Shown here one piece after another: positions 1 to 64,000 of a stretch of DNA of 64,000 bases (positions within the stretch are counted from its first letter, which is position 1; every line of letters begins with the position of its first letter). The stretch comes from Polytrichum commune (taxonomy: Eukaryota > Streptophyta > Polytrichopsida > Polytrichales > Polytrichaceae), in the NCBI GenBank assembly GCA_950295325.1, contig OX485809.1, positions 6,818,001 to 6,882,000 of the forward strand, written 5' to 3'. The notes below the pieces were generated by a model. That model saw only the letters and a list, made by a program, of their open reading frames with translations. It made no database searches and was not told the origin of the DNA. The translations under genes were made by a program, and so were the position numbers.

Positions 1-1131
1 TGCGCATGCTGCCGATCCAGAGGTTTCGAGATCAATTCATAACTGGGCTCACACAGAGGATTTCTATGTTGCCGAGGACTGGTTCGGCATGAGCGACCTC
101 GATCTTCAATCTCCCTCTAATCCGTCTGAACTGGTACTTCTTCTTGGCCTTCATCCATTTTCATTCATAGTCTTTTTGTTTTGTTCTTGTTTTCCTAACT
201 CTAGCTTTCACAATTTGCGCAGACTCGGAAATTTTTCATCAAGGTACTTGTGCGGAACCGGTCCGTTTTGAATGTCCGCACGTCGGACTTCATGGACATG
301 GGCTACAATCTCAAACGAGATGATTGGCTCAACAACTTCACCGATTTGAAAAACCAATCCGTGAGGGTCGACGGGGTGTCTTGGAGAGGCGCCCGTGAAA
401 AGCGTCCGGAATTTTTTTCGATCCTTTTCTCCGCCCTCACAGATAAGGACGACATTATATTGGATTGGCAGTGTGGTGTTGGTTCGTTCTTCTTCTCTAG
501 TTTTTCTCATTTTTTTTCCTTTTGGATTTTTTGTTTTCATTTGTAATCGGTTGCTTATTCATTTCCCAATGCTAATCCCTTCGCATTTTGTTTGTTTAGG
601 AGGTTCCATAATAGCATGCCGCTCCATTCAACGCCATATTGTGGCGCTTGAATCCGACATTGATGTCTTCAAGTCCATCCTCCTCCCCCTTCGCGAGCCT
701 GACCAAGAACAAACCTCTCAACCCGCCGCCCCTCAACGAGGCTCCGTTTTTGCTCCTCTTCCTCGAAAGATGGCCAAGCGCAATTTCGATTTGCTCTGTG
801 AGTAAGTTCGTTCGTTGATTCTACCTTGTTTTCCTTTGTATCTTCAAGTGTTTGACATAGATACATGTGCTCATGTTTTTTTCTTTTTTCATCTATGTAC
901 AGAGTTCAAATTAAAAGCCCCATCCGCTTTCTTAATGCGGAGATTTTTGCAACGCCTTCGGCGACGTTCGAGCTCCCTCCTTATGCTTCAGAGCTTGCCC
1001 ATCGTTTGGCCGAAGCACCATCCCCACCTCCTAGTCGCATCCGGCCTTACAACAAACTAGTATTGGATTTCCTAGACATAGAGGCAGAGCAGGGCGAGGA
1101 AAGTGATAGACATAGTAGTCATAGTGGTTGA
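1..1131 (+). CDS. 3' part of a DNA-methylase-like gene (four exons seen, 5' end outside window)
   Basis: Four exons can be joined in one frame: 2-133, 223-481, 600-797 and 905-1131, with GT-AG introns between them and TGA at 1129-1131, giving about 271 C-terminal residues. Across the exon 2/3 junction the protein reads DWQCGVGGSIIACRSIQRHI followed by VALESDIDVF. This has the layout of motif I (the AdoMet-binding D-x-x-x-G-x-G-G loop, then a helix, then an acidic residue ending the next strand) of N4-cytosine/N6-adenine DNA methylases. Motif I near the C-terminus fits the permuted beta class, whose DPPY motif would lie upstream and is not visible. The tail is low-complexity and acidic (EAEQGEESDRHSSHSG). 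The last acceptor was placed at 903-904 because the AG at 901-902 would create a stop. The methylase assignment is inference from one motif; it could be a degenerate or non-catalytic relative. Confidence 0.5.
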
Positions 1132-1261
1132 CTACGATTCGTGCATCTCTAACCCCATTTCATATGTATTGCGTTTGCTATACTTTTTATAAAAGTGTTT
1201 TATGAATTTCAATTTTCCTTTTGCAATCCCATATATCTCCTTGGTCGTCTTATGTTGGTGT

Positions 1262-2500
1262 TTGAGGCTAGCCTCTCGGAATCTAAGTGCTAACTCAAAC
1301 ATTCAAAACAATGCGAAATCTGGTCCAAGACCCTTGACTGCCTAGCCTCTCGGAATCTAAGTGCTAACTCAAGCATACACAACAAAGTCAAAATCTGGTC
1401 CATTACCCTTGAAAGGCCTAGCCTCTCGGAATCTAAGTTCTAACTCAAGCATACACAACAAAGTCAAAATCTGGTCCAAGACCCTTGAGTGCCTAGCCTC
1501 TCGGAATCTAAGTGCTAACTCAAACATTCAAAACAATGCGAAATCTGGTCCATTACCCTTCAAAGGCCTAGCCTCTCGGAATCTAAGTGCTAACTCAAGC
1601 ATGCACAAGAAAGTCAAAATCTGGTCCATGACCCTTGAGTGCCTAGCCTCTCGGAATCTAAGTGCTAACTCAAACATACAAAACAATGCGAAAATCTGGT
1701 CCAAGACCCTTGAATGCCTAGCCTCTCGGAATCTAAGTGCTAACCCAAACATTCAAAACAATCCGAAATCTGGTCCAAGACCCTTGAAAGGCCTAGCCTC
1801 TTGGAATCTCAGTGCTAACCCAAACATTCAAAGCAATGCGAAATCTGGTCCATGACCCTTGAAAGGCCTAGCCTCTCGGAATCTAAGTGCTAACTCAAAC
1901 ATACAAATCAATGCGAAATTTGGTCCATGTCCCTTGAAAGGGCCTAGCCTCTCGGAATCTAAGTGCTAACTCAAACATACAAATCAATGCGAAATCTGGT
2001 CCATGACCCTTGAAAGGCCTAGCCTCTTGGAATCTAAGTGCTAACTCAAACATACAAATCAAAGCGAAAATCTGGTCCAAGACCCTTGAATGCCTAGCCT
2101 CTCGGAATCTAAGTGCTAACCCAAACATTCAAAACAATGCGAAATCTGGTCCATGACCCTTGAAAGGCCTAGCCTCTCGGAATCTAAGTGCTAACTCAAA
2201 CATACAATTCAAAGCGAAAATCTGGTCCAAGACCCTTGAATGCCTAGCCTCTCGGAATCTAAGTGCTAACCCAAACATTCAAAACAATGCGAAATCTGGT
2301 CCAAGACCCTTGAAAGGCCTGGCCTCTCGGAATCTAAGTGCTAACTCAAGCATTCAATTCAATGCGAAATCTGGTCCATTAGCCTTGAAAGGCCTAGCCT
2401 CTCGGAAACTAAGTGCTAACTCAAACATTCAAATCAATGCGAAATCTGGTCCATTAGCCTTGAAAGGCCTAGCCTCTCGGAATCTAAGTGGCCACATTTT
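1262..2500. repeat. Minisatellite, ~75-bp unit, about 17 copies
   Basis: A unit containing CCTAGCCTCTCGGAATCTAA recurs every 73-77 bases (for example near 1345, 1422, 1498, 1571, 1647, 1722, 1797, 1871). Copies differ by a few substitutions and alternative blocks such as CATTCAAAACAATGCG versus CATACACAACAAAGTC. Because the usual period is a multiple of three, long open frames run through it on both strands; these are artefacts of periodicity rather than genes. Confidence 0.95.
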
Positions 2501-2514
2501 GTATGAAAGGGGGA

Positions 2515-3090
2515 GGTTAGATTTTTTGTTGGGTAGGCTCTCGGCTCCGAGAGGGTAATCCCTTGGGCTCTGGGACCAGATATTGTTTCAATGTGGGTGG
2601 TTACATGTTTGGTTGGGTAGGCTCTCGGCTAGTTAGTGTAGAGCCTTAGTTAGAGGGGCCAGATTTTGGATGAATGTGAAAGCCTTCATGTTCTGTTAGT
2701 TTAGGCTCTCGGCTAGGTAGTCTAAGGTCTTAGTTAGGGGGGCCATATTTTGGATGAATGTGAAAGCCTTCAAGTTCTGTTAGTTTAGGCTCTCGGCTAG
2801 TTAGTGTAGAGTCTTAGTTAGAGGGGCCAGATTTTGGATGAATGTGAAAGCCTTCAAGTTCTGCTAGTTTAGGCTCTCGGCTAGTTAGTTCAAGGTCTTA
2901 GTTATATGGGGCTATATTCTGGATCAATGTGAAAGCTTAGAGGTCATGTTTGTTTAGGCTCCCGGCTAGTTAGTGAAGGTCTTAGTTATAGGGGGCCATA
3001 TTTTGGATGAATGTGAAAGCTTCAAGGTTATGTTTGTTTAGGCTCTCGGCTAGTTAGTTCAAGGTCTTAGTTATAGGGGGCCATGTATTG
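2515..3090. repeat. Second minisatellite, ~85-95 bp unit, about 6-7 copies
   Basis: The phrase TAGGCTCTCGGCTAGTTAGT recurs about six times with GGGGCCATATTTTGGATGAA and GTGAAAGCC(T)TC in each unit. The first units are shorter and more diverged. It directly follows the 75-bp array and shares the CTCTCGG string with it, so the two arrays may be related by descent. Confidence 0.9.
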
Positions 3091-3348
3091 GATGAGGGGT
3101 TCATCATATGGTGGTCTAGCCCGGATCCTCTACTTGAGTTTTGATTCACCCCTTTAATACAAGGCAATCAAACCAAATATACTACCAATCATAGACACCT
3201 CACCTTTCTCCCTTTTCACATTAGACCCTTAACAAATGCAATGACTTGGGTAACTATATATCAGCCACAAATGGTTGCAAGCTCATATTCATGCAAGCGT
3301 CACTAAAGGTGCGTCTCTTGGCCTCTCTTCATGTTTTGTTTGCTCTTG

Positions 3349-4215
3349 AGTAGCATTTGGCTTGTGATTGTGAATTTGTTGGCTTGGACTTCAACTCTGA
3401 TCTTTTGAGGTTAGGCCAGATTATCAACTTGTGAGGTTCAATGGCCTTCAGTAGCATTTGGCTTGTGATTGTGAATTTGTTGGCTTGGACTTCAACTCTG
3501 ATCTTTTGAGGTTAGGCCAGATTATCAACTTGTGAGGTTCAATGGCCTTCAGTAGCATTTGGCTTGTGATTGTGAATTTGTTGGCTTCGACTTCAAATCT
3601 GATCTTTTGAGGTTAGGCCAGATTATCAACTTGTGAGGTTCAATGGCCTTCAGTAGCATTTGGCTTGTGATTGTGAATTTGTTGGCTTAGACTTCAAATA
3701 TGATCTTTTGAGGTTAGGCCAGATTATCAACTTGTGAGGTTCAATGGCCTTGAGTAGCATTTGGCTTGTGATTGTGAATTTGTTGGCTTAGACTTCAAAT
3801 ATGATCTTTTGAGGTTAGGCCAGATTATCAACTTGTGAGGTTCAATGGCCTTCAGTAGCATTTGGCTTGTGATTGTGAATTTGTTGGCTTAGACTTCAAA
3901 TATGATCTTTTGAGGTTAGGCCAGATTATCAACTTGTGAGGTTCAATGGCCTTGAGTAGCATTTGGCTTGTGATTGTGAATTTGTTGGCTTAGACTTCAA
4001 ATATGATCTTTTGAGGTTAGGCCAGATTATCAACTTGTGAGGTTCAATGGCCTTCAGTAGCATTTGGTTTGTGATTGTGAATTTGTTGGCTTAGACTTCA
4101 AATATGATCTTTTGAGGTTAGGCCAGATTATCAACTTGTGAGGTTCAATGGCCTTCAGTAGCATTTGGCTTGTGATTGTGAATTTGTTGGTTTAGACTTC
4201 AAATCTGATTTTGTG
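3349..4215. repeat. Third minisatellite, 101-bp unit, about 8.5 copies
   Basis: Units begin AGTAGCATTTGGCTTGTGAT and contain TTGTTGGCTTAGACTTCAAA and GATTATCAACTTGTGAGGTT. Starts at 3349, 3450, 3551 and onward give a constant 101-base period. Copies are nearly identical, differing at a few positions (CTTCAGT/CTTGAGT, GGACTTCAACTC/AGACTTCAAATA), which points to recent homogenisation. Confidence 0.95.
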
Positions 4216-4432
4216 ATGGTAGGTCTATATTTACATGTTGAGATATTGGAGGACTCAAGCACTATCCTCATATTCAAGATGCCGTGGATAGGTAAGTTCA
4301 TTTGGCCCTACATTATGAAGTTCATTTTTGTTTGATTTTATAGCCACAACATTTGTGTTCAATCCACATTTGAATTGTGTTGGTTAATTCTGATTTAATT
4401 AAATTCTGGTTGTGTGTTTCAATGTGTTTCAG

Positions 4433-4965
4433 GGGGTAACGCGAAAACTCGCCGATTCGTTTTGGATGTGCCACACGTATTGCAGCTGGATTTAGATGTG
4501 CAGTTGTCCGTACTAGTGCCCAACTTAGTGTTGGGTGCCGCAAAAGATTTGATTGGCCGGGAGAGGGCATTTGATACCAAACGCCGTTTGGTTTTAATCG
4601 GGAAACTGCGGCTATGTTGCAAGGCTTGGAAGCGGATTGTGGATAGCACTGTGGAATACAATGCTCTTCGTCTGGCGGCGCATGAGTTTAGGATGGGTCC
4701 ACATGGGATGCCAGAGTTGTATTTGCCACGCGAGCATAACCTGGTTAAATTGTTTAAATTGAACTTCATGTTGTTTTCAGAGAGCCGGCACGTCACCTCG
4801 AGAATTTTCCAGAGGATTTTGAGGTCGGAGTTGGGGGATTTGTCTTTGCGGTCTTTGGCTAAGCTAAGGACTGAGCTGGAAGCCTCTTATGGTGCGGAGA
4901 ATATGTATGGCATGTTCTTTGGGCCATCTTGGCCATATTGGACATGCCCGGCAAATAGGGTGTAG
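4433..4965 (+). CDS. Terminal exon of an unrecognised, F-box-like gene (upstream exons not identified)
   Basis: An open frame follows a good acceptor (GTGTTTCAG at 4424-4432) and ends at TAG 4963-4965, giving about 177 residues. The protein has LVLIGKLRLCCKAWKRIVDS near residues 50-70, a pattern like the second half of an F-box (L...R.VCK.W...), followed by EYNALRLAAHEF. There is no repeat domain after it; the rest is a helical-looking, basic segment ending WPYWTCPANRV. I do not recognise a named family, and the F-box reading is a guess from that short stretch. An upstream coding exon is expected because the frame enters in mid-codon, but the 101-bp minisatellite lies immediately upstream and no convincing exon was seen. 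It could be the 3' part of a domesticated or transposon-borne gene. Confidence 0.4.
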
Positions 4966-5332
4966 ATGGCCGAAAACTACAGTATATAGCTACTTGAACT
5001 GACTACCCATTTTTGTAACTTTTGAGGTTGGCTACAATTTGTTGACCAATAATATATTTTGTGTATGGTATTTTGATTTAAATTTGGTGACGTCAGCCCT
5101 AATGGAATATGATACATTTGAAACAAATACTATAAGATGTTTGATAAAAAATGCAATCTTCCATGCCTATAGGATCCGTTGGTTTCTCGAACAATTTTGG
5201 GTTATTATGTCCACGGGAATGGGGTGCATTTCCAAATATAGAATTCCATCTATCTCTAATTCCACGGAAATAGGCACTGCTTCTCCTAAAATTACCCAAC
5301 AAAATCTATATTTTCCGCTCTCCAATCTCCGT

Positions 5333-5370
<38 letters not shown>

Positions 5371-5394
5371 ACGCTCACATACTTGAGTTTCCCC
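4966..5394. other. Intergenic stretch ending in a 7-bp (CTCCGCT)n microsatellite
   Basis: No gene is seen. AT-rich sequence runs to about 5320, then CTCCGCT-type repeats at about 5328-5376 abut the truncated end of element A. The junction of the coding homology with the microsatellite marks where A has lost its distal end. Confidence 0.6.
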
Positions 5395-7792
5395 TCTCGT
5401 GCTCGACAATCCATAGCCAAACGTGGGGCTCCCTCATGGCAGGAGATTTGTACTCCATGAACTTGGCCATGAATGGGTTGTAGAATGGCAGGTCCTTTGT
5501 CCCGCGGCTCGACGCACCCGGGATGCTCCTGAAATCGATCAGGGCAAATGGGCATCCCCGTCGGTCCTCCCTAACATCCGCCCTGGTGAAGCTACCATCC
5601 CACTTAGAGAATGTGGTCCTCTCCAGGCCGGTGGTGACAGTGCAAAACCTCGCCACTCCTTCGAATGTTGCTGTCCTCTTCCTCTCCAATTTTTTTTTAT
5701 AAAAGCCCACCTCCTGGGCATCCGTCTCGGACTTCTTAGTCCGTTTGTTGCCCTTCAGTTTCAAAGATGCGGCGTGCTCCCTGACCAGACTTCGCATTGA
5801 GGGGCCTCTAATATTAAAGGCTTGCTTGAACACCTTCCAGTGATTCCACTTCACGTCGCTGTCGACGTCGAAGATTTGGTATTGAGGTGCCAGTGCGCTC
5901 AATTCCCTCATTGCTGCTGTCTTCAGCTTTCGATGCTCGCACCACTCCTTGATGGAGTACGTCCCGGGCTTGTGCTTGGGTCTCTTCAAAAATATTTTTG
6001 GATAGGGAAGTTTTCTTCCCTCTGTTTTCATTAGAGCGTTCACGGCGCATCACTTCAACTCCAATTCTGTCAGCCCTTGGAGGGGTCTGAAGAACTCCCT
6101 GAGCAGCGGGGGGCACTCGAAGTTCTCAACGGCATTGTACTTCTCCTCCGTGTCGGGGTTGGTTAAATCTCCCGACGTGTGGGAGTCAAAAAACTGGGTC
6201 CATAAATCCCAGGTGTCTGTTGTACAACATATGAGCCTGAGCTCACCTTTCAACTCCAGCACCGACTTGGTTGAAGTAGACTTCATGTCGATGGAGGAGA
6301 ATTTGTCCACCATAGCGTCGCAGAACGCCTGCATATTAAAATGGATGTTAGTCAAGAGTAAAATACGAACGCACGTTCGTAAAATGCAAACAAGAAAGGA
6401 AATATTGAGCTGATGTTTACGAACGCACGTTCGTAAAATGCAAACAAGAAAGGAAATATTGAGATGATGTTTACGAACGCACGTTCGTAAACTTACCTTC
6501 CACTGTGGAGAAAGTTTCTTGGCGTTCTCCCTCTCCTTAGGGGGGCTACCGTGTGCCACCCAGACGTCTCTTGCAGCAACAATATTCGCAGCCCAGGACG
6601 CCTCAAAAGCTTTCGTCTTGTTTCCGCTATTCAAATACGTTGATATTTTGCGGAGCTTCTCCCAGTCGTCTGACCACACCAGAAACGACTTCCAATAGCG
6701 CAAGTCGCCCTTCAGCTCGTGCTGGAAGGTGTCGTCATTCAGAACGATCTTAGCAGCCTCCAAGCTGTGCTGTCCGTCGATGATCCAGAAATCTCCGTTG
6801 AGGATTCGTGGCCAATCCCTCTCCGTGGGACGGGTAGTGAAGCCCTTTGGCATCACACAAACTGTTTGCCTGTCCCACTTGACGTTGTTGTAGAGGTTAT
6901 TCAACTGCCACTTCACACCCCCGGTCTCCCGTGACCTCACTACCCACTTGTTTGGAGATTTTTCACATTTGAAGCAGTCGACGTTGAATGTGAAAAATCG
7001 ACCCATTGGCCAGCAGTCCTTCGAGTAACTGTTAAAATCTCGAAGGATGCGCGTGGCCTTCGCACCGTCCGGTACCTCTCCTTTCTGCAAAGGAGCCGGC
7101 ATGACTGGCGGGGAACTGACCTCTGCGCCCTCAGTTACGCCAGACTTCTCCATGTCGTCCCTCGTTCTCTTCGAAGGAGTGGAATGTCTGCTCGTACCTT
7201 CGGTCAATTTGCTCGCAGTGGGAACAGGCCGCGGAGCACTTCTGGATCCGCCTGCACCGGATTGCGTTGGTTTCTTGGGACTCTTCTTCTTCTTGTTGGC
7301 CTCCAACACAGCACTGTTGGTCTTGGAGATGTTCAAGCACAAAGCGGTCAATTTCCTTGCTGTCCAATGTTGACTTAGGCTATATCTTGTGAAGAGTTTT
7401 GGCAGGTCGAAACGCTTTCCCTCCTCTTTAACATGCATCTGCGCGTAGTTGTGGGAGAAGGTGTATGCCAAGTAGTCCAGCAACACGTTGACGTGGTCAT
7501 TGTTGTACTTCATGTTGAGGATTACGTAATTTCCCTGTGCCTCCACGGAATCTATCTCCCATGTTGCCATCTGCACCCACTGCTCTGGTTCATCGTCGTT
7601 GGTATTGAGCTGGTAGACGAAGCGGAGGACGAATGTTCCATCCTCTAACATCTCTGGAAGCGCCGTCCACTCTTTCATGAAGTCCTCCTGTGGGACATAA
7701 TTGTCATTCCCATTGTCGTCTGTCACTAACTCTGGGACACTCTCCAACTTCTATCCGAACATCTCTATCGCGCTTCTGTTAGGGATGGCCAT
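5395..7792 (-). pseudogene. ParB/DndB-like (DGQHS-motif) element protein, copy A, broken
   Basis: Reads leftward from ATG 7792-7790, just after a TTTGCAG acceptor. Exon 1 is 7792-6497 (432 codons), the intron is 6496-6329 (GTAAGT...TGCAG) and exon 2 starts at 6328. The frame aligns codon by codon with copy B, including WIIDGQHSLEAAKIVLNDD, FLVWSDDWEKLRKISTYLNS and the AFCDAMVDKFSSIDMKSTST segment after the intron. Two in-frame stops are visible: TAG at 7753-7751 (codon 14) and TGA at 6052-6050 where B has AGG; a CGA-to-TGA deamination would explain the latter. Homology ends at about 5395, so the C-terminal part is lost. The intron itself lacks stops in this frame, so a naive reading runs straight through it. 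Translation starting downstream of codon 14 is possible, but the second stop and the truncation argue for a dead copy. Confidence 0.75.
6364..6489. repeat. Three 18-bp palindromes in the ParB-like gene intron of copy A
   Basis: Exact TACGAACG-CA-CGTTCGTA at 6364-6381, 6418-6435 and 6472-6489. The sites are exactly 54 bases apart because the palindrome plus its spacer (AAATGCAAACAAGAAAGGAA and following) has been tandemly duplicated. The intron of copy B carries two sites at the same place. Confidence 0.95.
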
Positions 7793-7825
7793 CTGCAAAA
7801 CAACATAGGTAGTCAGGATCGTATT

Positions 7826-8393
7826 TACGAGCGAGCGTTCGTATTTAGCAGACAGAGTTCTACAATTTTCAAATATTTTGAACAATAGTTGTTGAGATAT
7901 TTACGAATGTACGTTCGTAAATATGTTCTGTTTGAGAGGCTGTTCTTTTGGCTTTAGATGTTTGCGTGTTTTAAATACCAATGTGTTTATATTATTTTGT
8001 TCTGTTGTGACTTATACTAATTTATATCTTCAATTTGTTCAACATGTGTTTACGAACGCACGTTCGTAAATCTTTTGACGGGCACAAGGCAGTCATTTAC
8101 GAACGCTCGTTCGTATAATGAGGTATGGGCAGGGATTATGTGCTTACGAACGTGCGTTCGTAAATACTCAGACTATTATGTATTCCTTGTTTACGAACGT
8201 GCGTTCGTAAAATTTAGGGGTTTAGGGGTTTAGGGGTGGGTGTTTACGAACGCGCGTTCGTAAACACATGAAAAGAGGATGGGTTGCGTGTTTACGAACG
8301 TGCGTTCGTAAACATATGGACTGGGAGGGGTCACAACAGCTCTGGTTTGCAGGTTGTGTTCACATTTACGAACGCTCGTTCGTAAATGTGAAC
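7826..8393. repeat. Cluster of nine 18-bp palindromes upstream of the ParB-like gene, copy A
   Basis: Sites at 7826 (one mismatch), 7902 (one mismatch), 8051, 8098, 8145, 8192, 8245, 8293 and 8367. The core is TACGAACG-NN-CGTTCGTA with variable central bases (AG, TA, CA, CT, TG, TG, CG, TG, CT). Four consecutive starts (8051, 8098, 8145, 8192) are 47 bases apart although the spacers are not alike. The last site extends to a 36-bp perfect dyad at 8358-8393. A short run of telomere-like TTTAGGGG units lies at about 8216-8237. Confidence 0.95.
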
Positions 8394-9240
8394 TTCTTGA
8401 GAGCGTTCTGTCCGTACATGTACTTATACGTATATGGATATGTATACGTATACACTTCAGCTCTGAAGAATGCTTGCGTTCGTGCCTGCAACACTGGATC
8501 AGAACCAGGATACTCAAACCAAATCAGTGCAGAATTCATAAAGCATACACAACATGCCAGATCTCATGCTAAAGAAGTTGACAATACAAACAAAACCCAT
8601 GGAATTCAACAATGCAGAAATTCAGAATGTTTGGGAAGCGAGTTTAGAAGGATTCCTTCACTCACATTGCAATGTGCTTGACCTTGTTTCTTCTTGCTGA
8701 AAATTTTGGAACACTCCTTGTATGCAATTGAATGAGACCTAAACCCTAGCAACTACTCATGTGCACTGAAATTGCAATCTTGCAACCATCAAGCTTCCTT
8801 CTTCCAAGCTTGCAACTATCAAGCTCACAAAAACAACCACTAAAACACAGCTTGCAACTCTGAAGCCTACAAACTTCAAGCTGTCACCGAGCAAGCTGTC
8901 TTCTCCGAACTTGCAACTATGAAGCTCACAAAAACAACAAAAAAAAGAAAGCTTGCAACATGCACAAGCTCTCTACTCCTGATGCGCACAACTCTGAAGC
9001 TCTCTAATCAGATTCGTTCCAAACTGAAGAGAAATATGCGACTCCTAAGATGCGAAAAATTAAAACACATAAACTAAAGCATTCTAAATTTCGCCAGAGC
9101 TTCGCTCCACTCTACTTCGCTCCTCCTCTCTCTGCTGGGAATGAGAATGAGGAGGAGGGGCGCGGGGAGGTAGCCGGCACCGCTAGGGTTTCCCTGCGGC
9201 TGCCATGTGGCATCCCTCCACTGGACCGCGCTTAACATGG
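8394..9240. promoter_or_regulatory. Probable 5' leader/promoter region of the ParB-like gene, copy A
   Basis: No gene is seen. It contains a degenerate GCTTGCAACT/AAGCTCACAAAAACAAC repeat at about 8770-9000, matching in position the AAAGCTTGAGAG repeat of copy B, then a GC-rich block at about 9100-9230 that is clearly conserved with B (59980-60120). The block includes GGGGAGGTAGCCGGC and a telo-box-like CTAGGGTTT, a motif common near plant transcription starts. By position and conservation it is a candidate transcription start region reading toward the ParB-like gene; this is inference. Confidence 0.4.
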
Positions 9241-9414
9241 ATGGGATGGGAAGGGATGAGCATGGGAGATGGGAAGGGATGAGGAGAGGGGGATGGGTGG
9301 GGATGGGGAGGGGAGATGGGTGGGGATGGGAGGGTGTGAGGGGGATGGGGGGAGGGGACATGGGTGGGGATGGGATGGGATGGGTAGATATGGGTAGATG
9401 AAGGGGGGTAGGGG
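9235..9414. repeat. G-rich GGGATGGG-type microsatellite
   Basis: Nearly pure GGGATGGG/GGGGATGG repeats for about 170 bases. Copy B has the complementary C-rich tract (CATCCCC type) at about 59864-59975, so the tract belongs to the element and is not a local accident. The G runs on one strand are capable of forming G-quadruplexes. Confidence 0.85.
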
Positions 9415-10660
9415 CAATGGTGGTTTTTCACAAGGTCCCTAACATGTCTAGGGACATGTTCATTAAAAAAAATCATTTCCAGTGGACGGGTTCTTAGAAA
9501 ATGAACCGGTTTTTGGACATTTCAAATTTATTTTGGACGGGTTCTAAAAATAATGTTTTTATAATTTTTGTCTCAAAAACATAAATGGTATAAATATCAT
9601 TATGTCATATATGACATGTGAATATAAGCATAATGCAATCAAAGCACTAATACCCAATCAAAATATCAAATTGAAGTGCATGATTCACCTGCATACATTA
9701 ATTCATCAACCACAAAATTTAGAACCTTTTTAACATAATGTCAAAGATTATAATTGAAGGTACACTTAGCAATTGAATAAGAATCATTATATATGAATAT
9801 GATCAAAAAATTTAAAATAAATACCTACTTACCCTTCAAAGAAGTGGATGAATTCTCCTATCCTTCATGTTTCTCCAAACAAGCATCACTGCATTCCAAT
9901 TTATGTTTTCAACTGGAATATTTGCACATGAAATGCGCATCAAAGCTTCTAAAGTTTCTAACTTCAAACTAGTACGTAGATGATTTTTGATTAGGTTTTG
10001 TTTAGGAAAACCCCTCTCACATATTGCAGTGCATGACAAAAAAGGTAGGTTGAATCTCCTCGACCGCGAAGCCTACCAGTTCTTGTTCCAAAAAAAAAAA
10101 TCAAATCCTTCACCCAAAACCTCATAATCCCTCATGCCCAAAAGATATAGAAAGAATGTGTGTAAGAGATACCTAACTAACTCATATTTGTTAATGGGAA
10201 GAGCTTCAATACCTGCTCGATGGGAAGAGCTTCAAAACTCAAATGGAAAAAATTGGGGGGGGGGGCAATGTCGTGGAGGGAATGCTGGTGGTGGCAGCTG
10301 AAATTAGCAAAAAGACATAGTATTGATGGCATTGAAGCAAGATCCTATTGTTTCCAAGTGCAACCAATCACATGCCAACATCTTTCGGTTTATCTTTATT
10401 AATTGGTTTTTCTCTTTAACCTTTTCATGGACGGGTTGGTTTAGAAATTCCCTGTTTTGGGACGGGTTGTTTTTTCTTTAACCTTTCCATGGACGGGTTG
10501 GTTTAGAAATTACCTGTTTTGGGACGGGTTGTTTTTTCTTTAACCTTTCCATGGACGGGTTGGTTTAGAAATAATTACCGGTTTTGGGACGGGTTGCAAT
10601 TTTTTTTGCCTTTCAATTCAAGGTTTTTGGACGTGGACGGGCAAAACCTTTGTGAAAAAT
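9415..10660 (-). mobile_element. hAT-type DNA transposon relic nested in copy A
   Basis: The ends are inverted: TGGTTTTTCACAAGG near 9421 and CCTTTGTGAAAAATCA near 10640. Between them, on the minus strand at about 10039-9836, lies a C-terminal transposase fragment reading ICERGFPKQNLIKNHLRTSL, then LETLEALMRISC and NWNAVMLVWRN, the conserved dimerisation region of hAT transposases (CERGFS...IK...LR..L..E.L.ALMRI). A ~65-bp unit with GGACGGGTTGGTTTAGAAAT is repeated three times at 10400-10600. No clean 8-bp target duplication is visible. This block is absent from copy B, so the insertion came after the copies separated. Confidence 0.65.
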
Positions 10661-12094
10661 CAGCCTTCGGTGGGGGGGTTTAAAAAAGAACAACTATACA
10701 AAATGTACAAGTAACACTTGTACAACTAAAACCCTAAACCATGAACATTTATAGAATTAACACTAATTGTTTTTAAAAATAGGACCCTAAGGTTTAATAC
10801 AAAAAAAGCATAAACGATAGTATATATAATTCAACTTAAGTATTAATTGAATGAAACATTCTACAATATGTAACACTTATAACGACTTGAATGTATAAGT
10901 AATGAGTTCACATTAAATTCATGATTTGTAAACCCTATATGTAATGGATGCGTCTATCACATTAACTTCAATAACTTAGTAAACATGCTTGAATTTTGTT
11001 TATCGTCATTCATTTGAGGACATTTTAGATTGAACTTGTGCATTGCAGCCACGTGGTCGAATACACTAAACCCTAAACCCTAAACACTATCACCAACCCT
11101 AAACTCTACATCCCTGCATCTTTGTATCTTACATGGTAGTCTTGTATGTGGCCATGTTGTGATCTATGGGCATGTCAAAATGATCTACCGATGTTCGATG
11201 GATTGGAAATTGCTTTATTCGATTCATATCAATCGTAATAATTGAGAATCATGCCGATTGTCATTTGGAGATTCTAAATTAATTGAATTGAGACAAAAAT
11301 TTGGTTTATGTGATTAATAAAACTTGAAACTTAAGAGTTTTGATGAAATAATAACTTAATAGTTATTATACAATTTGTTCACACAATCCATACTTAATAT
11401 TATTATAACTTGCATGTCTTAGGCCCTTAATTCATGCGTCAATGATTTTCTGTTCATGGGTCCATGAGTCCCACTCCCACCTTATTGAGTGATATAAATT
11501 TAGTTTCTATATTTAGTTTCTTAATTTTATATATCAAGGTTAAGAAGAGTTATGGATGGTATTTCCATTGAATTGATTCAAGTTCCATTAATTCTCGGTA
11601 TGTTCCCTTCCTTTGGGGTCTATTTCTCATTTCATGTGCAAATATTTTCATGTAACTATGTTTCATAATTTCGTTCCCTTCAATGCCTTTATGTCTAATA
11701 TAAGGTGTATCCGATTTGGAAACTATACGTATGGAAGTTTTAGTTTGTAATTACAAGTCCATATTTGAAATTTAAAGTGCGTTCTTAAATAGTCTCAAAA
11801 TCAACTAAATGACTCCAATTACCAAATATACCATTATTGTATTAGATACGAATTGTTAATTAACTTGGACTTCACACCTTGGTTGCAAATCATTTAATCT
11901 TCTATGTCAAAATTCATAATATTTAAATATCATGAAACATATATATGTATATATATATATATATATATATACATTTGGTGGTTCAGACCTTGGTTACATC
12001 TAAGGTGTGCGACCGATTTACATTTTTTTCCAATATAATGTGCGTGCATGCAATACATGTTGCATACAAAATGCTATTTATATAATTGGTCATG
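10661..12094. other. AT-rich internal spacer of copy A
   Basis: No gene is seen. Telomere-like CTAAACCCTAAACCCTAAAC lies at about 11066-11087; the surrounding 11060-11260 (GGTAGTCTTGTATGTGGCCA, CAAAATGATCTACCGATG) matches copy B near 58850-59000, where a TTTAGGG run is also present. An (AT)n tract at about 11940-11972 corresponds to the much longer (ATATGT)n tract of B near 57955-58080. Confidence 0.6.
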
Positions 12095-12354
12095 GCGGGA
12101 ATGGCATATTGGTAGGTCTAGGTAGGGGGCGGGAATCCGCTTTTTAAAGAGCATCCAAGAGATTTTGAACCACCGGGGGGAGGTACTTAAAGCTTTTCCC
12201 CCCACGGGAGAGCTCTTTTCTGCGGCTGACGGGAGGTGTGCGCTCTAGAGAGTCGTCGGAGCGCGCTCAAGCCACCCTCCTGTTCGCCAACCGTATTCCT
12301 CACAGGTACAGGACATAGCATATCCCGCATATACCGCCGCAAATACCGGATACT
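12095..12354 (+). promoter_or_regulatory. Conserved hairpin-bearing block, candidate promoter/leader of the DUF7869-like gene, copy A
   Basis: This ~260-bp GC-rich block is one of the best conserved non-coding parts between A and B (57572-57850). It has a TTTTTAAA box at about 12140-12147, then an inverted repeat at 12175-12203 (GGGGGG..GTACTTAAAGC..CCCCCC), then GAGCTCTTTTCTGCGGC and, just before the first palindrome, ATACCGCCGCAAATACCGG. The TTTAAA box followed by a GC-rich leader suggests a core promoter reading to the right, with a long leader over the palindrome cluster. The function is inferred. Confidence 0.4.
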
Positions 12355-13651
12355 TACGAACGCGCGTTCGTAAGTATGAGGTCCCATCACTAGCACAGTT
12401 GGATCAGACGGAATGATGTGGGTTTACGAACGTGCGTTCGTAACTACCAAAGTATACATGAGTTGACGTTGTGACATATGTATATCAATCATTTGCAATG
12501 CGAATGGTGGTTCATTTACGAACGTGCGTTCGTAAATGTGGCATCTACATTTTTATGTATGTACAATTATAAATATAATGGTTGTTCATTTACGAACGTG
12601 CGTTCGTAAGTACGCCATCTATGATTTCCTAGTGAATACATTCAGATGGGGGTTGCTGTGGTTTTATGAACGCGCGTTCGTAAGTATGAGGTCCCATCAG
12701 TAGCACAGTTGGATCAAACGCAATGTTGTGGGTTTACGAACGTGCGTTCGTAACTACCAAAGTATACCTGAGTCGACGTTGTGACACATGTATATCAATC
12801 ATTTGCAATGCGAATGGTGATTCATTTACGAACGTGCGTTCGTAAATGTGGCATCTACGTTTTTATGTATGTGCAATTATAAATATAATGGTTGTTCATT
12901 TACGAACGTGCGTTCGTAAGTACGCCATCTATGATTTCCTAGTTTATACATTCAGATGGGGGTTGCTGTGGTTTTACGAACGCGCGTTCGTAAGTATGAG
13001 GTCCCATCAGTAGCACAGTTGGATCGGACGCAATGTTTTGGGTTTACGAACGTGCGTTCGTAACTACCAAAGTATACCAGAGTCGACGTTGTGACACATG
13101 TATATCAATCATTTGCAATGCGAATGGTGGTTCATTTACGAACGTGCGTTCGTAAATGTGGCATCTACGCTTTTATGTATGTGCAATTATAAATATAATG
13201 GTTGTTCATTTACGAACGTGCGTTCGTAAGTACGCCATCTATGATTTCCTGGTGTACACCTGCAGATAGTGATTTTTGTGGTTTTACGAACGTGCGTTCG
13301 TAAACATGCTATCTGTTTTGTCCCGATATACTCTTCGAAATTCGGGATAGTTGTGGTTTACAAATTTTGGTCGTTAATACAACATGCGAGTTCTGTACTG
13401 GTTTCCAGAAAGAACTCCTCGTTTATAAACCTTTATACCCAAACTCATTCATCCTATGCTATACGAACGTACGTTCGTATAAAAAACTTGTATGTTCTGC
13501 TCATGCAGGTCGATGGTCTGTAATTAACGAACGCACTTTCGTAAATTCCATCAGCAATCAATATGATAGCACTTTGAAAGGCTTTCTAAGTTATTGACTT
13601 CCACACATAGGCACATTCACTATTGCAGTCGTATACGAACGGACGTTGGTA
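12355..13651. repeat. Sixteen 18-bp palindromes, twelve in three 310-bp tandem units, copy A
   Basis: Sites start at 12355, 12425, 12517, 12591, 12665, 12735, 12827, 12901, 12975, 13045, 13137, 13211, 13285, 13462, about 13525 and 13634. The first twelve form three units of exactly 310 bases (12355-12664, 12665-12974, 12975-13284), each with four sites at the same internal offsets of 0, 70, 162 and 236. Most match TACGAACG-NN-CGTTCGTA exactly; 12665 has TATGAACG, and the last two are degenerate. The cluster sits directly upstream of the DUF7869-like gene. It may be the leader intron, because TTTTTGTAG precedes the start codon. Confidence 0.95.
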
Positions 13652-13758
13652 TTTAGAACTTGACTGATTTGACATGCTGCGTTGAATGTCGTCCATGTTG
13701 GCTGTCATTCTTTAGTTTACGTTTGGGTCTCCTGGTGCCTCTGGTTTTTGTAGGTGGG

Positions 13759-16700
13759 ATGGCGATGCATGTGGATGGTAGTTCTCTGGAGTTGTCAACA
13801 GACATGTCGTCCTCCGTTCGTGAATGTGAAATTTCATCCTCATCCGCGGGTAGTTTTGACGACACAAACGTGGAGGGTGTGTCATTGCGTACATCCTCTC
13901 ATGATTCTTTTCAAGTGCACGACAGTTCTCTACATTTCGGTGTGGACGACGATGACATTCCTTTGTGTGCAGGATATGGTAGGGAGAAATGGGTGGGCCT
14001 TGATGTGGTTCTACTTAATGATCTAGGTGTCCCGGTGGCAAATGACATATGTAGAAACTCCGATCCCCGTGAATGTGTTGATGCCAATCCCCTTGGTCTC
14101 CATGATGTTGGGGTGTGCATCGTGAATTCTTTGCTTCCGCTTGAGGTCCCTGTGACTTGGAGGTTTTCATTGCGCCGATGGCCCCTTCGTCGGGTTCTCC
14201 ATGAAGAAGTAAGCTTGTGGGATCATGGGCGACAGCATGAGCAAATTCAATCAACCTTGGTTTCCAACACTCGTCCTCGCAAAGGCCTCCGTAGATATGA
14301 TTCTAGCCGCGCGCCTCCTGATGATAAAGAGCGTCGACGGGATCGCATAATAGGAGACGATTCTATCCGTCTCGTGTCCGCCAAGGACTGTTGTGCAAAA
14401 AGATGTTGCCAATTTTTCCCCCGCGAAAAATTAAGTCTTTGCGTCAGGAGATGTGGCTTGCGGATTTTCGTATGAGGTCAGCAAAAAAACTCGAGGTCCA
14501 TAGAAATTTGCACCTTGATGCGCATGGCCATAAGGTGGTGACCCTCGAGAATGTGGAAGTGTGTTGTACCGCATGGTATACCATTCATGCCGTCTCCAAG
14601 GCTGACTTTTATAGGTTTAGAAAGTATTCATCATTGGGTTGTCGCTCTCGATTTCATGGCAATGCGGGCACAAAGAAACCTAGGGAGTCTACACTCCAAG
14701 CCTCCGCCACACTCTCCACGATCATAGTGCCATTGGCCGATGCAATGCCCCACAAGACGAGGACATTGTCGACAGGGGAGAAAGTTGTTCAAATGGTGTT
14801 GCCCACGGGCACAAAATGGAAGAACATATTAACGGATATCAACGAAGTGGGTCGCATAGCGGGTTGTGGACCCATTTCTTTGTCCAAGTTGAGTATCATT
14901 AAAAACCAACAATTTGCAGAATATATTTTGAAGAGACCTGGTGACAAGTTCGCGAGGTACACGACGTGTGAAAAATACAAAGGTCTTCGAGATGCCCACC
15001 CCATAGGTACTGAGTCTCATACCAGGCATCAGGCAAAATATATTGAACATGTCAACAACCAAGAGGCTCACCGTCAAGATTACTACAAGAACCGTGCTCT
15101 GTCCATAATGAGGCCTACAGAGGTTCTAACAATTATCCATGATAAAATGGACCACTCGAAGACCGCATGCCCTTGTTATGCTCGCAAAATAAAGGCCACG
15201 GATGGTCTTTTCAAGTTACCCGTATCTGTAATAGGTTTGTATGGCATAACAAACCTATATTCACCCTAAATCTTATTTTATTGGGTGGTTTTTCCAAATG
15301 TTCTACTTTAGTGGTCTCTTCATTTTTTTTGGAAATTAACCCATTGTTTGTTTTTTATAGGTATGATTGCCCACGGCCATGGGGACGTAAAATATGCCCA
15401 TTATGGTTTGGATTTTTACCCTGGCGATGCTAACCACACGGTGGGTTCATTTGCAAAACTCTTGCGCGATCTAGAGAAACCGCCGATACAGTCTTCACGT
15501 GCATTGTTTGATGGGTGTGGAACGACACCCCTTTATGAGGCAGTGCTTGCGGGTAAGGAGGTTTGTATGTCGTCATTGCCGGAAGCATCCGGAGAGCCTA
15601 TTTGTGCAAAACCTTTGCCTCCAACTCTCCACGTTCAACTTGATAATTGCGCAAAGGACAACAAATGTCGATACGTATTTTGTTTTTGGTCTTTGCTTGT
15701 AGCAAAAGGTATCTTCAAGGAGGTATTTGTGTCTTTCTTGATGGTGGGACACACACATGACGACATTGATGCGTCCTTCGGACGGTGGAGCATGAAGTTG
15801 CATGAGGAAGATTTTCCAACCATACCACTTCTTATGAAATCGTATATGGATTTGGACCATATACCGGTGATTCCGCACATGATCGAGGAAGTACCAGATT
15901 TTAAGGCCTTCATCAAGCCATACATGTTGAAAGGAGGGGACCGTTTGGTGGGACACACCAAAGCACAACAATTCCGATTCTATATAAGGGATGATGGTCT
16001 CCCGGCCATGCAATTCAAGCTTTTGTGCACATCTCCTAATTGGGGCCCGGATGATGGTATACTAGTATGGCGTCAAGACAATGATGGGAAATGTTTGCTC
16101 CCGGATGGGGATCCAAAGCCTTGTAAACCCGACCCCATGAGGAATGGACCGGAGATCATCAAAGGCATATCCGGATTCATTGAATATTGGAAGGAGTTGT
16201 GTGAGGAGGACATCACTAGACGTGTTAGAGATACTCATGAACCATTGATTTCATATTGGGATCGCATTCGCTCGGCACTAGTGACAGTTGATGGCGACAC
16301 CCGTACGACTTCGACACAAGGGTTTTGGCCACAAAGTCGTTTGACGGTTGTCGAGTCCGACACCATGTTTTTCAGCAATGGAGACGTTCGTGAAGAGTTC
16401 GCAATGGATGAACATTACGTTGGCCCTGCCCGCAATCGACCGGCACCGTCGTTTCGTGTTGGGGTTGATTGCCACGAAGGTTATATGGTGCTCGTACGAG
16501 CTGGGGATGAGGAGCATCCCAAACCAATTTGGTTGGTGAAAGCATTGTCTTCACCCAATTTTGTTCGAACTAGCCCCAACTTTCGTCAAATTGAGGTGGA
16601 ATATTGCCGTCCAAGCACTAAAGACCAGAACGTGCTTCGCACTTATTTAGGTTGGGACACCAAAAAGAATTTCAAGTGGACAATGGACTCAGCGTACAAA

Positions 16701-16880
16701 CCGGTTTGGATAAACACGGATACTATACTTTGTGCTTGGAAGCCGCGCAAAGGTTCCAAAACAGAATCAATGACCATCCCCCAAAAACATATAGATTTTG
16801 CCAAGGACAATTTGGCACGTATTGCAGCTGCGGAAAATGACTCGGACAATGGATATGAAGCGGAAGATGGAGATGGGTAA
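13759..16880 (+). pseudogene. DUF7869-like transposase-type protein, copy A, single-base frameshift
   Basis: Two exons, 13759-15234 and 15361-16880, with intron 15235-15360 (GTTTGTAT...TTTTTTATAG). ATG 13759 was chosen because it follows a TTTTTGTAG acceptor and begins MAMHVDGSSLELST, matching B. Exon 2 is exactly as long as in B (1520 bases) and exon 1 is one base shorter (1476 versus 1477). The missing base is in the A-run at about 14426-14430 (CGCGAAAAATTAAG versus CGGGAGAAAATTAAG in B) and shifts the frame right after CCQFFPRE. Downstream, the frame continues intact to TAA (16878-16880) with VQLDNCAKDNKCRYVF and VGHTHDDIDASFGRWS. The sequence is otherwise very close to B, so the copy lost function recently, or the indel is an assembly error. 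Confidence 0.8.
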
Positions 16881-17288
16881 ACATAACATACTAGGTGGGA
16901 GTTAATGGCGAGAGGCATGTGAGCTTAGCAAGCTTGGTTTTTAATAGACTTAGTAGACTTGTCACATTCCATTGTGGCATATGTTTGGGATGTGTCATCC
17001 AACTTTATAAGACCCTTACTTTTGGGATGGGCACCCTAAACTCTAAAATGACAAAAACAATTTGTTTTTAAAAGTCCATTGTTATTTTTTACATGGACTA
17101 CACGTTTTCATTGTAATTGAGACTTTCTATTTTTAGTAATGATTATATTCTGCGCATGCGAATTTATAAATCATCATGTTCTTGATGTTCCCAATATTCT
17201 ATATGCCCACAATATTGGCATCCCAAACTATGGGCATATTTAATTTTGAGACTTTCAAAAGTCTCCGATTAACGAATATAGTGTTACT
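16881..17288. other. 3' flank and right terminus of copy A
   Basis: This tail is homologous to B (52812-53214) up to ACGAATATAGTGTTA at about 17288, where similarity stops. Near the end both copies hold the dyad GAGACTTTCAAAAGTCTC and paired CCCACAATATTGG/CCAAACTATGGGC strings. These are probably the terminal sequences of the element, but the opposite terminus is missing in A and outside the window in B, so inverted ends cannot be checked. Confidence 0.5.
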
Positions 17289-17695
17289 AGACAATAACAC
17301 ATTTCTTCAATATGATTCAAAAATTCTTTTACTTAATATCTATAAGGTTTATAAACCCTTTTGTCTATCATTCATATTTCTATTTTTCAACAACTCCTTC
17401 CATCTACCTACATGAAGAAGGGGGGGGGGGGGGGAAAGAGTAGTCCCAACCACAAGAGTGAGAAGAGATCCATGCGCTTCCTTCGGGGGACTACATCTTC
17501 CAACCACCAAGCCTTTTCGGCAATACATCTAATCATACTTACATCTAACGGTTGGCATTTATGGCCGCCACCACCCTAGCCGCTATTATCTAAACCCCTA
17601 TATCCAACAGTTTTGGTTTTCCAACTGTTTAATCCAACAACCTTTATCCACTCGATTTATCTGCTTAACATCATTTTGCGTACATTGTTAACCTA
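17289..17695. other. Intergenic stretch, no gene seen
   Basis: AT-rich flank of copy A with a poly-G run at about 17420-17434. Nothing else can be supported. Confidence 0.6.
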
Positions 17696-18030
17696 CATTT
17701 ACATCTTCATCCGCTCAACATCTCATCGGTTTGACATTATCTTCCGTTCATTATTGTCCTACGTTCGATGTTGTCATTTGCTGTCATTCATTCATTTGAC
17801 GTCTACCTATGTTGTCCATCATCCATTCAACGTTTTCATTCGCTGTCTTTCATTTATTCGATGTTGTTATTCACTATCTTTCAACCATTCGACGTTGTCA
17901 TTCACTGTCCTTCATCCATTCGACGTTTTTATTCAAAGTCCTTCATCTATTCAACATTGTTATTCACTATCTTTCAATCATACAACGTTGTCGTTCACTG
18001 TCTTTCATTCATTGTCTAAATTTCTTCATT
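17696..18030. repeat. Degenerate minisatellite, ~45-48 bp unit
   Basis: CATTCGACGTTGTCATTCAC-type phrases (variants CATTCAACGTTTTCATTCGC and TATTCAACATTGTTATTCAC) recur about seven times with CTGTCTTTCATCCATT spacers. The frames stay open on the plus strand only because of the repeat's composition. Confidence 0.75.
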
Positions 18031-18284
18031 CTAACAAATTAATCTAAATCTAATTTTTATCCACCAACTTCTTTTTTATTTAGATAACGAACATTAAACC
18101 AATCACAAGCGGTTTGTTTAATTCACGCAGGTAAATAATAACATATTTTTTAAAAATAAAAATCGATTGAAAAGATTCTACATACATCGCGTAGTAACTT
18201 CTTCTTTGTATCTGCCTATAGATTATTCATGTTTTAACACTAGCTCAATTTGGGATAGCACCATTTAATTTAACGAAACGGATT

Positions 18285-18355
18285 CGAACCCGGGTTGGTC
18301 CAGACCTAATATCAGTTTCTTACACAACTCGCATCCATAGGCGGATGTCCCAAAA
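18285..18355 (-). repeat. tRNA-derived SINE head or tRNA pseudogene
   Basis: On the minus strand an A-box-like TGGATGCGAGTTG is followed about 40 bases later by a perfect B box, GGGTTCGAATCC. The sequence does not fold into a good tRNA acceptor stem, so it is more likely a SINE head or tRNA relic than a tRNA gene. Confidence 0.3.
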
Positions 18356-21300
18356 TCTAGTAGTCATCTATATATTGACTATTTCTAATAACTAACTTCT
18401 TTGTTTTTGTAAATTGTGGGCCTTAACTTCCTTGTTTTTGTAGACTGGGTAGCTTGCACATTTGTAAGTCTTGAAAATTTTGTATAGAAGGCCGGGGGTT
18501 GGCGCTGCAGCAACTAGTGGTGAGGATAATACGAGGTGCGACTTGTCAACCTTGTTGAAAGAGGTGTTGGATAAAATATTCATATTTATTTATTTTATGT
18601 TGCACGTCAGGAATGGATAAGCGCTTATTACAATAAGTAAATTTAATGAATTGGATAGTGATATTGAGGGATGGGAGAAATTGGGAGGGGGTTAAGTTAG
18701 AGATGTACCAAAGATGCCTAAATATGCCTAGGTGGAGTGAAGCTATACATGTGTAGCGTTGGGCATAGCACTAAGACAAGAGTAGCTAGGAGGAGATTGT
18801 GCTATCTAGAGGGCCAATGTCTTTGGATGCCGTGTGAGCAAGTGTGTAACATTAGGTATGGGATGATTATGAAAAGTGGTGAGGATGTTATGAATAGCTT
18901 TATTTTGACAATTTGTGCAAAGATTGTTGAGGTGTTGGTTGGGGTAGCAGGCGAGTTGGTGGACTAAGTTTCATTACGTTGTTGAGGACATAGTTGACAA
19001 AGACAAGAGGTGCTATCATTTTTTAACATGAGAGCTTTGCGAGCATTTCCCATACAATGGTTGTGACGAAACTCTAGTGGTTGGGATAGTTGGGCGTCGG
19101 TCAACCATGGGAAGTCCCAAAATTTGGTGGACCATAGGTAATGGATGTCAGGATTGGATAGCCATTTGCTTGCGTAGGGTAGGTTTGCATCGCACTATTT
19201 ACCATAACATTATTGTGTTCAGCTCTGATTTACGTTGGATGTTGCAAATAGAACCATCATGTTGTGTGGAGGTGGGATGATTGGCGTATCAAAAAGGCAA
19301 CATGAGTGGTGAGCGGTGAGTAATGAGTGGTAGCATGTGAGCAATAAAGTCAAATATAGTAAATTCCCATGACTATAGGTTTCATAACCTAAATTTGGTG
19401 CTTTATTTATTAACTTTATTCAATTGTATAATATTAACATTAAAAGATTGAGAACATAAGGAGGCCTATTACCATGGACTACTAGAAATACATTATGTCA
19501 ATTGCTAAATTTTATTGCAATAATCCAAAACATTGTTGCATGCAACCAAAGTAGATTAGAAATAATTAATGTCATCAACTGACATTTTGCAACGTTACGA
19601 TGAACACTATATTAGCATCACTACTTGTGTTCAACAACGTTGACAAGCTCAAATGCTTGCATTACCTTGTTGGAGGATGGATGAACTTGTTGTCGTCGAA
19701 ATTCACCTTGGTTAGAAACTTGAACTCATAGTACAAGTGTTTGTGGTTCACCAATTTTCCTTTCTTTCCCAAACTCATAGAAGTCAATTTGATGAAGTCC
19801 AAGCATGTGTATCATGGGGTTTCATCAATTGTGACACATTAGGAGTTATCCTCCAAGGAGACGATGTCGATGAACACTCCAAACCTTGGATATGGATCCA
19901 TAAGTCCATCATTCTCCCATTTGTTTATGTGATATGTTATTTGTGATGTTAAATTATGATGCTTTATCTTTGAAATTTTGGAAGTTGAATGGGCATTAGG
20001 GTTTGATGGCACACAAAAATGAAATGAAGGTATGTGGAGTGTCCCAATTTTTAAGAGCCTATAACAAGGCAAAATTGTCCTCCTTTGTTGCAATTGGAAC
20101 ATGGCTTACTCTAGCGTCAATACCTTCTCCCTTGTGATATTGATTCCTATCTTCGGTCATTGTGTTGTGTGAGTAATTGACATATTTGCCCTATACCTGT
20201 CTTCTCCATGTGTTCAAACAACTTCATTGTGATATTTTTCTACAATCAAAGTGATAATAACTTCAAATTTGTATAACAATGTTTGGATTGCGGACTTCCT
20301 TTTAAATTTACCACAATAAGTGGACATTGATTCATGTGATCAATTTCTCTTATACTTCCATCTATGGCCAAAAACTTAAGTTTTTTCCTTCTAGAATGTC
20401 CCCATCTGTTCATTTTTCTCAAACATACAAGGGTCCTGAAAAAACTTTATTATGCTCAACTCTTGGAATGTGCTTGCAATTTTTGAAGAATTGAATGTTG
20501 AATCTAATAAAAATAATTAAATTCATTTCCACTTGTATAATTATAAAAATAATTGTTACTCTTTATAAAAAAAATACCACGGGTATAGGATACTTGTGGG
20601 TGTAATTCCAAATATTTCCCCTCGTTCACAACTCAGAAGTTACCGCTCATCGTTCACCTCTCATTACTCACAACTCACATGATAGCACTCCCTACGTGTA
20701 ACCGAGTAAGTGAAAGGAATGTGTTCAATGATGGGGAGTGCTATGCCAACTTTGATGAGTGTATCAGCGGCGTCATTGCTAGAGATATTAATGTGGGCAC
20801 AAACTTTTTGGATGGTAATGTGGTGATAGAACTCTTCAATGTGGATAATAAAGATGGCAATAAGAAGTTTGTCAAGGCGGTGGTGTTGGGAAGAAGGGTG
20901 TTGGATGTGGTTGTTGAGGAAATAAGTATTGCTAGAATGTTAGTGAATATGTGTAAATCATGGGGAGGAGTTTAGGCACATTGTAGCTCTAGGAGGAGGG
21001 TATAGAGTTTAGAACAGAGAATGTTGGGATAACCATGCAACTTGGGGGCAATGGAGACATGGTTGGAGCCATCAAATATCCCCGAGCTGGCAATGTTGCC
21101 ATTACCATGGACATATGGCGGGGTGAAAGAACCATCTGTTTAATAACTATTGTTTGGGTTATAGTGCAGGGGGAGCAATTGGAAAATAATGGGCAGGAGA
21201 GGAACATGGGGAATGGGTGCAGGCGTTTGAGGGAGTCCAACATTGTGCCATGTGGTTGATTGTTTAAGTTGTTGGCGGGGGGGGGGGGGGGGGTTGTAGG

Positions 21301-22661
21301 AGTTGTGTTGGTGGAAGGGAAAATGTGTTAGGAAGGTACTTAGGAAGTGAAAAAGGGAGGGTGGGATTCAGGGGGAGGAATAATGTGGCGGGTGATATGA
21401 ATGATAGAAGTGTGAAGGATTCAAATTATTTTTTATTGCTTTATATAATTTGAGCCTAGAATGGACATTGATTATAAAGTGGTCATAATCAACTGGAATG
21501 TAGCAAATCTAGACTTCATTTTATACTTCAAATTTGGTAGCGTCATACAATTTTTAGCCATTTAAGAAAAGTGTCCGATTAAGGTTGACATGTCTTATGT
21601 CTCTGTCTTATCGTGGGCACTTTCAACTCCACAAACAACTTTGATTGTTGACTTGGATTGGGAATGTTCTCATCTAGTTAGAAATTGCGGATCACGAAGG
21701 TCATCATTTCAAGTAACACAATGGAAGTTGAGATGTGAATGTTATAAGAGTTCAAAGATGTGGGGTCAAGGCTAAGATGGATTAAGATTCATTTTCTTTC
21801 TAAAGATCACATAGGCCATGATCCGAAATATATTTATTATTGAGCGTAGAATGGTGTCTACAATTTTGTCCAATCTCATTAATGATGTCCACCGTTGACT
21901 ACAAACATTGGAATGTGGCATATATTACTCAATACATGTGTGCAATCAAGAAGAGTGACCAAATAAGGCTTGCATACTTGACACTTAGATCGACTTAGAT
22001 TGCATGGCTATATACATTATGGTATCTCATCATCTCATGCAATACAAGCCATTTTAGGAGGCTCAAGCTTTGTGGTGTAAACTCACTTAACTTGGATGAA
22101 GGGGTTCTAGCGAAAAGAAGCTCCCTAAAGGTTGAGTGTGGATTGACCGCATTAGACTAATTTGGGATCTCTGGGACTATTGCTAGAGTCAAATCATACA
22201 AAAACTCATGTTATATATCAGCTCCGTGAATTTTCACTTTTCCTAGATGAATGAGGTATTTAGTTTTTTTAGGAACAAATTGAAAATTCAATTACAAGGA
22301 GAAACCAACAACAACCACCTCGGGAGGAAGAATGAGGTATTTAGACACCACACAACATTAGCCCTACGACACCCACACACAAGAAATCCTTGGATGAATG
22401 GACCCTTCTACTCCTAAGGAAACTTGTGCTCAAATTTTAAGTGAAGTGTTTGAAAATTATCTCAAAGCTCCAACAAAAATGTTGGGAGCTTGAAAACTAA
22501 GTCATGGATGTCGTCCACTATCTTTCATCTTGGTATGGTACAAGTGAGAGGGTCACATTTTCATGGCCCACAAGAGGAGCCATGGTGACCCCATTTACAG
22601 AGTGCCTAGGGCACAGCCACAAGTGCGGGGTTAAGTTAGTGCCTAGTGGAATTGCAATTAA

Positions 22662-22818
22662 CATAACATTATTCATATGCATAACAACGTCCTGTGGGAT
22701 TGACAGTATTCCATGGAATATTCCTTACATTCAATTTGAATACAGGAAATATCCGGGAATATTTCATGGAATATTGTCAATCCCAAAGAACATTGTTATG
22801 GATCTGAATAATGTTATG
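22662..22818. mobile_element. Long near-perfect hairpin, probable foldback MITE
   Basis: A left arm (ACATAACATTATTCATATGC ... GGGATTGACAGTATTCCATG) is inverted in the right arm (CATGGAATATTGTCAATCCC ... ATAATGTTATG). The arms are about 63 bases with few mismatches around a ~30-base loop. RNA from it would fold into a pre-miRNA-like stem, but a foldback element is the simpler reading. Confidence 0.65.
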
Positions 22819-23969
22819 CTAATGGTGGGCTAAGGTAGAAATATGGAAAACGGTGAAAATAAGTTGATTTGGCCAAAAAAAGTGGCTTGAATTTGTGCAA
22901 TATTTTTCAGAGATGGAGTAGAGGAAATGATGGGGAATGCAAGTTGTTTTGTAGTTTTACTCCTTATAAATAATCAGTCTTTTTCTCCCAAAGAGGCAAG
23001 CAAGTCAAACCCCTTACTTGTATAGTGGAGTCTCCTAAATCCAAGTATCAAAACATCCTACTTTGCATACAAATGCACGCAAAATGGTTAACTCAATGAC
23101 ACCCAAAAGTGATCGTAAGTGGTGTGAACACCTCCTATCTGGCCAATCACTGCATCCCACTTATCACTGCATTCTTTTCATGCCACCACTTTTACAACTA
23201 ACCATTTTGGATCCACACAAGAATCACTCTACCCCTAGTCCAGTGCACCAACAGTGGTCATTCACCGATTTCGATTTTTCTATCTTACCTCCACCAGAAG
23301 AAGAGAAACTTCGGTCTCCGTTAGGAAGCCGACGTGAATGAAGTGTTTGTTCGTTCCACCCCCAGACCTATGTCCACTGGACAAAGGAATAGAGGTAAAG
23401 AACTACTTCCCCCTTTCGAGAGTACCTCCACCAATCAATCATTGGACTTTGCTTTGAATATGGAGAAGGGAAGAGGACATGTTTGGAGGCTTGGGTATAT
23501 GTGCGCCAACTAGGCGAAAAGAACAATTGGCCAAGAGTGCGTGTGGCGCGACGTTTGGTTGGTGCGAGAGTTAATAAAAACCATGTGGACATGTCAAACG
23601 TGAGAGCCACAAAAACTTTTTCTTCACAACAAAGTCAACCCCCCACCCCGGTGGAAATCAATACAACCACGTAAACGTTTTGGTCTCACTACTTGTCGGC
23701 ATGCGTAAAGAGCTAAGGTATAATTTGGGCCTTATGTGGTCACTCTTTCTTCACTTAAGGATCACGTGGTCTTATGGCTTGTTCTTTTCGACTATCATGT
23801 GGTTATATGCTCGGCTATGATGATCGACTTTAAAGTCGCATTCATAGTTTTTTTGTAACTATCCGGTAGAATAGCACCGGTGGGTATGATCACATAATTC
23901 TAGTAGTGCTTTTGAATCGGACACCTATGTGGTCTAGATGTATGGAAGGTGGATAGCATCTCAAGGCAA

Positions 23970-24960
23970 TCACACCCCCTTATGTTTCATAACCACGTGC
24001 GATAAAAGTTTGCTACCCTATATTATATGTCATAGACAATTTAAAAAATTATGATATTTTTTCTACACGTGCATAATCATTGATAATATAAAAATTTATA
24101 CTTTTTTGAAAATTTTAGACATCTTCGTTTTTGTAGTAATGTTTTTAGTTCAATCCTGTGTCATTCTAGTTAGAAACCGTAACACAATATTCATTTAAAT
24201 GAGAGTTTTCCAATGAATTGAGAGTACATTAAGCAAACTATTAATCCAAGAATGAAATGAAAACCACTGGAAAGTTGTAGAGGACAAGTAAAAAAATAAC
24301 ATTTGATTTTCCGCCGTAAATTCCGCAATAGTTTCCATCAAAATGAGAGTATGTTAAGCTGGAAAATTGACTCATTTAGGTCGACTCAACCTAAATTGAC
24401 AACATATTGTCCTCATTTAGGTTGACTCAACCTAAATTGACTAACATATTGTCCTCATTAAGGTCGACTCAACCTAAATTGACTAACATAATTGTCCTCA
24501 TTTAGGTCGACTCAACCTAAATTGACAACATAATGTCCTCATTTAAGTTGACTCAACCTAAATTGACAAAATATTGTCCTCATTTAGGTCGACTCAACCT
24601 AAATGAGTCGATTTCCCAACTTAACATACTCTCATTTTAATGGAAACTACACGTCTGAAGTATAATCTAGTATTTATCAACCTAACATGATTTTTAGGTG
24701 TCCAAATGGCCAATATTATTTTGAGAGGATCCCACTCTCTCAAAATATTGAATATCATGTTCCGTATGTTTTATATAAAAAAAAACAAATCATCAAAATC
24801 GGTTACCATTTTTTACTATGTAATAAATACCATGTATATATACTCAAGAAATAAAATTGATAAAATTTTGACCCATTTTGGTGATGCTTTATGGAAAAAG
24901 TAGATTTTTCTTTTTATCGCACATGATGTTCAACTTGACAATGGAGTACACCCCCTGGGG
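23970..24960. repeat. Dispersed repeat copy split by a nested MITE
   Basis: 23970-24180 (CCACGTGCGATAAAAGTTTG and onward) and 24720-24960 (GGTTACCATTTTTTACTATG, TTGACCCATTTTGGTGATGC) match, in inverted orientation, the two halves of a compact copy at about 30375-30745. A third partial copy is at about 31320-31480. Extra DNA, including a MITE, separates the halves here. Confidence 0.65.
24331..24647. mobile_element. MITE with ~50-bp inverted ends, TA flanks and internal 40-bp tandem repeat
   Basis: The ends begin GTTTCCATYAAAATGAGAGT and continue ATGTTAAGYTGGRAAATYGA, inverted at the right end. TA dinucleotides flank both sides (24329-24330, 24648-24649), as expected of Tc1/mariner-type target sites. 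The interior is about six copies of a ~40-bp unit carrying the near-palindrome AGGTYGACTCAACCT and TATTGTCCTCATTT. Confidence 0.75.
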
Positions 24961-27625
24961 ATAGCAAGGTTTATAGGTATTGGAGGTGTATGGCAACACT
25001 AGAAATACACGTTTTATAAATGAGGTGGACATTGCGCTCAAAATATAGACATAATCAAAGGTTCAATCTACTATATAAATGAAGAACGTGGATGTTAAGG
25101 TCCCATGTGTCACCGTTCTCAAGTGCATGGTTCCTTCAACGGTGGAGCTCATGGTACAGCTTAACAAAGTGAACGGTGCCGTGGGCTCCAAGAGAGAAGC
25201 TGAGTGAAGAGAGTGAAGTGCTCGGGAGAGGAAATGCTTGTGAATTTATCAGGCTAATTAACACATGACATAAGAGACATGATACTTGAGATAAGGTAGA
25301 TGAGGCTAATTTGGTTAGCTCCCTTAATTTGACACTTAATTGTAGTTTCTAATCAGCGGTACAGTCGCTTTAATTCGATGGGTGAGTAATACATGGCGAT
25401 CTAGCCGTTGGTGTGATGATATTTGGGTTAGTCACCATGACAGGTCTCAAACTATACATACCATCCTCCATAATGAGGAGTGCTAACTTATCCACTGAGC
25501 TATGACATGCTTAATATTTGTGCTCATGGTAGGCCAATTAGGAGGCGGCATGTGGCTATGAGGTGCCAACCAACTTGAATTGTCAGTGTTCTATGATGAA
25601 AAAAACAATTCGACAACATTTTATCTTACACGTGACACAACCAATACTGGCATTAAACTTGGTTTTCATTGGCAAATGACTCATGTAGAATATGCTAATG
25701 ATGTTGTTCACTTACACAAAATTGAATGATAAAAGAGTCCCCCCCCCCCCTATAACACCACATTAGAAAGTAGAGGGTCTTTGATTTCGGAGCCTAGATC
25801 AACACCTTCCTCAACTCCGATTCCAACAATTCAAATCCTTTGGTCATGATTCGCAATTGCTACGTTGCTCAAGCTTCTAATGCTCAAATACATCGGATGG
25901 ATGATTCCACATAACTGGAGTGTCCACATTAGCCTTATCTACCTTAAAGGATAAATGGCCAAGGATGTACTTATGGCCAAGAAGTCCTCTCAAAAAGAGC
26001 ATACATCTACATAATTACAAATCAAGTTTCATTATATTTTATAATAGGCTTAAGCCTAGTTGTTGTTATAATTGCATGGATATAGCCTATACTTTTCATT
26101 GTGGAGATATTGTAGAGTATATGTGTCATATGTTCGAAAATGAAGACTTCAAATGTCGAAATCCCATTGGTTTAAATTGAATCTAAAGTCAAGGCAGCTG
26201 AACACAACTCATCAACTGAGTAATGTTATGGCTTGCCAAAAGGAAATTCTTGCACACTTTAACAGTGGCCACTTTGGCAGTTGCAATTGAGTGACATTTG
26301 ATTGGACATAAGTTACAAAATAACATTCTTAAGAGGGGAGGGGGAGGATTGATTGATATGGATTGTAACCCTTTTCTAACTTGTGCAATCAACCAAGAGT
26401 ATCAAGGGAACAATATGATGCAACTTATTGCGGTTATGGAGTGTTTGCATCTGGGCAATCATGATGGACATGTTACTTTGTCAAACATGACCAAGTCTTC
26501 AACATGACCAAACTTCCACTAATTATTTTGATTGTGGTCCATAGTACTCGCCATCAACCTATAGTGATTGTCTTGCAATCACTAGGCAACACGTGGAAAG
26601 GTTGTCATACGGCACTTGTCAGTGTGGGCCTAGTGGTGTAACGTGACAAATCACAAGTCCACTTTAATTAACATGACACACCAATTTTGATGCCTCACTA
26701 AAGCAAATGTTTAGTGTAGTCAACATTTGATATCTTAATTGAAGTTTATTAATGGTAAACATACCCTTTTTCAATAGTCCCCCCAATCTTAATACATAGA
26801 GTCCTCTAAAATCATAGAAATTCACACATATAGCCGTCATTTTTCAACGTGATAGAATAAGCTAATACGCTTCAAGCATGTCACTGTCACGTTTGGCATG
26901 ATGGAAAAAGTAAGATAAAAGGGCACTACTTGTACTCAAGCTTTTGTCTCCTGATGATTGGAAGTAGGTCGGCCTATGTTGTGAATATCAATGTCCAAAC
27001 TACCAACGAATTGATTAATTCAAACGATTTATCACAAACTACCAAATTCTCATACTTAACTTTTAAAGCAATATTCTAAGTTATCATTGTCCTCAAATCT
27101 TCAAAATTCTTATCCAGCCAATCTGTTGTTTCTTGTAATTTACATCAAAAAAAAATTCCTTTTAATTGCAGTGGGGTTGATCAAGGGGGTGATCCTTCTC
27201 CCATTAAGTTCCCGTTGAAACCTATAGTGAATAGATAACACTTTCAAATGAGTCACACCTCAATCAGCTATACCTACTTGACACAAAGACATGTTTGTTG
27301 GACCTAAGATTCAAAAAGCCTTCATTACATGCTTGTCATCCAAGTGCCAAAAGAAACGAGCAAGCCCAACTTGCCCAAGAGGCTACAACAACAAACGAAA
27401 CTTAACCAAAGTGAGAGCTCTCCAAACAAGTTCGTTGGTGAATATGGGTTGGGAGAGAATCTTGCCTTTGAAAATCTACAATAATTTTAAAACCTTGGAA
27501 ATCGATTGTGTTTTCTTGTTTAGACATTGTGAAACCAATTTCCATACTTGTGAAAAGTCACTCTAATATCACACTTGTACTACACTTATGCGAAATTGCT
27601 TTCGGGTAACAGAAATGGGTTTGTC
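24961..27625. other. Intergenic DNA with an old dispersed repeat and a SINE-like head
   Basis: 25570-25960 is a diverged direct copy of about 37180-37450 (shared TTGCTCAAGCTTCTAATGCT and GGATGATTCCACA). A poly-C run lies at about 25740-25750. The SINE-like head at 25405-25510 is listed separately. No protein gene is supported. Confidence 0.45.
25405..25510 (-). repeat. tRNA-derived SINE-like head
   Basis: On the minus strand the sequence has a consensus A box, TAGCTCAGTGG, followed by a weak B box, GTTTGAGACC. Spacing is wider than in a tRNA gene and no closing acceptor stem is present, so a SINE head is the best reading. Confidence 0.4.
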
Positions 27626-28057
27626 TAAGGTAGAAATACCATAAGCAGTTAACCACCCTCTGACCGTGCACTAAACCGCCGTCATAATGGTGAAGTGCCA
27701 TTTCTGAAATGGATCATGGCTCGGTGGCAACTTCAATGCGTGTACACTTAGTGTAGCCAATGGGAGTCAAGTGTTAATGTACTCATGAGGTTACTGATTT
27801 AGGCGATGTTTTGTATGGAAATGCGGATCACCGTGTTCGGTGTAGGGAGAATCTAGTGAACGAGCTAGTAGAGGGTTGAATAACTTTCCACTCTGAAAAA
27901 TTATAGCATTTTTTGTATAGGGCAAAAAAAATATGAAACAACTTGCATTCTTCATGAATCCTTCTCGTCTATCTTGGAAAATTATCTCATGATCAGATCA
28001 GACCAGATCTTCAATGCAAATCACCTTATTTTCACGGGTTATGGTATTTCTACCTTA
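27626..28057. mobile_element. 432-bp MITE, copy 1 (TAAGGTAGAAATACCATAA ends)
   Basis: Perfect 19-base inverted ends, TAAGGTAGAAATACCATAA at 27626 and its complement ending at 28057. The interior (GCCGTCATAATGGTGAAGTG, GTGTACACTTAGTGTAGCCA, ATGAAACAACTTGCATTCTT) is shared with copies at 32629-33012 and 49439-49870. There is no coding capacity. Copy 3 has exactly the same length. Confidence 0.85.
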
Positions 28058-31000
28058 CTTTTACACTTTGCCATGACGTTCTTGAATGATGCATGTTGAC
28101 AACTGACACAGGGTGCCATTTGCATCCTCCAGGTTACTGTGGAAAGTGTGAATGATCTTCTGTGGCTGTCCACACTTAAAAAGCTCTAACTTACTTCCTG
28201 CAGCACCATCAAAAGCATTTGAACTCAAGTGCCACCAGCAAAATGAGAAATCTACTCATGAATGACAATACACATTGGTACACCCTAAACTCCGTAATAT
28301 CAACCCCCCATAATGTCACTCACTCCATAATATCCCGAAACCCCAGGGAAAGGACGTTTGTAGTTCAAATCTCACTCCTTATTGTCATCTTTCTCTCCCT
28401 TATATTACAAACTTTGTCAATAATGCAAACCACTCAAGAAGTCAACCCACACCCTCACATTGCGTCATGTGTCAACATGTGGAGTGTCACCTTCTTATTC
28501 TTATTCTTATTCTTATTCTTCTTATGCCACTTGTTGAATGTTGGTGCATGCATATGCCACATTGCCCGGGAAGGCCAAGTGGAGTGGGCCACACTAGCGT
28601 AAGTGATGGGAGAACAAATTCAAATTGTCTTCACATCTCATTTGTGTTATTCCATAATGTCACATGCTACACTAATTCTATAGTATCACGCATCCATGTT
28701 AACACTGCAAAACTCCGTAATATCACATGCACTTTGGTTGCCACGGGTGTGATACAACGGAGATTAGAGTGTAACATGAACCGGTTACCGTTTTGGTCTT
28801 GGAAACTTCGGATCTAGGTCACTTCCATCCAACTTGAGTGCATGTTCACAACACCTACCGAAGGGGAGGAAAAGATGAAAACCATGAATGTTAGTGTAGA
28901 GTGCGAGGGTTCTGATTTTTAAATGTTAAAACCCTTGAATGGGAATCATAGACTCCAATTTTAATCTAGCGAGTTTGAATTGGGATGCATCAACTTCCAG
29001 CCTATAGAAGACATGTTTTTACTATGACCCCTTTGGTAGGTGTTAGAAAACCAAACCACTCCACTTTCTCACGGTTCGTCACACATTGCTTGAGCTCAAG
29101 CTTGCAAGTCTAAATTAGGTAATGAGAATTTTGGACCTTTATATGTGCCTCAAACGGAGGAGCGGTTGTTTCTCCTTTGCCCCCTATTTTTTGGAGTGAC
29201 TTTCAATTCAACCCCAAGCTTGAACTCGCGATCATTGGCCTTGAAATTTCTACGAGTTCAAGTTTGAGTGTGAACTCAAAAGCTCATCCAAGAAAAGTAG
29301 GAACCAACGTTCAGACAAAATGAACTTAGCATCTGCCGGGGTTTAGGGTTTAGGGTTCTCCAACCTTGGCCCAATGAACCGGCAAGCTTGAGCTTGAGCT
29401 CAAGTTGTGTGTGCCAACCTCATCAATGCCATTCCGAATTCAGTGTTGAGGGGTTGATCACACAAGCCACTTCCAGCACTAACCGTCAACATCTCCGGTT
29501 GTGATACTGCGAAAAGTGGTGGGCTAACATCTATTTCTCAACATAATCCCCAACAATTGCATGGCTAAAACTGAATGGCAGGTTTGGTGTGATCGGGGCA
29601 TGAGGGGTGGATCACACCGGCGACTTCCGACATCATCCGTTGGCATCTCCGGTTGCAATAGTGTAAAAAGTGGTGGGCCAACATCTATTTCTCAACATAA
29701 TCCCCAGCAATTGCACGGCTGAAGGTTTGGTGCGATCGGGGCATGAGTCACCTCGCCACGAACCGGGATCACCACATGGTCCCCCTCTAGATGGTTCTAT
29801 GATCCACGAAGATGGTATATTCCAAATCTACATCCATAGATGCTAGATGTACGCATCCATAGAACGTAGGGGAATGTAAAATTTGTGGATAATCATAGCC
29901 TAACTTTTGACGGACTAGGTACACTCCTTGCTACATTATTGGGAATCCAATGATGGGCACGACTTGGCTGGGATGGGTTCCACTACACACGAGTCCCCTT
30001 TTGTTGCATGAGTTGGTGCATCTATATATATTGTTGCGGTAATTTAACAAGTGTTGTGGCCTCCTCCTGCTGCTGAAGCCACAGGTAAAGACAGAAACAA
30101 AGGGCACGGTGTTGAAGCCTTCTAAGTCAACACATTGTAATCTAGCCCACTATGATGATAGTGAGAATACGTCATCGCCACGTATACGTGTTGTGTGGTC
30201 ACACCATCAATATGTGGGTGCTTTTTGTTATGGAAATCAAAGCGATTTTGAAAGTCGAGGAATCCAAAAAGTCTTGTGGGGACTAGCTACAAGGACATCG
30301 GCGTGAGAGAGGGAATTATCACCTAGTACTAGCATATTTATTACTAGTGCCTCTCATACACTCCATTGTCAAGTTGAACACCACGTGCGATAAAGCAAAT
30401 CTACTTTTACATAGAGCATCATTAAAATGGGTCAAAATTTTATCAGTTTTTTTTCTTCCATGAGTAGACATACACGGTATCTATTACATGGTAAAAAATG
30501 GTAACCAAATTTGATGATTTGTTTTTTTCATAAAACATATTGTTTTTAACTAGAATGACGCAGAATTGAACTAAAAAAATCACTATAAAAATGAAGATGA
30601 CTAAAAGATTCAGAAATATATACAGAGGACATTATCAATGGTTATGTATATGTAGGAAAAATATCATAGTTTTTAAAATGATCTATGGCATATAATATAG
30701 GGTAGCAAACTTTTATCGCACGTGGTTGTGAAACGTAAGGGGGTTGTGATTGCCCCGAGCTCATTCATAGAGGTCTTGAAATAGTATGTAGCCCAGATCT
30801 TTCCTTTTTTAGTTGACTTGACATCGGAATCGGTTTAATGGATCCTGGATTAGTGTAGTCCAAGTCAACTGAGCCGAATCGGAGATAACTTTGTAAGGGC
30901 GTCAAGTTTTTGTATTGGATGGTTGCATAGGTACGGTTGTATGCGATAATTCCCTCCCACCAAGGACATGAGGGTGGGAACCAAAAGTGCTTGGGGTGGG

Positions 31001-32222
31001 TCACTCCATGCACATTTAGGAAACTATATGCAACTACCTCTAATCATAATTGACAACATTTCCATTACATGAACAAAACGTGAATAAGATGAACTTAACA
31101 CATCTATTGTCAATTCTCTCCTCTAAACCTTAGGGCACCCTTTTGCACATTTACACCTACTTCAAAATATAAACAACCTTTCTAAGTGTACACATTAGAG
31201 AAAAATAAAACCTCTCCCTTATATATACTATGCACGTTAATGGCTCAAATAATACCCCTTCTTATACTCACGTTAGTTTGTATGGTGTATGAAGAAAGAG
31301 TCCACCCCCAGGGGTCAATGACCAAGTTTGGTTACCATTTTATCCTCTTTAATAAACACCATGTACATCCACTCAAGAAAAAAAAATGATAACAAATTGA
31401 CCCATTTTGGTGATGCATCTTAAAAGTATTAATTTTGTTTTTACCGCACGTGGTCTTGAACTTGACAAGTGGAGTGACCTCCCTATGCCATAATGTTCAT
31501 TTCTCAAAGTAACAGAGAGCAACGACTTGTTGTGGTTAATGTGGGGCTAAATGTCAATATGATGTTCAAGTTGGTAGAAAGACTTGAGATCACTTAGTTT
31601 CATAGCTTGAAATACATAATCAACTCTCTCTTTCTAATGGATTTGTAAAGCTTGGGGCATTCCAACACAAAGCGTGCTCATTTTTCAACTACATTGTAGG
31701 CTTTAACGTTTCGTCCCCGGGGCGGCAACTCAAACAATTAATTATAGGAGGCTCGTCCAAAAATTTCACAAAGGCATAGTTTATGTACACATAATCGTAC
31801 ATATAATCTAGATTATGTTTCAAATAATCTACAACTTTCAACTACTGAAGAGGGGTTGAAGAGTTTTAGAAGAGAAGTGGGAGAGAAGCCACCGAAAGAA
31901 GTCGGGAAGAGAGTTAGGATTAGGTCTTACAAGCCAAAATAATCTATATTATCTTCAAACAAAAATTAGATTTTATAAATTATAGTTGGTTATAATGGAG
32001 ACCAGATTATGAACTAGCCCCCCTGTCCAAGAGAAAGTCCACATTGTGTTCAGATTATTCATGTATTATAATACATAGACATGTTCAAATCAAAAAATTA
32101 TTGTGTATTGTGGACAGTCTCAATGTGCACTACATCACTCCATTCTAAATTTTGTAAAAATTTCTTTGATATGAATGTACAAGGATAACATGGATGGATT
32201 ATTTATTACAAATTATTTTGCA
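28058..32222. other. Intergenic DNA with local duplications
   Basis: 29452-29603 and 29604-29750 are a ~150-bp tandem duplication (TCAACATCTCCGGTTG/TGGCATCTCCGGTTG, AAAAGTGGTGGGC). TTTAGGG units occur at about 29340. A compact dispersed-repeat copy lies at 30375-30745 and a partial one at 31320-31480 (see 23970). Short open frames at 30109-30306 and 30765-31013 show no recognisable motif. Confidence 0.45.
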
Positions 32223-32552
32223 CTACACTAATTATAATGATATTTAGTGTTTGATTATATTTAATGTTGTTACCACCTTACCCTGCTCAACACTAATTTT
32301 CAATTCTTTAACAATTAGTGTTAGACATAAATGTGCCATTGCCTTCCCTACTGCCACCTCCTTTATTACAGTCCCTTTTTCATATCCTTACTAACACTAA
32401 ATTCAAACATATAATTTCCACATATTACCATACTAGTTGATATTTAGCGTTTGAGTTTACATTTAATGCTACTTACTTTCACAGGGTTATTGACATTTAG
32501 TGTATGCGTTCGTATTTAGTGTATCAAACACTAAATATCATTTTTAGTGTAG
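32223..32552. mobile_element. MITE of the CTACACTAA...TTTAGTGTAG family, copy 1
   Basis: The ends are inverted: CTACACTAATTATAATGATA and its approximate complement ending TTTTTAGTGTAG, with internal AACACTAAATATCA/TGATATTTAGTGTT. A second copy lies inside element B at 59147-59494, sharing the central TTTCAATTCTTT-ATAATTAGTGTT. A short fragment is at about 35843-35870. Confidence 0.75.
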
Positions 32553-32628
32553 TTGCCACCCCGGGGATTCGACTACACTATGGGCAAGCAAAAAACAGGG
32601 TTGTTGCAAAGAGACCAGTGGATGAAGA

Positions 32629-33012
32629 CAGCCGTGCACTAGACTGCCGTCATAATGGTGAAGTGCCAATTCTAAAACGGATCATGGCTTGGCGGCAACT
32701 TCAATGCGTGTACACTTAGTGTAGCCAATGGGAGTGAAGTGTTAACGTACTCATGAGGTAACCGATTTAGGCGATGTTTTGTATGGAAATGCTGTGTTTG
32801 GTGTAGGGAGAATCTAGTGAACGAGTAGGGGGTTGGACAACTTTCCACTTTGAAAAATTGTAGCATTTTTTTGTATAGGGCAGAAAAATATGAAACAACT
32901 TGCATTCTTCATGAATCCTTCTCGTCTATCTTGGAAAATTATCTCATGATTGTCACACCAGATTGTCAATGCGAATCACCTTATTTTCACGGGTTATGGC
33001 ATTTCTACCTTA
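32629..33012. mobile_element. 432-bp MITE family, copy 2 (left end lost)
   Basis: Homology begins at GCCGTGCACTAGACTGCCGT and runs to TTCTACCTTA at 33012. The left terminal ~50 bases present in the copies at 27626 and 49439 are missing or replaced. Confidence 0.75.
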
Positions 33013-33197
33013 CATGCAGGCATATACTATAATCATTTGGGAGTTTACCTGAGAGCAGTCGGAAGTTCATCAGATACGACAAGAGATAAGTTAAGGTATG
33101 CAGGTGTTACCCAGTTTGCTTTTCTTGCTCTTCGCCTTCTGTTCATCGGAATTAAGTTAGATCTTCAAATTTGTGTTGCACTAGAAAATCTATGCTA

Positions 33198-34890
33198 AAA
33201 CATCAACACAAATCAGAGCGTCAATCGGACCTCTCTTGATTTCGTTCTGATAATCGATCGGAATTGTATGTTTTCATGTCGTTTCCTTAATTGAATGCGT
33301 ACTAGTTAGGTCCATCCAATTGTGTTCATTGTTGAGTGTGGAGTAGTTGATAAGATCTGAAGACGTAGTCCAGTCTTTCATACATGTGACATCTTTATGG
33401 TGGTTGATAAGATCTGAAAACATAGTCCAATCTTTTATACATGTGACATCTTTATGGTGTTTTTTGTTCTTTGATCCTCACCTAACCACGCACCAATCAA
33501 ATGTAGGTGTCAGTCAAGAAAAGCAACCAAATAACACCCACAAAGCTTGGGTTATATCCACTTTTGTGTCTAGAGAAGTCAGCTTCTTCCTATTGGGATC
33601 CATGATCCATCATCTGCTCTGCGCCTTTCTCAAACGAACTCCGAAATTAGTGTGGCCGAAATAATGAAATTGAATCCACGTATCCAAGATCTTTGGCATG
33701 TTATTATTCCTGGCCATTCATATCAAAAATATGCCAATTTGTGATGAAATATCAACACAAATCAGAGTGTCAATTGGACCTCTCTTGATTCTGTTATGAT
33801 AATCGGAATTGCATGGTTTCCTGTCGATTCCTGAACTGATTACGTACTAGCTAGGTCCACCCAATTATGTTCATTGTTGAGTGTGGAGTAGTTAATAAGA
33901 TCTGAAGACGTAGTCCAATCTTTTATACATGTGACATCTTTATGGTGTATTTTGTTCTTTGATCCTCACCTAACCACACACCAATCAAATGTAGACATAC
34001 TAATGTCAAGTGTTAAGAAAAGCAATCAGATAACACCCTCAAACCATGAGTTATATCCACTTTTGTGTCTAGAGCAGAGTTCGGGAAGTTTTTGAAGCCT
34101 TAGTGGCTAATTGCCGGTAGTTGCTACAAAGGGTCGGATTTTTTCCAATTTACATCGGCAAGAGCCGGTCTTTTGTAAAATCAATCGGCCAATTGCCTAT
34201 ACTTTCATATTTTCATTGGCCAATATCCGATTAAATGGAATTCATATCGGCAGTAATTGTTTAAAAAATGTATGAAAAGTTTTTAGAAATCATTTCTTAG
34301 TACAAAATCTTGAATAAGTGAAAAGAAAGGCATGTTCAAAACTTTAAATTCGAAGAGTTAATATCCTTGGCAAGAATTGAACCTAGCAATGCCTTGACCG
34401 CTTGAAGGCCAAGGGTCCCCCCATTCTTCATAGAAGCAATTGGATTTGGTCATGGAAAGGTTGCATAATTCAAAAAGCTTAAGGTTTAGGGTACTTCCTC
34501 AAGTGCATCATCAGATGCCCCAGACAAATAGCGCTCTGGATGCTTCCGGCTGAAATCCAATAACTCACAAGAAGAATCGGCTATATTTCCAGGACATTTT
34601 ATGGTCCATCGGCTAATTGCCGGAGGATTGAAATTACAGTCGGATTGCCATCCGATGGTTGGAAATTTGGACCAGCCATGAGGGGAAATCCATCAGCTGA
34701 TAATGAACTAGCCGTCGGTTTTCCCCGAACATAGGTCTAGAGAATTCAGCTTCTTCCTGTTGGGGTCCATGATCCATCATCTGCTCTGCGCCTTTGTCAA
34801 ACGAACTCCGAAATTAGTGTGGCCGAAATAATGAAATTGAATCTACGTATCCAAGATCTTTGGCATGTTATTATTAAATGGCCATTCAGA
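33198..34890. repeat. Direct duplication of a ~500-bp segment, second copy interrupted
   Basis: About 33198-33700 (ATCAACACAAATCAGAG ... TCCAAGATCTTTGGCATGTT) recurs at 33744-34074 plus 34743-34870, the second copy being split by a 660-bp hAT-type insertion. Within the first copy a 57-bp piece (TTGATAAGATCTGAA ... CATCTTTATGG) is itself duplicated. A diverged relative of the CTAACCACRCACCA part lies in intron 4 of the oxidase gene at about 46850-46940. Confidence 0.8.
34075..34734. mobile_element. Non-autonomous hAT element with 8-bp target duplication
   Basis: The 660-bp insert starts CAGAGTTCGGGAAG and ends TTTTCCCCGAACATAG, imperfect inverted ends of hAT style (CAnnGTTCGGG). It is flanked by exact copies of GTCTAGAG at 34067-34074 and 34735-34742. 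The uninterrupted copy of the host segment near 33575 has the single empty site, which confirms the boundaries. No transposase is encoded. Confidence 0.85.
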
Positions 34891-35140
34891 TTCTGCGAGC
34901 AGTCTGAACGTTAAAGCCAAGTTCGTCACATTGAGAATGAAGCGATGACATCATCGATTGCTGCTTCAATGGAATGGCCATCATACCCAATACAAAGTTG
35001 CCCTTTACTTTTCCTTTTTATCCTTGGCTACGTGGCTCACATTCATAGGTTGATGAAAAATTTCTGCATGCAAGCTCACATCCCATTCGACCAATAGGAA
35101 TGAGATTTGTTCCAAAAAGCTGGAAAACAAAAATCTGGTC

Positions 35141-35212
35141 GCCACCCCAGGGGCTCGAACCCTGGACCACAAGGTTAAGAGCCTTGCGCTCTACCAACTG
35201 AGCTAGGACGGC
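35141..35212 (-). tRNA. tRNA-Lys (anticodon CTT)
   Basis: The 72-nt minus-strand sequence folds as a standard cloverleaf: acceptor GCCGTCC/GGGTGGC (two G-U pairs), D arm with TAGCTCAGTTGGTAGAGC, anticodon stem CAAGG/CCTTG around loop CTCTTAA (anticodon CTT), and T arm CAGGGTTCGAGCCCCTG. A and B box promoters are intact. Downstream on the minus strand is ATTTTTGTTTT, a good RNA polymerase III terminator. No intron is present and CCA is not encoded, as expected for a nuclear gene. Confidence 0.96.
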
Positions 35213-38200
35213 TGCCACATCAGCAATGCTGTGCCACGTCATCAGAGAGAACACCACATCGTTGTTGCTGAACACATGTCATAGAGGTTCCATAAAATTT
35301 ATTTGTTACGTTAATACTCGCCCCTCCCATACCAAGTATGCAGTCTAGAGCTTATGACGGATGATTATTCTTGGATGTTTTTATCACTGGAATTAGGTTT
35401 TTATAATCTTGAATTAGTGTAGTTCAAAGATAATTTCAATTGACTATGTTTCAAAGTACGGATGGATGGGAGGCACGCTCATATGCAACAATTCCGACAT
35501 GCCCATGTGCATACATTGCCAAAGGTGGGCCAAAGACATGCAATAATCTTGCAACTACTTTATTTGAATTTAGTTGAACTACAACCCCTTCATTGTGCAT
35601 AGCACCACATGCTTGTGGATAATTCAATGGTCTTTTGGTATAGTGCTAGGGATGGACACTTGACATTAGTTTGCTCAATATCTTCTTCTTGCTACTTTTA
35701 TACGAAAAATGTAAAACTACCATCTCAAGTACTCCAATGTTCTACTTTAAATATCATATTACAACCACCCATTCAAAGCTACATATACTCACAAATATTA
35801 TCGTGCTTGCAATTACTAGATGTGGCATTTCTAGACTTCTACACAACTACACTAAGTATTGTATTTAGTGTCACTTACTATTTGGAATCATGCTATGCTA
35901 TAATCATATATTGTATCTCAATGAAGGTCAAACTGGTTGTTTGGACATTATAGAACATTAACATGTTCACTTGGTTAAAAAATACACCCATAGTAAATAT
36001 AAATAAATAAATAAATAGAGTGTAGTCTAGACTCTTTGCAAATAGAGCACATAACATTGAATACCATAAACAATGTAGTGGGAAGACCAAAGTGATCCGC
36101 ATGAACTAGTGTGTGTGTGTTTTTTAAGGCTAGTATGTGGTTAATGTTGGTATCCTATGATTCATTAGCCCCAAGGTATAAGAAGGTGAGAATATGGGAG
36201 CCCTCCATAGCCATTTCATGAGCATGTCAATTGGCTTGTTAAGTTTTGCGCCACTTACAAAAAGGAGGAGACTTGAGCAATTGTCTTCAAGCTCATGATA
36301 TGATGTTGTCCGAGTTGTTGGGTGAGAGAGCAAGCAAGGCCGGAGACTTGTAAAAAGCTGCACGCATTGGAGTATTGAGTGCAAAGAGTACCCTATGGGG
36401 GAGTGACATGATTGTGGGGGTGCCTAAGGCGTGAGGGGGAGGGACGCGGCCTTTAGGGTTGTCGTCACTTGTTATGAGTTCTTTGGCCCCATCTCTAAGG
36501 TATGTGGGCCTTATTGGGTCACTCGTCGTAATCGGATGAAAAGGAAATGACTCCGATGTTGCCACCGGCGTTATTTATGGTGTTGTTTCATCTTCAAGCG
36601 GGTTTATTTTTACATGTGATTTCAAAACGGGCATCATGAGAAATAAAGCGGACTTGAAGATTATAATTGCCTTTTTTCAAAGGTGAACACATTGAGCAAG
36701 TGCAAATAAGCTGACCTGCACCTATACCCCTAGGGTGGCAACTCTCCCTGAATTTAGAGCATGTGTTTCTAAATCACTTCTAATATTATGAAGGATGATG
36801 GAAACAATGATTTGTTTGTTCACAAAGAGGAGAAACATGACATTGGGAAACATGGCGTTGAGAGGAATTCATTAATAAGATATTTGTATGAATGACAACA
36901 TGTTTCCACCTTCAAAGGCTAGTTTTTGAACCAATTACAAGAGCTTTATTCTAGAACAAGGGTCACCATCCGGGACCCCTAGGTGTTGAATTTCACGTCT
37001 ATTAAGAAATTTTGATGTTGAGACATAGGTGCACTTGAAGTGGTGTAACAATTGTCTTCTTTGGACTTTAGCTTCTTTAATAGACTTTTTACTCTTAAAA
37101 TGCTCATAATGCGAAAACCACTCCATAAAAGTGCAAGTTCTTAGAAACAGGTTTAGTTCTTACCCGTGACCACTTTAGAGACATGACACAATCAATATTG
37201 GCATTCAACTTGGTTCTCATTGGCGACGACCCATGTAGAATCTGGTAGTGATGCCGTCCACTCACAGAACATTGAGCGAGCGACGAAGGAGTTCCCCGCC
37301 TGGAACACCGGTATCAGCGATTTCAAATTCTTTGGTCCTGGTTCGTGATTACTAACTTGCTCAAGCTTCTAATGCTTGAATCCTTCGGTTGGATGATTCC
37401 ACAAAGCTCGTGATGTTCACATTGGCCTCATCTCCCTTACGTGGGTCTACACATGACCTGCAATATTGCAACTCCCGACTGGCCCAGTCCACTCTTTTAT
37501 GATTTATAATAATGCATCTCGGTGACATGATCCGCGACCTACTCAGAACCACCTACCGTACACTCACTGTCGGATGGAAACTGAGTCTCATGTACCTGCT
37601 AGTGATAGGTTGGTTGATCCATTCCATTCTGTTTCTCATCGGCGGGAGTGACTCAGCATTTGATCTGTGAGCCTCGTCGTAAAATCATATTAGATTCTAA
37701 CTTACCTTCCACCACATTAATAATAGACCAGGTTGGTAGCCTGAAGTTCGTTCACGGGCAGTGACACTTTTGAGCAATGTGCAACCGCAACTTGTCAGAG
37801 GCTGTACAAGGAAGGGAATTCAAGCAAAAGTGCATGGTTGAAGTTAAGTTAGCAACTTTGTGGAGATTTGAAGAAGAAGCCATAGCCTGCATCCCCGAAG
37901 CCTCAACCATTTCACCTCACAACTTACTGAGTCACTGACACAAATGGAAACAATAATGGATGCAAATTGCAATTCGAGATGTGTCCGCCAAACTAGCTAG
38001 CTACCCTGCCCTTCAATAATTTTGGAGAGTCCTGAATTTAAGGCAGTCGCAACTCAAACGGCACTCATGGGGGTCTTCAATATTCATATGTATATGAAGT
38101 TGTACACTTTATTTCATTGACAATCAAAAGACAAAGTCCGTCAGGCAGGAGTGGAGGAGAGAGAGAGAGAGAAGGGTTAGAACCATCGCTCTCTTGGGTG

Positions 38201-41200
38201 AACACTCTGGAATCAGACAAGCCCAAGAAGGGTAAGATGACACCTAAGCATGATGAACCAAATCAATAAAAGGGGACTTGTCATCATTCCAAGAGATTTT
38301 GTAGTTGGTTTTTGGAAGTATGTTGAGATATTGATCCCCCAAACATAATATTACTTACCCTAGTATATCCTCTGCATCCTTTTTGAAAGGGGAGGGGAAG
38401 GCGAGATGATAACGAATACGGATTATCTGGCTAGCAGATGACCCTAACCATTGTTCATAAGTCATAGTCAACGCAGGTAAACTTGACTAGCAGGGTGCTA
38501 GCTCAAATTACATTTTTCAAAAGTTTATTGTAGACGCGGTCAATGAATCGTGGGCTTGCTAGTTTCTCAGATTGCATGTAAAATCAGAGTTCGTTTGGTA
38601 GTTTTCCATTTAGATGTCAGATGGTGAACACCACTCATGCTCAATATTGTTTGTTTTGTACGGGTTCAACCCATAATCACGTCGAGAAAATTCCTGACCC
38701 CACGGTGCATTAACCTATAGCTGAGTAATGTTATGGAACATTTCAATATTATTTGTTCATATACTCATGCATGTGTCTGTGTGATATGCCTATAAGATAT
38801 ATCCATCACATAACTTGCTGAGTAAAATAATGCGAACCTATAAGCTCCTTCAACAAACATTCATCACAACCACTACCTTCCACAATTATTATCAACACAA
38901 GGTCACCAGGCAATTTCCAGCTCTTCAGCTGATGAGTCCATTTTCCTCACTATTCAAGTGAGTAGTGTTCATCAACCATTTGACTCTGGAGAGGGGTTCA
39001 AATTTTGGCATGTCATGGGCCATAACACGCAAAGTAGAATGAAAGCAATATATGGTGCAATGTGATCTCCAGGCTGGACTTGACGCAGGAAGATAATAAC
39101 AATAATATTGAGATGATGATAGATGAAACATATGGATGTGGGATACGCTCAGTGTGGGGCTTGGCAAAAGCTGCAAGGGGTGGATGATCATGTGTGCATG
39201 AAAACCCAATAAATGAAATGATTGAGGTGTGACAAAACTGGGGGAAGTAGGAAATACAGTCTGACAGGAAACCAAGAGAATTTGAGCAATTGAGCGGCGA
39301 TAGTACCACAGTGCTATTAGTTGTCGTTTCCAGCTGCCACCACACTGATATGTATGGGCAAATTCAACCAACACTTAATGCACAGAACTAATCAAGATTA
39401 GTGGCACTGATTAAGGTATGTGGCCCTGTTGTGGGCACTTGCAACCTCCACAGAAATTTGGTTATGGCCTTAGATAGGATCGGGCATTGTCTTGATATCA
39501 GATGATTAAACATCGCAAATCACAAAGAACATTACCATATCAAGTTTCAGAATTGGAGTTTTCGAATTAGAGTTGATATGTCAAACTTATAAGAGTTCAA
39601 ATTGAAGGTTTTTCTTCCTCTTTAAGAGATTCCGTAGATCCTCCCAATCGGGTTAACTATTGAACCTAGAAAGGACCTATTTATATTTTGAACACATGGT
39701 CCAATTTCATCAAAACATAAGTATGTCTTCTTGGTGTCCACTCTTACACAACACTATTCAGCCCAGTGACCTAGTTAAGTGAGGCCAAGAATATGTCATA
39801 TAAGGTGCTAGAATTATATCTTACGGATGCTTGTCTAAGTAGATTCAACCTGATAAACTCGGGTGAAACACTATCACTAAATTTTATTAGAATGGAATGG
39901 CTGATAGCAACTGCATAATGTTATTGTATTTACAAGCCTTGCCAAATACCACTCAAATATAGTTGTGGCGACCTAATTAAGCTGGCCCGCAAACCTTATA
40001 TGTACACTCGCGGGATGTACACATTGAGCTGGTTGAATGATGGGTGAATGTACATCAACACTGGAAGATGAACAGTATTGGCACAAAATCCAGATCAAGT
40101 GTCCAGGCTTTTCTGCATGTGAGAAAAGATTAAACAAAAGTCCATGTACCTGCAATAATATGCTGTGTGCAGCGAATCACCGAAGCAGAGTTCTTTACAG
40201 TTTCTTAAGGATTTGATGAGTAGCTTATAATGACCAGATGAAGAAGAGTCTATGGCCAGTGCTTGCAGACATTACAGACAAGTATTAATCATCGATGGGT
40301 ATCATTTAAGTATTGCACGAATCTCTTGTTATATGATTCAAACACCTGTTAGACAGAGTTACTGAATTTCTCTTTGTTTAAACGGGGTTTGAACAAGAAA
40401 TTCTGAAACAGGGCAACAAGGACATGCTGAAATGAAACCCAGCACTTGTCAAGTTAATCACAAGTAGCAGTAGTCAACTTTCTGGGTTAGTACACTTCAA
40501 GGTGTCAACAGATCTCTTCAATCACGCGTCATGTGGGTTGCCAGGGATTTTGATGGTCATGTGTATGTAAACAAATGACTTCCAATCATCGGGTTGACTT
40601 TAGGATTTTTCAGATTTGCATTTAAATGTCAGGAGTAAAACTGATTCCTAGCTGAAGTGAAATTTTGGAGTTGACTATGATGAAAATTACTTGGGAGCCA
40701 CCTTTCACCATTAGCACAGCTGGCCCACTGTGTGGATTTCCCAACAAGCGACCGAGGCAACTTCGGAGTCTCCAAAACGTCTATGATGCAAGTAATGAAG
40801 GCCCTCCCCTCTTTCGGTCTAAAAGGTGTGGAAAGGGGAAAAAATAATGCACAGGAAAAAGCACAAGGTTAGATGAGAAAAGATCAAAAAGCAAGACTTG
40901 AGGTTCACACCCAGGCGCATGATCACCAACTGTCATGCGGTGGTTCCAGACTAGGCTGAATTAAATAACTAATTAATTACCACAGCAGGCAGAAAATTAG
41001 AGATTCATCATCAGCCTGATATAAAAGATCCTGCTTGTAAAACAAATCCTGTCAACAGCTTCTACGTCTTACTGCCTAATTAACCACCACAAGAACAACA
41101 TGATGAGTTGACCACCAAATTATAACCATCTACACAATGTTCTGAGTAAGCACTGAACATTGCTTGATCAGTGGGCAGATGATCAAGTCATCAAGTCGAC

Positions 41201-42710
41201 TGCTTTCAGCAGTACGAGTACTGTACAAAATATTAGGAAGTAGACAGATATAGGGGGAAAAATGTATGTGGAGCGAAAGTGGACGTTTCGAAACTGATCA
41301 TCGATCCAAACAAAAAGTAGGTCACAAGCAGCTAGCTGCTACTAGCTGGTGCTCCTCTCAACTGCCGGAGGATAAAATCTCGTGGCAGCTGGCTAGGGTT
41401 AAACTACTAGTCCCTTAGAAGAAAATTAGACTAGAAACAATTTTGGATCAAATCAAGAGGCGGCAGGTCGGCAGGTAACCAGCTAGCAGCGATGTGATGA
41501 TGATCGATGATCATTCATGAGTAGTCACTGTAACTTATCCGGAGCTCATGAGAGTCGATTTACGGACGACTACCATTACGAAGAATCACCAGCTCGTGAG
41601 TCGATCGATGGTTCCAGCAGCAACAACTTCAACATACATGCAGACCTAACTCATGTGAGGGGCCGAGGCATGGTGAATCCCGGAACACTTGATCGCAGGG
41701 GTGGGTCACCGTCTTGAGAACTTGGTTTGCAGCTGCTAAACCATTGCTAAGAAGCAATAATTTGGGAGGAGCTACTATCGTATCCATATAATTTTTAAGA
41801 CTAAATTGTACCAAGTTCTATAAATATTACCCTTCGAAGTGAAATCCAACACCTAGGGCCAGGTCTGGATGGTGACCCCTGTTTTAGATTAATTGCTTCT
41901 AATTCGATTTAAAAATGACATTGAAAGAGCAAACCTTCTCTAAACCAGACACAAACCGTATCAATGGATTCCTCGATTCAGTGCCCTCTTTCCAAGCATT
42001 GTTCCTCCTCTTGGTGAAAGAACAAAGTATCAAAAAATCATCAGAAGTATTAGATTCAGTGGTTTAGAAACAACCGTTCTAAAAGGGAGAGTTGCCATCC
42101 CGGGTGGTGAATGATTTGAAGAACGTCATTAACTGCAACCAACCTGCTGGATGCATGATATCATGTACTACCGATGGCCCACCATGACTCTAAGCTGCTA
42201 GCTAGCTAAGTCGATTGAACTTATTCGAGGTTGCTGTATGTTGTACAGGCCTAGGATCAACTTTATGGCTCATGTGCAGACGTATGATGCATCGACCATC
42301 ATCATGTGATCATCTTCATTCCATTACATCAACTCCATCCTCAACTCATCCACCATATATTCCACTCCTACCTCTCCAGTCTTCAAACTAACCTGCAGCA
42401 GATAGATCATATCCTAGCCTAGCCCTCCTCACCAATACTCCTCTTGGCAGATAGGCATCTCCGCAGTCTTGTGAGTGATCCATCATGCTGTGATCATCAT
42501 CTAAAGGTTGCAGACATTAGCATCTCCGATCCAGCTGATCCTTCGGCCACAACTCCACCTGACATGAAACTTGGTCTGATGAAGCTATGATCTAGATCTT
42601 TTAGACTGGATTGTAAGCAGATTCTCAATTGAGTACTAGGTTATGTATTAAGGTGGTACCTGGAGTTGGGCGAGGGAGAGGTAGTGCAGGAGATTAATTG
42701 ATCAAGCAAG
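35213..42710. other. Intergenic DNA upstream of the oxidase gene
   Basis: No protein gene is supported; the 149-codon frame at 38925-39374 (minus) has no recognisable motif. 37180-37450 is the second copy of the old repeat seen at 25570. A possible MITE occupies about 41865-42110 (ends GGATGGTGACCCCTGTTTTAGA and its rough inverse), and its terminal part also occurs at about 36731-36785. From about 37700 the sequence is low in repeats. Near 42353 a CATATATT string could serve as a TATA box for the gene that follows, but this is weak. Confidence 0.45.
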
Positions 42711-45700
42711 ATGGGGCAGATGAGGGTGATGGGCGCAACTTGGTCGATGGTGATGTTCATGTGGGTCATGTTTCTAAGTGCTTCTGATTATCATCAAGTG
42801 GCAGCACAAGGGTACTGGGAGACGGTGGTGGGGAACGCAGGGATTTCCACCATGCACGCTGCGGTTACTCACTATGGCGATGTGGTGTTGCTGGATCGAA
42901 CCAACATTGGGCCATCTCAGTTGGCTCTGGGCGCCGGCAAGTGCCGGGACAACCCTGCAGATCGAGTAAGTACTACGAGACATGCAATATCATCACTAGA
43001 CTAGTAATTATCCTCTTGCCCAAGAAATAACTAAACTTAGCTCATTTTGTTATATAGAGGTATCCTTATATTATGTCAAGTTATAGTGATTCATCAATAG
43101 TTATGATGATGCAGTTTTCAACTTTGTTCTAGAAGATGATCTGGAGCTATACTCATACTGGGCGCAGGGTTGAAGATTGAACTTATAGACTGAACTCTCA
43201 GAGATATCCATGTCTGCAGAAATTCAGTAGTACCAATTGATCTAAAGGTGTTTAGATGTTTCCATATGTATATATAAGGTCCATTATTCAATTTTAGAGT
43301 GCTGAAAATGTAATCAAGTTGCCGAAATTCACAGGAATGAGTTGAATTCTCTGAAGTTGCCTACGGGTTGATGGAGTTACTGGAGACAGTAGAAGTATCA
43401 AGAATTCCATATGTCAAATATATATTGCAGTAGGCATATATTTACATGTCTGAATGCGAAATCTCTGAATCTTACGCAAGTGATGACTCTGTTAATGAGT
43501 CGATATAATTCGATCTGATGATCTGGGGGATGGCAATTACTATGTCGTCGACACTGCAGGCATCCAAGCATGATTGCACTGCGCATTCGGCCCTCTACTC
43601 TCCAGGCGGAAACAACGTGAAGCCGCTATTCGTCTACACTGACACATGGTGCTCGTCTGGCCAGTTCGATGCGAACGGCATGCTTGTGCAAACTGGTGGT
43701 GATGCTGATGGTGTCAGCAAGGTAATAGATAATATCAACCGACTATGGATCGAACTACAAGTTGAAACTATATATGAATCTCCGCATGCACCAAAAATTA
43801 GAAGGAACTAGTTAATTACTTGGCTCTTCAAACATTCATCATGTCCTGACGATTATGTCTCACCCTCTCCTTGTATGCATGGACCAGTACTTGTAGCAAT
43901 TCAGGCATCCCTCTCCAATCTAGCTACTTGACATGTTCTTCAGTTCACTTCTCCATATACAATCTAGTTACATCTCAATTTTGAGGCACAAAACAAGTTT
44001 CCAGGCCTTAATGCTACAAAATCAGGCGGTCCTTTCCAATCAAGGGAACCAAAAGCTGCAGATTCTAGCTAAGCAGATATAATTCTGTTCCAGGATGGTC
44101 AGCCAATTGGTTGGATTGAGTATCTAGAAGCTGACTTATGTCCACAAGCTTCAAGCTGGTTTAGGGATCAGTCAGCTCAAAATTCAACCACTTGTGCAAA
44201 AACCTGTAATTAAACTTCGACGCAACTGTCGATTGAAGTAGTTCACTCCCATTCGAAACCAATTTTATGAAAAATTTATATATAATTAAGAGATAATTAA
44301 TCACGTGTTGGTGATGAATAACTGCAGATTCGGCACTATGCTCCATGCGGGGGAGGCGGCTGCGACTGGGTTGAGACTGACACGGGCTTGCAAAATGGGA
44401 GGTGGTATGCTTCCAACCAGCAACTTCCAGACGGCACCCAAATTGTGGTCGGAGGACGTGGTGTCGGCACCGTGGAATATGTTCCAGCTAATGGTCGTGG
44501 AACTTATGACATTCCCCTTCTCTACAAGGTACATATTATAACTTACGCATCAACTTACATATCCATAAGTTATCAAATGTCAATCCAGTCCTCAAATCCC
44601 AACTCTGTCTCTTTCAAGAATACACATTCCAGATAAAATTTTGATTTAACAACATTATTTTAGTGTTTGAACTCAGTTTTCCAGATTCTTAAAATCCTCT
44701 CAACATCTGAAATATAGTGATCTGGTCATATAATTAATAACCTGGTCTACCCACTCATCTTAAGGATTCAGGGAAATTTTTATCACTTGACAAAGCTGTC
44801 ATGTGCCTGGGACTACGAGAACTTTCTTGATACAATTTAAAAGTTGTCCCTGAAATGTTTGATCTCTTGTCCCATTAGGTGCACAGATGATACAGACCAC
44901 GGTTAGACTTATGTACAGAAGCTACAATTATTTCCCAAAGTTACATATGATGTCGTCATACCTACTAGAAGATCATAAGGTAAGGTCCACGTTGCCTTGA
45001 ATCGATAGAGTCGTCTCAGGCCACAGCAGGAAATGTACTATTGAGCTTTTCCTGATGAATTCGGATGTAAGAATGATTAGTAAACATCTACCTCGTAACA
45101 AACCTCCAATGGGCCCCATGGAATTTCTCTTGTCCTGTTCTTTACATATATGATAAAAATAACAGTAACTCTCAAACTTAGCAGATTCACCCTCGCGACA
45201 CCATATCCACTATTGCATCTTCCTCCTATGTTCGAACTCGACTGGGTTGAGTTCTACACATAATCTGAAATTCCTCAAAGTTATAACTGCTTGTGGATCA
45301 CAAAACTTGTATCGTCGTACTAGTCGAAGATCACAAGGAAGGTTGCATTGAATCCATAGAATCATGGCAGGATGGAGAAAATTTATTGAAATCTGACTTG
45401 TGACAAATCGGAGTAAATAGTACTTACTGTACTGATTGTATCTTCCTCCTCCAATGTTTGAACTCAATTGGGTTAACTTCTGTACATAATCTGGAATAAT
45501 TCCTCAAAGTCATAAATGCTGTTATCATACTGAGCGAAGATAACTCACAAGGAAGGTTACATTGAATCCATAGGATAATCATACATCACGATGGAGGAGA
45601 TAAAAACTATTGAATTCTGACCTGTGACAAAATCGAATGGGGTCTGCAGTCTGGCGACGCTCAGATGGACAATTTGTACCCATTCGTGCATCTGCTGCCC

Positions 45701-47497
45701 AACAACCAGCTCTTCATCTTCGCCAACCGGGATTCCATCCTGTACAACTGGGACACCAATACGGTGGCCAAGGAATTCCCAACCATCCCCGGCGAACCCC
45801 GAAACTATCCATCGGCAGGAAGCTCCGTGATGCTACCATTATCAGGAAACGCAGACTTCGGCAACCCAGAGATTTTAGTATGCGGTGGGGCAGCTTACGG
45901 TGCATACCTTAACCCTGGAGCAGGCCAGGCAGCATCCCAAACATGTGGTCGAATTGCCCCCTTGGCAGCCGGAGCAGGATGGGCTATGGAGGATATGCCA
46001 CAAAGGAGATTGATGGGAGACATGATCCTGCTTCCCACCAAAGATGTGCTGATCATCAACGGCGCAGCCAACGGTGCCCAAGGATGGGGTAATGCCCAAA
46101 ACCCTGTGAAGAACCCTGTGTTGTACAAACCCTATAACGGTGCAGGAGCTCGATTCTCCACGCTTGCGGGAACTGGAATTCCTCGTGTGTATCACTCGAC
46201 GGCCAATTTGCTCCCAGACGGAAGAATTTTGGTGGCCGGAAGCAACACTCACCAGTTCTACACGTTGGCGGGTTACTTGCCCACCGAGCTTCGGATTGAA
46301 GCCTTCTCCCCGCCCTACTTTGGCGCCAACCGGCCGACTTTCGCTGCCGCTCCCGGTGGGTTGAAATACGGTGAGGCGTTCACTGCCACCGTGAAAGCGG
46401 CCAACCCGAAGTACATCGAACTCAATTTGGCGAGTGCGCCGTTTGTTACTCATTCTTATGCTCAGGTATGTGTGCAATTCCTCTCCTGCAAAACACTCAA
46501 CCCTAAACTCTAAACACGATCTTTCGGCATGGTGTGATGATTCTTGTGGGTTCATGCTGACAAATGATCTACAATTCTCATCATCTGCTTAAGGTAGACT
46601 GGTTAGAAGGATACTTTTCTCTTTGCACTCACTTCTCGTAGGATATGACACACGCAATTCGGGCAAGATTATTAGCAAATCCAAATCTTGCCCGTAGCCA
46701 TTTGCCTCATAATTTTCGGACCTCATGAATATATTTGTATTATATCTTTAAGAAAGCGAAGATCCTCGTGCTCGTTAAGTGTAGTCATATAGGTCCCCTC
46801 AATCATGTTGACTATTCACCCTGGATGGAATGTTTGACATATTTCGACACGTAGTCCAATCTATTTTAAACACTCGATGCCTTTTTGGTGTTTGTTTCTA
46901 GACTTTCACCTAACCACATACCACTCCAATATAGGTGTCCGGATTATTGCTATGTTGGAATTAGACACGTCTACTACCAGCGTAGAGGCTACTTCAACAG
47001 ACAATTTGGTAGTTGAAATTTTGTAAAGTTACCTCCTGCAAAATAGTCAACCCTAAACACTGTCCACCATGGTCTTTCGGCAGTGGACAATCAAGACTGC
47101 AACTGTTGCCATGGTGTGATGATTAATTCTTGTAAGTCATGCTGGCAAATATGCCCATTCATTCGCATGACCCAAGAGTTGCACTCACAGCTTTGCAACA
47201 GATATGCCCGATGCAAAGAAAGTATGGCAACATCTTGATAACGACATTACATTTCTTTCCGTTGAAGCATGATTTCATCAATTTCTGACTTGGAGAATTG
47301 ATGAAATGTTGTGGTGCATGCAGGGCCAAAGGCTGTTGGAGTTGGCAGTGTCTGCCCCGGTTGCTGCTGGAGCTGGTGCGTACACCGTGGATTCAAAAGC
47401 ACCTCCAAGTGGAGCAGTGGCACCCGCCGGATACTACATGTTGTTCGCAGTGGCCGATGGATCCGTCGGATACGCAACCTGGGTCAAAATCGGCTAA
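42711..47497 (+). CDS. Glyoxal oxidase / galactose-oxidase-like copper radical oxidase, five exons
   Basis: Exons 42711-42965, 43560-43721, 44328-44528, 45650-46465 and 47324-47497 are all phase 0 with GT-AG introns and join to 535 residues, the usual size of plant GLOX proteins. A secretion signal is seen (TWSMVMFMWVMFLSASD, cleavage probably near AAQ-GYW), so the enzyme is extracellular. Copper-radical residues are present: Cys in DTWCSSG (thioether partner), Tyr in GRWYASNQ (crosslinked ligand), Tyr-His in PRVYHST, and His in VTHSYAQ. Kelch-type strands (LPDGTQIVVGGRG, LLPDGRILVAGSN) form the propeller and the last exon gives the C-terminal Ig-like domain. The family oxidises aldehydes such as glyoxal and methylglyoxal, or alcohols, to produce hydrogen peroxide at the wall; the exact substrate cannot be read from sequence. 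This is the only clearly intact host protein gene in the window. Confidence 0.93.
44940..45640. repeat. ~210-bp tandem repeat inside intron 3 of the oxidase gene
   Basis: Phrases CACAAGGAAGGTT-CATTGAATCCATA, GTACATAATCTGGAA and CTCCAATGTTTGAACTCAA recur two to three times. The last unit runs up to the splice acceptor at 45648-45649, so the repeat has grown next to the branch-point region. Intron 4 has a separate duplication (about 46484-46580 and 47033-47140, TCAACCCTAAAC and ATGGTGTGATGATT). Confidence 0.65.
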
Positions 47498-47930
47498 ACC
47501 TAAACATTATCGTGTACACATAACCCAGCCAATTTTTGTTTGTGCATCGAAGGAGTACGATTCGAACTGTGACAACGAGAAGAGTTTGTTGTAACTACAG
47601 AATTGGTTTCGTAAGCTGCAGAAGCTGCTGCCTCTGCAAAAGGTAGGAGTAGGAAATCAAGAGTTTGTTGGAGGCAATAAGATAAGATATTCTTGCCGGT
47701 TACAAATTGAACAAGATTAGATCGATCGGTAGAGTCGACATATGATTATCAAACAGACAGATCAGGTTTCTCTTGCCAGGTTGAGTTGTTAATTGTGAAT
47801 AAGTAATTGCAGATTGCTGCTTGTGAAGATAGCACGACTTCCGATTGAAGCGACCAAATTGCTTGGTCCAGTAGGTAGTTGGATTTCAACAACATTAGTG
47901 TGGCTTTCAGAGTGAACAACACCCAATAAA
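47498..47930. other. 3' flank of the oxidase gene
   Basis: Likely 3' UTR and intergenic sequence; no further gene is seen. Confidence 0.5.
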
Positions 47931-48745
47931 TTTAAAATTGCACCACTTCATAAAATTTGTGACATACTTGTCCTCACAATTCGCAATTTGTTTGAAACTT
48001 GATTGTATGCATTAGGTAGTATCCCAAAAAGGTTTTGGTGAAAGGGGGAATAACAAGGGATCCACGTCATGGCAAAAGTGAAGTATGATATTCGGCAAAC
48101 ATTGCGCCATTGCAAAGTTGTGATGATTGCACAAATGCAGAGAAGTCGTACAGAAGAAGGTCGAAGCTCTCTTATTTGTGTGCACATGATTGCAGTCTGC
48201 GCACTTTCATTTCTCAAGCGTCTTAGTGTTGTGGTGATTCACCTGCCAAGTTGTCGCATAAAATTGGCGTGAGTGATAAGGCAACCACTTTCAAATTACA
48301 TCACTACTTAAAATTGTTTTCTTACATGTGTGCACACATCCACCTTCCATTTCTCAAGCATCTCAATGTGGCGGTGACTCACCTATCACATTGTCACATA
48401 AAAACGACTTCTGTGACAAGTCAATGGTTTTCAAATTAGACTACGATATAAAATAATTGTTTTCTTGTATGTGTGCACACAACCGCCTTCCACTATTCAT
48501 ACATCTTCATGTGGCGGTGACCTACCAGATTGTTGCATAAAAATGGCTTGAGTGACAATAATTCAAGTACTTTTATATTACACCATTGCGTACAATTGTT
48601 TCCTTATATGTGTGCACCCAGCCGCCTCCCATTGCTCAAGCATCTGAGAGTTGTGGTGACTCACCTACCAGATTGTCACATAAAAATGGGCTTGCCATTT
48701 GAGTGACAAGACAACTCCTCTGAGATTACACCACTTCGCAAAACT
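47931..48745. repeat. Degenerate tandem repeat, ~140-150 bp unit, about 4-5 copies
   Basis: Each unit carries GTGTGCAC (near 48178, 48328, 48472, 48610), then CTTCCATT-CTCAAGCATCT, GTGGCGGTGACTCACCTA and TTGTCACATAAAAA. Copies are 70-80 percent alike by eye. No coding function is supported. Confidence 0.75.
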
Positions 48746-49438
48746 AGATTAAATCCTCATCTCCGAATGCCCTTCCGGTTTCCTCCGCGAAACCTCTTCC
48801 GGTTTCAGGGCACACACACATGATTCTTTCATATTTCTTACCACAAGGAGAAAGTGAACAAGTAGAACAACAGACCTCGGAGTCTGAACTCGCACACAGA
48901 ACGTACCAAGCATAATGCCAGCTTTACATATTCTGTCACCAATTCCATTCTGAAAGTTTGCTTTCTTCAATGGTACGTGCTCTTTGGCGCGGATTTTGAT
49001 GGCTCTCCTGCTTGTTGTACTGTACTTGCCTACACTTTGACTCCGCACAGCTCGACACGGAGATCAAATTTGCTTGATTGACCTTTGATTTTTCGCTGTC
49101 CTTGTGTAGCCTCTCAGAATTTCGAAAATAAATACTAGACAAGACAGCGAGTACTGGCAACACAATGCTGCCATCCAACATCTTTGGTCATGCATCATTT
49201 GTCACTTCTGGAGGCCCAACCCTTCAAATCATTGAGGAGCCTTCAAGAAGATTCCTCTCATAACAGACAAGGAGAGTTGAAGAGGGTGTTTGTGGATTAG
49301 ACAAGGTGCCCGAGAAGTGTTTGGGCTAAATCCAACCGGTTACATGTTGACATCATCTTCCGGTTTTGCTTTCATTCATTTGAGGTATATTCTTCTATAG
49401 ATTTCTCTAAAATGATCGGTAATTCTCCGAGCAGTGAT
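48746..49438. other. Intergenic stretch, no gene seen
   Basis: Short open frames on the minus strand (for example 48749-49048) have no recognisable motif or splice context. Confidence 0.5.
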
Positions 49439-49870
49439 TAAGGTAGAAATATCATAACCCGTTAACCACCCTCTAGCTGTGCACTAGACCGCTGTCATAA
49501 TGGTGAAGTGCCATTTCTAAAACGGATCATGGTTCGGCGACAAGTTCAATGCGTGTACACTTAGTGTAGCCAATGAGAGTCAAGTGTTAATGTACTCATG
49601 AGGTAACCGATGTAGGCGATGTTCTGTATGGAAATACGGATTATCGTGTTCGGTGTAGGGAGAATGTAGTGAACGAGTAGGGGGTTGGACAACTTTCCAC
49701 TTTGAAAAATTGTAACATTTTTTGTATAGGGCAGAAAAATATGAAACAACTTGCATTCTTCATGAATCCTTCTCGTCTATCTTGGAAAATTATCTCATGT
49801 TTGTCAGACCAGATCTTCAATGCGAACGAATCACCTTATTTTTTAGGGTTATGGTATAATTTCTACCTTA
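49439..49870. mobile_element. 432-bp MITE family, copy 3
   Basis: Ends TAAGGTAGAAATATCATAAC and its inverse (with a 2-base insertion) ending TTCTACCTTA. It has the same length as copy 1 and the same interior landmarks (GTGTACACTTAGTGTAGCCA, CATTCTTCATGAATCCTTCT). Confidence 0.85.
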
Positions 49871-50646
49871 GAGGGTCCATGACTGAACGAGAGTGAGTTT
49901 CCAGCCCGAGGGTTGGCCCATAATTGCAGAAGGCCGCAGTTCTAGAGCCTAACCTATTACGGAAAGCCCTACCAAAGATTTTGACCGCTAGATTTAACTT
50001 AGATGAACGGCTCCGATGTTCTTACGAAAGTCTGAGTCCCATCCATATTCTAGGCAAGAAATCATATCACACAGTGTGCCCGTTAATTACACACATAAAA
50101 TATGTGGCAAGGTGTTACGGACCCTAAAATTGAGTCAATGTCCGTCCAAAGAAATTTTGGCCAAGGTGCCCTTCCTAGGCACTTGAAGTTTTATGTTGAT
50201 TGACCTTATCTTGATTTGATCCAATGGACTCAAAATTTAGGGGCCGGCTCCTTTCATACCTATAGAATATGGTACATTGGACAAAATACCATGCAGCAAG
50301 GAATACATATAATACCTTCAAAGGCATTATTTGAAACTCTCGGAGTTTTTTGGAGTTGTCCTACAACAAAGGCCCCGGGGGTGCAATGCATTTGCAACAT
50401 ATTCTAAAAACCTCTTATAAGGTATTGAGGCCTGAAAGCTTCACCTTTCTTTTGGTGTCACTTATTTTCAATCCTTAAGCCGTCACCAAGTGATGCAATG
50501 GGACCATTAAGTAAGTTATTGTTAAAATCTATTAATCATTTGCAGTGTTAAGTATAAAATAGTACTACTTTAGCCATTCATATTAGCAGTGTAAGAAGGA
50601 TGTAAAAACACTTTTAAACAAGCATCAACTTTGGCCAATCACAATA
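49871..50646. other. Intergenic stretch, no gene seen
   Basis: No coding, RNA or repeat structure can be supported here beyond simple AT richness. Confidence 0.5.
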
Positions 50647-51597
50647 ACTACCGTAGTTTACTAGCAGGTTAGGCAACTTGCTGCCTAATATTTAATTAAA
50701 GTTCAAAAAGTAGGTTCGGCACCTAAAAATAGTATATTCATATTTTCGGCAATTTTCTCTTTTAATTTTTAAAAATTCGGCTTACATTCATTTTTAATTT
50801 TCTATTTCAACTTATATCTTGTACATCTCTCTTGCATTGAATAACAAGTAAGATGTGAGTGAAGAGTTGAGAATGCCCTATGCCTTATGCAAGTAGAGTG
50901 GAGTTGTGTTCAACAATGCATATGGGATATGTAAACTTTGAAGTGAAGCACCTAGTTAGACGTCATTTTTATAACACGCATAACTTTTGCATAGAGTCTT
51001 CAAATGACATAAAATTTGTTGGAGGTGAAAGATTACTTGATTTCTAAACTTTTCTTAGACCAACAAAATTCCAAAAAAGTTGATCTTCTATGCACAAATG
51101 AGCTCCAAAAAACTGTTATGAACGCATTTTAATTTTTTGATCTTTACACGGCTGCAATATTTTGTCCATATCTTTTGCATAAAGACTTATTTTGACACAA
51201 AACTTGTTGGAGGTGGAAGAAGGATTGATTTCTCAACTTTTGTTAGTTGGACAAAATTCTATAAAACTTCATCTTCTATGCTCAATTGGACTCCAAAAAT
51301 TTGTGTACAACACATTTGAAAAGCCTCGCCTAGAGTCTTGCTACTTCTTAACCCATATTCTTTGTGGACTAATGTACGTGAGCTTGATTACAAAAGGAGC
51401 ACCTTCTCTCCTTCAAAATTCACATATGCTTCCACTGTAAGTAAAACTCTAGTGAGAAGTAAAAAATTCTTACTTTTAGGCAATTTTGAAAAATAATTAA
51501 TTTTATATTCGGCAAAAAATGCCAATAATATTCCAAAATTTTAGGCATCTATTTTTAGAATTATTTTGTGCCGAATCAGCTATTAAACTACGGTAGT
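50647..51597. mobile_element. 951-bp TIR element (ACTACCGTAGTTTA ends) with internal duplication
   Basis: ACTACCGTAGTTTA at 50647 is perfectly inverted at 51584-51597, with looser similarity continuing into TAGC...GGCAC. The interior holds two diverged copies of a ~200-bp segment (TTCTCAACTTTTGTTAG, CATCTTCTATGC, GGACTCCAAAAA). No transposase is seen. No obvious target duplication could be defined. Confidence 0.65.
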
Positions 51598-52811
51598 CGT
51601 GGATTTGTCCGCTCAACAAGGTGGTGTAAGAAGTGATCCATAAAAGGGGGACAACACCTTCATTTAATTAAAGATCCTCACCCGCAATAAGGTTGATTTT
51701 GTGGTGATTCTCACTTAGCAATCCAACACCAATAGACCCCCCCCCCTAGTGGAGAGTAAAAGGCTCTTTCTTTAAGACAATTTTGTGAATTTTTGTAGGT
51801 TGTATGTGAATTTATTATTTTTTGGAATTTTTTTGGTAGACTCTATATTGATTTGCTAATCTATGGAATTTTTTTGAATAAATTCCAAACTATCTAAGTT
51901 GCATGATATAGAAATTTTTCTCAAAGTGACACTTTAAGGCCTCAATGCCTTAGGCAAGATTTTTTTGGTAAAATTGAGCAATACACATACAATTTCATTG
52001 ATTAAAATACAAGTAGAAGAAGAAGAACTCCGGTCCCTACCAGGGACCGGAGTGAATAAAGTGTCTGTTCATAGGACAACCGTGGCCGTACCCCAGGGTA
52101 GCGGCGTTGGGTGTAATACTACTTCACCCTTTGCAGGGAGTAGACACTATGTTAGTAACCGATGTTTTAACCGGTTGAACCGGGGGGGGGGGGGGGGGGG
52201 GGGAGGGTGGTGTGTAGGGTGCATGGGTTTTAATTTAGAATTGTGTGGGTTTTTCTACTTCATTGGAGACGGGAAGCGTGCGTATTTGTTTGAGTATAAA
52301 TGATGGTTGATTGTGTTGTTGGTCACCAAGTCATGGTTCCAAGGTTGGTTGGATAAGGACGTGCGTGTTGTATTAATACGGTCCGGGTTCGATTCGCGTT
52401 GAATTCGTCTGAGCGTGTTAGTGCAATACACTTTGACTTGGTGCTGCAAGTGAGTTAATCATAGGCAGGAAAGTTATACCAACCAGCCAGCTACTCCCAG
52501 CCTTTTTGAGCTATAGGTGGTAACTTAATAACTAGTGGTCTGACCACTACCCCTCTCTAATTTTAGTTATGATTTTGTAGGTCTGTGATGGGTTGTCTAT
52601 TTTCTATTCGTCTTTTGTGGATTAATATTGAGTGTGCATATTGTATGGCAATTATGTTAAGTTGTTTGAATGTGTTCCTAATTTGTGATGTGGGGAGTTT
52701 AAGCTTTGTTTCAAGTTCGTTCATTGAGGGGATGTGAATTGTGGCTCGGGCACCAGATGCTAATACAATAAGTGGGGCTACGTTCCAACCCTTTGCGATG
52801 ATATTATTTAT
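51598..52811. other. Intergenic DNA with a strong hairpin, poly-G tract and SINE-like box
   Basis: CTCCGGTCCCT and AGGGACCGGAG flank a 3-base loop at 52029-52053. A run of about 20 G lies at 52182-52203. GGGTTCGATTCG at about 52385-52396 matches a pol III B box with a poor upstream A box. A poly-C run is at 51738-51746. No protein gene is supported. Confidence 0.45.
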
Positions 52812-53214
52812 AACACTATATTCGTTAATCGGAGACTTTTGAAAGTCTCAAAATAAAATCTGCCCATAGTTTGGGATGCCAATATTGTGGGCATACGGAA
52901 TATTGGGAACATCAAGAACATAACGATTTAAAAAGTTGCACGTAAAGAATATTCTTATTTCTAAAAATAGAGAATGTCAATTAAAATGCAAATGTGAGCT
53001 CCATATGGAAAATAACAATCGAATCTAAAAAAACAAATGGTTTATGTCATTATAGAGTTTGGGGTGCGCATCCCATAAGTAAGGCTCTTATGAATTTGGA
53101 TGGCACATCCCAAACGTATACCACAATGGAGTGTGACAAGTCCATGAAGTCTATTAAAAACCAAGTCTACTAAGCGTCCATGTTTTTCGCCATGAACTCC
53201 CACCTATGTTATGT

Positions 53215-56200
53215 TTACACATCTCCGTCTTCCGCTTCATATCCATTATCGGCGTCATTTTCCACAGCTGCAATACGTGCCAAGTTGTCTTTGGCAAAAT
53301 CTATATGTTTTTGGGGGATGGTCATTGTTTCTGTTTTGGAACCTTTGCGCGGCTTCCAAGCACAAAGTATAGTATCCGTGTTTATCCAAACCGGTGTGTA
53401 CGCTGAGTCCACTGTCCACTTAAAATTCTTTTTGGTGTCCCAACCTAAATAAGTGCGAAGCACGTTCTGGTCTTTAGTACTTGGACGACAATATGCCACC
53501 TCAATCTGACGAAAGTTGGGGCTAGTTCGAACAAAATTGGGTGAAGACAATGCTTTCACCAACCAAATTGGCTTGGGATGTTCCTCATCCCCTGCTCGTA
53601 CAAGGACCAAATAACCTTCATGGCAATCAACACCTACACGAAACGACGGTGCCGGTCGATTGCGGGCAGGGCCAACGTAATGCTCGTCCATTGCGAACTC
53701 TTCACGAACGTCTCCATTGCTAAAAACCATGGTGTCGGACTCGACAACCGTCAAACGACTTTGTGGCCAAAATCCTTGTGTTAAAGTTGTACGGGTGTCA
53801 CCACCAAGTGTCATTAGGGCCGAGCGAATGCGATCCCAATACGCAATCAAAGGTTCATGAGTATCTCTAACACGTCTAGTGATGTCCTCCTCACACAACT
53901 CTTTCCAATATTCAATGAATCCGGATATGCCTTTGATGATTTCCGGCCCATTCCTCATGGGGTCGGGTTTGCAAGGCTTTGGATCCCCATCCGGGAGCAA
54001 ACATTTCCCATTATTGTCTTGACGCCATACAAGTATACCATCATCCGGTCCCCAATTAAGAGATGTGCATAAAAGCTTGAATTGCATGGCTGGGAGACCA
54101 TCATCCCTTATATAGAATCGGAATTGTTGTGCTTTGGTATGCCCCACCAAACGGTCCCCTCCCTTCAACATGTATGACTTGATGAAGGCCTTGAAATCTG
54201 GTACTTCCTCAATCATGTGCGGAATTACTGGCATATGGTCCAAATCCATATACGATTTCATAAGAAGAGGTATGGTTGGAAAATCTTCTTCATGCAACTT
54301 CATGCTCCACCGTCCGAATGATGCATCAATGTCGTCGTGTGTATGTCCCACCATAAAAAACGACACAAACACCTCCTTGAAGATTCCTTTCGCCACGAGC
54401 AATGACCAAAAACAAAATACGTATCGACATTTGTTGTCTTTCACGCAATTATCAAGTTGAACGTGAAGAGTTGGAGGCAATGGTTTTGCACAAATAGGTA
54501 CTCCCGGTGGTTCTGGCAATGACGACATACAAACCTCCTTCCCCGCAAGCACTGCTTCGTAAAGGGGTGTCGTTCCACAACCATCAAAAAGTGCACGTGA
54601 TGAATGTAACGGTGGCTTCTCCAGATCGCGCAAAAGTTTTGCAAATGAACCCACTGTGTGGTTAGCATCGCCAGGGTAAAAATCCAACCCATAATGGGCA
54701 TACTTTACGTCTCCATGGCTGTGGGCAATCATCCCTGCGAAAAAAAACAAACGATGCTTGAACAACAACAATAACAACGACAACTCCAAACGGAGGTATG
54801 AAATTGGACATTTGGCAAACACACCCAGTAAAATTTGAGAGAATTTGAATACATATTTGTGATTCAATACAAACCTGTGACAGATACGGGCAACTTGAAG
54901 AGACCATCCGTGGCCTTAATTTTGCGTGCATAACAAGGGCATGCGGTCTTGGCGTGGTCCATTTTATCATGGATGATTGTTAGAACCTCTGTAGGCCTCA
55001 TTATGGATAGAGCACGGTTCTTGTAGTAATCTTGACGGTGAGCCTCTTGGTTGTTGACATGTTCAATATATTTTGCTTGGTGTCTAGTGTGGGATTCGGT
55101 GCCTATGGGGTGGGCGTCTCGAAGACCTTTGTATTTTTCACACGTCGTACACCTAGCGAACTTGTCCCCAGGTCTCTTCAAAATGTATTCGGCAAACTGT
55201 TGGTTTTTAATGATACTCAACTTGGACAAAGAAATGGGCCCACATCCCGCTATGCGACCCACTTCATTGATGTCCGTTAATATGTTCTTCCATTTTGTAC
55301 CCGTGGGCAATACCATTTGTACAACTTTCTCCCCTGACGACAATGTCCTCGTCTTGTGGGGCATTGCATCGGCCAATGGGACTATGATGGTGGAGAGTGT
55401 CGCGGAGGCTTGGAGTGTAGCCTCCCTAGGTTTCTTTGTGCCCGAATTGCCATGAAATCGAGAGCGGCGACCCAACAATGAATATTTTTGAAACCTATAA
55501 AAGTCAGACTTTGACACGGCGTGGATGGTATACCACGCAGTACAACACACTTCCACATTCTCAAGTGTGACCACCTTACGCCCATGGGTGTCAATGTGGA
55601 CATTTCTGTGGACCTCGAGTTTCTTTGCCGATCTCATACGGAAATCCGCAAGCCACATCTCTTGACGTAGGGACTTAATTTTCTCCCGCGGGAAAAATTG
55701 GCAACATTTCCTCTCGCAACAGTCTTTGGCGGACACAAGACGGATAGTTTCGTCTCCCAATATGCGATCCCGTCGACGTTCCTTATCTCCACGAGGCACA
55801 CGGTTAGAATCATATCTGCGTAGGCCTTTGCAAAGACGTATTTTGGTCAACAAAGCTAATTGCGTTTGATTATGGCGGCGCTCATGGTCCAACAAGCTTA
55901 CTCCGTCATAGAGAACCCGACAAAGAGGCCATCGACGCAAGGAAAATCTCCATGTCACCGGGACGTCAAGCGGAAGCAAAGAATTCAGGATGCACACACC
56001 CACATCATCGGGACCAAGGGGGTTGGCATCAACACAATCACGGGGATCAGAGTTTCTACATATGCCATCTGCCACGGGGACACCAACATCGTTGAAAAGA
56101 ACAACATCAAGGCCCACCCATTGCTCCCTACCGAAACCGGCACATAACGGAATGTCATCATTGTCATCCCCGGAACGTATAGATTGTTCGTGCGCTTCAA

Positions 56201-56351
56201 ATGATTCGTGGGAGGATGCATCCACAAACCCACCCATGGCATTTGCCATGCCATGACTACCCGCCGATGGCGAAGATAGTTTACAGTCATCATCGGAAGA
56301 GGAAGCTTTTGTGGACAACTCCAATGAACTATATCCAACGTGCATCGCCAT
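53215..56351 (-). CDS. DUF7869-like, transposase-type protein, copy B, intact (998 aa)
   Basis: Exon 1 is 56351-54875, the intron 54874-54735 (GTTTGTAT...TTTCGCAG) and exon 2 54734-53215; together they encode 998 residues with no stop. ATG 56351 follows a TTTGTTTAG acceptor and begins MAMHVGYSSLELST, as in A. The N-terminal ~200 residues are acidic/serine-rich, then basic. Cys pairs (CCERKCC, residues 211-217) precede a conserved helical region, and a second Cys/His cluster (CTTC 401-404, His 414, 421, 424) looks like a zinc knuckle. Candidate catalytic acids are D465 in IIHDKMDHAKT, D587 in HVQLDNCVKDNKCRY, and D627/D629 in GHTHDDIDASFGRW, giving D-122-D-~40-D, a spacing compatible with an RNase-H-like DDE/D transposase. 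The layout resembles proteins annotated as DUF7869 in plants and animals (name recalled, not checked). The catalytic role is inference. Confidence 0.82.
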
Positions 56352-56494
56352 CCAACCTAAACAAACCACCAATAAAATGACCAACACAACAACCACCGCA
56401 ATGCATACAAAAGTGGATACGAGATATGCCTACATATATGGTTCAAAAATCACAAACAACTCTCGCCACACCGTTGCGGGACCTCACATATGAA

Positions 56495-57571
56495 GACGAA
56501 CGTGCGTTCGACAACAGCTCGATGACATGCAAATCCTACACGGGACTCAGACGTCCCTGCACAACGGAACCCCATTCCGATATATATTACCCGTGAAGGG
56601 CTTTGGGTCGAGTCGCCAATAAAACATTGGAAGGGTTGTCCACCACCAAGGGACAACACAAGCACATATATTCACGAACGCGCGGACGAAAATATCAACC
56701 CAATATACAATAAAATCTAAATGGGACATATTATAAGAGCACCTAAAATATACTTGCCACTTTATCCACATGCAGTAAGCATCATATTTGATGGGCGAGT
56801 GTTTACGAACGATCGTTCGTAAGTTCCAGCCGAAACTTAGGGGCGGATGCAAACGACCGATCATCTGTATGTCACAGCCGCGACAGTGTTTGGAAAAAAT
56901 GATTGGACACGTCCGAATAGAGATATCTATAGCCACCTTACAGGGAAACATGTTATCCAATAACCAGTGGAAAATGACAGTCGACATCTATCACTAAATC
57001 ATGATTGCATAGATACGAACGAGCGTTCGTATCTATCATAAACACGGTATAGTCCTCTACACATGCTTGCGTCAACAGGCCTGTTGGTGGATGCGTGGAC
57101 GGTGGACAGGTGGTATTTATGAACGTGCGTTCGTAAAATTCAACTAACATAATTCTCCGCGGATACAAACGGTAGTGAGAAATACGAACGCTCGTTCGTA
57201 TTTAACTTGCATATTGTTAACGTGGCCAATGCACTGAAGTGTATAAATTAAGGAATGTTTTTTGGATTCTTGAAAAATAATCCCAGGTGATATTTACGAA
57301 CGCACGTTCGTAAATATCCCATCACCAGATGTTCCGTTGGAGAAAACGGTTACACGGGAACTCATGCGCGTCTGGGTCTTGAAGGTAGATATACGAACGT
57401 ACGTTCATATATCATCGACACAATTTTCGTGCCTAGTTCTGTCTATAAGGAACTCAATGTCGAGTACGGTTGTGATCAACTTACGAACGCACGTTCGTAA
57501 ACAACTCATATCATATTGATGTACCTATTGTACATGTGCTACCAACTCACGTTTACGAACGTGCGTTCGTA
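56495..57571. repeat. Cluster of ten 18-bp palindromes upstream of the DUF7869-like gene, copy B
   Basis: Sites start at 56495 (degenerate), 56673 (degenerate), 56804, 57014, 57118 (TATGAACG variant), 57183, 57295, 57392 (one mismatch), 57482 and 57554. The site at 57014 extends to a 28-bp dyad (ATAGATACGAACG and its inverse). Spacing is irregular, and B lacks the 310-bp tandem units of A, so the palindromes persist although the spacers do not. Confidence 0.93.
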
Positions 57572-57850
57572 AACGTCCGGTATTTGCGGCGGTATATACG
57601 GGTATGTGCAGTCTGTAGTGGACCTGGGTGGTGTAGGGTTGGCGCACAAGAAAATGGTTTGAGCGCGTTCCAATCAGGTCTGTGGAGCGCACACTTGGAT
57701 GTGCCGCAGAAAAGAGCTCTTCTGTGGGGGGAAAGAGCTTTAAGTACCTTCCCCCCGATGGTTCAAAATCCCTTGGATGCTATTTAAAAAGCGGATTCCC
57801 GCCGCCTACTTTGACCTAACAATATGCCATTCCATCCATGCGCAATATAT
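57572..57850 (-). promoter_or_regulatory. Conserved hairpin-bearing block, candidate promoter/leader, copy B
   Basis: Counterpart of 12095-12354. It has CCGGTATTTGCGGCGGTATA next to the palindrome cluster, GAGCTCTTCTGTGGGGGGAA, an inverted repeat at 57726-57756 (six G, loop with TTTAAGTACC, six C), and CTATTTAAAAAGCGG at about 57779-57794, a TATA-like box for leftward transcription toward the DUF7869-like gene. The stem arms are kept while loop bases differ from A. Confidence 0.4.
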
Positions 57851-59146
57851 AAATAGCATTATGTATGGAACATGTCTTGCGTGCACGCAACATATTGTAA
57901 ATCTATAAATCCGTCGCACACCTTAGTTGTTACCAAGGTCGCACGAAAATATGTCTATATGTCTATATGTATATATATATATATGTATATATATATGTGT
58001 ATATATGTGTATATATATGTATATATATATATATATATATTTTTACTATTTTATATATGGGTTATTATATTATATATATATAGGTTGATGGGTTAACATT
58101 GAGTATTAAATTATTTGCGACTAAGGTGTGAAGTCCAAGTGAATTGATGAAGGTCTAAGTGATATATATATTCACACACACAATGAGGTAAGAGTGGCTA
58201 AGAACATATTGTGGAATCCCCTAAAATTGTAGGTATCATATGATTCACATAAAAAAAATGCTTGTAATATGGTCACCAAGTGCATGAATACCAATAAAAA
58301 GTCGCTTAATCCATAATGGCTTGTGCTAGGTAGATTGAGAATATTTGGAACTGGAGGCTCACCAAACATCGGCCCATATTAATATGAATCATTGTTGCAA
58401 TTCATCATTGGTGAAAATTAAAGTTTAATGCACTAGTATTCGATCGTTAGTTCAAGTTGACACCTAATTAAATGACTTGACGTCCTATTGGAAATTCACT
58501 TTAGGTCCACCATGGTGTGGAAATGGATAACGAATTTGGAATGGTGCATACAATAGTATGCACTTACAATTATATATTTGTATTATTTGCAACAAGAAGT
58601 ATGTGCATGACCATAGCTTAACTGTTGATTTAAGTTGAAGTCTTATACCATTCATGTTATAATAAGACTAAGTGTGTATTGTGTGATCAAATTGCACTCA
58701 AAACTATTAAGGTGAAAGGGCTAGCATTTCAAAATTCACTCTTCACCCCCTAAACCAATGTTTTATATCAAAATGACAATTATTGGCATGAGTCTAGATT
58801 ATTATAGTTGCTATGACCCAAATAAAGCAATTTCCAATCGAACCAACATTGGTAGACCATTTTGACATGATGCGCATAGACCACAACATGGCCATATATA
58901 AGAAAGGTTGGTAAGATAAAAAGATGTAGGGTTTAGGGTTTAGGGTTTGGGGTTAGGGTATAGAGTTTGTGAAAGAGTTGTCTATGTGGTTTGCGGGCTT
59001 AGGGTTTAGATCGTTACTTCAATGCATTATATACACAAACAATATCGACTCCTAAATAATCCATATCGCACTAACTTAATTTATGGGAAGCTCATACTAT
59101 CAATTGATACTACTAGCAAAACATGCGACCACATGGCTAAAATACA
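57851..59146. other. AT-rich internal spacer of copy B
   Basis: No gene is seen. An (AT)n/(ATATGT)n microsatellite covers about 57955-58080, giving a false Tyr/Ile open frame. Telomere-like TAGGGTTTAGGGTTTAGGGT is at about 58927-58947, and the adjoining GACCATTTTGACATGATGCG matches A near 11180. Confidence 0.6.
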
Positions 59147-59494
59147 CTACACTAAATATGATATTTAGTGTTTGATTGTATAATATAGTGTTGTTACGCT
59201 ATCATGGTCAACACTAAATTTCAATTCTTTGATAATTAGTGTTGGACATATTAAATGGGCCACCACATTTCCTACTACCATGTCCTTTATGCTTTTATCA
59301 TTGTTAATTGTTTTTTTCATATTAATTTCCTTACACAAAATTTGTGCATGCGACATCCACATATTACCATTATAGTTGACATTAAGTGTTTGAGTTCGCA
59401 ATGAATAGTAGTTACCTTCATAGGGTTAGTGATATTTAGTGTACTATGCGTTTGTATTTAGAGTATCTAACACTAAATATCATATTAAGGGTGG
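59147..59494. mobile_element. MITE of the CTACACTAA family, copy 2, nested in element B
   Basis: The left end CTACACTAAATATGATATTT is inverted at the right end (AACACTAAATATCATATTAA). The interior matches the copy at 32223-32552. It is absent from copy A, so it inserted after the elements diverged or was lost in A. Confidence 0.7.
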
Positions 59495-60949
59495 TTCAAG
59501 CTAACACCTCATGAAATTAATGACATCGTATTGAAAATTGAATTTTCATCCACCTCTTGTGGAGAATCAGATAGCCCCTCTCCACAATTTAAATTGAGTC
59601 ATTTATATATGTAATATTTATTTGAGGAACCATTGAAGAACTTTAAAGATGTCTCGTTCATGAAAACGACATTTGCATCTTGGGGGTGGATTCTTCATCG
59701 AAAACCTACTAAATGACATGAATTGTTAAATACAAATTATCTGAACATACTTTTCTAAAATATGTTTACAAGGAATCCATATGTCGAGGTACTAAGGGGA
59801 TACGGAAAGTCAAATTTATGTCCCTAAACTAAGCTCCTCCCATCTCCTATTTCATTTTTCCTGAACCCTCATCCCTCCATGTCCCCATGGTATCCCCTCA
59901 TCCCCATCCCCTCCCCCTCCCCTTCTCCCATCCCATCCTCATCCCATCCCCTCCCCATCCCCCTCCCCCATCCCAGCCCTCGCCAGTGGCCACTAGCCAC
60001 GTGGCCGCTGCTTGGAAACCCTAGCGGCGCCGGCTACCTCCCCGTGCCCCTCTCTCTCCTCCTCATTTGTCATTTGGAGCAGAGGAGGAGAGGAGCTCTT
60101 AGGTGCGGCGAAGCCCTTGCCAATTTTAGAGCCTCATTGTGAATGTTGTTTTGTTGTGTTGTCAGAACCTTGAGAATAGGAAAGCTTGAGAGTAGGAAAG
60201 GTTGAGAGGTTGAGAGTTATAGAAAGCTTGAGAGGTTGAGAGTTATAGAAAGCTTGAGAGGTTGAGAGTTATAGAAAGCTTGAGAGGTTTAGAGTTTTAG
60301 AAAGCTTGAGAGCTTGAGTTTTAGAAAGATTGAGAGGTAGAGAGTTTTAGAAAGCTTGAGAGGTTTAGAGTTTTAGAAAGCTTGAGAGCTTGAGTTTTAG
60401 AAAGCTTGAGTTTTAGAAAGCTTGAGAGGTTGAGAGTTTCAGAAAGGTTGAGAGCTTGAGAGCTTGAGAGCTTCAGAAAGCTTGAGTTTTGTGAAGCTTG
60501 TGAGTTGTGTACATCAGGGTTTGTGTAGGATTTGCATATAAGTTGTGAAGGCTTGAGAGTGTGACAAAGTGAAGGCAGGAGGATTTGTGTGCAACAATTC
60601 AATGCGAGTATAGGTTTCCTTTACAAATCACTCCTTCACAATCTGAAATTGTTGTTTGATGAATTCCTTGTGATTTGTTTTCTGCATTATGAGGTATGTC
60701 ATGTTTTGTATGAAATAACACTTTCCTCTTCATTCTGAACTATCAATCACTGACTCGCAATTTTGTTCTGATTCCATTTTTCACTTGTGTTTCATCAATC
60801 TGATCACGAGTTGCAGGATCATGAACAATGCCAGATTGCAACATTCATACCAACATTTATACGTATATGTACATATATGTATATGTATATGTACGGATAT
60901 ATATGTACATAAATAAATATACCATTTCCTAATCCCAGATGACCACATT
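59495..60949 (+). promoter_or_regulatory. C-rich tract, GC block and repeat leader upstream of the ParB-like gene, copy B
   Basis: A C-rich CATCCCC tract is at about 59864-59975 and a conserved GC block follows at 59980-60120 (AAACCCTAGCGGCGCCGGCT, CCTCCCCGTGCCCCTC). From 60170 to 60490 there is a tandem repeat of AAAGCTTGAGAGGTTGAGAG with a ~30-bp unit, its only open frames being repetitive. The AAACCCTAG telo-box and GC block suggest a transcription start near 60.0 kb with a leader intron ending at 61545. This is inference from position and from conservation with A. Confidence 0.4.
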
Positions 60950-61513
60950 TACGAACGTTCGTTCGTAAATGTGGCGTGAATACATGCCTTACCCCACAAA
61001 CATATACGAACGTGCGTTCGTAAATACGCACCTCACCCTCCATTTTTACGAACGCACGTTCGTATATTCGTCTATACCCTGTACATCAGAAAATCCTCAA
61101 ATCCAATTACACATACAAAAATACGAACGAACGTTCGTAATCACAAACTATAACAATATACCAAACCCTTCATGGTAATTGTCTGCATTTCCAAGTAGCA
61201 TTATTTACGAACGCACGTTCGTAAATAAGAACTAAAGTATTAATTCACCTATTTAGAAGATGCTCATGGAAATTCGAACAACCCTCGTGGAAATTAGATA
61301 ACCCTGGACAACTCGTGGACTTGTTTAGAAACAATACGAACGCACGTTCGTAAACTTGTGTCAAATACACCTTAGCAACCACATTCTTTACGAACGATCG
61401 TTCGTAAATGAAATCAGCGAAGACATCATTACAACTTCTCACGGGTATCCATAGCCAGAGTTCAATGATTAGTGTATATGATTTGCTTTGTCAATTACGA
61501 ACGCTCGTTCGTA
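60950..61513. repeat. Cluster of eight 18-bp palindromes upstream of the ParB-like gene, copy B
   Basis: All eight match TACGAACG-NN-CGTTCGTA exactly, starting at 60950, 61005, 61047, 61122, 61207, 61335, 61389 and 61496, with central dinucleotides TT, TG, CA, AA, CA, CA, AT and CT. Arms are constant while the centre is free. The last site ends 32 bases before the start codon, within what looks like a leader intron (TACTAAAT branch-like site, then TGCTCTGCAG). Confidence 0.96.
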
Positions 61514-61545
61514 AACACAATACTAAATGTTTATGTGCTCTGCAG

Positions 61546-63920
61546 ATGGCCAGACCGAGTAGAAGCGCCATTGAGATGTTCGCAGTGCAGATAGATCAAC
61601 TACCAGAGTCAGTGTCCGACCCCAACGGAAACGATAATTATGTCCCCAAGGAGGACTTCATAGGGGAATGGACGGCACTGCCAGGGAAGACATCAGACGG
61701 TCTTTTCTGTCTTCGCTTCACATACGAGCTGGAAACGACGCCGGACCAGCCAGAGCAATGGGTGCAGATGAAGACTTGGGAAGTAGAATCAATTGAGGCA
61801 CAAGGAGATTATGTGATTCTAGACATGAAAAACAAGAAGGATCACATTAACCTATTGTTAGAGTACAGGAGACATAGTTTCTCCTACATATACGCGGAAA
61901 ATAACGTAGTGGCTGATGCCAAACACTTCCTCAAGGACCTCTTCACGAAGTACGCCCTGAGCTCGTACTGGACAGCAAGGAAGTTGGCCGCGCTCTCCTT
62001 GAATATCTCCAAGTACAATAGCGCGGTCGCGGAAGCCAACAAGAAGAAGAAGAGCCCACGGAAACCATCCGCATCCGGGGCAGGAGGATCGAGAAGTGCA
62101 CCCAAGCCGGTGCCTTCCGCGAGCAGGGTGACGGAGGGTCCCAGCCGTCATTCCACGCCATCGAAGAGGTCCCGGGACGAAATGGAGAGGTCTGGGGTAA
62201 CAGAGGGCGCTGAGGTGAGCTCTCCTCCCGTGATGCCAACCCCTTTAAAGAAGGGTGAGAATCCAGATGCGGTGAAGGCAACGAAGATCCTACGAGATTT
62301 CAATAATTACTCGAAGGATTGCTGGCCCATGGGGCGCCACTTCACGTTCAACGTGGACTGCTTCAAGTGCGAAAAGTCACCCAACAAGTGGGTGGTAAGG
62401 TCTCGCGAGAGCGGTGGGGTGAAGTGGCAGATAAACAACCTCATGAATAACGTCAAGTGGGATAGACAGACAGTCTGCGTCATGCCCAAGGGGCTGACAT
62501 CCCGACCGACAGAGGTGGATTGGCCGCGAATCCAGAATGGAGAATTCTGGATTATAGATGGTCAGCACAGCTTGGAGGCGTCGCAACAGATCCTCAAGGA
62601 CGACAACTTCCAGCACGAGCTGAAGGTTGACCTGCGGTACTGGAAGGCGTTCTTGGTCTGGTCGGACGATTGGGACAAGCTGCGCAAGATTTCAACCTTC
62701 CTGAACTCGGGGAACAAAATCAAGGCGTTCGAGGCTTCGTGGGCGGCTAACATAGTGGCTGCCAGAGACGTCTGGGTGGCACACGGATGCCCACCAAAGG
62801 AAAGGGAGAACGCCAAGAACCAGTCTCCCCAATGGAAGGTGAGTTTACGAACGAACGTTCGTAAAGTGTTAGATTCATGAAAACTTCAATTACATACTCA
62901 ATTTACGAACGTGCGTTCGTATTATGTGCAACACTGACATCTTGTTTTGTGCAGGCATTTTGCGACGCGATGGTAGACAAGTTCTCTTCCATCGATATGA
63001 AGTCCACCACCACCAAGTCAGTGCTTGAGCTGAAGGGTGAGCTCAGACTGATCTGCTGCAACAGGGACACCTGGGACTTGTGGACACAGTTTTTTGATGC
63101 ACACAGCTCGGGCGATTTGGTCAATCCCGACACCGAGGAGAAGTACAGCACGGAAAAAACCGGTGAGGCGCCCCCACTACTGAGGGAGTTCTTTAGACAC
63201 CTCCAGGGATTGACGGAGTCAGAGCTGAAGAGGTGTGCGATTCATGTTCTTGGGAACACCGTGGGAAGAAACCTTCCCTATCCCAAGATCTTTTTGAAGA
63301 GGCCAAAGTACAAGCCCGGCACGTACTCTATCAAGGAGTGGTGTGACCACCGGAAGCTGAAGACTGCTGCCATGAGAGAATTGAGCGTACTCGCACCAGA
63401 GTACAAAATCTTTGAAGTTGACGGCGACATCAACTGGCCGCAATGGCAATTGTTAAAGGTCGACTACAACATCAACGGAGCCTCCATGCGCAGTCTGGTC
63501 AAGGAGCACGCCTCGGTTTTGAAGTTGAAGGGGAACAAAAAGACTAAGAAAACCGACACGGATCCCCACGAGGTAATGTTGTACATACAATTTTTGGAGA
63601 GGAAGAGGAACGCCACATTCGAAGGGGTAGCAAGGTTTTGCGTGATGACCTCCGGCGTGGAGAGGGTCACATTTTCCAAGTGGGACGGCACCATAAGCAG
63701 GGCCGAGGTGAGGGAGGATCGACGGGGTTGCCCTTTTGCCCTGATCGATTTCAGGGGGATCCCGGGTGCATCAAGGCAGGGGGGGAAGGACATTCCCTTC
63801 TACAACCCCTTCATGGCCAAGTTCATGGAGTTCAAATCGCCGGCCATGAGGGAGCCACACGTTTGGCTGTGGATAGTCGAACAGGAGAAGCTGTCGGTCG
63901 TCACAGAGCTGTACGAGTAA
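61546..63920 (+). CDS. ParB/DndB-like (DGQHS-motif) element protein, copy B, with an early stop
   Basis: ATG 61546 follows the acceptor TGCTCTGCAG and begins MARPSRSAIEMFAVQ. Exon 1 is 61546-62838 (431 codons), the intron 62839-62954 and exon 2 62955-63920, giving 752 residues. The N-terminal ~160 residues are unassigned; then come a basic linker with nuclear-signal-like KKKKSPRK (from residue 166) and PSKRSRD (from 205), and the core WPRIQNGEFWIIDGQHSLEA with D338-G-Q-H-S. Then follow LRYWKAFLVWSDDWDKLRKI and FLNSGNK. DGQH(R/S) followed by a helix is the hallmark of DGQHR/DndB proteins of the ParB/sulfiredoxin fold, which bind DNA or nucleotides. The TAA at 63918 is followed by an open, coding-like frame (KIKFEYSIFHSTYVPAKTEG) to the window edge, so the stop looks like a nonsense mutation and the native protein is longer. 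Function in the element is unknown. Confidence 0.7.
62846..62921. repeat. Two 18-bp palindromes in the ParB-like gene intron of copy B
   Basis: TACGAACG-AA-CGTTCGTA at 62846-62863 and TACGAACG-TG-CGTTCGTA at 62904-62921. The first begins seven bases after the 5' splice site (62839), as in copy A, so a palindrome next to the donor is a shared, conserved placement. Confidence 0.95.
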
Positions 63921-64000
63921 AAGATCAAATTCGAGTACAGCATCTTCCACAGCACGTACGTGCCAGCGAAGACGGAGGGGATCGTGGCCATCAACGAGGC

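Follow-up and report, generated by a model that had tools for sequence, protein, structure and literature searches.

Why should a CpG-rich palindrome recur in clusters within two patches of a moss chromosome, and what might read it? In the window, by which we mean the whole analyzed stretch of 64,000 nucleotides of Polytrichum commune DNA, TACGAACG-NN-CGTTCGTA occurs 39 times exactly (23 in element A and 16 in element B) and 47 times at up to three mismatches (28 and 19), against 0 and 0.06, respectively, in dinucleotide shuffles of the window. These counts agree to within one site with the original prediction of about 48 (39 exact, 28 plus 20). Full sites are absent from 1–5394 and 17290–52810, just as had been claimed, and the stretch between the elements holds one half-site. 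Confinement to the two elements, also proposed, is correct for the window and incorrect for the 407.8-Mb genome, which contains 4,680 exact copies.

Both patches are copies of a large DNA transposon of ∼16 kb, bounded by inverted termini and carrying genes for a DUF7869 protein (gene 1, the putative transposase), a divergent protein with an IDGQHS motif (gene 2), and a CTD-phosphatase-like protein. Target duplications of 4 bp flanked 22 of 23 element copies or pairs, and the DUF7869 gene lies between inverted termini with such a duplication, as expected of a DUF7869-encoding DNA transposon. The elements and genes in the window are as follows:

5395–17285, plus strand: element A, a truncated transposon copy, defined by homology to the full copy L001–L003, with none beyond ∼5395
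Ending at 17285: right inverted terminus of element A, AACACTATATTCGTTAATCGGAGAC on the minus strand
5393–7795, minus strand: gene 2 in A, encoding the IDGQHS protein; exon 1 about 7795–6497, intron 1 about 6496–6332, truncated exon 2 about 6331–5393 (tblastn, 76–77% to B; open reading frame list)
13759–16880, plus strand: gene 1 in A, encoding the DUF7869 protein (putative transposase) in two inferred exons (PF25273, E 3.2e-40; tblastn to B)
52812–64000, minus strand: element B, a second copy, inverted relative to A and incomplete because the window ends within it; its left inverted terminus begins at 52812
52812–52841, plus strand: inverted terminus of element B, gene 1 side
53215–56351, minus strand: gene 1 in B, encoding the DUF7869 protein (putative transposase); exon 1 from 56351 to about 54867, exon 2 to 53215 (PF25273, E 3e-38)
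61543–63920, plus strand: gene 2 in B, encoding the IDGQHS protein; exon 1 61543–62838, intron 1 62839–62951, exon 2 from 62952

Gene 2 of A contains in-frame stops and is probably dead; gene 2 of B has an in-frame stop at 63918, where the copy in L001 reads through. For gene 1 of B, 77 genomic matches were scored among 1,993 candidates. Its Pfam scan returned DUF7869 (PF25273) only, in exon 2, and nothing in exon 1, with neither an EnSpm-type transposase domain nor a MURA-type MULE transposase (VANA) among the results. We found no paper on DUF7869, and searches of the moss and bryophyte DNA transposon literature gave no useful lead. In viral contigs tblastn confirmed no relative of either gene, and in prokaryote genomes none of gene 2.

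Gene 2 itself matched nothing in Pfam or NCBIfam over the cut-off, and PDB profile searches gave no credible solved relative; the best PDB match, of exon 2 to a cytochrome c555 trimer, owed its E-value of 4.6e-5 to summing over three repeats, none of which passed alone. The phage family phrog_1033 (“ParB-like partition protein”) aligned to the IVDGQHS stretch in two of six members at non-significant E-values of 0.02 and 0.14, and was outscored by other weak matches, phrog_21482 (unknown function, E 0.0021) and YEATS (E 0.014). AlphaFold models of the gene 2 exons, built from window-only alignments, had a mean pLDDT of 35 and were unusable for identifying a DNA-binding fold.

Within the elements, the palindromes are arranged around these two divergent genes:

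6364–6489: three exact palindromes within the first intron of gene 2 in A
7826–8384: nine palindromes, seven of them exact, upstream of gene 2 in A
12355–13651: 16 palindromes, 13 of them exact, upstream of gene 1 in A; a 310-bp tandem repeat present in 3.1 copies accounts for 12 of the 13
56495–57571: nine palindromes, six of them exact, upstream of gene 1 in B
60950–61513: eight palindromes, all exact, upstream of gene 2 in B
62846–62921: two exact palindromes within the first intron of gene 2 in B, one of them beginning just 7 bases past the exon end

According to the inferred gene models, all 39 exact sites fall outside exons. The full copy in L001–L002 has 22 sites, one of which overlapped an open frame by tblastn and is flanked by a GTAAG donor and a CAG acceptor. 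Local tandem duplication multiplied the sites in A, where Tandem Repeats Finder arrays at 6364–6491 and 12354–13303 hold 15 of the 23 exact sites; none of the 16 exact sites of B lies in an array of score ≥60. As a general explanation we reject tandem copying, which is real in A and fails to account for the unique spacers of B and the fixed 2-bp spacing.

This spacing is close to invariant across the genome: among 4,682 half-site pairs at spacers of 0–12, all but two have a spacer of exactly 2, compared with a single pair for the reversed-pattern control. Among the first 100 sites of this family (F1) listed at the start of C1, below 2.54 Mb, 99 lie within F1 copies and the remaining one in a probable relic (L008); for groups of sites at some distance, up to 5.9 kb, from the gene 2 match, the assignment to an element relied on layout. 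Among the sites examined, the palindrome was not equally common away from the elements. One 9.5-kb element, of which about 8.4 kb was read, contains 33 palindromes and no matches to gene 1 or gene 2 except a short fragment of the gene 1 start.

Comparison between subgroups bore out the claim that the arms are constant while the centers and spacers vary: CpG positions in the arms had changed in 7 of 429 cells, compared with 114 of 936 at CpGs elsewhere in the non-coding DNA and 22 of 112 for palindrome centers (L038, with no match to the reference upstream region, was excluded from the conservation count). Among close copies arm conservation was no greater than that of the rest, which we count against our preferred explanation, and palindrome sites in many copies are unprotected from decay, given that about 1,267 sites genome-wide have lost at least one CpG. 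On the whole, the reading as a putatively bound dimeric site is partly supported: the strict 2-bp spacing, the arm conservation, the non-coding placement in the inferred gene models and the symmetric changes between families described below favor it strongly at the level of sequence; its denial of simple copying goes too far for A.

The main new result, and a more telling one than the observations in the window that prompted the original reading, is that related families each carry a different palindrome of the same build. The half-sites are TACGGACG, TTGGGTCG, CACGGGTG, and CACGGGCG, and the change from one related family to another is symmetric, affecting both arms. At spacers of 0–12 we counted 1,383 palindromes of TACGGACG (family F2; reversed control 4), 10,193 of TTGGGTCG (control 23), and 835 of CACGGGTG, which has one extra C outside (control 0); CACGGGCG was found locally in L020, and L023 has a single such site only. 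The wider pattern TACGNACG-NN-CGTNCGTA occurs 6,226 times (control 44), and about 163 of these instances depart from both symmetric forms, that of F1 and that of F2. In four families a palindrome is found within the first intron of gene 2, in each case with the family's own sequence. Family specificity is not absolute, since four of five F2-type loci have one or two F1-type sites each. The distant DUF7869 group (L013–L017) has no family palindrome of such build, except for a satellite-like array in L013.

Families F1, F2, and F3 have in common the 4-bp target duplications and the terminus core AACACTATATTCG, with the letters CACTA two bases in from the end (the search pattern required the AA); for F4, no terminus matched at ≤2 mismatches in L009, L030, or L031. 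Exon 1 of gene 1 is 74 and 61% identical to F1 in F2 and F3, respectively, whereas exon 1 of gene 2 is only 44–47 and 37% identical. Because the F1–F3 termini are near-identical and the transposase is conserved, while gene 2 is far more diverged, the palindrome tracks gene 2 better. The N-terminal 66 residues of gene 1 are also divergent (35–37%), and through them gene 1 could be the palindrome reader instead.

We therefore propose, with a probability of roughly 0.5, that the palindromes are family-specific sites for a transposon-encoded homodimer, most likely of the gene 2 protein, which would sustain expression and mobility, most likely by anti-silencing. That a dimer binds the palindrome is the component we regard as highly probable from the site geometry; that the gene 2 product is its reader appears likely; and the effect would, on balance and by analogy, be anti-silencing rather than plain transcriptional control. 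The gene 2 protein would dock as a dimer at the many promoter, intron, and spacer sites of its own family, including those in non-autonomous elements, and keep the elements expressed and mobile by countering host silencing (DNA methylation) of their non-coding DNA.

The explanation that survives best beside this one is plain autoregulation, in which a dimeric factor of the element (gene 2 or gene 1) would control the two divergent genes through the palindromes, acting as operators or enhancers, with no role against silencing. The site clusters directly upstream of both genes and the strict dimer geometry are what such a factor would predict; the filling of intron 1 in the four families checked and the 33 sites in a non-autonomous element where neither gene was detected beyond a short gene 1 fragment are less expected, although enhancers are known within introns and duplication can enlarge an array, so that these too can be accommodated. 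We regard autoregulation as a real if minority possibility.

Subterminal repeats of CACTA and Ac elements are needed in cis for transposition, and the palindromes might similarly be transposase-binding sites read by gene 1, as their retention in the non-autonomous element L006 and the divergent gene 1 N-terminus would allow. Their position is wrong for this role, with the nearest palindromes of the full copy about 2.8 and 4.1 kb from its termini rather than subterminal, and the palindromes change across F1–F3 while the termini, without co-variation, and most of gene 1 are conserved. We rejected terminal transposase sites on these grounds and consider cis-acting transposase sites in general unlikely. 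Capture of host transcription-factor sites by the transposon promoter would suit the promoter-proximal placement; we dropped it as a main reading and hold it to be very improbable, given that the listed F1 sites lie in element copies or, once, a probable relic, and that equivalent places in sister families of this genome are occupied by other sequences. Least probable is a structural role in RNA or DNA (a hairpin in introns or leaders, or a cruciform), for which the transcribed motif does fold into an 8-bp hairpin (−8.7 kcal/mol) preserved by the symmetric changes between families, and one of the window's eight near-misses, at 56495, has a paired change at the outermost pair, but this near-miss carries an unpaired change as well and the other seven carry no other kind, the arm sequence and not just its pairing is fixed within a family, and at one position departures from the F1 and F2 forms are scarce (the 163 noted above).

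The anti-silencing component of the proposal rests on likeness to the Arabidopsis VANDAL transposons. The VANDAL transposase is MURA-like, unlike the DUF7869 protein here, and the VANC domains DUF1985 and DUF287 were not listed in Pfam scans of gene 2 from four families. VANC21 motifs are reported to lie upstream of VANA and in introns and to have undergone tandem amplification, and related VANDAL families have different motifs, with the transposase more conserved than VANC (PMC5735166). The present element resembles this arrangement in its clusters of short, mainly non-coding motifs upstream of the transposase gene and in introns, in the tandem-repeat growth of its sites, and in having motifs that differ between related families with a transposase more conserved than the second protein. 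VANC21 motifs are single and arrayed in one orientation, and anti-silencing by VANC is demonstrated (PMC5735166, PMC10398659); here, each site is an inverted repeat whose center is always 2 bp long, and the anti-silencing role is putative. The ∼16-kb size, 4-bp target duplication, and CTD-phosphatase-like gene also set the moss element apart. VANC was the only well-studied case of sequence-specific, transposon-encoded anti-silencing that we found in the literature; if our proposal is true, this would be a second, in another transposon type, lacking detected sequence relation to VANC and with clean dimeric sites.

TnpA of CACTA/EnSpm elements binds repeated short subterminal sites and also counters methylation. 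The moss element shares with them repeated short sites and the CACTA letters near its termini, and differs in that its sites are kilobases from the termini. The wider clade is described as having target duplications of 2–5 bp and CA..TG ends (PMC12730594).

In the giant transposon Sola1-1 of Ectocarpus, a ParB-like accessory gene lies, as gene 2 does, on the strand opposite the transposase and is proposed to bind the element that encodes it and alter it epigenetically; the passage on it mentions no palindromic sites (PMC12477816). In gene 2 we detected no DNA-methyltransferase domain. The weak, non-significant ParB-like match at the IVDGQHS stretch of gene 2 is a further point of likeness. Bacterial ParB recognizes a palindromic site, parS, from which it spreads as a CTP-dependent clamp. 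The moss palindrome is of similar size and gene 2 has a possible ParB/Srx-type motif, but there is no significant homology, the center is free, and the setting is a eukaryotic transposon. A bolder and rather doubtful extension, drawn from this analogy, is that a self/non-self address system would have evolved independently of VANDAL, in which every family has a diverging ParB-like gene 2 dimer and a matching parS-like palindrome; the dimer would nucleate at the many sites and spread along the element as an anti-silencing coat, possibly aided by the CTD-type phosphatase; several distinct codes would then coexist in one nucleus, where five half-sites were found.

The half-sites TACGAACG, TACGGACG, TTGGGTCG, CACGGGTG, and CACGGGCG constitute a natural specificity series of at least five variants, with which protein–site co-evolution becomes directly testable and which, if the proposal is true, could supply orthogonal tools for locus-specific epigenome editing. 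As a separate observation, the two frames read among the host DNA-methylase matches both belong to a high-copy mobile element.

The palindrome TACGAACG-NN-CGTTCGTA, two 8-bp inverted arms around a free dinucleotide, occurred 39 times exactly in the window and 47 times at three or fewer mismatches, compared with 0 and 0.06 in shuffled sequence. These sites form one group in each of the two transposon copies, A and B:

6364-13651, site group in A: 28 sites, 23 exact
56495-62921, site group in B: 19 sites, 16 exact

The original prediction of about 48 sites (28 in A and 20 in B, about 39 exact) counted one more in B than was found, and its claim that the 35 kb separating the copies hold no complete site was borne out by a pattern search, which returned no full site and one half-site there. 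Across the genome to which the window belongs (407.8 Mb, 64 contigs; window at C7:6818001-6882000) the exact pattern matched 4,680 times and its reversed control 0 times. Allowing any spacer of 0–12 raised this total only to 4,682 (control 1), so the 2-bp spacing is essentially absolute. The form TAYRAAYRNNYRTTYRTA reached 6,059 matches (control 112), and about 1,267 sites are therefore estimated to have lost a CpG.

Element ends were set by comparing two copies of this family (F1) on contigs C5 (L001-L003) and C4 (L004, L005), whose identity ends at AACACTATATTCGGTATTTGGAGACTTTT on one side and at AACACTATATTCGTTAATCGGAGACTTTT, on the opposite strand, on the other. The terminus pattern gave 293 and 316 matches on the two strands of the genome, a lower bound since the pattern demands a non-G base eight places outside. 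Among 100 listed places, 22 of 23 terminus pairs lying 5–21 kb apart showed a 4-bp target duplication. An ACTA duplication flanks the C4 copy; the C5 copy, which served as the full-length reference, lacks one. The product of gene 1 is a DUF7869 protein (PF25273, E 3e-38; 77 matches scored among 1,993 candidates in the genome), which we infer to be the transposase from its conservation, copy number and the termini. Gene 2 is transcribed divergently from gene 1 (97 matches scored among 1,087 candidates), and its product carries an IDGQHS motif and was assigned to no family in Pfam and NCBIfam scans. A gene or exon downstream of gene 2 encodes a phosphatase domain of the NLI-interacting-factor (FCP1/SCP-like) type (PF03031, E 1.3e-15). 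The related family F3 has the domain too (E 1.1e-13), and it may act on the RNA polymerase II CTD:

L001:3003-3785, minus strand, NLI-interacting-factor / FCP1-like phosphatase domain, one of two families with the domain
L035:2821-3525, minus strand, NLI-interacting-factor / FCP1-like phosphatase domain, second of the two families

The C4 copy (C4:1470430-1486540) sits between F1-palindrome stretches resembling a further element, L006, and elements seem to nest within one another. Telomere-like CCCTAAA / TTTAGGG repeats occupy the site-free middle of A and B (window 11061-11100 and 58927-58969), a 26-bp-unit tandem array of 11.4 copies, rich in AGCTTGAG, lies upstream of gene 2 in B (60196-60486), and the terminus-like AACACAATATTCATTTAAATGAGAG at 24181 is possibly the relic of a related element.

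Genomic sites were located one by one for 100 listed places, all on contig C1 below 2.54 Mb, the other 4,580 being only counted. Within this sample 99 sites lie in element copies, and the remaining one falls in a probable relic. The 9.5-kb L006, flanked by family termini, holds 33; groups of 13, 23 and 5 surround gene 2 matches from the genome search and 21 surround another in L060, with gene 1-side sites of these groups, all within 5.9 kb of the gene 2 match, assigned by layout. Three more are in a stretch with gene 2 exon 3 (L061), one in L007, where the phosphatase gene accompanies exon 3 of gene 2, and the last in the probable relic, L008, which shares 76% identity with L005/L006 over 160 bases.

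In both A and B, sites fall in three places, upstream of each of the two genes and within gene 2 intron 1; in the C5 copy the later gene 2 introns, as inferred, hold sites as well (two in intron 2, one in intron 3). Of its 22 sites, one was at first scored as coding since the open frame drawn for exon 3 extended into the intron, but this site has a GTAAG donor on one side and a CAG acceptor on the other; tblastn-defined coding DNA makes up 7,454 of its 16,149 bases. The view that the sites are not the product of simple copying fits B, where 0 of 16 exact sites lie in tandem arrays; in A, 15 of 23 do.

For arm conservation, 20 copies of the region upstream of gene 1 were fetched and 19 of them compared with B (L038 was unmatched and dropped). 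Across the 10 more distant copies arms were nearly constant and centres variable, as predicted: changes affected 7/429 arm CpG cells and 22/112 centres, with 114/936 at other non-coding CpGs. Arm non-CpG cells changed in 18/504 cases, 17 of them at B's near-miss sites 57118 and 57392, where other copies keep an intact arm. By columns, with copies that are not independent of one another, 7/51 arm CpGs were variable vs. 34/98 outside (Fisher p 0.007), and 3/58 arm non-CpGs vs. 132/923 (p 0.05). In the nine close copies arms were not significantly different by columns (cells changed: CpG 3/518 vs. 10/982; non-CpG 17/586, at B's two near-misses, vs. 108/9,174). Selection on the arms is likely, although gene conversion among copies could also have kept them alike. 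Outside the arms, the rate of change at CpGs in distant copies was roughly double that at other bases (12.2 vs. 6.4%), with no such excess in close ones (1.0 vs. 1.2%), a pattern that hints at element methylation.

We then compared 21 DUF7869 loci picked for variety from a genome search (150 scored among 1,491 candidates), comprising five 10-kb stretches and sixteen 2.5-kb upstream regions, screened for recurrent inverted repeats. Fifteen of the 21 carried at least three exact sites each and were assigned to families:

Palindrome half-sites and the loci assigned to them
F1: TACGAACG; L022, L026
F2: TACGGACG; L011, L012, L027, L028, L029
F3: TTGGGTCG; L010, L024, L025
F4: CACGGGTG; L009, L018, L019, L021
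F4b: CACGGGCG; L020

L023 had a single F4b-type site. In the distant DUF7869 group (L013-L017, 5 of 21), the screen gave no family palindrome in L014-L017, and L013 has a satellite-like array (L013:7552-8291) with another palindrome, GGTGAGGCA-NN-TGCCTCACC; frequent 8-mers of this array recur in L014 and L015. A free dinucleotide separates the arms in every assigned family. With spacers of 0–12 allowed, genome counts were 1,383 for F2 (reversed control 4; spacer 2 in all 50 listed), 10,193 for F3 (control 23; 99 of 100 listed) and 835 for F4 (control 0; all 50 listed). The general form TACGNACG-NN-CGTNCGTA matched 6,226 times (control 44), about 163 of these outside the symmetric F1 and F2 forms. 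Gene 2 intron 1 holds the palindrome of its own family in F1 (A and B), F2, F3 and F4. Four of the five F2-type loci also contain one or two F1-type sites, and L011 has two hybrid sites, which argues against strict specificity. Three of the following share a sequence context:

Single F1-type palindromes in F2 elements
L011:1943
L027:726
L029:723
L011:8747
L012:1582

The terminus core and 4-bp duplication are common to F1, F2 (terminus pairs enclosing F2 sites) and F3 (termini at L035:1318 and L034:1500); the F4 stretches searched had no terminus of this type. Because the palindrome changes while the termini stay, gene 2 appears, from sequence comparison, the better candidate for its reader. 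Exon 1 identity to F1 is 44–47% (F2), 37% (F3) and 21% (F4) for gene 2, lowest in the N-terminal part (37–38, 24 and 19%), and 74, 61 and 40% for gene 1. A and B use one and the same palindrome despite a 24% difference in gene 2, which makes gene 2 divergence weak evidence by itself, and gene 1, whose N-terminal 66 residues are likewise divergent (35–37%), could instead be the reader.

With gene 2 as the favored reader, we propose, by analogy, an anti-silencing function for the sites, since their pattern matches that of VANC in VANDAL21: the gene 2 product would homodimerize, dock on palindromes of its own family and, once docked, counter silencing. The likeness lies in broad non-coding placement including introns, in the many sites of an element without a gene 2 match, and in palindrome turnover among families. 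VANC of VANDAL21 binds motifs in non-coding DNA of the element, including introns, by ChIP-seq and gel shift (PMC5735166), and its expression strips methylation family-specifically (PMC5735166, PMC10398659). The element itself was not classed as a VANDAL, as Pfam scans gave neither the VANDAL transposase nor VANC domains, nor was it filed as CACTA, the scans giving no EnSpm domain and the termini, with CACTA two bases in, being equivocal. A ParB-like identity for gene 2 is a lead only: its IVDGQHS stretch matched phrog_1033 at E 0.02, outscored by phrog_21482 (function unknown) and YEATS. For Ectocarpus, PMC12477816 mentions comparable ParB-like proteins in the transposon Sola1, and fungal transposons with TET/JBP enzymes (PMC12730594) represent another anti-methylation strategy. 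The open-access literature yielded no paper on DUF7869 and, among the titles and opening lines of abstracts listed for anti-silencing with VANDAL or palindromes, no comparable system; subscription journals lie mostly outside it, and an earlier description is possible.

A C5 DNA-methylase search of the genome (123 matches scored among 353 candidates) also led to high-copy open frames of up to 1,386 aa at L057-L059 (G000 C3:11187843, C4:45872068, C5:26514355). In L058 and L059, the two frames read, the methylase match follows an apparent retroviral-type aspartic-protease motif. These are possibly LTR retrotransposons encoding a cytosine methyltransferase; elements of this type are found in certain algae.
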